A DNA stretch of 24,265 nucleotides from a virus. The position numbers and the translations under genes were made by a program. Position 1 is the first letter of the stretch. Each line of letters starts with the position of its first letter. The stretch is from positions 1 to 24,265 of the IMG/VR virus record IMGVR_UViG_3300029319_000501; one strand, given 5' to 3'. Shown here piece after piece: positions 1 to 24,265 of this stretch. The notes under the pieces were generated by a model, which was not told where the DNA came from, did not search any database, and saw only the letters and a list, made by a program, of their open reading frames with translations.

Positions 1-900
1 CTGACTGTTACTGATGCCGTGTCCGACACCAGTGCAGGCACCTTTACGGCCGTCGACGTCAACTTCGACAAGACCGGCGCGAGCACGTCCGACAACACCA
101 TGGTCGGCGTAAACGTGGACATGGACAACACCACAGCCACCAACGGCACGAACGTCATGATCGGCGCCAAGCTGACTCCGACCCTGACGCACGCATCGGC
201 GGCTGGCACTACCTTGATCAAAGGTGTGGAGATCACGGCGACGGGCAGTGGTCCAGGCAACACCACGACTAGAGCCTTGGACTTGACTGCAACAGGTGCA
301 GATTTCAACCAAGGCGTGTTCATGAAGATTGATGACGGTGGCCCCGACATCAAGATGCTGAGCTCAGCCGACACTGGGGACTTCTGCACAATCGCTACTG
401 GTGCGAATGGTGCTCTGACCATCACGACTACGGACGATGACGGTGCGAATGGCCACATCAACCTTACTCCCGATGGCGATGTCATCATCAAGGGAGCAGC
501 TCCGAAGTTGATTATTGGTGATGCAGAGGAAGAAGACACCATGCTGGTGTTCGACGGCCACGCACAAGACTTCCGCATCGGTCTCGATGATGGCACAGAC
601 ACTTTAGAGATTGGTCACGGATCGTCTCACGGAAGCAATACAGCGATTACCATCGATAGCTCTGGTCAGGTCACCAAGTTTAACATCCCAGCAGCATCTG
701 TTGCTCAGGCCTCTGACCACATCATCTTCCTCGATGGTGGAGCCACAGGCGCACCCAAGGCTGAGTCGATTGATGACTTCCTGACGGCAATTGCAGGAAC
801 CGGGATCAGCGTAAACAGTAGCCAGTTGACTGCGTCTGCTGGTGGCGGGTCGGCAGCCGACGACCTAAATCTTATTCTTCACATGTCAACATTCTCCTAG
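1..900 (+). CDS. Phage fibre/appendage-like structural protein, 5' partial
   Basis: The frame is open from base 1, so the true start lies left of the window; a GTG at 19 is only an internal codon. The visible part is rich in Gly, Thr, Ser, Asp and Ala. It holds repeated short beta-strand-like segments, including a stretch near codons 165-205 with the pattern PKLIIGDAEEEDT, FDGHAQDFRIGLDDG and TLEIGHG. Comparable repeats are familiar from tail-fibre-like proteins of uncultured marine phages. The Ser/Gly-rich C-terminus ends in TAG at 898-900, nine bases before the next start. It heads a run of virion-like genes, so a fibre or baseplate-appendage role is inferred. No enzymatic motif is seen. 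Confidence 0.7.
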   Translation: MTVTDAVSDTSAGTFTAVDVNFDKTGASTSDNTMVGVNVDMDNTTATNGTNVMIGAKLTPTLTHASAAGTTLIKGVEITATGSGPGNTTTRALDLTATGADFNQGVFMKIDDGGPDIKMLSSADTGDFCTIATGANGALTITTTDDDGANGHINLTPDGDVIIKGAAPKLIIGDAEEEDTMLVFDGHAQDFRIGLDDGTDTLEIGHGSSHGSNTAITIDSSGQVTKFNIPAASVAQASDHIIFLDGGATGAPKAESIDDFLTAIAGTGISVNSSQLTASAGGGSAADDLNLILHMSTFS

Positions 901-909
901 GATTCAATC

Positions 910-1272
910 ATGCCAACAATGTCGAAGGAAGTCCTTAGCGGATCCACAAATGGTAGAGGCATCCTCGTCAATCAGACTACCTCAGGTAGTGCTGTCACGA
1001 TTCACACGGCAACAACTGGTGGCAGTAACACTGACATTGACGAGATCTTCATCTACGCCTCGAACCCCACATCGACTCAAAGGTTGCTAACGATCGAGTT
1101 CGGTGGAAACACGAGTGTAGCTGACGAGATCGCAGTCCAAGTTCCAGCGCAGACAACATTGCTTGTCGTACCAGGACTTATCTTGAGGGCCGGGCTTGTG
1201 GTGAAAGCTTTCTGTGCGGACAACGCCTCAGTAACTCTTCACGGTTTCGTCAACCGAATCGACCAAAGCTAA
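910..1272 (+). CDS. Small beta-rich virion-like protein
   Basis: This 120-residue protein has no signal peptide or membrane segment. It is dominated by alternating hydrophobic/polar strands, such as IDEIFIYASNP, LLTIEFGGN and IAVQVPAQTTLLVVPG. The layout (variable N-terminus, a strand with an Asn-rich turn, then a Pro-containing strand) recalls the paralogous 118-132-residue proteins further downstream, but similarity is weaker and it lacks their MALS/MAVT start. Its TAA stop overlaps the next start (TAATG at 1270-1274), so the two genes are probably translationally coupled. A virion surface or appendage role is inferred from context only. Confidence 0.6.
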   Translation: MPTMSKEVLSGSTNGRGILVNQTTSGSAVTIHTATTGGSNTDIDEIFIYASNPTSTQRLLTIEFGGNTSVADEIAVQVPAQTTLLVVPGLILRAGLVVKAFCADNASVTLHGFVNRIDQS

Positions 1273-2144
1273 TGAGTAGGCGCACACGAGTACCAGGACC
1301 GATTGCCAGAGATCAAAGCTTGGGAAACACTAATCAACGTGTTCCGTCGGGCGTCAGCAGGTGGATTAGCATCGATGTCAACGATGGTAGTTGGACTTTG
1401 TATGACCCCGACAGTACCCTTCTCAGTTCGGCAACAACCTCAGCGGGTATGCGTATCTCAGTGGACGAGAACGAACTAGACCACCGATGGAACGACGGCA
1501 CACAGAACTTTTATCGATACTATAAAAAGTTACCCGGACCTGATGGTGCTCTTCTGACGTGGTCCGACTTTTTCAGTATGGACATTATTGTTCGGCAGGA
1601 AGCGAACCACACAAGTAACAGCGACGGTACTACAGGTAGTTGCGACCACCACGGGATTATGGTTGGTATTTCTGACGAAAGCGTCACTAATCAAACGAGC
1701 GGTGTCGAATGGGTAGGCGGTGGATGCATCATGCATCAAGACACCAGCAATGCTTTACGAATCGTGCTCGGCGGAACATCGCACGTTACTACGGATAATG
1801 ACACTGCCACAGTAAAGGGTGTGTTTCATATTTCAGGTCCGCTCGATGAATCAGACGGGGATGGGCACCCGAGCATGAGGCACGTAAGCGGGTTCAGCCT
1901 CAACAGTAGCGATCAGATCACTCGTACCGGGGCACAGGCTGACGCGAAGGCCGCTAATATTCAATCCTTCGAGTTCGATGGGACAGAGCCAGTCTACATC
2001 TTCATGGCTGGCAACTCTGGAACAACAACGAATGTCGGCAACATCGTGAATCCTGACGCAACGTGGCAAGCTTGGTATCGCATCAACTATGCTCGCGATA
2101 GGGTAGCACCAACTTACATCCCCGGCGGCGGCGAAAGCGGCTAA
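1272..2144 (+). CDS. Uncharacterised virion-associated protein, 290 aa
   Basis: The ATG overlaps the upstream stop by one base. The protein is soluble-looking, with aromatic residues in short strands (WISIDVNDGSWTLYD, FYRYYKKLPGPDGALLTW, ATWQAWYRINYARDR) and a Gly-rich C-terminus ending GGGESG. It shows no catalytic motif, membrane helix or recognised domain. Its place between fibre-like and small beta-rich genes suggests a structural or receptor-facing protein, possibly with a carbohydrate-binding-like beta-sandwich, but that fold is a guess. The next gene starts 18 bases later after a GAGGA ribosome site. Confidence 0.6.
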   Translation: MSRRTRVPGPIARDQSLGNTNQRVPSGVSRWISIDVNDGSWTLYDPDSTLLSSATTSAGMRISVDENELDHRWNDGTQNFYRYYKKLPGPDGALLTWSDFFSMDIIVRQEANHTSNSDGTTGSCDHHGIMVGISDESVTNQTSGVEWVGGGCIMHQDTSNALRIVLGGTSHVTTDNDTATVKGVFHISGPLDESDGDGHPSMRHVSGFSLNSSDQITRTGAQADAKAANIQSFEFDGTEPVYIFMAGNSGTTTNVGNIVNPDATWQAWYRINYARDRVAPTYIPGGGESG

Positions 2145-2162
2145 TCACTTTGAGGATGAATC

Positions 2163-2540
2163 ATGGCTCTGTCTTCAGCTCAGTTTGACAACACAGTTCT
2201 CACATACAAAATCATCAAGCAGACGATTACGAACGCTACCGCAAACGTAGATGTGACGTCCGAGTCTGGGAAGCTGTATGAGATTTCCTTGGTCAACAAC
2301 TCATCTTCGAACGCTTACTTCAAAGCGACACTCGATGATGATGCCGTGACGCCTGGGACTACTATTCCCGAGCTGATGATCCGTGTGAATGCTGCAGAAT
2401 CAAAACGCTGGCACATCCCTGCTGGGTTGTCATTCACCAAACTCAGCTTTTGGGCCGTGACCAATCCAACGGACAGCGACACAACCTCTCCAACTCTAAA
2501 CAGTGGTAACGGTCTGGTTACTACGTTGGTCACCTCATAG
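2163..2540 (+). CDS. Paralogous virion-like protein, type A (pair 1)
   Basis: This 125-residue protein is the first of three type A paralogs in the window; the others start at 3372 and 14885. They share the start MALS/MALT, a Y-K-I or Y-E-I strand near residue 17, a central LYEISLVNNSSSNAYFK-like strand-turn-strand, a P-E-L/D-I-M segment, and IPAGLSFTKLSFW near residues 85-95. No membrane segment or enzyme motif is visible. A type B partner follows nine bases later behind GGAGCTC. Beta-rich composition, size and neighbourhood suggest a virion decoration or fibre-tip protein. Family membership is seen in the sequence; the function is inferred. Confidence 0.65.
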   Translation: MALSSAQFDNTVLTYKIIKQTITNATANVDVTSESGKLYEISLVNNSSSNAYFKATLDDDAVTPGTTIPELMIRVNAAESKRWHIPAGLSFTKLSFWAVTNPTDSDTTSPTLNSGNGLVTTLVTS

Positions 2541-2549
2541 GGAGCTCAC

Positions 2550-2933
2550 ATGGCAGTAACTACTGGAACAGTACCGGCAGCTCTCGCTGACACATTAGTG
2601 ACCGACAGTGCTGTCGATGACGCAAATCCCGTACAGGCTAATTCTGGGTCAACCACTTGGTTCTACCTCATGGGTGACGGTTCAAGTGGAGTCATTACGA
2701 CAAGCACCTCATACATCAAGGTGTATGACGGTACATCGGGGGCGCCAGATAGCAACAATCCAGACTACGTGTTCCCGGTGCCTGCCGGTGAAAAAATAGA
2801 GTATGTCTGCTCCGAAGGAAACGCTTTAGCTGGCGGCCTGCGTTACTTTGGAACATCTACAAAAGCAAACGGCTCTACTCAAGCGCCCACCGAAGCAGCA
2901 AACGCATTGGTAGCCAAATTCCTTTTCATCTAG
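2550..2933 (+). CDS. Paralogous virion-like protein, type B (pair 1)
   Basis: This 127-residue protein is the first of three type B paralogs; the others start at 3728 and 15264. Shared features are an N-terminus of MAVTT/MASVTT, a Y-I/L-K-V/I strand (SYIKVYDG), a P-D-Y-x-F-x-V-P-A motif (NPDYVFPVPAG here), and a late Gly-rich strand (LAGGLRYFGT) before a hydrophobic C-terminal strand ending KFLFI. The ribosome site GGAG lies in the GGAGCTC shared with several other starts. It follows its type A partner directly, and that A-B order recurs at each locus. A role at the virion surface is inferred. Confidence 0.65.
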   Translation: MAVTTGTVPAALADTLVTDSAVDDANPVQANSGSTTWFYLMGDGSSGVITTSTSYIKVYDGTSGAPDSNNPDYVFPVPAGEKIEYVCSEGNALAGGLRYFGTSTKANGSTQAPTEAANALVAKFLFI

Positions 2934-2941
2934 GAGAGATC

Positions 2942-3151
2942 ATGGAAACCCTCAAAAACAAGCTCTCGTCCCGTAAGTTCTGGGCAGCGTTCCTCGGAGC
3001 TCTGCTTCCCCCAGTGCTTGCCTTCGTCAGCGAAGACATCGGTTTGGGCGAAGCACTCAAGCTTTCTGCCGGCGTGTGCGTATCGTACATTCTGGGTCAA
3101 GGTTACGTAGATGCAGCTGAGAAGAAGGCTGTGGCTGCAAGCGCAGAATAA
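2942..3151 (+). CDS. Holin-like small membrane protein
   Basis: This 69-residue protein has a short basic N-terminus (METLKNKLSSRKFW), then a hydrophobic stretch around residues 15-30 (AAFLGALLPPVLAFV) and a second weaker one around 38-54. That gives one or two transmembrane helices and a charged tail. An N-terminal SRKFW followed by a membrane helix is common in small phage proteins annotated as holins. The location upstream of a probable endolysin fits a lysis role, but holins are diverse and cannot be proven by sequence. A GGAGA site precedes the ATG. Other short membrane proteins in this module compete for the same role. Confidence 0.5.
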   Translation: METLKNKLSSRKFWAAFLGALLPPVLAFVSEDIGLGEALKLSAGVCVSYILGQGYVDAAEKKAVAASAE

Positions 3152-3161
3152 GGAGCTCATC

Positions 3162-3368
3162 ATGTTTGGTATGACTGAAGATATGTCTGAAGAAGACGCA
3201 AAAAGGTTGGATGAAATCAACGCTGGAGAGGGCAAAAAGCTTTCTGCTGCCCAAAAGGCCATTATGTTGAAGTTTGGTAGGCCAAAGGTAACCCCTAAGC
3301 CTCGAGAAAATCCAGTTAAGCCAATCGATGTAGATAAGTCATCTGTAAAAGTGAAGGGCATGGAATAG
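3162..3368 (+). CDS. Small charged hypothetical protein, 68 aa
   Basis: The open frame extends upstream to 3111, but the ATG at 3162 is preferred because AAGGAGCTC sits six bases before it and the upstream part overlaps the previous gene out of frame. The N-terminal half is acidic (MTEDMSEEDAKRLDE). The C-terminal half is Lys/Pro-rich (KFGRPKVTPKPREN), followed by a Val/Lys-rich end. There is no membrane segment, cysteine pair or known domain. It sits between the holin-like gene and the second A-B pair. Function is unknown; a small scaffold or adaptor is possible but unsupported. Confidence 0.5.
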   Translation: MFGMTEDMSEEDAKRLDEINAGEGKKLSAAQKAIMLKFGRPKVTPKPRENPVKPIDVDKSSVKVKGME

Positions 3369-3371
3369 TAG

Positions 3372-3728
3372 ATGGCACTGTCCAAGACCAAGTTTGAAGA
3401 CGCATTCAAGTACGAGATCGTTCAAGAGACCGCGTGCGACGAGACTGCAATTGTCAACACAACCTCTGGTCCTGGCTCCATCTACGCTATCCACTTCGTC
3501 AACAGCAACAACGCAGCGTCGCTGAAGTTGTTTGACGCAGAGTCTGTGACCATGTCTACCACGGTGGCAGACATGGTCTTCAAAATCCCTGCTACCTCGA
3601 CGACGATGATTGAGATTCCGGATGGACTTCCATACACGTACTTGAGCTTCGCTGTGACTGCGAACTCTAATCCCCAAGACAACACCGCTCCTGCAGCTGG
3701 TGTCAGTGTCAGGTTCTTGGTGGGCTGA
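3372..3728 (+). CDS. Paralogous virion-like protein, type A (pair 2)
   Basis: This 118-residue protein is the second type A paralog. It matches the copy at 2163 in the MALS start, the F-x-Y-E-I strand, the SIYAIHFVNSNNAASLK strand-turn-strand, the M-V-F-K-I-P segment, and the IPDGLPYTYLSF block that aligns with IPAGLSFTKLSFW. It starts three bases after the preceding stop and ends overlapping its type B partner by one base (TGATG at 3726-3730), so translation of A and B is probably coupled. Function is inferred as a virion appendage component. The divergence from pair 1 indicates an old duplication. Confidence 0.65.
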   Translation: MALSKTKFEDAFKYEIVQETACDETAIVNTTSGPGSIYAIHFVNSNNAASLKLFDAESVTMSTTVADMVFKIPATSTTMIEIPDGLPYTYLSFAVTANSNPQDNTAPAAGVSVRFLVG

Positions 3729-4126
3729 TGGCTTCCGTAACGACATCTGCATTGACTGAGCTCGGTGGCAAGTACGTTCTCAACCGAGATGCAAAGGGTC
3801 ATGACAATGACATTGCAGATCAGAAAAACGCACTCACGGGCAGCGGGACAATCTACTTGATTGAGGTCGACAATGAGGCCAACTCGTCGACGGTGTACCT
3901 AAAGATTCGCGACAACACCGACTTTCAACCATCGGTGTCTACCGCGAACGGAGCTGGTACACCGGACTACAGCTTCATTGTTCCGGCGTTCACTAAGATG
4001 TGCTACTCGTTTCCCGCAGGATTAGCTTTGTCGACTGGATTGTCGTACTGGGTGACCACAGGTGCTGCAGCTGGAACATCGGCAAATGCATCGTCTGCAG
4101 TCATCGTCAAAATACTTTGTGCATAG
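3728..4126 (+). CDS. Paralogous virion-like protein, type B (pair 2)
   Basis: This 132-residue protein is the second type B paralog. Shared features are the MASVTT start, TIYLIEVDNEANSSTVYLKI in the middle, the P-D-Y-S-F-I-V-P-A motif, a C-Y-S-F-P-A-G-L-A-L-S-T-G segment, and a C-terminal hydrophobic strand ending VKILCA. The type A copy at 14885 also ends in L-C-A. The gene starts within the stop of its type A partner. The PAG segment also resembles the type A IPAG block, so A and B may share one fold. Function is inferred as for the other copies. Confidence 0.65.
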   Translation: MASVTTSALTELGGKYVLNRDAKGHDNDIADQKNALTGSGTIYLIEVDNEANSSTVYLKIRDNTDFQPSVSTANGAGTPDYSFIVPAFTKMCYSFPAGLALSTGLSYWVTTGAAAGTSANASSAVIVKILCA

Positions 4127-4145
4127 CGAGTGAGGAATGTTGAAC

Positions 4146-4532
4146 ATGGAACCCGTCACACTGACCGTTATTGCTGTTGTAGCGTCTCTGAGCGTCGGTT
4201 TCGGTGCTGGGTGGGGTCTAAAGCCTGATGCGGGTGCAAAGGCGATTGAGGCGCAAACAGAAGCGATTGCTGAGCTCAACAGTGGTAATCAAGAGCTGGT
4301 GGCAAAAGTACAGGCAGTTGCAGTTGAGGAAGCTCAACGCGAAACCGCGATTGCAAATAAGTTGACCGACGTCCCTCCACCATGCATCAGCGAGCTGGGT
4401 GGTGATCCGATGTCTCTGCAATGCATGTGGGCGCTGTGTATTCGAACAGGTGAAACAGATAAGCAACGATGCGAGCCGTCTAAGTTGACCGACCAACTAC
4501 TCGGGTCTTATAGTTGTCCTGAGACTCAGTAG
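4146..4532 (+). CDS. Membrane-anchored coiled-coil protein, candidate inner-membrane spanin
   Basis: Residues 1-25 form a hydrophobic N-terminal helix (VTLTVIAVVASLSVGFGAGWGL). An Ala/Glu/Gln-rich helix follows (AIEAQTEAIAELNSGNQEL to about residue 75), and the C-terminal part has five cysteines. A short N-in anchor with a periplasmic coiled coil is the arrangement of Rz-type inner-membrane spanins, and the gene lies in the lysis module. No outer-membrane lipoprotein partner was found, so the role stays tentative. An ATG nine bases earlier (4137) is in frame, but the AGGA ribosome site at 4133-4136 fits the ATG at 4146 better. Confidence 0.45.
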   Translation: MEPVTLTVIAVVASLSVGFGAGWGLKPDAGAKAIEAQTEAIAELNSGNQELVAKVQAVAVEEAQRETAIANKLTDVPPPCISELGGDPMSLQCMWALCIRTGETDKQRCEPSKLTDQLLGSYSCPETQ

Positions 4533-4547
4533 GCCAAAGGAGCTCCC

Positions 4548-4856
4548 ATGGATATGAAAGATTTGGCGGTTCCGGGCATTACAATAGTGTTTGCTGCTGG
4601 CATCTCATTTGCTTCTCTTGAGTCATCAGCTCAAGATGTAGAAGAGCTCGATAAGCGCGTGACCGTTCTTGAAAGCAAGAAGGCAACGAGCATGACGCAC
4701 CAAGAGGTGGTCGATGTCAAGATTGAAGGTGTTGAGAAGCGTCTGGACAAGATGGAAGACATTGTTTCTAAGATGCTTGAGAACCAACAGCACCAAGCCG
4801 TCAATATCGCTCAAATCTGCCAAGCCACAAACGCAAATTGCAGCAGCGGTAACTGA
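4548..4856 (+). CDS. Single-pass membrane/coiled-coil protein in lysis module
   Basis: This 102-residue protein has an N-terminal hydrophobic segment around residues 6-24 (LAVPGITIVFAAGISFASL). It could be a membrane anchor or a signal peptide, since SSAQDVEE resembles a cleavage region. A heptad-patterned helix follows (LDKRVTVLESKK, then VDVKIEGVEKRLDKMEDIVSKML). Two cysteines lie near the C-terminus (AQICQATNANCSSGN). AAGGAGCTC precedes the start. The next gene begins one base after this stop. The topology suits a spanin-like or holin-accessory protein acting at the envelope with the endolysin; no specific family is recognised. Confidence 0.45.
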   Translation: MDMKDLAVPGITIVFAAGISFASLESSAQDVEELDKRVTVLESKKATSMTHQEVVDVKIEGVEKRLDKMEDIVSKMLENQQHQAVNIAQICQATNANCSSGN

Positions 4857-4857
4857 T

Positions 4858-5445
4858 ATGCGTCCTGAGATTCTCGATTACGCTGAGTCGCTTGGATACA
4901 AAGTGTTTGAGTCTGGGGCCTACAACGTCAACATCATTGGCGTGCGGTCCACAGACCACAAGGCCAACAGCTTCGACGATGTCATCCACTGCATCTTCAA
5001 GGACGAGGACGGTGAGTGGGTACACAAGTCATGGGCTTGCACGACGGAGCCCGGTAACTACTGGCTTGAGAACCCCACCAACGTGAATGGAACGGCTATT
5101 CTCGTCCCTGGTCAGTACCGAGGCGTGTGGAAGATCGACAAGCACCAAGGGAAGTATGACGCGCTCTGCCAGAGGAACGGTAAGGTCAAGACTTATCGTG
5201 ACAGCAATAAAGACGACATCATTGATTGTGATGTGGAGTCTATTACTGAAGGCTACTACGGCATCAACATTCACAAGGCCGGCGCGCACTCGACGCAAGT
5301 AGACCGATGGTCAGCTGGGTGCCAAGTCTTTGCGAACGCAGATGACTTCGCTGAGTTCATGGACATCTGCTACAAGGCTCGAGACAAGTGGGGCAACTCA
5401 TTCAGCTACACCTTGGTGCCTGAAGAAGCCAAACGAGTGGTCTGA
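4858..5445 (+). CDS. Putative endolysin with L,D-transpeptidase-like SxGCQ motif
   Basis: The open frame reaches back to 4714, but the ATG at 4858, one base after the upstream stop, is the plausible start and gives 195 residues. The C-terminal half has YGINIHKAG, twelve residues, then WSAGCQVF. An H-x(n)-S-x-G-C signature is the catalytic His/Cys motif of YkuD-type L,D-transpeptidase folds. Related phage proteins occur where endolysins are expected. The N-terminal half includes the hydrophilic pattern VRSTDHKANSFDD and no signal peptide, so export would need a holin. It lies among holin/spanin-like genes and overlaps the next gene by one base. Peptidoglycan cleavage is inferred, not shown. 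Confidence 0.6.
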   Translation: MRPEILDYAESLGYKVFESGAYNVNIIGVRSTDHKANSFDDVIHCIFKDEDGEWVHKSWACTTEPGNYWLENPTNVNGTAILVPGQYRGVWKIDKHQGKYDALCQRNGKVKTYRDSNKDDIIDCDVESITEGYYGINIHKAGAHSTQVDRWSAGCQVFANADDFAEFMDICYKARDKWGNSFSYTLVPEEAKRVV

Positions 5446-5753
5446 TGGAGTCTCTCGTTGACTCCTTGTTGGCCGATGGCCATCTAGGTATCTTTGCTGC
5501 GTTTCTGGTGTTCCAGTTCATCACGATGCAGAAGCGATTGGACAAGCTCGTAGAGGGCTTTCAAGAGCAGATTGACGAGATTCGAAAAGACTATGATCTC
5601 AGAACTGAAAAGATGAGAGACAGATATGACCGAGTGATTCAAGAATATCGGGACAATGCCGACAGTCAGTCCAAAGACTTCTTGATTGCTCGGACCAAAG
5701 TACACAACGACATTGTGTCTAAGCTCGATCGGATTCTTGACCGCGACAAGTAA
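5445..5753 (+). CDS. Holin-like membrane/coiled-coil protein (BhlA-like topology)
   Basis: The 102-residue protein starts in the TGATG overlap with the endolysin stop. One N-terminal hydrophobic helix (residues 12-27, HLGIFAAFLVFQFITM) is followed by a long, highly charged coiled coil (KRLDKLVEGFQEQIDEIRKDY onward). A single N-terminal helix with a charged tail is the topology of BhlA/UviB-type holin-like proteins, and translational coupling to the endolysin supports a lysis role. Whether this or the protein at 2942 is the true holin cannot be decided here. Confidence 0.5.
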   Translation: MESLVDSLLADGHLGIFAAFLVFQFITMQKRLDKLVEGFQEQIDEIRKDYDLRTEKMRDRYDRVIQEYRDNADSQSKDFLIARTKVHNDIVSKLDRILDRDK

Positions 5754-5764
5754 GGAATACAGCC

Positions 5765-6253
5765 ATGCCATCACCAACAGAAACGCCCGAACCCGTCGAC
5801 ATCGCCAACCTCGACATAGGCCCTGAGCCTCCAGAGCTCTCAGAAACGCTCGGTGTAGCTTCCGACATCACAGCTGCCGCTGATGCAGCTCAAGCGATTG
5901 GTGGTGAGCATGCACCCGTGGTGGCTGTGGCGCTTGCTGGGATGGCCGTGGCGGGTGGCTCCAAGGCGTTCAAGCTTTACCGAGACTGGGCCGAGCAGAA
6001 GCACGAGCGGGAGATGAAGAAGCTCGAGATTGAGTCCCAGAATCAGGGTCTTGAGGGTCAGCAGCCTCCCCCATGTGCAGCCAAGTGTGCCGCCATGCAG
6101 GCAGAGATTGAAGGGCTCAAGGCCAAGCTGGCAGGCATCGAGAAAAAGACATCCAGCATCTCTGCCGACTTCGATGGTGATGACGTTGATCGTCAGATGA
6201 AGCGCATGAAGAAACGTGTCGACGAACTGTTCGAGATAGTTGAGCAGACCTAG
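5765..6253 (+). CDS. Hypothetical protein with central membrane segment and coiled coil
   Basis: This 162-residue protein has an acidic, Pro-rich N-terminus (residues 1-30), then an Ala/Val-rich hydrophobic stretch (about 45-65, HAPVVAVALAGMAVAGG). A basic/acidic helix (EQKHEREMKKLEIES) follows, then a Pro/Cys patch (PPPCAAKCAAM) and a C-terminal coiled coil. It is the last gene of the rightward late block. Its TAG at 6251-6253 overlaps the stop of the opposing gene in the tetramer CTAG. No family is recognised. It could be a lysis accessory or virion-internal protein. Confidence 0.5.
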   Translation: MPSPTETPEPVDIANLDIGPEPPELSETLGVASDITAAADAAQAIGGEHAPVVAVALAGMAVAGGSKAFKLYRDWAEQKHEREMKKLEIESQNQGLEGQQPPPCAAKCAAMQAEIEGLKAKLAGIEKKTSSISADFDGDDVDRQMKRMKKRVDELFEIVEQT

Positions 6254-6543
6254 ATCAGCCCACTCAGTAGCGTCAGGATTGAAACGACCAATGCCGAACA
6301 AGAAAAGAACAGAGCTCGTCTACTGGCACGCCAACTGCGCTGAACATCATGTCGCTTCACTTCGAAGTCGAAGTGCTGCTCAGGCGTCCAATCAGGAATC
6401 TTCTGAGTGTACTCAGGACATTTCCGATGCTCCCACAGAGCGTCTTCAGGCAGCTGGAGACCCCGGAACATTAAACAGACGCCTGCCTGTTTGCTAGCGC
6501 CTTCGTAGGACTTGAAGAATCCGCATCGTCCACATCGGGCCAT
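6250..6543 (-). CDS. Small zinc-ribbon-like protein with C-terminal membrane helix
   Basis: Read leftward from ATG at 6543 this gives 97 residues. The frame is open to a TTG at 6579, but that codon lies inside a hairpin arm and adds residues without character. Cysteines at 4 and 7 (CGRC), 23 and 43 could bind zinc. Residues from about 76 are hydrophobic (ALFFSCSALVVSILTLLSGLI), so the C-terminus is probably membrane-inserted, tail-anchor style. No strong ribosome site is visible, which lowers confidence. The stop shares CTAG with the opposing late gene. Function unknown. Confidence 0.5.
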   Translation of the reverse strand: MARCGRCGFFKSYEGASKQAGVCLMFRGLQLPEDALWEHRKCPEYTQKIPDWTPEQHFDFEVKRHDVQRSWRASRRALFFSCSALVVSILTLLSGLI

Positions 6544-6555
6544 GGGCAAAGAATA

Positions 6556-6585
6556 CCCCACTTGAGTCGTGACTCTCAAGTGGGG
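6556..6585. terminator. Perfect 11-bp hairpin, possible terminator
   Basis: CCCCACTTGAG (6556-6566) is exactly complementary to CTCAAGTGGGG (6575-6585) across an 8-base loop. It lies between the leftward DUF2589 gene and the small zinc-ribbon gene, near the point where rightward and leftward transcription meet. No long T-run follows on either strand, so it is not a textbook intrinsic terminator. It could also be an mRNA-stabilising or regulatory structure. Confidence 0.45.
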
Positions 6586-6591
6586 CCAGGT

Positions 6592-6632
6592 TTAATCCAC
6601 GGGATTAATTAGTTACATCAGCCTATCTGATG
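6592..6632. repeat. Two consecutive short hairpins
   Basis: TTAATCC (6592-6598) pairs with GGATTAA (6602-6608) across a 3-base loop. CATCAG (6616-6621) pairs with CTGATG (6627-6632) across a 5-base loop. With the 6556-6585 hairpin and a weaker TTAAC/GTTAA pair at 6665-6679, they form a cluster in the only spacer between the late block and the recombination operon. A role in termination, replication or packaging is possible; none is proven. Confidence 0.4.
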
Positions 6633-6688
6633 AAACCAAATCTTTACCACCACCCTTGTGCAGATTAACCCTGAGTTAAAGTGCCTAA

Positions 6689-6757
6689 CCCCCCCACCCG
6701 GTGGGAATCGCCCATGCTCACGCCCCGAGATGGGAACAGACGATATGGGTGGGGGGG
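6689..6757. repeat. C7AC3 / G3TG7 inverted repeat
   Basis: CCCCCCCACCC at 6689-6699 is the exact reverse complement of GGGTGGGGGGG at 6747-6757, with 47 bases between. A smaller nested hairpin (CCCAC 6693-6697, GTGGG 6701-6705) competes with it. The right arm, with GGGGG at 6761-6765, has four G-runs capable of a G-quadruplex on the plus strand. It abuts the stop of the leftward DUF2589 gene at 6769. Function unknown. Confidence 0.5.
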
Positions 6758-6768
6758 CCAGGGGGACG

Positions 6769-7377
6769 TTACTTGCCAGCTGGAGCTGCAGCCACACCCT
6801 GAGTAGGAGCGATGGCGTCGTTCAGCATATCGAGAACCTTCATGAGGCCTTCTGGTGGCCCGTCATCACGGGCGACAACCTTGACGTCATACTTGGCACT
6901 GTTGTCACTGCTGCGGCTGTTCTCGCTGTGGTTAGCCACAGAGCCATGCACAGTGACCTCGCAAGAGAACAGACCAGCGTTGTACTTGGCCTTGGCTGTA
7001 AGGTCAGCCTTGCTGTCGGAAGTGGTCTTGCTCGAGGTGGAGGACTTGACCTCCATGGTGAACCGGACCTCGGCTTCCTTTACTGAGAGAGATGGCGTGT
7101 TGATGATGGCGAGCAGGGGTACTTGGAGGTCCACCTTCTCCATCTTCGTGTTGCCAGCAGCATCTTGGACTGGCTTGTTGAAGCCGAAGTCGACGGTGCG
7201 AGCTGACAGGTTGCCCTTGCCATCGTCGTTCAGACCGACGTCCTTGATGAAGTCGCTGGATGCCTTAGCGAGCAGGGTCTGAGCGTTACACGCAGCCTTG
7301 AGTGGACCACCAATGAGTTGCTCCATTGGAAGGCCACCGAACTGCGATGACATTTGTACGAGGCCGGAATCTGCCAT
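6769..7377 (-). CDS. DUF2589-family protein
   Basis: The 202-residue product shows the family pattern: an N-terminal MEQLIGGPLKAACNAQTLLAKASSDFIKDV helix-rich segment (residues 18-47), a basic-acidic linker, then VDLQVPLLAIINTPSLSVKEAEVRF and a conserved F-x-M-E-V-K strand followed by a Ser/Lys-rich stretch. The C-terminus carries DDGPPEGLMKVLDMLNDAI. DUF2589 proteins are known from bacterial genomes and have no established function. The start has a strong AGGAGCTC site. The gene follows a second, probably related protein by nine bases and is the last of the leftward recombination operon. Its presence in a phage operon is the notable point. Confidence 0.75.
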   Translation of the reverse strand: MADSGLVQMSSQFGGLPMEQLIGGPLKAACNAQTLLAKASSDFIKDVGLNDDGKGNLSARTVDFGFNKPVQDAAGNTKMEKVDLQVPLLAIINTPSLSVKEAEVRFTMEVKSSTSSKTTSDSKADLTAKAKYNAGLFSCEVTVHGSVANHSENSRSSDNSAKYDVKVVARDDGPPEGLMKVLDMLNDAIAPTQGVAAAPAGK

Positions 7378-7386
7378 GATGAGCTC

Positions 7387-7881
7387 CTACGGAAGCAGTT
7401 TGATTAGTTGGTCGTCGATTCTTGCATAACCTTCGGGTGGTTCGCTGCCCTTGAAAACCAGCTTGAGTTTAGCAGCATTGCTTTCCTTTTTGAACCACGA
7501 TGGCTTGGTGGCGCAGGGTCGCACCATCAGCTGACCTTTTTTCTTGTCCGCAGTGAGACCAGAGATCTCCACTGACATCTCAACCTCGAGCGTATCCACC
7601 CGTAGGCTCTGACCAGTCGTGAGGGACTGGAGCGGGACCGGAACTCTCTTGTGTACCAGTACTCCATTTTCCCATGTTGGGAGCTCCATGACGACCATGC
7701 GAGGTGCATATATGTGTCTTCCGTCGTCATCGGTAATCGGCTCTCCATTCTCATCAACCTTGAGCTCCCAGAACTCCTGGTTCGTAATCGAATCCAGTTC
7801 ATGACGTTCCGCGATGTCGGTCGCCGCTATAACAGCGGACTGAATGGAGTGGACGATGTCGTCGAGAGAATGATCAGCCAT
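7387..7881 (-). CDS. DUF2589-like partner protein
   Basis: ATG at 7881 gives 164 residues; an in-frame ATG at 7899 would add six. The N-terminus (HSLDDIVHSIQSAVIAATDIAE) and the central block VPVPLQSLTTGQSLRVDTLEVEMSVEI mirror the family layout of the neighbour: a VPLL/VPLQ segment, a five-to-ten-residue turn, then an E-x-x-F/M-x-V-E strand. Both proteins also share a C-terminal PPEG segment (GSEPPEGYARIDDQL here). The start overlaps the FmdB-like stop by eight bases, so expression is probably coupled. The relation to DUF2589 is my reading of the pattern and could be tested by profile search. Molecular function unknown. Confidence 0.6.
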   Translation of the reverse strand: MADHSLDDIVHSIQSAVIAATDIAERHELDSITNQEFWELKVDENGEPITDDDGRHIYAPRMVVMELPTWENGVLVHKRVPVPLQSLTTGQSLRVDTLEVEMSVEISGLTADKKKGQLMVRPCATKPSWFKKESNAAKLKLVFKGSEPPEGYARIDDQLIKLLP

Positions 7882-8059
7882 CGGTCGAACCGTATCCATC
7901 CTTGGCCCAGCCGCCGCCCTTCAGGACGAAGCTGGTCAGTGCGATTTGCTTCTTCATGTCCTTAGAGCACTTTTCGCAGCTGGGCTTAGGATCACCAAAT
8001 GCTTGGAGGACTTCGACTCTGACATCACAGTCCTCGCATTTGAATACGTAGAGTGGCAT
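7874..8059 (-). CDS. FmdB-type zinc-ribbon protein
   Basis: The 61-residue protein begins MPLYVFKCEDC and has CxxC pairs at residues 8/11 and 28/31, then TSFVLKGGGW. This is the full pattern of the FmdB/CxxC-CxxC-SSSS regulatory-protein family: MPxYxYxC..C, VLQ, PxCxxC, then SFxLKGxGW. Family members are small zinc ribbons of unclear function, named after a regulatory protein of amide metabolism. The start overlaps the preceding stop by one base (TGATG), and the end overlaps the DUF2589-like start. It is probably a small nucleic-acid- or protein-binding adaptor; the exact role is unknown. Confidence 0.8.
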   Translation of the reverse strand: MPLYVFKCEDCDVRVEVLQAFGDPKPSCEKCSKDMKKQIALTSFVLKGGGWAKDGYGSTDG

Positions 8060-8721
8060 CAGCCTTCGAAGTCAGTGGGAATCTCCAGCTCTTCAGCCGG
8101 TTCCTGAGTCTTGGCTTCGCTGGCTCCAGACTCCTTCTGAATCATCAGTGCAGCGAGCTGCTTCAGTAGAGCCTTCATTTCGGGGTCGCCACCATTGGAT
8201 GCTGCGTTCTGAGCCTGGATTGCCTCGATGAGCTCCTTGTTGGAACCACTGACGTCGACCTTCACATCAACCAGAGGAACGCCATTCTGGTACTGCAGAT
8301 CACGCTCGTTCTTGGCGTCAACAAACTTGACCGCAAGCATGATTGCATCGTCACCTTGGATGTTCGGTCGTATTGCAGCCTCGTAATCCATGACGCACCA
8401 TTCACCGTTCGGCTGGACAAGCTTGATGTGCTTCTCCATGCTCTCAATCGTCTTACCGATTTGCTCACGGTACAGTGGCTCATCGACGTAGTTCAGCATG
8501 CCCTTGAGAGTCCACTCGGTCTTCTTGAGCTTGCTCCGGTACTGGGCAAACTCCTTCTTGGACTTCTTGTCAATGACGCGGTTCGTCATTTCGTCTTGAA
8601 GAATGTCCATCAGGCGCTGTGGCTGGATGATGAACTTGCGTTCGACTTCCTTGCCGGCCTTCTCAGACATCATGAGCTTGTATGGCGATAGGTTGCTTGC
8701 GGCTTCGTCGAGTAGCGACAT
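8059..8721 (-). CDS. Hypothetical protein downstream of recT, 220 aa
   Basis: The protein is soluble and charged. A Lys/Glu-rich helical N-terminal two-thirds includes MSEKAGKEVERKFIIQPQRLMDIL, and the region CVMDYEAAIRPNIQGDDAIMLAVKFVDAK follows. The C-terminal tail is acidic (EELEIPTDFEG). No catalytic motif or domain is recognised. It sits nine bases after the recT stop and is coupled by TGATG to the FmdB-like gene, so it belongs to the recombination operon. A recombination accessory or ssDNA-handling role is possible but unsupported. Confidence 0.6.
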   Translation of the reverse strand: MSLLDEAASNLSPYKLMMSEKAGKEVERKFIIQPQRLMDILQDEMTNRVIDKKSKKEFAQYRSKLKKTEWTLKGMLNYVDEPLYREQIGKTIESMEKHIKLVQPNGEWCVMDYEAAIRPNIQGDDAIMLAVKFVDAKNERDLQYQNGVPLVDVKVDVSGSNKELIEAIQAQNAASNGGDPEMKALLKQLAALMIQKESGASEAKTQEPAEELEIPTDFEG

Positions 8722-8730
8722 GGGTGCTCC

Positions 8731-9615
8731 TTATGAGGTGAAATCTTCTTCTGGCTCTGGCAAGTCGTTTGCCTGAGCTCGTTCAACCAAGTCCTTCACT
8801 TTCGTCTTCCTCTTACGCTTGGGCTTGGCTTCTTGAACTTCAATAACATTTTCTGGTGCTGGCGTGTTGTCCGTTTCAGTAACGTCGGACTCAAAGGTTG
8901 CATCGATCACGGTTGGCTCGTTGAAGTCGCTAGCGATGTCGTGTTCGACGACTGCCTTGGTCTTTGGTGAGAGCGGCAGGTACTTGCATATGCGACGTAC
9001 AACAGTCTTGCGCCACATCTCCTCGGTGTGCTGCGCCCAAGGGCCTGAGTCAGGACTGCGAGATGACTTGCGAATCTTGTTGATTTGGTCACGTCTCATG
9101 ACCTCAACCTGATGACCACCATTCTTGAAGTGCGCCACCGCGTATGCCAGTCGAAGAGGGCCTGGGTCACCATCGAAGAACTGCTTGTGATGCAACTTCT
9201 TGCCCCCATCCAAATCAAACGAGCACTCGAACTCGTCCTTCTCATACACAACCTCAGCTGTGAAATGAGACACATCCCCAGAACGGAGCACGAGCTCCAT
9301 CAATCCCGTGTACTCAATCCACAGCTCAGCATCATAGGTTTTCTTTGACTTGTTCCACATCGGAACCAACGAGGCTCGATGCAGAGCTCCACCGGCTACA
9401 AGGTCCAGTTCACAGGCCTTAGCCAGCGCCATGTAAACCGAAGTAGGACTGCATTTGACGAGACGCTCGTTCTTTGAGGCCTCAAACATCGCAGTTCGGA
9501 TGATGCGATCCACATCGGCGCCATCAGGCGCGACACTAATCAGGCTTCCTTTCTTCTTCTCAAGGAAGTCGTTGAGATGTACGAGTCTGTCTCTTGTTGT
9601 GATTGCTGTGCTCAT
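8731..9615 (-). CDS. recT: RecT-family single-strand annealing recombinase
   Basis: The 294-residue product has the RecT core. SPTSVYMALAKACELDL (about residues 56-72) is followed by an ALHRASLVPMWNK strand, WIEYTGLMELVLRSGDVSHFTAEVVYEKDEF, PLRLAYAVAHFKNGG, and the terminal core SGPWAQHTEEMWRKTVVRRICKYLP. RecT-type proteins anneal complementary single strands exposed by a partner exonuclease. That partner is the gene directly upstream, whose stop overlaps this start by four bases (ATGA). The C-terminal tail is Lys/Arg then Glu-rich (PKRKRKTKV ... PEPEEDFTS), plausibly a regulatory or SSB-contact extension. Length is normal for the family. Confidence 0.9.
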   Translation of the reverse strand: MSTAITTRDRLVHLNDFLEKKKGSLISVAPDGADVDRIIRTAMFEASKNERLVKCSPTSVYMALAKACELDLVAGGALHRASLVPMWNKSKKTYDAELWIEYTGLMELVLRSGDVSHFTAEVVYEKDEFECSFDLDGGKKLHHKQFFDGDPGPLRLAYAVAHFKNGGHQVEVMRRDQINKIRKSSRSPDSGPWAQHTEEMWRKTVVRRICKYLPLSPKTKAVVEHDIASDFNEPTVIDATFESDVTETDNTPAPENVIEVQEAKPKRKRKTKVKDLVERAQANDLPEPEEDFTS

Positions 9616-10568
9616 GTTGCCTCTTTTACTCGCAAGATGCGATTACCTGGTTTCTCGACGACGAACTCGTCGTAAAGCTTGGGGTGTTTTTCACGGAAGG
9701 AGTCCTTGTCGAACACCTTTCTCGGCTTGCTCTGCTTCCAAGTGGCTACACCCGCAATACCACTATCATCACCGATTTTTGCCCTCAGCAGATTTTCCAT
9801 CTCGCGCCTCTCGACATCGAGATGTTTAATCTGCTTTTTGACCGCAACGAGTTTTTCGTGCAGGTCTTTCTCGGCCACCGTGGCGACTCGAGGCGGTTCA
9901 TCTTTGACCCTCGGGTTCATCGACGTCAGGACCGCTTTACATGCGTCAGTTGCATCCACATCGGGCGGCACTTCGGCTTCTACATGTTTGCTCCACCACG
10001 CTTCAGCGACGTCCAGAATCGCCTCGCCGAGCTGCTTGTCTCGCTCAAGCCTATACACTCTGAAGTCATCGAGACTGAACAGGGTTGCGATGTCCCAGTA
10101 TGGAGCGTCGAAGATCTCCATGTAGACACGCATCTGAATCTCTACATCGAGTGGTACATCGGTCGTGTGTGAATCTCCCCAGCCGTACCGGAATCGACGT
10201 GTCTTTGCATCCATACCGAACCGCACACCGTCCTTCTCGACCAAGCGATCAGGTGTACCGAAAATGCGTGGCCGAGTGGGATGCCATGTCAGTCCCTCTT
10301 CCCAGAGCTTGCAACCTTCCCCAAGATGGAGCTCGTAAAATTCACAGACATACTTTTCCATCACTCGGCCACGCAATAAAATCGCGTTGTCAATGTCGTC
10401 AGTCGAATACAGACCCGTCTTTTCGGACCAAAGCTTGAACAAGCTATTTTCGAATGAGCCAACCTTTTCTGACTCGTCAGCTCCCGCCATCATGATGGCG
10501 GCGATGTCCGTCCCACCGAGGCCTTTGCGGCGCTCGGCTAACCACGCTTCTCGTTCTTCTTGATCCAT
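9612..10568 (-). CDS. YqaJ-type (lambda Exo-like) viral exonuclease
   Basis: ATG at 10568 gives 318 residues and has GAGG at the right distance; the frame is open further upstream without a ribosome site. The N-terminal RRKGLGGTDIAAIM (about 13-26) is the start of the YqaJ/Exo fold. Probable active-site residues are E71 (RGRVMEKY), D107 (FGTPDRLV), D120 and K122 (FGMDAKTRR), and Q145 (EIQMRVYM). The C-terminal part is a coiled coil and a Lys-rich end (residues 232-290). Enzymes of this family resect duplex ends 5' to 3' and load RecT on the exposed strand. The four-base overlap with recT supports a two-component annealing system. Confidence 0.88.
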   Translation of the reverse strand: MDQEEREAWLAERRKGLGGTDIAAIMMAGADESEKVGSFENSLFKLWSEKTGLYSTDDIDNAILLRGRVMEKYVCEFYELHLGEGCKLWEEGLTWHPTRPRIFGTPDRLVEKDGVRFGMDAKTRRFRYGWGDSHTTDVPLDVEIQMRVYMEIFDAPYWDIATLFSLDDFRVYRLERDKQLGEAILDVAEAWWSKHVEAEVPPDVDATDACKAVLTSMNPRVKDEPPRVATVAEKDLHEKLVAVKKQIKHLDVERREMENLLRAKIGDDSGIAGVATWKQSKPRKVFDKDSFREKHPKLYDEFVVEKPGNRILRVKEAT

Positions 10569-10587
10569 ATGTTCCTCTCTTTTGGTG

Positions 10588-10616
10588 AGAGTACTGAGTA
10601 TCACAATGTGTGTCAA
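10588..10616 (-). promoter_or_regulatory. Putative promoter of the exonuclease-recT operon
   Basis: On the minus strand, TTGACA (10611-10616) is followed by 17 bases and TACTCT (10588-10593). The start codon lies about 20 bases further on. The -35 is a perfect sigma-70 match; the -10 is poor against TATAAT, but the same TACTCT hexamer recurs at the same spacing in the divergent promoter and near 22818. Confidence 0.5.
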
Positions 10617-10633
10617 CCGGCCACACCCACATG

Positions 10634-10662
10634 TAGACAAAACACAACGATTCCGATACTCT
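10634..10662 (+). promoter_or_regulatory. Putative promoter of the HTH/H1-like gene pair
   Basis: On the plus strand, TAGACA (10634-10639), 17 bases, then TACTCT (10657-10662), 20 bases before the regulator start. Its -35 is 17 bases from the -35 of the opposing exonuclease promoter, so the two are back to back and could be co-regulated. Confidence 0.45.
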
Positions 10663-10682
10663 GCTTTTCAAAGGTGTGTCGC

Positions 10683-10922
10683 ATGGTCATATCCGAGTAC
10701 AGAAAAAGTTTGCCGGGTCGCAGTACTCGCGTGAGTTTCGTTACGTGGCTCAACGGTGAGCTGATTCATTTCGATATGAAGATCAGTATCGGGTACCTGA
10801 GGGATCTCGAGTATGGGCGCAAAACACCATCTCTGCCTCTCGCGATCGGAATTGAACGAGCGACTGGCGGTATCGTCTCAGTAAGAGAATGGCCGGGGTT
10901 GTCCCCTCGGCTACGTTTATGA
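10683..10922 (+). CDS. Small helix-turn-helix, Cro/YdaS-like regulator
   Basis: ATG at 10683 has AAGGTG upstream and gives 79 residues; the frame is open further 5' over the promoters and is not coding there. Residues 33-62 (KISIGYLRDLEYGRKTPSLPLAIGIERATGG) have the pattern of a Cro/YdaS-type helix-turn-helix: recognition-helix-like SIGYLRDLEYGRKTPS, then LAIGIERATGGIV and a Trp. It stands between divergent promoters, upstream of the H1-like gene, so autoregulation and control of the exonuclease operon are plausible. The next start lies 12 bases after this stop. Confidence 0.6.
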   Translation: MVISEYRKSLPGRSTRVSFVTWLNGELIHFDMKISIGYLRDLEYGRKTPSLPLAIGIERATGGIVSVREWPGLSPRLRL

Positions 10923-10933
10923 TTGGAGCAAAC

Positions 10934-11269
10934 ATGAGTTTGAAAGACAAAGTACAAGCGATCCGCCAGGCCCGTAAGCCCGGTCGTTTCATCATCCCTG
11001 GCTACGACAGCAACGACGTCTTGAACACGTTGTTCAACTACGTAGATGAACTCGAGTCTGGTGCGTCAGAGGTGGAGTCTTTGCGTGTCAAGGTCGGCAT
11101 CCTTGAGGCCAAGATCGAAGCTGGACCGGACAAGAAGTTCGGCACTAAGGATGACAAGGTGACGCTGACTAAGGCAAAGAAAGCGCCTGCCAAGCGCAAG
11201 CCTGCAGCGAAGAAGGCGCCAGCGAAGAAGAAGGCGCCAGCGAAGAAGAAGCCAGCTGCAAAGAAGTAG
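10934..11269 (+). CDS. Basic DNA-binding protein with histone-H1-like Lys/Ala/Pro tail
   Basis: ATG at 10934 is preferred over earlier in-frame starts because TTGGAG lies five bases upstream; this gives 111 residues. Residues 1-75 are mixed, with a helical heptad region (LFNYVDELESGASEVESLRVKVGILEAKI). The C-terminal 35 residues are almost entirely Lys, Ala and Pro in repeats of KAPAKKK and KKPAAKK. Such tails occur in bacterial H1-like/HU-tail proteins and bind DNA non-specifically. A nucleoid-like or DNA-condensing role is inferred. The stop is three bases from the stop of the opposing gene. Confidence 0.6.
   Translation: MSLKDKVQAIRQARKPGRFIIPGYDSNDVLNTLFNYVDELESGASEVESLRVKVGILEAKIEAGPDKKFGTKDDKVTLTKAKKAPAKRKPAAKKAPAKKKAPAKKKPAAKK
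11213..11248 (+). repeat. Two perfect 18-bp tandem repeats in the H1-like tail
   Basis: AAGGCGCCAGCGAAGAAG occurs at 11213-11230 and again at 11231-11248 with no change. The unit encodes the Lys-Ala-Pro repeat of the basic tail in frame, so slippage would lengthen or shorten the tail by six residues without frameshift. Confidence 0.85.
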
Positions 11270-11272
11270 CGG

Positions 11273-11503
11273 CTACATCTCAGTTTCGTCAGACGTCGAC
11301 AGTAGTAGCTGCAAGGCTACTTCTGTCTGCGCCTTTTTGATGTGGTCTTCAACGACATCCTCGACGTGACTGTGCAAGATTGAGCTCACGACACACTCTC
11401 CATCCTCGTCAATCACTTGGATGGAGGTGTCGTCTGTCTCGACGTGCCAAGGCTGTGGCTGCTGCCACTGGTCTCGAATGCTTTTGAGTTCTGACTTCAT
11501 CAT
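11273..11503 (-). CDS. Small hypothetical protein, 76 aa
   Basis: The acidic 76-residue product contains WQQPQPWHVETDDTSIQVIDEDGECVVSS, suggesting a small beta domain, followed by a helical C-terminus (VEDVVEDHIKKAQTEVALQLLLS). Two adjacent ATG codons (11503 and 11500) are both possible; both overlap the upstream stop. No known domain or membrane segment is seen. It is the last gene of the leftward primase/ATPase block and ends three bases from the convergent H1-like gene. Function unknown. Confidence 0.5.
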   Translation of the reverse strand: MMKSELKSIRDQWQQPQPWHVETDDTSIQVIDEDGECVVSSILHSHVEDVVEDHIKKAQTEVALQLLLSTSDETEM

Positions 11504-12093
11504 ACAAGTAGTTTACGCGAACCGATTCCTCTGTGTGGAATAACGACCCGCTCTGACCAGTCGTTGATGAGCTCAATCATCGCCGTGTTGGCAGAGTCGT
11601 TGCAGTGCATCCCGAACGACTTCTCCTTCAACACACACGTCGGCCACATCAAATCAACGACACGGTACAGTTGTCTGCGTATTGAATCAGTCATCAGCAT
11701 GGCTTTGTAAGGCGTGATGTGAATCCATGCGTACAGTTTGTCGAGCTGGGATTCATCAAACGTATGTCCGTCGTCGATCAGATCAGCCAAAATGTCTTGC
11801 ACCTTGTGCCTCATAATCATGGCGTCTTCACAGTGTTCCCAATCCACCGTGAAGCCACGATTGATGAAGTAATCAATACCGAACCCCAACACAGATGAGT
11901 AGGAGCCAGTTTCAATAAACTGCTTCACTCTGTTGGCCTCAGCGACCATTTGGAAGTCTATGCTTCCAGGATACGCTTTGACCTTCGAGTTCCCTTTTTG
12001 GCGCTTTATAAGGTCTTTGTCTTCCTCAGTGAGGTATCGGTCTATCTTTCGGTTTGTCATCTCTGCTGCTAATCGGCTCATCTCAGTTCTCAT
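11500..12093 (-). CDS. Hypothetical protein in the replication block, 197 aa
   Basis: The protein has a charged N-terminus (MTNRKIDRYLTEEDKDLIKRQKGNSKVK). A largely helical body follows (EANRVKQFIETGSYSSVLGFGIDYFINRGF, HKVQDILADLIDDGHTFDESQLDKLYAWIHITP), with a C-terminal segment ending HRGIGSRKLLV. Cysteines are scattered rather than paired. No recognised domain. The start at 12093 overlaps the VapE stop by 11 bases; ATG at 12081, one base after that stop, is an equal candidate and neither has a good ribosome site. It may serve replication, by position only. Confidence 0.55.
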   Translation of the reverse strand: MRTEMSRLAAEMTNRKIDRYLTEEDKDLIKRQKGNSKVKAYPGSIDFQMVAEANRVKQFIETGSYSSVLGFGIDYFINRGFTVDWEHCEDAMIMRHKVQDILADLIDDGHTFDESQLDKLYAWIHITPYKAMLMTDSIRRQLYRVVDLMWPTCVLKEKSFGMHCNDSANTAMIELINDWSERVVIPHRGIGSRKLLV

Positions 12094-13423
12094 TGGTGTT
12101 TTGATTGTCTACGACAACTTCGGGTTTGTTCATCGGAACGACATTCTCAGGCTCTGCTTGGACCCACACGTACTTACGATCGCCGTATACTCTGCGCCTG
12201 ACTCTCTCGTACCCGAGCTGACGCATGATGTCGCCGACGCGCATCTCTGATGCCCTGCTCATCTGGTATCGATCCAGTTTGAGTGCGTTCTCCATTAAGT
12301 CGGTCGTCGATAAGTTGGCACCGTTGGCTCGTATGTATCGTTCGATGACTTCTTGCCATGGGTCAAACTGGCGGAACTCTGCTGACTGCTCGTTGAGCTC
12401 GGCTTGCGAGTCATTCTCAAGATACCAACGCTCACCGTTTTTGTAGGCCACCACCGCTTCTGCCCACAGCTGAGCACGGTTCTTGGTAGTCCACTCGGGA
12501 TCGATAGTACCCACCTGAATCGGCCAGTATCGACGTGAACCAGTTTCATCGGTGATGAACTCGGCCTTGTTGGTTGTCCCACAGAATACCGTGTGTCTCT
12601 TCCACGTCACTGCGTTGTGACCGTAAGGAGGACGGAACGTGTCCTCTTGAGCTGACAGGAATGCCTTGGTACTGGAGTTACGAGCCCGTCTAATAGAGTC
12701 CAGCTCGGCAACCTCGTAAATCCACGCACGGTGAATCTGCATGTAGGCATTCGTCGAGCCGATGTCCATGGGCGTGTCACAGAAGTACTCAGGAGACGCG
12801 AGGATGCGGAATGTCGTGCTCTTGCGTGCGCCTTGGGGTCCAACAAGGATGAGAACGCAGTCGGCCTTGCAGCCGGGTTCCATGGCTCGTGCGATGCACT
12901 GCACAAGCCACCTTCGTCCAATTTCTCGAGTCAGCTTGGTATCTTGAGCTCCACACGCACGAACGAGCCACTCATCCATGCGAGATACACCGTCCCAGGT
13001 AGTTTCACCAAGCCAATCAATCAGCGGGTTCTTGCCGTTGACCTCGGCGATGTAGTTGACCGACTCAATGATTGATTGAGTCGTGAACTTCGCATTGTAG
13101 TGCTCCTTCATCCAAATCTTGATGCGGGTGTAGTCCGTGTCCTTCAGTGGTCGGTCTTGGTAGTAGTTGGTGTTGCTGAACTCATTGAGCCACACCTTTT
13201 TCTTCCACCGCTTGTCGCGATCAAGAATCGTTAAAAGATTCGAGACCGTCGGAGCTACTTTCTGAGTGCCATCTTTGTTGGTCTGCATCTCGAGTAGGTT
13301 CAGTACACGACCATCGACGCCGTCTTGACCACTCTTTGAGTGTGCTTCTTCGGCCATCTTCAACAGATCAGTCAGACGTGGCGAGCCCTGTTTACCATCA
13401 ATCACCGCGTCCAAATCAAGCAT
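12083..13423 (-). CDS. VapE-family P-loop ATPase, probable replicative helicase
   Basis: ATG at 13423 is preceded by GGAGG at five bases and overlaps the primase stop by eight bases, giving 446 residues; an upstream ATG at 13519 is less likely. Residues 136-150 (DWLGETTWDGVSRMDEWL) and GPQGARKST (195-203) are the VapE/DUF signature with the P-loop. WIYEVAELDSIRRA (234-247) provides the Walker B-like acidic pair. DTFRPPYGHNAVTWKRHTVFCGTTN (261-285) and GSRRYWPIQVG (295-305) complete the family core. VapE-type proteins commonly act as phage helicase/primase-helicase ATPases. The P-loop has Arg where the usual Gly precedes Lys. The partner primase is encoded immediately upstream. Confidence 0.85.
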   Translation of the reverse strand: MLDLDAVIDGKQGSPRLTDLLKMAEEAHSKSGQDGVDGRVLNLLEMQTNKDGTQKVAPTVSNLLTILDRDKRWKKKVWLNEFSNTNYYQDRPLKDTDYTRIKIWMKEHYNAKFTTQSIIESVNYIAEVNGKNPLIDWLGETTWDGVSRMDEWLVRACGAQDTKLTREIGRRWLVQCIARAMEPGCKADCVLILVGPQGARKSTTFRILASPEYFCDTPMDIGSTNAYMQIHRAWIYEVAELDSIRRARNSSTKAFLSAQEDTFRPPYGHNAVTWKRHTVFCGTTNKAEFITDETGSRRYWPIQVGTIDPEWTTKNRAQLWAEAVVAYKNGERWYLENDSQAELNEQSAEFRQFDPWQEVIERYIRANGANLSTTDLMENALKLDRYQMSRASEMRVGDIMRQLGYERVRRRVYGDRKYVWVQAEPENVVPMNKPEVVVDNQNTNEN

Positions 13424-14432
13424 CCGTGCCTCCAACAAGATTTTCAAGAGGGATCCTGTAAGAGGTCCGGTCACCGAGTTGCAATTGAATCGTCTTGGCG
13501 TACTCCCGACCCTGCTCATCTGGGTCAGTCCCTATATAAATCTTTAGGCTTTTGGGAATCTTTAGTTTCGAAATAGAACTGAATGATCCTGACGTACCGC
13601 CGAGAACCGCTAAATTAATGTCTAGATCCTCAACCTCTGCAGAACACTTGAGGAAATCCGTCAGGCCCTCGACGAACAACACTCCGTCTAAATCGACCGC
13701 TAGACCCTTCATCATCTTGACTGCGTAGCGATTGGGCATGAAGAGGCCTTTGGCTTCGAAACCTTTAGGCCACAGCGTCTTTGGTGCAGGGTCGCACGGT
13801 TTGATTGCTCGACCATGAAGGCTCACGAAGTTGCCGAGCTCATCGAAGGCGGGGACCACGAGCCTCCACATGGCTGTTCTGCCAGCAGGCCACCAACCTG
13901 GCCATTGATACTTGCTGCGCTCAGGAGTGACCCTGACTACTCCCGACTTGGCTAAGGCCTTCATGTTCAGGTTTCTGCTCTGCAAAAATGAAACACACTC
14001 ATCGTTCGGTGGCAGCTGATGCAACTGCAGAGACGACGCCCAGAGGCTCTTGATTTGATGATGTGGTGGGCGCTCACCCCTCAGCTTCGGTGGCTCACTG
14101 GTGATGTTTGCGCCATCGCTGATCTCACCTTCGAACCAAACTCGGACTTTGGTTTTCATGTCAGGCGTCAGCTCAGCAAACTTTGACCCACCGAGGCAAT
14201 ACGAGACCAGATCAATCCCTGAACCTTTGGCGCCACAGCGATGACACTGCCAGCCTTTGTTGTCCGTTCGTATGCCAATAGTGCCTCGCTTGTCTTTCGA
14301 GCCACGCTCGACAGCAGCACAGTTCGGGCAAGGTCCAATCGAGTTGGACTTCATGAGTTTTAGGTTGAGTCGTCTAGCTACTTCTACTACTGCAATACGC
14401 TCAGCGTCGTGTATCCACACGGCAAGCTCCAT
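13416..14432 (-). CDS. DNA primase, zinc-binding plus Toprim
   Basis: The 338-residue protein has CPNC (Cys35/38) and CHRC (Cys63/66), a zinc-binding module as in phage primases. The catalytic core includes WRLVVPAFDELGNFVSLHGR (189-208). The Toprim motifs are VEGLTDFLK (254-262, Glu255) and IGTDPDEQG (300-308, Asp303 and Asp305), with GGTSGSF between. It lacks a helicase domain, which the next gene supplies, so the T7 gp4-type functions appear split in two. The start has no clear Shine-Dalgarno, and a short gap of 31 bases separates it from the HTH gene upstream. It would synthesise RNA primers for lagging-strand replication. Confidence 0.85.
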   Translation of the reverse strand: MELAVWIHDAERIAVVEVARRLNLKLMKSNSIGPCPNCAAVERGSKDKRGTIGIRTDNKGWQCHRCGAKGSGIDLVSYCLGGSKFAELTPDMKTKVRVWFEGEISDGANITSEPPKLRGERPPHHQIKSLWASSLQLHQLPPNDECVSFLQSRNLNMKALAKSGVVRVTPERSKYQWPGWWPAGRTAMWRLVVPAFDELGNFVSLHGRAIKPCDPAPKTLWPKGFEAKGLFMPNRYAVKMMKGLAVDLDGVLFVEGLTDFLKCSAEVEDLDINLAVLGGTSGSFSSISKLKIPKSLKIYIGTDPDEQGREYAKTIQLQLGDRTSYRIPLENLVGGTDA

Positions 14433-14463
14433 CTATCTAGGGGGAAGGTTGATTAGAACACAA

Positions 14464-14745
14464 TCAGGTGCGTTCGATTTTCCACTTGAGCTTGCCGTCG
14501 CATTCGATCAACAAGGTCATCTTTACACCGGCTCTTTGGTACGCCTCCGATGCGTACCTAGCCAGAAGATTGACTGAGATCGAGTTGCGTTCGCCCTTGA
14601 GCGCATGCCACAAGTGAGTGTGGGATACGCCGAGAATGCGTCCGACTTCACGATATGAGTCGCCCAGCTCATTGAACAATGCTTGCAGAGCAGGCTTAGT
14701 ATCAATTTTGAATTTGGATTCTACTTCCTGTTGTTTGACTGACAT
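14464..14745 (-). CDS. Small helix-turn-helix transcription regulator
   Basis: ATG at 14745 has GGAG seven bases upstream and gives 93 residues; the frame extends upstream across the promoter region and is not credible there. Residues 30-62 (SYREVGRILGVSHTHLWHALKGERNSISVNL) match an XRE-type helix-turn-helix, with the second helix GVSHTHLWHALKG. The C-terminus (VKMTLLIECDGKLKWKIE) is strand-like. The gene is divergent from the third A-B pair and upstream of the primase block. A palindrome between the two promoters suggests autoregulation and control of both directions. Confidence 0.7.
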   Translation of the reverse strand: MSVKQQEVESKFKIDTKPALQALFNELGDSYREVGRILGVSHTHLWHALKGERNSISVNLLARYASEAYQRAGVKMTLLIECDGKLKWKIERT

Positions 14746-14769
14746 GTGGTGTCTCCTATTGGTGTAGCA

Positions 14770-14798
14770 ACAATAGTGAACGGTCTTGGTTCTGTCAA
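14770..14798 (-). promoter_or_regulatory. Putative promoter of the HTH/primase block
   Basis: On the minus strand, TTGACA (14793-14798), 17 bases, then TATTGT (14770-14775), 25 bases before the regulator start. The -35 is a perfect sigma-70 hexamer and the -10 matches four of six positions. It would drive the HTH gene and possibly the primase and VapE genes downstream. Confidence 0.55.
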
Positions 14799-14804
14799 AG
14801 ACAC

Positions 14805-14820
14805 TCACTACATTTAGTGA
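14805..14820. promoter_or_regulatory. Operator-like palindrome between divergent promoters
   Basis: TCACTA (14805-14810) and TAGTGA (14815-14820) are an exact inverted repeat around CATT. The site lies between the -35 boxes of the leftward and rightward promoters. The half-site TCACTACA recurs upstream of the helicase gene near 19818-19825. It is a candidate binding site for the adjacent HTH regulator. Confidence 0.45.
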
Positions 14821-14830
14821 TTGTCCGTGT

Positions 14831-14859
14831 TTGTTCAACGGACTAAGGTTTGGTAGAAT
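14831..14859 (+). promoter_or_regulatory. Putative promoter of the third A-B pair
   Basis: On the plus strand, TTGTTC (14831-14836), 17 bases, then TAGAAT (14854-14859), 25 bases before the type A start. The -10 matches five of six positions while the -35 is weak, so activation or another sigma factor is possible. It explains how two isolated rightward genes could be expressed inside the leftward block. Confidence 0.45.
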
Positions 14860-14884
14860 ACGATGTCTTCGCTGGGAGTATCTG

Positions 14885-15256
14885 ATGGCACTGACGGTAA
14901 CTGGGTTCTCGAACAACTCTTTGAGCTACAAGATCGCCTCTGAGTCAGACGCAAGTGACTCGCTGAGCTCCGACATTTTTGGTGGTGGTGGAACGCTCTA
15001 CGCGATTGATTTTGATAACCAGTCCGGTAACTCCGCCTTCTTGAAACTGTATTTGCGATCAGGGACCGTCACTGCTGGTGGAAACTCTGGTTCCGAGCCC
15101 GACATAATGTTCAAGCTCGCAGCAAACAAAGCAACTACAATTCAACTCCCAGCAGGTCTTGCGTTTACTCAACTGTCTTTTTGGGTGACAGACGCTGCAG
15201 CAACAAGCGACACGGGCGATCCTGGCACCGTAGTCCTCACCTTCCTTTGCGCTTGA
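14885..15256 (+). CDS. Paralogous virion-like protein, type A (pair 3)
   Basis: ATG at 14885 follows GGGAG by six bases and gives 123 residues; upstream in-frame ATG codons lie over the promoter region. It is the third type A paralog: MALT start, LSYKI near residue 13, LYAIDFDNQSGNSAFLK in the middle, PDIMFKL, then LPAGLAFTQLSFWV, which aligns with IPAGLSFTKLSFW of the copy at 2163. It is more similar in this block to the 2163 copy than to the 3372 copy. It is isolated from the structural block by more than 10 kb, beside its own regulator. Function is inferred as virion-associated or a host-facing variant. Confidence 0.65.
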   Translation: MALTVTGFSNNSLSYKIASESDASDSLSSDIFGGGGTLYAIDFDNQSGNSAFLKLYLRSGTVTAGGNSGSEPDIMFKLAANKATTIQLPAGLAFTQLSFWVTDAAATSDTGDPGTVVLTFLCA

Positions 15257-15263
15257 GGTAAGC

Positions 15264-15632
15264 ATGGCCGTAACTACTACGACTGCATCCAACCCATTGG
15301 TGACCACTATTGTGGTCGATGCCGACGCAGACTTGACTGTTGAGGCTGTTGCCTCTGGCAATAAGACTGTCTATGCGGTTGAAATCACCAACCCAAACAC
15401 AGCAGATGCGGTGTACTTGCACATCAAGGAAGACACCTCAGCGACACAGACATCTCAGCATGACCATCAGCTCTACTGCCCAGCAAACACAACTTGCTAC
15501 TACTACTTCCCTACGGGTATCGAAACTTCGTCAGGTATCATGATGTATGCCTCGACAACCCCTGGTGGTGGCGCGAGTGCGGTAGCGCCCGAGCAAGCGG
15601 TCACAGTCACGTTCGGATTCACAGCTCGATAG
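15264..15632 (+). CDS. Paralogous virion-like protein, type B (pair 3)
   Basis: This 122-residue protein is the third type B paralog: MAVTTTT start (compare MAVTTGT at 2550), TVYAVEITNPNTADAVYLHI strand-turn-strand, a C-P-A-N-T-T-C-Y-Y-Y-F-P-T-G segment equivalent to the P-A-F-T-K-M-C-Y-S-F-P-A-G of the 3728 copy, and a strand-like end (VTVTFGF). It begins seven bases after its type A partner, again in A-B order. The TAG stop abuts the stop of the opposing gene in the palindrome TAGCTA. No membrane helix or enzyme motif. Confidence 0.65.
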   Translation: MAVTTTTASNPLVTTIVVDADADLTVEAVASGNKTVYAVEITNPNTADAVYLHIKEDTSATQTSQHDHQLYCPANTTCYYYFPTGIETSSGIMMYASTTPGGGASAVAPEQAVTVTFGFTAR

Positions 15633-15896
15633 CTAGACCAGACAGTCAGCTGCGCCTTGTACAGCGTGCAGCTTCCTGTTTGTCCGGTTGGGTCCGTCTC
15701 CGTAGTATAGCAATCCGCGCTGCCTAAGGTTCGACACCGCGTCGTACACGGCGTTGAACACCTTCTTGCGTGTGCCAGTGCCATGGTACAGATCATCAAC
15801 GATACTGTTGACGGTCTCCTCCCCTGGCTCTGAGAGGACGTAGGTGAGCACGGTGCCTCGCATCGAGCTCCTCTTCACAGTGGTAGTCATGAACAT
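15633..15896 (-). CDS. Possible winged-helix DNA-binding protein, 87 aa
   Basis: ATG at 15896 has AAGGGA five bases upstream; ATG at 15890, overlapping the previous stop as ATGA, is also possible. The protein has a helical region (EETVNSIVDDLYHGTGTRKKVFNAVYDAVSNLRQRGLL) followed by a short Tyr/Gly hairpin (YYGDGPNRTNRKL). This is the helix-helix-helix-wing arrangement of small winged-helix regulators, although no exact family is recognised. It ends next to the stop of the third type B gene. A role in regulating the nearby divergent island is only a suggestion. Confidence 0.5.
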   Translation of the reverse strand: MFMTTTVKRSSMRGTVLTYVLSEPGEETVNSIVDDLYHGTGTRKKVFNAVYDAVSNLRQRGLLYYGDGPNRTNRKLHAVQGAADCLV

Positions 15897-16360
15897 ATGG
15901 TTCCCTTTGATTTAATGTTGATGCCGCCAGTCAATGCCGCATACATCCTGAAGTACTCGGCTTCTGACATGTCTCCCCAGTCTACTATGCGAGGCTTGAG
16001 CAATGAGTCACAGCCATCTTCCGGTATGAACGGCGTCTCAATGTCGTTGAGGGAGCCACACATCAGAGCTTTGTGCTCGTAACCCAACTCCATAATCAAC
16101 CGGACAAACTTCAAAAACGATAGGTCGGTGTTGTTTCTGTCGAACACGACCCTCTCGTCCAAAGTTCGTGGGTCGCTTGTGCCATCCCAATCTTTCATGA
16201 AGTAGACTCGGACGTTCATAAAGTTCTGTCCGGACTCACATCCCGGTTCCAGAACCAACATGTTTTTGTTGCTTTCTCGAACCACCTTCCAGAGGTTGGC
16301 AGTCAGCTTTTCGATGTTCAGTGTTCTGTAGTCAAGTTGTGTTTGTGTGGCGTCAGCCAT
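15887..16360 (-). CDS. Hypothetical protein, 157 aa
   Basis: A soluble acidic protein. Visible segments include LTANLWKVVRESNKNMLVLEPG, the strand FMNVRVYFMKDWDG, VFDRNNTDLSFLKFVRLIMELGYEH, and an aromatic C-terminal part (MSEAEYFRMYAALTGG). No motif identifies a family. Its start at 16360 follows the tRNA-Asn by 93 bases, a stretch that contains no clear promoter. The overlap with the winged-helix-like gene suggests the two are co-translated. Function unknown. Confidence 0.5.
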   Translation of the reverse strand: MADATQTQLDYRTLNIEKLTANLWKVVRESNKNMLVLEPGCESGQNFMNVRVYFMKDWDGTSDPRTLDERVVFDRNNTDLSFLKFVRLIMELGYEHKALMCGSLNDIETPFIPEDGCDSLLKPRIVDWGDMSEAEYFRMYAALTGGINIKSKGTICS

Positions 16361-16453
16361 GATGTTTTCTCTTGTTTGAGTTGTCGAAGCAGGGTTGCTT
16401 CACAATGGAGTACTCAGTCACTAGATGAGCTCCGACATGGCTTCTCAAAAAAA

Positions 16454-16526
16454 CTGGGGCGGATGGACTCGAACCACCAACTTCCTGGGTAACAACCAGG
16501 CGTTCTGCCAATTGAACTACACCCCA
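16454..16526 (-). tRNA. tRNA-Asn (anticodon GTT)
   Basis: The minus strand folds into a complete 73-base cloverleaf. The acceptor stem is TGGGGTG/CGCCCCA with one G-T pair. The D arm is GTTC-loop-GAAC. The anticodon stem is CCTGG/CCAGG with loop TTGTTAC (anticodon GTT), and the T arm GGTGG-TTCGAGT-CCATC has one G-T pair. The discriminator base is G, no CCA is encoded, and seven T residues follow (16447-16453). The first ten bases overlap the methyltransferase 3' end, whose TAG stop is tRNA positions 8-10. It would read AAC/AAU codons during phage translation. Confidence 0.92.
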
Positions 16527-17251
16527 TGATTTCTAGAACGGTCCAGTGCCAGCCGGTCAACAGCTGAGCGGTAACGCACTTCGTCGATCTCAGCTCCGAT
16601 GTATCGCCTGCCAGTACGCTGGCAAGCACGACCAACACTGCAAAGCCCAGCGTAGACATCCAGTACGAGGTCACCGGGGTTCGACCACACTTCAATCATG
16701 TTGGCCTGATACCCAATCGGCTTCTCACTGTGCGCGAGCGCCTCTCCACCCCTCCTCCTACCGAGTCCTCGGTGCTGCTCAGAGACGTGTGTCGAGCGCA
16801 GCAGCTTAGTGTTGCACGGCTTGGCCTTACCCTTCTTGTAGATGAGGATGGGCTCGGCGTTGCCCCTCCAGTGGAATCCACTGCCAGGAGCTCCGGTCTT
16901 AGCCCATGCACCGCCGGTCACGTAGGTCCACTGGATGTTCTCGGGGGTAGCCACCGCCATCCACTCCGCCAGTAGCGGGAACGTGGCCCACACGACCATG
17001 TAGGCATCGTCCGCAGCACACTCATAGGAACTGCGGACGTGCCTTACGATGTCATGCATCGTCAAGCATGGATAGTGGCTTGCTGCACTGCGAGTCTTGT
17101 CGCCACTGTTACTGTATGTCCACGGCGGGTCTACAAAAACCATACGAGCACCACGAACCTCATCGAAGAGCTCATCGATCCCGCAGTTACGCAGGTCAAT
17201 GCCCTCCGGTTGAACTGGTTCAGGTACAGATACCAGTGACAACTGCTCCAT
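16517..17251 (-). CDS. MT-A70-type DNA N6-adenine methyltransferase
   Basis: The 244-residue protein has VFVDPPWTYSNSG (38-50), the DPPW catalytic motif of adenine-N6 methyltransferases. HSEKPIGYQANMIEVW (174-189) and LDVYAGLCSVGRACQRTGRRYIGAEID (197-223) form the AdoMet-binding part; its order after DPPW is typical of MT-A70/beta-type enzymes. No restriction enzyme is encoded nearby, so this is probably an orphan methylase protecting phage DNA or marking it for regulation. The target sequence cannot be read from the protein. The start overlaps the SSB stop by one base (TAATG), and the C-terminal codons run into the tRNA gene. Confidence 0.85.
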   Translation of the reverse strand: MEQLSLVSVPEPVQPEGIDLRNCGIDELFDEVRGARMVFVDPPWTYSNSGDKTRSAASHYPCLTMHDIVRHVRSSYECAADDAYMVVWATFPLLAEWMAVATPENIQWTYVTGGAWAKTGAPGSGFHWRGNAEPILIYKKGKAKPCNTKLLRSTHVSEQHRGLGRRRGGEALAHSEKPIGYQANMIEVWSNPGDLVLDVYAGLCSVGRACQRTGRRYIGAEIDEVRYRSAVDRLALDRSRNHGV

Positions 17252-17646
17252 TAGAACGGAATCTCGTCTTCGTTGTAGCTTGAGCCACCAGCTGGACGAG
17301 CTGGAGCTCGCTCACCCATACCATTCTGTGGTTTGCTCATGAACTCGACGCGATTCGAGATAATCTCGATGCTCTTGCGCTTGTTTCCTTCCTTGTCCTC
17401 GTAATCGCTGACACGAAGCCTACCTTCGACCAAAACCTTAGACCCCTTGTCCAAAAATCGCTCGCAGTTCTCCGCTTCCTTGCCGAACACGACCACTCGG
17501 TGCCACTGAGTCTCGTCAACGTACTCACCGTCGCGCTTTACACGCTCATTCGTGGCCACGCTGAAGTTGCCAACCTTCATTCCGCCCTTTGTTTCACGGA
17601 TCTCCGGCTTCTGCCCAAGATTCCCAGCCAATATTACTTTGTTCAT
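17251..17646 (-). CDS. ssb: Single-stranded DNA-binding protein
   Basis: ATG at 17646 begins MNKVILAGNLGQKPEIRET and overlaps the upstream stop as ATGA; an in-frame start four codons earlier is less likely. The 131-residue protein has the OB-fold SSB pattern: GNLGxxPEIR, VGNFSVATNE, TQWHRVVVFGKEAENC, LDKGSKVLVEGRLRVSDYEDKEGNKR, and IEIISNRVEF. A short Gly/Ala/Pro linker leads to the acidic tip DEIPF, the canonical partner-binding tail. It coats ssDNA at the replication fork and recruits RecT, primase and helicase partners. It sits between the XF1762-type protein and the methyltransferase in the same coupled run. Confidence 0.92.
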   Translation of the reverse strand: MNKVILAGNLGQKPEIRETKGGMKVGNFSVATNERVKRDGEYVDETQWHRVVVFGKEAENCERFLDKGSKVLVEGRLRVSDYEDKEGNKRKSIEIISNRVEFMSKPQNGMGERAPARPAGGSSYNEDEIPF

Positions 17647-18104
17647 TCTTTTTCCCATCGGAACTTTTGTTGTGTTGGATGTAAGTCGACTCGAGGTCTG
17701 CTTTTCCTAGACCAAGAGCCTCCTGTTGTCTCTCCGATGAGCTTCCAACCTGCTCCTCGTAGAGATGCCCCTCCCTCTTGTGGGAGGGTGTACGTTACGC
17801 ACTTGCGATACCCCATGGCACGAGCGACTCTCCAAGCTGCGCCATACAGAGCTGAGCAAGCGTTCGGACATCCGTCCGTGGCCACTCGATTGACCTCTAC
17901 GGTCCAGCCATCGTCCAGCATTCGATTGACAGGTCTGCCCACCATGGCGACACCACGAATCTTCTCGTCCTCATCGGCCACACCGATACAGAACTTGCAG
18001 CCTCTGCTGGGCTGATGATGCCGGTGATGCTCATCCACGTAGGCACATGCCTCACGGAACGTCAGGGGCACAATCGTCAGCTTGACTTGGTTCTCCCTTT
18101 TCAT
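17643..18104 (-). CDS. XF1762-family acetyltransferase-like protein
   Basis: The 153-residue protein shows the family pattern closely: LTIVPLTFREACAYVDEHHRHHQPSRGCKFCIGV, then RGVAMVGRPVNRMLDDGWTVEVNRVATDGCPNACSALYGAAWRVARAMGY, then LPQEGGASLRGAGWKLIGETTGGSWSRKSRPRVD and HPTQQKFRWE. This family is recurrent in phages and bacterial mobile regions and is GNAT-like, but its substrate is not established. The stop overlaps the SSB start. The gene lies between a zinc-ribbon gene and ssb, so it is probably co-expressed with replication functions. Its biochemical role is unknown. Confidence 0.75.
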   Translation of the reverse strand: MKRENQVKLTIVPLTFREACAYVDEHHRHHQPSRGCKFCIGVADEDEKIRGVAMVGRPVNRMLDDGWTVEVNRVATDGCPNACSALYGAAWRVARAMGYRKCVTYTLPQEGGASLRGAGWKLIGETTGGSWSRKSRPRVDLHPTQQKFRWEKE

Positions 18105-18108
18105 GTGT

Positions 18109-18357
18109 TCAACTCACACCCTCTGGTGCATGACCATCGACTGCCTCTTGAATCATCGCGGATACATCAGTGAGGATGAGCTCCGCCGTCATCATGACGT
18201 AGCCACAGTCCACGCACTTCCGGTTGCGTGCCACGAAATCACAGGTGTACCAGTCGACAACTCGAGCCACTCGTTTGACCTCAGCTCCACGCCCTGGTTT
18301 ATTCATCGTCCGCGTCGAGACCACGCTAGTCTTCCCTCCGCACTTACTACAGTTCAT
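18109..18357 (-). CDS. Zinc-ribbon protein, NrdR-like N-terminal module
   Basis: The 82-residue protein has Cys3/Cys6 (MNCSKCGGKTSVVSTR), a basic region, Cys39, and Cys48/Cys51 in RNRKCVDCGY. The spacing CPxC...RxxxCxxCgxR/Y is that of NrdR-type zinc ribbons, the DNA-contacting module of the ribonucleotide-reductase repressor, but the ATP-cone domain is absent. Small NrdR-like ribbons of this kind occur in phages. The start overlaps the helicase stop by 11 bases. Transcription regulation is possible; ribonucleotide reductase genes are not present in the window. Confidence 0.6.
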   Translation of the reverse strand: MNCSKCGGKTSVVSTRTMNKPGRGAEVKRVARVVDWYTCDFVARNRKCVDCGYVMMTAELILTDVSAMIQEAVDGHAPEGVS

Positions 18358-19777
18358 CTGGGACTACCCTCGACACTCTCCGAACGTCGCACCCCAGTCC
18401 TCTGTAGAATCGATCACGCTTCCTGTGCATCCCGAAGAACGGCCCAAACGTATCGACAAAGTCAATCACGAGTGGTGTCTTCTTGTTGTCCGCACGTCGC
18501 ATGATGCGTCCGATACGCTGCTGAATCCTGCCCATCGACTTGGTCGGCGTGGTCAGTATCAGGGTGTCCAAACCCGGAAGGTCCAGGCCCTCATCAGCAA
18601 CCGTCGTGGCAAACACGGCCTTGATCTCTCTGGCGTCCGCGAGCTCAAGCACTTCACGTCGCTGCTTCTTCGACATCGTCCCAACCAACGTCGCTGAGCT
18701 GATGCCTTGTTCTGCCATCCGTTCGGCCAACTCTTGGCAATGCTTGACCCTATCACTCAACACCAACACTTGGCGTCCTTCTGCAACAAACCGTTTCACA
18801 AGCCTTTCGATGCGTGCATTACGGTCTTCATCCTCCACCATCTCCTTGATCCACTTCTGCCAGTCTGCCTTCTGATTCATTGGCGACCACTGTGTCGCGT
18901 AGAACTGAACCACCGGAGCCAACACATTGCCGCTCTTGATGAGGTCAGTCGTGTGAATCTCCTTCACAGCTGCACCGAAGTGCCAGTACATGATGTCGCT
19001 CAACCCATCGGGCCTGTCAGGCGTGGCGGTCAGAGCCAGTCTCGCCTCTGCTGGCATGCCGAACATGACTGCACTGAACGTAGATGCAGGAACGTGGTGG
19101 GCTTCATCGACGATGCAGAGTCCGAACTGCTTGCCGAACTCAAGGAGCTCATCGAATCTCATGCGTGCCAACGTCTGGAAGCTGGCGATGACGATGTCAC
19201 CCGTGTCGTCTTTCCTTCCGTTGCCGTAGAATGTGACGCTCGCCTCGGAGTGGCGGTTGGTCAACTGGGCCTCGATACGCTCCTTCCACTGATTTGCAAG
19301 GTCAGCGGTATGCACGAGCACAATCGTCTTTACGCCCCTGCACTTCGTGATTGCACCCAAGCCCATCATCGTCTTGCCTGCTCCACATGGGGCAACGATG
19401 ATGCCGTTGTAGTTTGCAGCAACCCAGCGGTTGACCGCATCCTCCTGGTACTCCCGCAAAGAGATGCCGTCGACGAACCGATATGAAACAGCATCGGTGG
19501 TCTTGGTGGTTCTGACGTGAACATCGAACTCGTATGAACTGATGTCGATGCCTCGAGGAATCATCAGACCACCACCCCACTTGTGCCAGAAAGGAATCGT
19601 CTGACATGCGAACACATGCGTATCGGGGATGTCGACCCACTTGCCCTTGTCGCGGAGCGACTGAGCTTGGGCGTAGGCAGGATTGTTGCACCTGTACTTA
19701 CGCTGAATCTTCTTCAGGTGAGGACTCGATGGCGGTATGAAATACCCGCCGCTCTTCACGCATGCATTCGTTGTCAT
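18347..19777 (-). CDS. Superfamily 2 DEAH-type helicase
   Basis: The 476-residue protein has, after a 100-residue N-terminal domain, the helicase core. LREYQ (107-111) acts as an entry motif, APCGAGKT (129-136) is Walker A, ASFQTLAR (198-205) follows, then VDEAHHV (223-229, DEAH) and LTATPDR (249-255). The second RecA lobe carries VLVLSDRVKHCQEL (337-350), AVFATTVADEGLDLPGLD (387-404), and the arginine-finger motif QQRIGRIMRR (419-428). The layout resembles UvsW/XPB-like repair helicases of phages. It probably remodels forks or recombination intermediates with RecT and SSB. No strong promoter was read upstream, but an operator-like palindrome lies there. Confidence 0.85.
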   Translation of the reverse strand: MTTNACVKSGGYFIPPSSPHLKKIQRKYRCNNPAYAQAQSLRDKGKWVDIPDTHVFACQTIPFWHKWGGGLMIPRGIDISSYEFDVHVRTTKTTDAVSYRFVDGISLREYQEDAVNRWVAANYNGIIVAPCGAGKTMMGLGAITKCRGVKTIVLVHTADLANQWKERIEAQLTNRHSEASVTFYGNGRKDDTGDIVIASFQTLARMRFDELLEFGKQFGLCIVDEAHHVPASTFSAVMFGMPAEARLALTATPDRPDGLSDIMYWHFGAAVKEIHTTDLIKSGNVLAPVVQFYATQWSPMNQKADWQKWIKEMVEDEDRNARIERLVKRFVAEGRQVLVLSDRVKHCQELAERMAEQGISSATLVGTMSKKQRREVLELADAREIKAVFATTVADEGLDLPGLDTLILTTPTKSMGRIQQRIGRIMRRADNKKTPLVIDFVDTFGPFFGMHRKRDRFYRGLGCDVRRVSRVVPDEL

Positions 19778-19806
19778 TGTTCTCTCTGTGTTGGTGTAAG
19801 AAGTAT

Positions 19807-19823
19807 ACTACATTTTGTGTAGT
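19807..19823. promoter_or_regulatory. Operator-like palindrome upstream of the helicase
   Basis: ACTACA (19807-19812) and TGTAGT (19818-19823) are an exact inverted repeat around five bases. Read on the minus strand, the site begins TCACTACA, the half-site also present at 14805. It lies about 30-46 bases upstream of the helicase start and overlaps a TATACT (-10-like) sequence, but no matching -35 was found. The 109-base gap 19778-19886 holds nothing else that I can identify. Confidence 0.4.
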
Positions 19824-19886
19824 GAGGCATCTATTCGACCCACGACATGCCTCCCTGCTCGCTCTCCAGAATGTCCAACCCTTGGT

Positions 19887-21011
19887 CTAAACTGCCTGCT
19901 CTTCGATGTAGAACATCCAGGCCCCTTCGTCTGAGTCCCACTCCACCATGCGCTCGATGCCATTGTCATCGAGGAAGAAGGTCATGGTTGGACCGAACAC
20001 GAGCTCACGCTCATCCTCTTCCTCAGTCCCTTCAATCATGTTGATGAAGCGTACCTTCTCCTTCTTCCGATCCGGTGAGCCATCCGTGAAGTCAGACATC
20101 TCGTTCGATTCAGGCCAAGGCAAGTCATCGTCAGGGTCGAGCTGCTCCTGCGACTTGTTGTCTTGTGCCTCCCGCTCCGAGAGCTTGGGCAGCGCAACAG
20201 CTGTGTCGACCTTCACTTCAGGCTCAGCCTCAGGCTCAACGAACTGAGCTCGCTTGCGGAGCACGACGTTGTCCGAGTTCACGGTGACCGGCTCATCACT
20301 GAAGAACGAGTCGTCCTCAGGTACCCAACCGTACACACCCTTCCGCATGCGCTTCTTCCAGCCCAAGGCTTTCATCGTCGCACCAATCGCGAGCTTCACC
20401 TTGTGCTGCACACCCTTGTCATCCTCGGGTCGAGCCAAGTCGTTGGCGATGAAGTCGTAGAAGCGAAGCGCGAGCTCGAGCGTCGAGATGTGGATGTCGT
20501 CCCTTGTCAGAGCATCCTCACCCGTGGTCATCGCATCGATCATCATGGCGTCAGGCTTCACACCTGGCGTGCCCTTCTTCGAAGGCTTCTCTTCGACTGT
20601 GTCGTCGAAGTTATCCGTCACCCAGTCTGTGTCCTCCACGACTGGTGACTCCATCTCGACGACCTCTTCGTCGTCAGGCTCTTCGTCGATGAACTGCACC
20701 GGCTCCTGAGCTGAGGCAGGCTCCTCAATTTCCGTGATCTCCTGACCAGCAATGTCTCCGTACTGCTTGGATGCGGCGAGCAGTCCCAGCTCAACATCCT
20801 CCAAGCTCACGACCTTTTGGTATTGGCCTGCCATATAAACCATGACATCAGCCAGCTGACGCTTCGTGACGTGACGGCCATCGCGGCCCAAGAGGAATTG
20901 ACCCTCCATGTGGTAGAAGCGACCCGCCAGCTTATGGTCCAAGCGTGCTGCTAGGAATACACTTCGTACCCCGAGAGCTCCGCTGATCTTTGCAGTATTA
21001 TCCTGCGACAT
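19887..21011 (-). CDS. Acidic hypothetical protein, 374 aa
   Basis: Start at 21011 follows AGGGAGGTG. The N-terminal part (GALGVRSVFLAARLDHKLAGRFYHMEGQFLLGRDGRHVTKRQLADVMVYMAGQYQKVV) looks folded. Residues 90-145 are extremely acidic and probably disordered (EIEEPASAQEPVQFIDEEPDDEEVVEMESP). A second folded block follows (RDDIHISTLELALRFYDFI ... VKLAIGATMKALGWKKRMRKGVYGWVP), then another acidic linker and a C-terminal block ending AWMFYIEEQAV. No catalytic motif or known family. The two-lobed acidic layout suggests a protein-interaction or DNA-mimic-like role, but that is speculation. Confidence 0.6.
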   Translation of the reverse strand: MSQDNTAKISGALGVRSVFLAARLDHKLAGRFYHMEGQFLLGRDGRHVTKRQLADVMVYMAGQYQKVVSLEDVELGLLAASKQYGDIAGQEITEIEEPASAQEPVQFIDEEPDDEEVVEMESPVVEDTDWVTDNFDDTVEEKPSKKGTPGVKPDAMMIDAMTTGEDALTRDDIHISTLELALRFYDFIANDLARPEDDKGVQHKVKLAIGATMKALGWKKRMRKGVYGWVPEDDSFFSDEPVTVNSDNVVLRKRAQFVEPEAEPEVKVDTAVALPKLSEREAQDNKSQEQLDPDDDLPWPESNEMSDFTDGSPDRKKEKVRFINMIEGTEEEDERELVFGPTMTFFLDDNGIERMVEWDSDEGAWMFYIEEQAV

Positions 21012-21012
21012 T

Positions 21013-21411
21013 TCACACCTCCCTGTGTGTTTGGTTCTGTTGACTCACCTTGGACTTCAAGTCTCCGGCGAGGATGAATCGAATCTCGTTGAGCAGGCTG
21101 TAGTTCATTGAGCAGACTGCGTATGACTTGAGCCTGAGGTAGTGTTCACCCATGACCATCATGCCGGCAGCAAGACCCAGCGGATGCTCAAGGTCAATGG
21201 TCACAGCCTCCCACGGCACCGGCATGCTCGTGCCTTCGTCATCAATGATGAGGCAGTGCGTGGCATGGTCCTCTCCCCATGGGCGGACGGTGAGTACCTG
21301 GTTGTTCTTCTCGACCCAACCAACAGGTGCATGGTTCGGTCGGATACGCACCGGCGTGCCGACAATCACGTCGAGCTCAGCCAGTGATGGGATAACGTTG
21401 AGCCAAGTCAT
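21013..21411 (-). CDS. Hypothetical protein, 132 aa
   Basis: The 132-residue protein is soluble. Segments include IPSLAELDVIVGTPVRIRPNHAPVGWVEKNNQVLTVRPWGED and LIIDDEGTSMPVPWEAVTIDLEHPLGLAAGMMVMGEHYL, suggesting a beta-rich first half and a helical tail. No family is recognised. It ends with REV*, whose codons AGG GAG GTG TGA supply the ribosome site of the next gene, 19887-21011. The start overlaps the previous stop by four bases. Function unknown. Confidence 0.5.
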   Translation of the reverse strand: MTWLNVIPSLAELDVIVGTPVRIRPNHAPVGWVEKNNQVLTVRPWGEDHATHCLIIDDEGTSMPVPWEAVTIDLEHPLGLAAGMMVMGEHYLRLKSYAVCSMNYSLLNEIRFILAGDLKSKVSQQNQTHREV

Positions 21412-21599
21412 TGCTTGCCCTCCTCTTCGCGTTGACGCTTCAGGGTTACGTGGTTGAAGCGATGCTCGGCCTTGCGGGCGAGAATCCAGTACCTCTGGAC
21501 CTGCGCCTCCTTCATGACCTTGCGTGGTTCGTACCCCTCAGACTCCAGCTGAGCCCAAGGGATGGTCTTGCGGTGGAATCGCTCGTCACTCAGATCCAT
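21408..21599 (-). CDS. Small basic hypothetical protein, 63 aa
   Basis: ATG at 21599 shares one base with the upstream TGA in the GGAGGTGAGTGATG cassette; an in-frame GTG one codon earlier is only part of that cassette. The protein begins MDLSDE, identical to the start of the next gene upstream, then becomes basic and helical (RYWILARKAEHRFNHVTLKRQREEEGKQ). The stop overlaps the following start (ATGA). No domain is recognised. Confidence 0.5.
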   Translation of the reverse strand: MDLSDERFHRKTIPWAQLESEGYEPRKVMKEAQVQRYWILARKAEHRFNHVTLKRQREEEGKQ

Positions 21600-21610
21600 C
21601 ACTCACCTCC
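21597..21610 (-). promoter_or_regulatory. Stop/ribosome-site/start coupling cassette
   Basis: GGAGGTGAGTGATG on the minus strand. GGAGG is a strong Shine-Dalgarno sequence inside the last sense codons (GGA GGT GAG = Gly-Gly-Glu) of the upstream gene, and TGATG joins its stop to the next start. The same 14 bases recur at 23215, 23451 and 23792. Confidence 0.7.
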
Positions 21611-21844
21611 ATGATGTTTGAAGTGTGTTCCGATTTGCGATGCCACGACTTTTTTGTTTTTGTCGTAGATGTAGATGGCCATCTTCGGTTGTTTTTGGGC
21701 ACGAAAAGTTTCTTTCTGTATCTTCAATGCTTCATGCAAAGACACATTTTCGATCCAACGGTCTTGGCCAAGGGTGGTCTTCCAGAAGTATTTCTTGATG
21801 TGAACGTCATACTTTTCGATTTCTTCCTCGTCACTCAGGTCCAT
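21599..21844 (-). CDS. Hypothetical protein starting MDLSDE, 81 aa
   Basis: ATG at 21844 overlaps the previous stop (TGATG); an earlier in-frame start at 21910 lies inside the upstream gene and is less likely. The 81-residue protein begins MDLSDEEEIEKYDVHIKKYFWKTT and has IENVSLHEALKIQKETFRAQ then a strand-like IYIYDKNKKVVASQIG. It ends HHGGE, the tail imposed by the coupling cassette. The first 17 bases match the start of the downstream neighbour at 21599 with one change. Function unknown. Confidence 0.5.
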   Translation of the reverse strand: MDLSDEEEIEKYDVHIKKYFWKTTLGQDRWIENVSLHEALKIQKETFRAQKQPKMAIYIYDKNKKVVASQIGTHFKHHGGE

Positions 21845-22107
21845 CACAGTACGTCCTTCCGAACACGAAGCACAGCCTCGACCTCGAGTGTGTTCTTCAT
21901 TCGCTGCCACTCTTCATCACGAGCCTTCGCATTGGCGTCAGCCGTTCTGTTCTCTGCTTGGTTCCACTCCTGCAGTAGCTTCAACGCTGCTTCAAGTTCG
22001 TCCCTGTGGGCGAGTTGGGTGCCGCTTTGATCTTGTAGTGTCTCCTCAACCATACGAAACCAAGACCGGGCAGTGATCAACAGTTCTTTGAGTTGTTCGT
22101 CAGTCAT
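21844..22107 (-). CDS. Helical hypothetical protein, 87 aa
   Basis: An almost wholly helical acidic/polar protein (TDEQLKELLITARSWFRMVEETLQDQ, then LEAALKLLQEWNQAENRTADANAKARDEEWQRMKNTLEVEAVLRV), likely a coiled coil. The start is in TAATG with the preceding stop, and the end is in TGATG with the following start. No known domain. It may be a protein-interaction module; no function can be assigned. Confidence 0.5.
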   Translation of the reverse strand: MTDEQLKELLITARSWFRMVEETLQDQSGTQLAHRDELEAALKLLQEWNQAENRTADANAKARDEEWQRMKNTLEVEAVLRVRKDVL

Positions 22108-22328
22108 TACGCCTCCGCAGGAACGACGGTCTTGGCCATCTTGTGGAACAGCTCAGCCTTCTTGGTCAGACTCAGCAGAGCCATCGCCACCTGGACATCG
22201 CCCCCGGCGAAGGCCAAGGCCTCCTCGCACCAGTCACCGTCAGCCATTGGCTGGTCTTTCTCAGCCACGTACTGGATGAACTGCTCCCAGAGCTCAACGG
22301 TCGACATGTTTCTCAGGTCCTTATCCAT
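22107..22328 (-). CDS. Small hypothetical protein, 73 aa
   Basis: This protein of mixed composition has helices around STVELWEQFIQYVAEKDQP and VAMALLSLTKKAELFHKMAKTVV, with an acidic turn DGDWCEEALAFAGGDVQ between. Its start uses the GGAGGTGAGCAATG variant of the coupling cassette, within the last codons of the upstream gene. No family is recognised. Confidence 0.5.
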   Translation of the reverse strand: MDKDLRNMSTVELWEQFIQYVAEKDQPMADGDWCEEALAFAGGDVQVAMALLSLTKKAELFHKMAKTVVPAEA

Positions 22329-22788
22329 TGCTCACCTCCTTCAGGTCGTATGGGTACACGGTTCCGCCCGTGCATGAGGGGATGGGGTTCTCAAGCTGGG
22401 TGGTGTCGACGGGGCGGTTATCCTCGTCGAAGCCAAGCAGCCCGTTGTTGATAGCAGTCTGCACGATGAACTCGTCGTCCCACTGGAAGGAGTGCGGCCT
22501 GAGCTCATCCGCGAACTCGGGCAGGCACTTCATCTTGTTGAACAGCAGGTGGGTGCAGAAGTACCAGGCGTCCCGCTCATCGTCGTCGGTGTAGCCGTAG
22601 TCACCCAGCACCGAGGGCTTCTTGGTCTGACCATCACGGACGCCCTCGTGCTTGTCCGCTGTGTACCAACCGTCGTACACCCGGTGGGCCAGGTCCTTGT
22701 CGTAGCAGAAGAACATCGGGATGATCTTGCGTTGGTACTCGACCGCGAATGCGACGTGCGGGATTATCTTCTCAATCTTCAATGGCAT
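22321..22788 (-). CDS. Hypothetical protein, 155 aa
   Basis: Start at 22788 follows GAGAGG. The protein contains AFAVEYQRKIIPMFFCYDKDLAHRVYDGWYTADKHEGV, a cluster of aromatic and charged residues (YGYTDDDERDAWYFCTHLLFNKMKC) and an acidic middle. It ends KEVSNG. Single cysteines are scattered; no zinc pair or membrane helix. A promoter-like sequence lies just upstream at 22818-22846, so this gene may also begin a transcript. Function unknown. Confidence 0.5.
   Translation of the reverse strand: MPLKIEKIIPHVAFAVEYQRKIIPMFFCYDKDLAHRVYDGWYTADKHEGVRDGQTKKPSVLGDYGYTDDDERDAWYFCTHLLFNKMKCLPEFADELRPHSFQWDDEFIVQTAINNGLLGFDEDNRPVDTTQLENPIPSCTGGTVYPYDLKEVSNG
22326..22339 (-). promoter_or_regulatory. Coupling cassette, variant
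   Basis: GGAGGTGAGCAATG on the minus strand differs from the common cassette in two bases (CA for TG), which removes the stop there; the upstream frame reads on and stops at 22321-22323. The overlap is therefore eight bases. Confidence 0.6.
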
Positions 22789-22817
22789 GGTTGCCTCTCT
22801 GTGTTTGGTGTTTTCGT

Positions 22818-22846
22818 AGAGTATCTAAGATACGCCTTGGGTGCAA
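22818..22846 (-). promoter_or_regulatory. Putative promoter upstream of 22321-22788
   Basis: On the minus strand, TTGCAC (22841-22846), 17 bases, TACTCT (22818-22823), 30 bases before the start at 22788. The TACTCT hexamer and 17-base spacing match the two divergent promoters at 10588-10662. The site overlaps the 3' end of the upstream gene. Confidence 0.4.
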
Positions 22847-23217
22847 TGACCCTTGGCGTGGAGGTTCTGAGCTTTCACAATCTTCTCCGACGTGGTCTCG
22901 TACTCCTGGACCTCGACGACGGTAGCCTCGTTCTCGACCCAGTACACATCTCTGTGACGTCCGATTTCATGGTGCAAGCTGGGGTCCTTGAACGCTTCAG
23001 TTGAATGCTCCAGCCACCAATCGAACTCTTCGGTGGCAACCTTCTTGCGCTCCTCGCGGGTCAGTTCCACTGGCGTGTTATCGAAGGAGTCGACCACCTT
23101 GAGAATCTCAAGGCTGTCGTTGTCCCTGTCGTAGTGCCCCTCGATGTTGATCTCCATCTCATCGTCGAAGCCCTTGTCGTTCGTGAACGGTCGGTAGATT
23201 GTCATGTACACGTCCAT
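22825..23217 (-). CDS. Hypothetical protein, 130 aa
   Basis: ATG at 23217 sits in the coupling cassette. The protein has a beta-rich N-terminus (DVYMTIYRPFTNDKGFDDEMEINIEGHYDRDNDSLEILKVV), then an acidic helical region with EERKKVATEEFDWWLEHSTEAF. The C-terminal part has two widely spaced histidine groups (SLHHEIGRHRDVYWVE and NLHAKGHC). No catalytic signature is convincing. Function unknown; the beta-rich half could be a small binding domain. Confidence 0.5.
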   Translation of the reverse strand: MDVYMTIYRPFTNDKGFDDEMEINIEGHYDRDNDSLEILKVVDSFDNTPVELTREERKKVATEEFDWWLEHSTEAFKDPSLHHEIGRHRDVYWVENEATVVEVQEYETTSEKIVKAQNLHAKGHCTQGVS

Positions 23218-23228
23218 CACTCACCTCC
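23215..23228 (-). promoter_or_regulatory. Coupling cassette
   Basis: Exact copy of GGAGGTGAGTGATG on the minus strand, joining the stop of the 78-residue gene to the start of the 130-residue gene. Confidence 0.7.
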
Positions 23229-23453
23229 CTTGGCTTTGGTGATGGCACATCGAAGTTCAATCAAAACTCCGCTGATCTCATCAATGGTGTACTGTCCGGT
23301 TTGAAGAGCCTGAAGATCCTCAAGGGCGTGTGTGGCTGCAGCCAACAAGTCAGGCGCTGCCTTGAACAGGCGGTAGCCCTCGTCGCCCAGAGCGAACCGT
23401 TGGTTGGCCTCTTCGCGTTCGTTCAGTTGTTTCTCGTATCTACTGATTCCCAT
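23217..23453 (-). CDS. Small helical hypothetical protein, 78 aa
   Basis: ATG at 23453 in the cassette. The product is helical and polar (ISRYEKQLNEREEANQRFALGDEGYRLFKAAPDLLAAATHALEDLQALQTG), with a hydrophobic end (ISGVLIELRCAITKAKGGE) whose GGE is the cassette-imposed tail. The segment KAAPDLLAAATHALEDL is reminiscent of short helical segments seen in many small phage proteins, but no family name is warranted. Function unknown. Confidence 0.5.
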   Translation of the reverse strand: MGISRYEKQLNEREEANQRFALGDEGYRLFKAAPDLLAAATHALEDLQALQTGQYTIDEISGVLIELRCAITKAKGGE

Positions 23454-23464
23454 CACTCACCTCC
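23451..23464 (-). promoter_or_regulatory. Coupling cassette
   Basis: Exact copy of GGAGGTGAGTGATG on the minus strand, joining the 113-residue gene to the 78-residue gene. Confidence 0.7.
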
Positions 23465-23794
23465 TTGTGGTGGCCAATCGTCTGGAAAGGGAAGCGGACC
23501 AGGCAGCGGGATGCCGTCCTCGTCGAGCTCCTGCTTGAAGCTTTCGTTGTTGTGTACCCAGAAGTAGACTCCGTCTGAGTCCTTACCGATGTTGGGGTTC
23601 TGGTCTGGGTGCGATCCAAATGCACGACCAGTGTGCTGCTGCTCTTTGAGCACACGACCATCCGACAGGAGTATGTCGCCGCTGGCTCCATTCGTGCAGG
23701 TCCATTGCAGAACGGTCACACCGTCCGTATCAATGAACCAACACCCATGAATCTGAGGCTCGTCGTTCCATTTGTTGTCGTAGTGGTACTTCAT
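23453..23794 (-). CDS. Hypothetical protein, 113 aa
   Basis: ATG at 23794 in the cassette. The protein is Trp/Asp/Gly-rich (WNDEPQIHGCWFIDTDGVTVLQWTCTNGASGDILLSDGRVL) and has a Pro-rich end (DGIPLPGPLPFPDDWPPQGGE). The pattern suggests a small beta domain with two cysteines in the first strand pair. No known family; function unknown. Confidence 0.5.
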   Translation of the reverse strand: MKYHYDNKWNDEPQIHGCWFIDTDGVTVLQWTCTNGASGDILLSDGRVLKEQQHTGRAFGSHPDQNPNIGKDSDGVYFWVHNNESFKQELDEDGIPLPGPLPFPDDWPPQGGE

Positions 23795-23805
23795 CACTCA
23801 CCTCC
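23792..23805 (-). promoter_or_regulatory. Coupling cassette
   Basis: Exact copy of GGAGGTGAGTGATG on the minus strand, joining the right-edge zinc-ribbon gene to the 113-residue gene. Confidence 0.7.
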
Positions 23806-24265
23806 TTCGGTCTCGACGACGTGCAGACCAGGAACCTCGACCTCGTCATCGAACTTCTCGACTGAAAACCCGAGCCTGTTCAGCAGACGATCCAACATGT
23901 CGTCGCAGTCCATGCCATCCAGCACTTCTACCAAGGCAAGCTCCAGATCTCTAGCGCCGTCTGCGTCCAACCAATCGTTCTTCTCTTCCAGGAACCCCAG
24001 CACCTGCTTGGCGACAAAGCTCTCGTCGCCTTCTTGGCCATACTTGTCGAGCATCAACCGCAGCGCAACGATCGCGATGTCCCGATCTTGCTCGGCGTTT
24101 ACACCAAAGTCCACGTCAGTACGCATGTCGTTGGCGTGGACGCAATCAGAGCAGTAGAAGTCGCCATCCGAAACCATCCCGTCGCGGGTTGGAGCATACG
24201 CCCCACACATCGCGCAGTCACTGCCATCCCGAGCAGGACCAAAGGTGTGGACGTAGGACTCATCA
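23794..24265 (-). CDS. Zinc-ribbon hypothetical protein, 5' partial
   Basis: The frame is open to the right window edge, so the start lies outside; an internal ATG at 24210 falls within the CAMC motif and is not the likely start. The visible N-terminal part reads through CAMCGAYAPTRDG to YCSDCVHAND, so CxxC...CxxC could bind zinc. A helical acidic body follows (DIAIVALRLMLDKYG, ARDLELALVEVLDGMDCDDMLDRLLNRLGF). The end is VETEGGE, the cassette-imposed tail. Function unknown. Confidence 0.6.
   Translation of the reverse strand, partial: DESYVHTFGPARDGSDCAMCGAYAPTRDGMVSDGDFYCSDCVHANDMRTDVDFGVNAEQDRDIAIVALRLMLDKYGQEGDESFVAKQVLGFLEEKNDWLDADGARDLELALVEVLDGMDCDDMLDRLLNRLGFSVEKFDDEVEVPGLHVVETEGGE

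Follow-up and report, generated by a model that had tools for sequence, protein, structure and literature searches.

We find that a family of small phage proteins, absent from Pfam, PHROGs and the Protein Data Bank (PDB) as searched and recurrent in environmental phage contigs, is encoded as strictly paired genes, here called A and B. Three such pairs (cassettes) lie in a stretch of 24,265 nucleotides (nt) covering the IMG/VR record IMGVR_UViG_3300029319_000501 (hereafter the window); this virus belongs to the tailed phages and has podovirus-like genes. The A–B unit probably encodes a small virion protein with a beta-sandwich (jelly-roll-like) fold and two homologous subunits; this protein is most likely a decoration or appendage of the capsid surface that exists in up to three isoforms. 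Capsid decoration is the best, if unproven, of the options raised in an earlier note on this DNA, which had proposed rapidly duplicating paired appendage proteins suited to variable receptor binding or capsid decoration. The three cassettes consist of the following genes.

2163–2540, plus strand: A1, type A predicted beta-sandwich protein, cassette class 1 (125 aa)
2550–2933, plus strand: B1, type B predicted beta-sandwich protein, cassette class 1 (127 aa; Shine–Dalgarno (SD)-like GGGAG upstream)
3372–3728, plus strand: A2, type A, cassette class 2 (118 aa; AlphaFold pLDDT 86)
3728–4126, plus strand: B2, type B, cassette class 2 (132 aa; AlphaFold pLDDT 91)
14885–15256, plus strand: A3, type A, cassette class 3 (123 aa)
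15264–15632, plus strand: B3, type B, cassette class 3 (122 aa)

The open reading frames (ORFs) confirm what the earlier note had described: six genes in A-then-B order three times over, at these coordinates and with gaps of 9, −1 and 7 nt in cassettes 1, 2 and 3, respectively. In cassette 2 the start codon of B2 overlaps the stop codon of A2 (TGATG). The start of A3 was set at 14885 (MALTVTGF, common to relatives); the mechanical ORF opens at 14786. The copies had been taken for paralogues of two types, and pairwise and profile alignments of the six proteins reveal similarity within A, within B and also between A and B. A1, A2 and A3 share 34–36% identity (blastp E 1e-16 to 1e-20; shuffle z-scores 21–27), and the three B copies match one another at blastp E 1e-7 to 1e-14 (z-scores 8–18). 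Between the types, seven of the nine comparisons gave z-scores of 5.3–15.5 and the other two were weak (2.4 and 3.3); A3 matched B2 by blastp at E 6e-13, and hhalign aligned the A family with the B family at a probability of 99.7 (E 4e-27), a result that rules out unrelated folds. Because A and B are homologous, they form one family with two subfamilies and not two unrelated types. Other small structural ORFs, namely P0007 (910–1272) and upstream ORFs of 125, 143, 146 and 201 aa, were rejected as kin of A and B (hhalign probability below 3% each).

We scanned IMG/VR for relatives using A3, A1 and B2 as well as alignments of A and of class 2 B. All loci fetched, from environmental viral contigs, together hold 57 distinct adjacent pairs (window included). 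In every one A precedes B, the gap ranging from −1 to 11 nt; this includes all 18 held-out pairs, from loci outside the building of the A and B profiles. Whole records carry 2, 4 or 6 copies, the exceptions being G025/L036, with one weak match, and phage Rctr197k, with a single gene. In the relatives G001, G008 and G009, three cassettes are spaced as in the window, with two close together and the third about 11 kb off. Distance matrices of A and B are correlated (r = 0.88; none of 2,000 permutations as high). This correlation, the unbroken gene order in other phage genomes and the recurrence of the cassette classes in both halves of the trees described below bear out the earlier suggestion that the pair acts as a unit. 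Given the adjacent genes and the stop/start overlap in cassette 2, A and B would be made together in fixed proportion, and they most likely assemble with each other, presumably through direct contact in a hetero-oligomer. One seemingly lone B, in L063, was discarded as such since an A gene is there, but disrupted: at 684–958 of that locus a class 2 A lies in two out-of-frame pieces with about 30 residues missing, next to an intact B, owing to either an assembly error or a broken gene.

Scanning genome contigs of bacteria and archaea returned one relative, in a Kiritimatiellae MAG contig, and gene 171 of Virus Rctr197k (KX853510) was the sole match in 50,697 phage records. Annotated as a hypothetical protein, gene 171 is 32% identical to A3 across 99% of its own length but stands alone in a partial genome of 197 kb, on the other strand from the genes around it. 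Viral contig scans with the single genes of Rctr197k and L060 gave no further relatives. Across 47 members we obtained no convincing family match in Pfam or PHROGs, the best PHROGs match being to phrog_7531 (E 9e-5), a family of unknown function that two of these members matched; a PDB sequence search yielded no clear relative, and a literature search found no description of the family.

Two trees of 92 and 70 sequences, which use only about 120 columns and do not settle where the root lies relative to A, B and the single-gene homologues, recover the A sequences as a single clade (support 100/99 in the more careful tree) and place the B sequences together on one side of a branch (94/86). Each half contains all three classes, with parallel topology. 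The parallel classes and the correlated A and B distances indicate that the whole unit, not a single gene, was duplicated before the group diversified. At about 26–37% identity to one another, the three classes are, judging from sequence, ancient paralogues at fixed genome positions. The rapid duplication put forward earlier is thus not borne out, as the classes are old and syntenic; recent or rapid duplication is ruled out by the trees and by comparison with near relatives. We infer that a single gene came first: a single-gene ancestor would have undergone tandem duplication to give A and B, and further duplication of the whole A–B unit would then have produced three classes, each with its set location in this phage group.

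The principal clue to function comes from the single-gene homologues. A scan with one of them (L087) gave 26 loci, the query's own contig among them, and each of the 22 whole records searched holds one copy. For 13 loci the fetched stretch includes a major capsid gene of the Gp23 type (PF07068; E 6e-72 in L103), and in 12 of these the homologue starts 95–118 nt downstream of it; one gene intervenes in L107. About 11 of these loci are independent, because two locus pairs are near-identical. Where covered, a head–tail adaptor gene (phrog_211) and, further on, a tail sheath gene (phrog_23) follow the homologue. In L100, L104, L109 and L111 the homologue does not adjoin a capsid gene within the fetched stretch. 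These genes of T4-like viral contigs (for example L103, 3306–3671; L091, L092, L107) resemble A and B in full-length homology (profile E 1e-22 to 1e-38), length and consensus motifs, but differ in occurring as one gene per record with no A/B split, in the capsid module of phages with contractile-tail sheath genes. Annotated gp23-type relatives (immuto, Mel-JY01 and RM378) have no detectable homologue near the capsid gene. In L115–L118 the post-capsid slot is filled by other accessory genes, such as an 89-aa ‘tail fiber protein’ (immuto) and a 241-aa ORF (Mel-JY01), which suggests that the position is an exchangeable accessory one. Genes directly after the capsid gene in such phages often encode head accessory proteins. 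The adjacency of single-gene homologues to a gp23-type major capsid gene lends sequence-level support to the virion-like nature proposed in the earlier note, and it is mainly because this kin directly follows the capsid gene that we prefer a virion role, specifically at the head surface; A and B themselves would then be carried in the virion.

The AlphaFold models of A2 (pLDDT 86, pTM 0.75) and B2 (pLDDT 91, pTM 0.84) are each a single beta-sandwich of eight strands in the same order, a likeness that is not independent evidence because the two alignments share members. Both are small, compact, beta-rich domains, as are capsid decoration proteins. With Foldseek, no PDB structure matched either model at E < 1e-3, and the fold alone therefore names no function; weak matches were to carbohydrate-binding modules, icosahedral capsid jelly rolls, PRD1 P5, a Pam1 capsid unit, the HFTV1 turret and Ena subunits. 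BFVD contained 46 matches to B2 below 1e-3, the best being unnamed 120-aa proteins (TM 0.65–0.9) and others being domains within longer phage proteins, one of them named tail fiber protein. Decoration or cement proteins (cyanophage Pam1, 7eel_H) and the HFTV1 turret (8qpg) are likewise small beta-rich head proteins, and decoration proteins are encoded beside the capsid gene, as the single-gene homologues are, but they lack sequence similarity to A and B (Foldseek TM 0.25–0.46, E about 1e-2). The HFTV1 turret is also made of two proteins (PMC12494034); unlike A and B, its base and head proteins are not described as mutual homologues in the portion of that source considered here (PMC12494034).

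The weak Ena matches raise the alternative that A and B polymerise into thin or pili-like head fibres, in principle as the paired Ena subunits do in endospore appendages of Bacillus. Both models match Ena in Foldseek (Ena1B, 7a02, probability 0.99; Ena3A, 8pdz, TM 0.41/0.46), Ena subunits are beta-sandwiches of about 113 aa, the sizes being similar (about 115–120 aa), a low-confidence N-terminal strand of the models could be an exchange arm, and paralogous ena genes act together (PMC12921279). The matches are, however, not significant (E > 1e-3; rmsd 7.7–9.5), Ena subunits form bacterial spore fibres and show no sequence similarity to A and B, and the PDB sequence search gave no match that would place A and B in the Ena family (DUF3992). 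We regard such fibres as very improbable.

Cassettes 1 and 2 are located where a podovirus-like structural module ends, with fibre-like genes on one side and lysis genes on the other, cassette 2 being inside the lysis module ahead of the Rz-like and endolysin genes.

2942–3151, plus strand: holin-like gene between cassettes 1 and 2 (phrog_9987, E 8e-5)
3162–3368, plus strand: 68-aa ORF of unknown function between the holin gene and cassette 2
4137–4532, plus strand: Rz-like spanin candidate after cassette 2 (phrog_2466, E 0.004, weak)
4858–5445, plus strand: endolysin-like gene (phrog_3000, E 6e-37; phrog_33083 endolysin, E 2e-16)

Classes 1 and 2 would be expressed late, alongside the fibre and lysis genes. 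Codon-usage likeness to the capsid gene, tried as a proxy for late, high expression, was uninformative, with ranks scattered from 18 to 61 of 70. Class 1 is an optional module, because relatives without it (L028, L029, L070 and L030) keep the surrounding order: a fibre-like gene, then a holin gene or small ORF, then cassette 2. Upstream structural genes in G008 include an SU10 adaptor (PF24175), an internal virion protein (phrog_511) and a major head protein (phrog_9953), and the A–B cassettes there are about 25 kb from the capsid gene. Downstream of the endolysin gene the window holds a tandem paralogous DUF2589 pair (6769–7377 and 7387–7878, both minus strand; PF11655, E 4e-44 and 1e-15), which is 89–93% identical in relatives whose endolysin is 74% identical and which in G008 adjoins cassette 3 (44068–45177) and does not follow the lysis genes.

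The position of cassette 1 directly after fibre-like genes is compatible with A and B being tail-fibre or spike-tip parts that bind the host surface, their copies serving as receptor-binding variants, and so are the longer phage proteins in BFVD that contain such a domain, among them the one named tail fiber protein, and the weak matches to carbohydrate-binding modules. The pattern of selection argues otherwise. Between the window and its nearest relative, G001, A and B genes have dN/dS of 0.03–0.14, similar to endolysin and replication genes, and A1 and B1 are 97–98% identical despite the replacement or strong divergence of the adjoining fibre-like ORFs. Of the latter (19–2144; 293, 120 and 290 aa), two have no counterpart in G001 and the third matches in part, with dN/dS of 0.29; this segment is likely, on sequence comparison, to be a host-range swap point. 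In G013 and G009, A1 and B1 are 84–90% identical and the endolysin 74%. A and B are therefore among the better conserved genes and are under purifying selection, and they do not show the fast or mosaic evolution of variable receptor-binding proteins. The variable receptor binding of the earlier note thus fails on the slow evolution of A and B, set against fibre-like neighbours that are replaced between near-identical phages. As the single-gene relatives, too, travel with the capsid gene and not with fibres, we consider a fibre or spike role unlikely.

Cassette 3 lies on the plus strand amid minus-strand replication genes (RecT, RecE, primase, helicase and single-stranded DNA-binding protein (SSB)), and the region before it contains several putative control elements.

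14464–14745, minus strand: 93-aa helix-turn-helix (HTH)-regulator-like gene, divergent from cassette 3 (by eye)
14770–14798, minus strand: promoter-like site TTGACA-17-TATTGT facing the HTH-like gene (10/12)
14806–14819, unstranded: palindrome CACTACATTTAGTG, a candidate operator with a divergent promoter on either side (eight of nine loci keep the core TACATTTAG)
14849–14860, plus strand: extended −10 promoter-like element TTTGGTAGAATA upstream of A3 (pattern TTTGrTAnnATA)

The 93-aa ORF is read as a regulator from sequence appearance only, because no family matched it. On the plus strand, the pattern TTTGrTAnnATA is kept upstream of A3 in all nine aligned loci and is unique in the window; the consensus promoter scan missed this site because its −35 hexamer is poor, and it is this conservation that marks it as promoter-like. 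Class 3 would thus have a regulated promoter of its own in the early region, separate from the control of the other classes.

This location counts against our preferred reading, since normal virion genes do not sit amid leftward replication genes. Also against it are the roughly 25 kb that separate cassettes and capsid gene in this phage group and the single-gene homologues of L100, L104, L109 and L111. The placement of cassette 3 suits proteins with a non-virion role, intracellular or accessory at lysis, such as a moron-like unit of which cassette 3 would be the early-expressed version. For such a role speak the strand of cassette 3, opposite to its neighbours, its conserved −10 element and palindrome and the divergent regulator-like gene, together with the placement of cassettes 1 and 2, which flank the holin gene and precede the Rz-like and endolysin genes. 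Against it, neither A nor B has a signal sequence or membrane segment apparent by eye, the single-gene homologues sit within capsid modules, and the fold is common among virion surface proteins. We judge a non-virion role to be improbable.

A more specific form of capsid decoration is a heteromeric system in which a single capsid-accessory jelly-roll protein has been split by duplication into an obligate A/B pair with three isoforms, one of them under its own repressor-type early switch; this is a speculative proposal. Were it true, the phage could alter its particle surface by infection stage or mode. If A and B are a virion protein, a whole set of ‘hypothetical’ genes acquires a name, and the family offers a clear example from nature of a homomeric virion protein becoming a two-subunit one with copies in different expression modules. 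At higher coordinates than cassette 3, the minus-strand segment at 16454–18104 encodes a DNA methyltransferase (16517–17251), SSB and an ORF of 153 aa whose match to the Mom DNA-modification family is below the cut-off (PF25680, E 4e-5), and a tRNA-Asn lies at 16454–16526.
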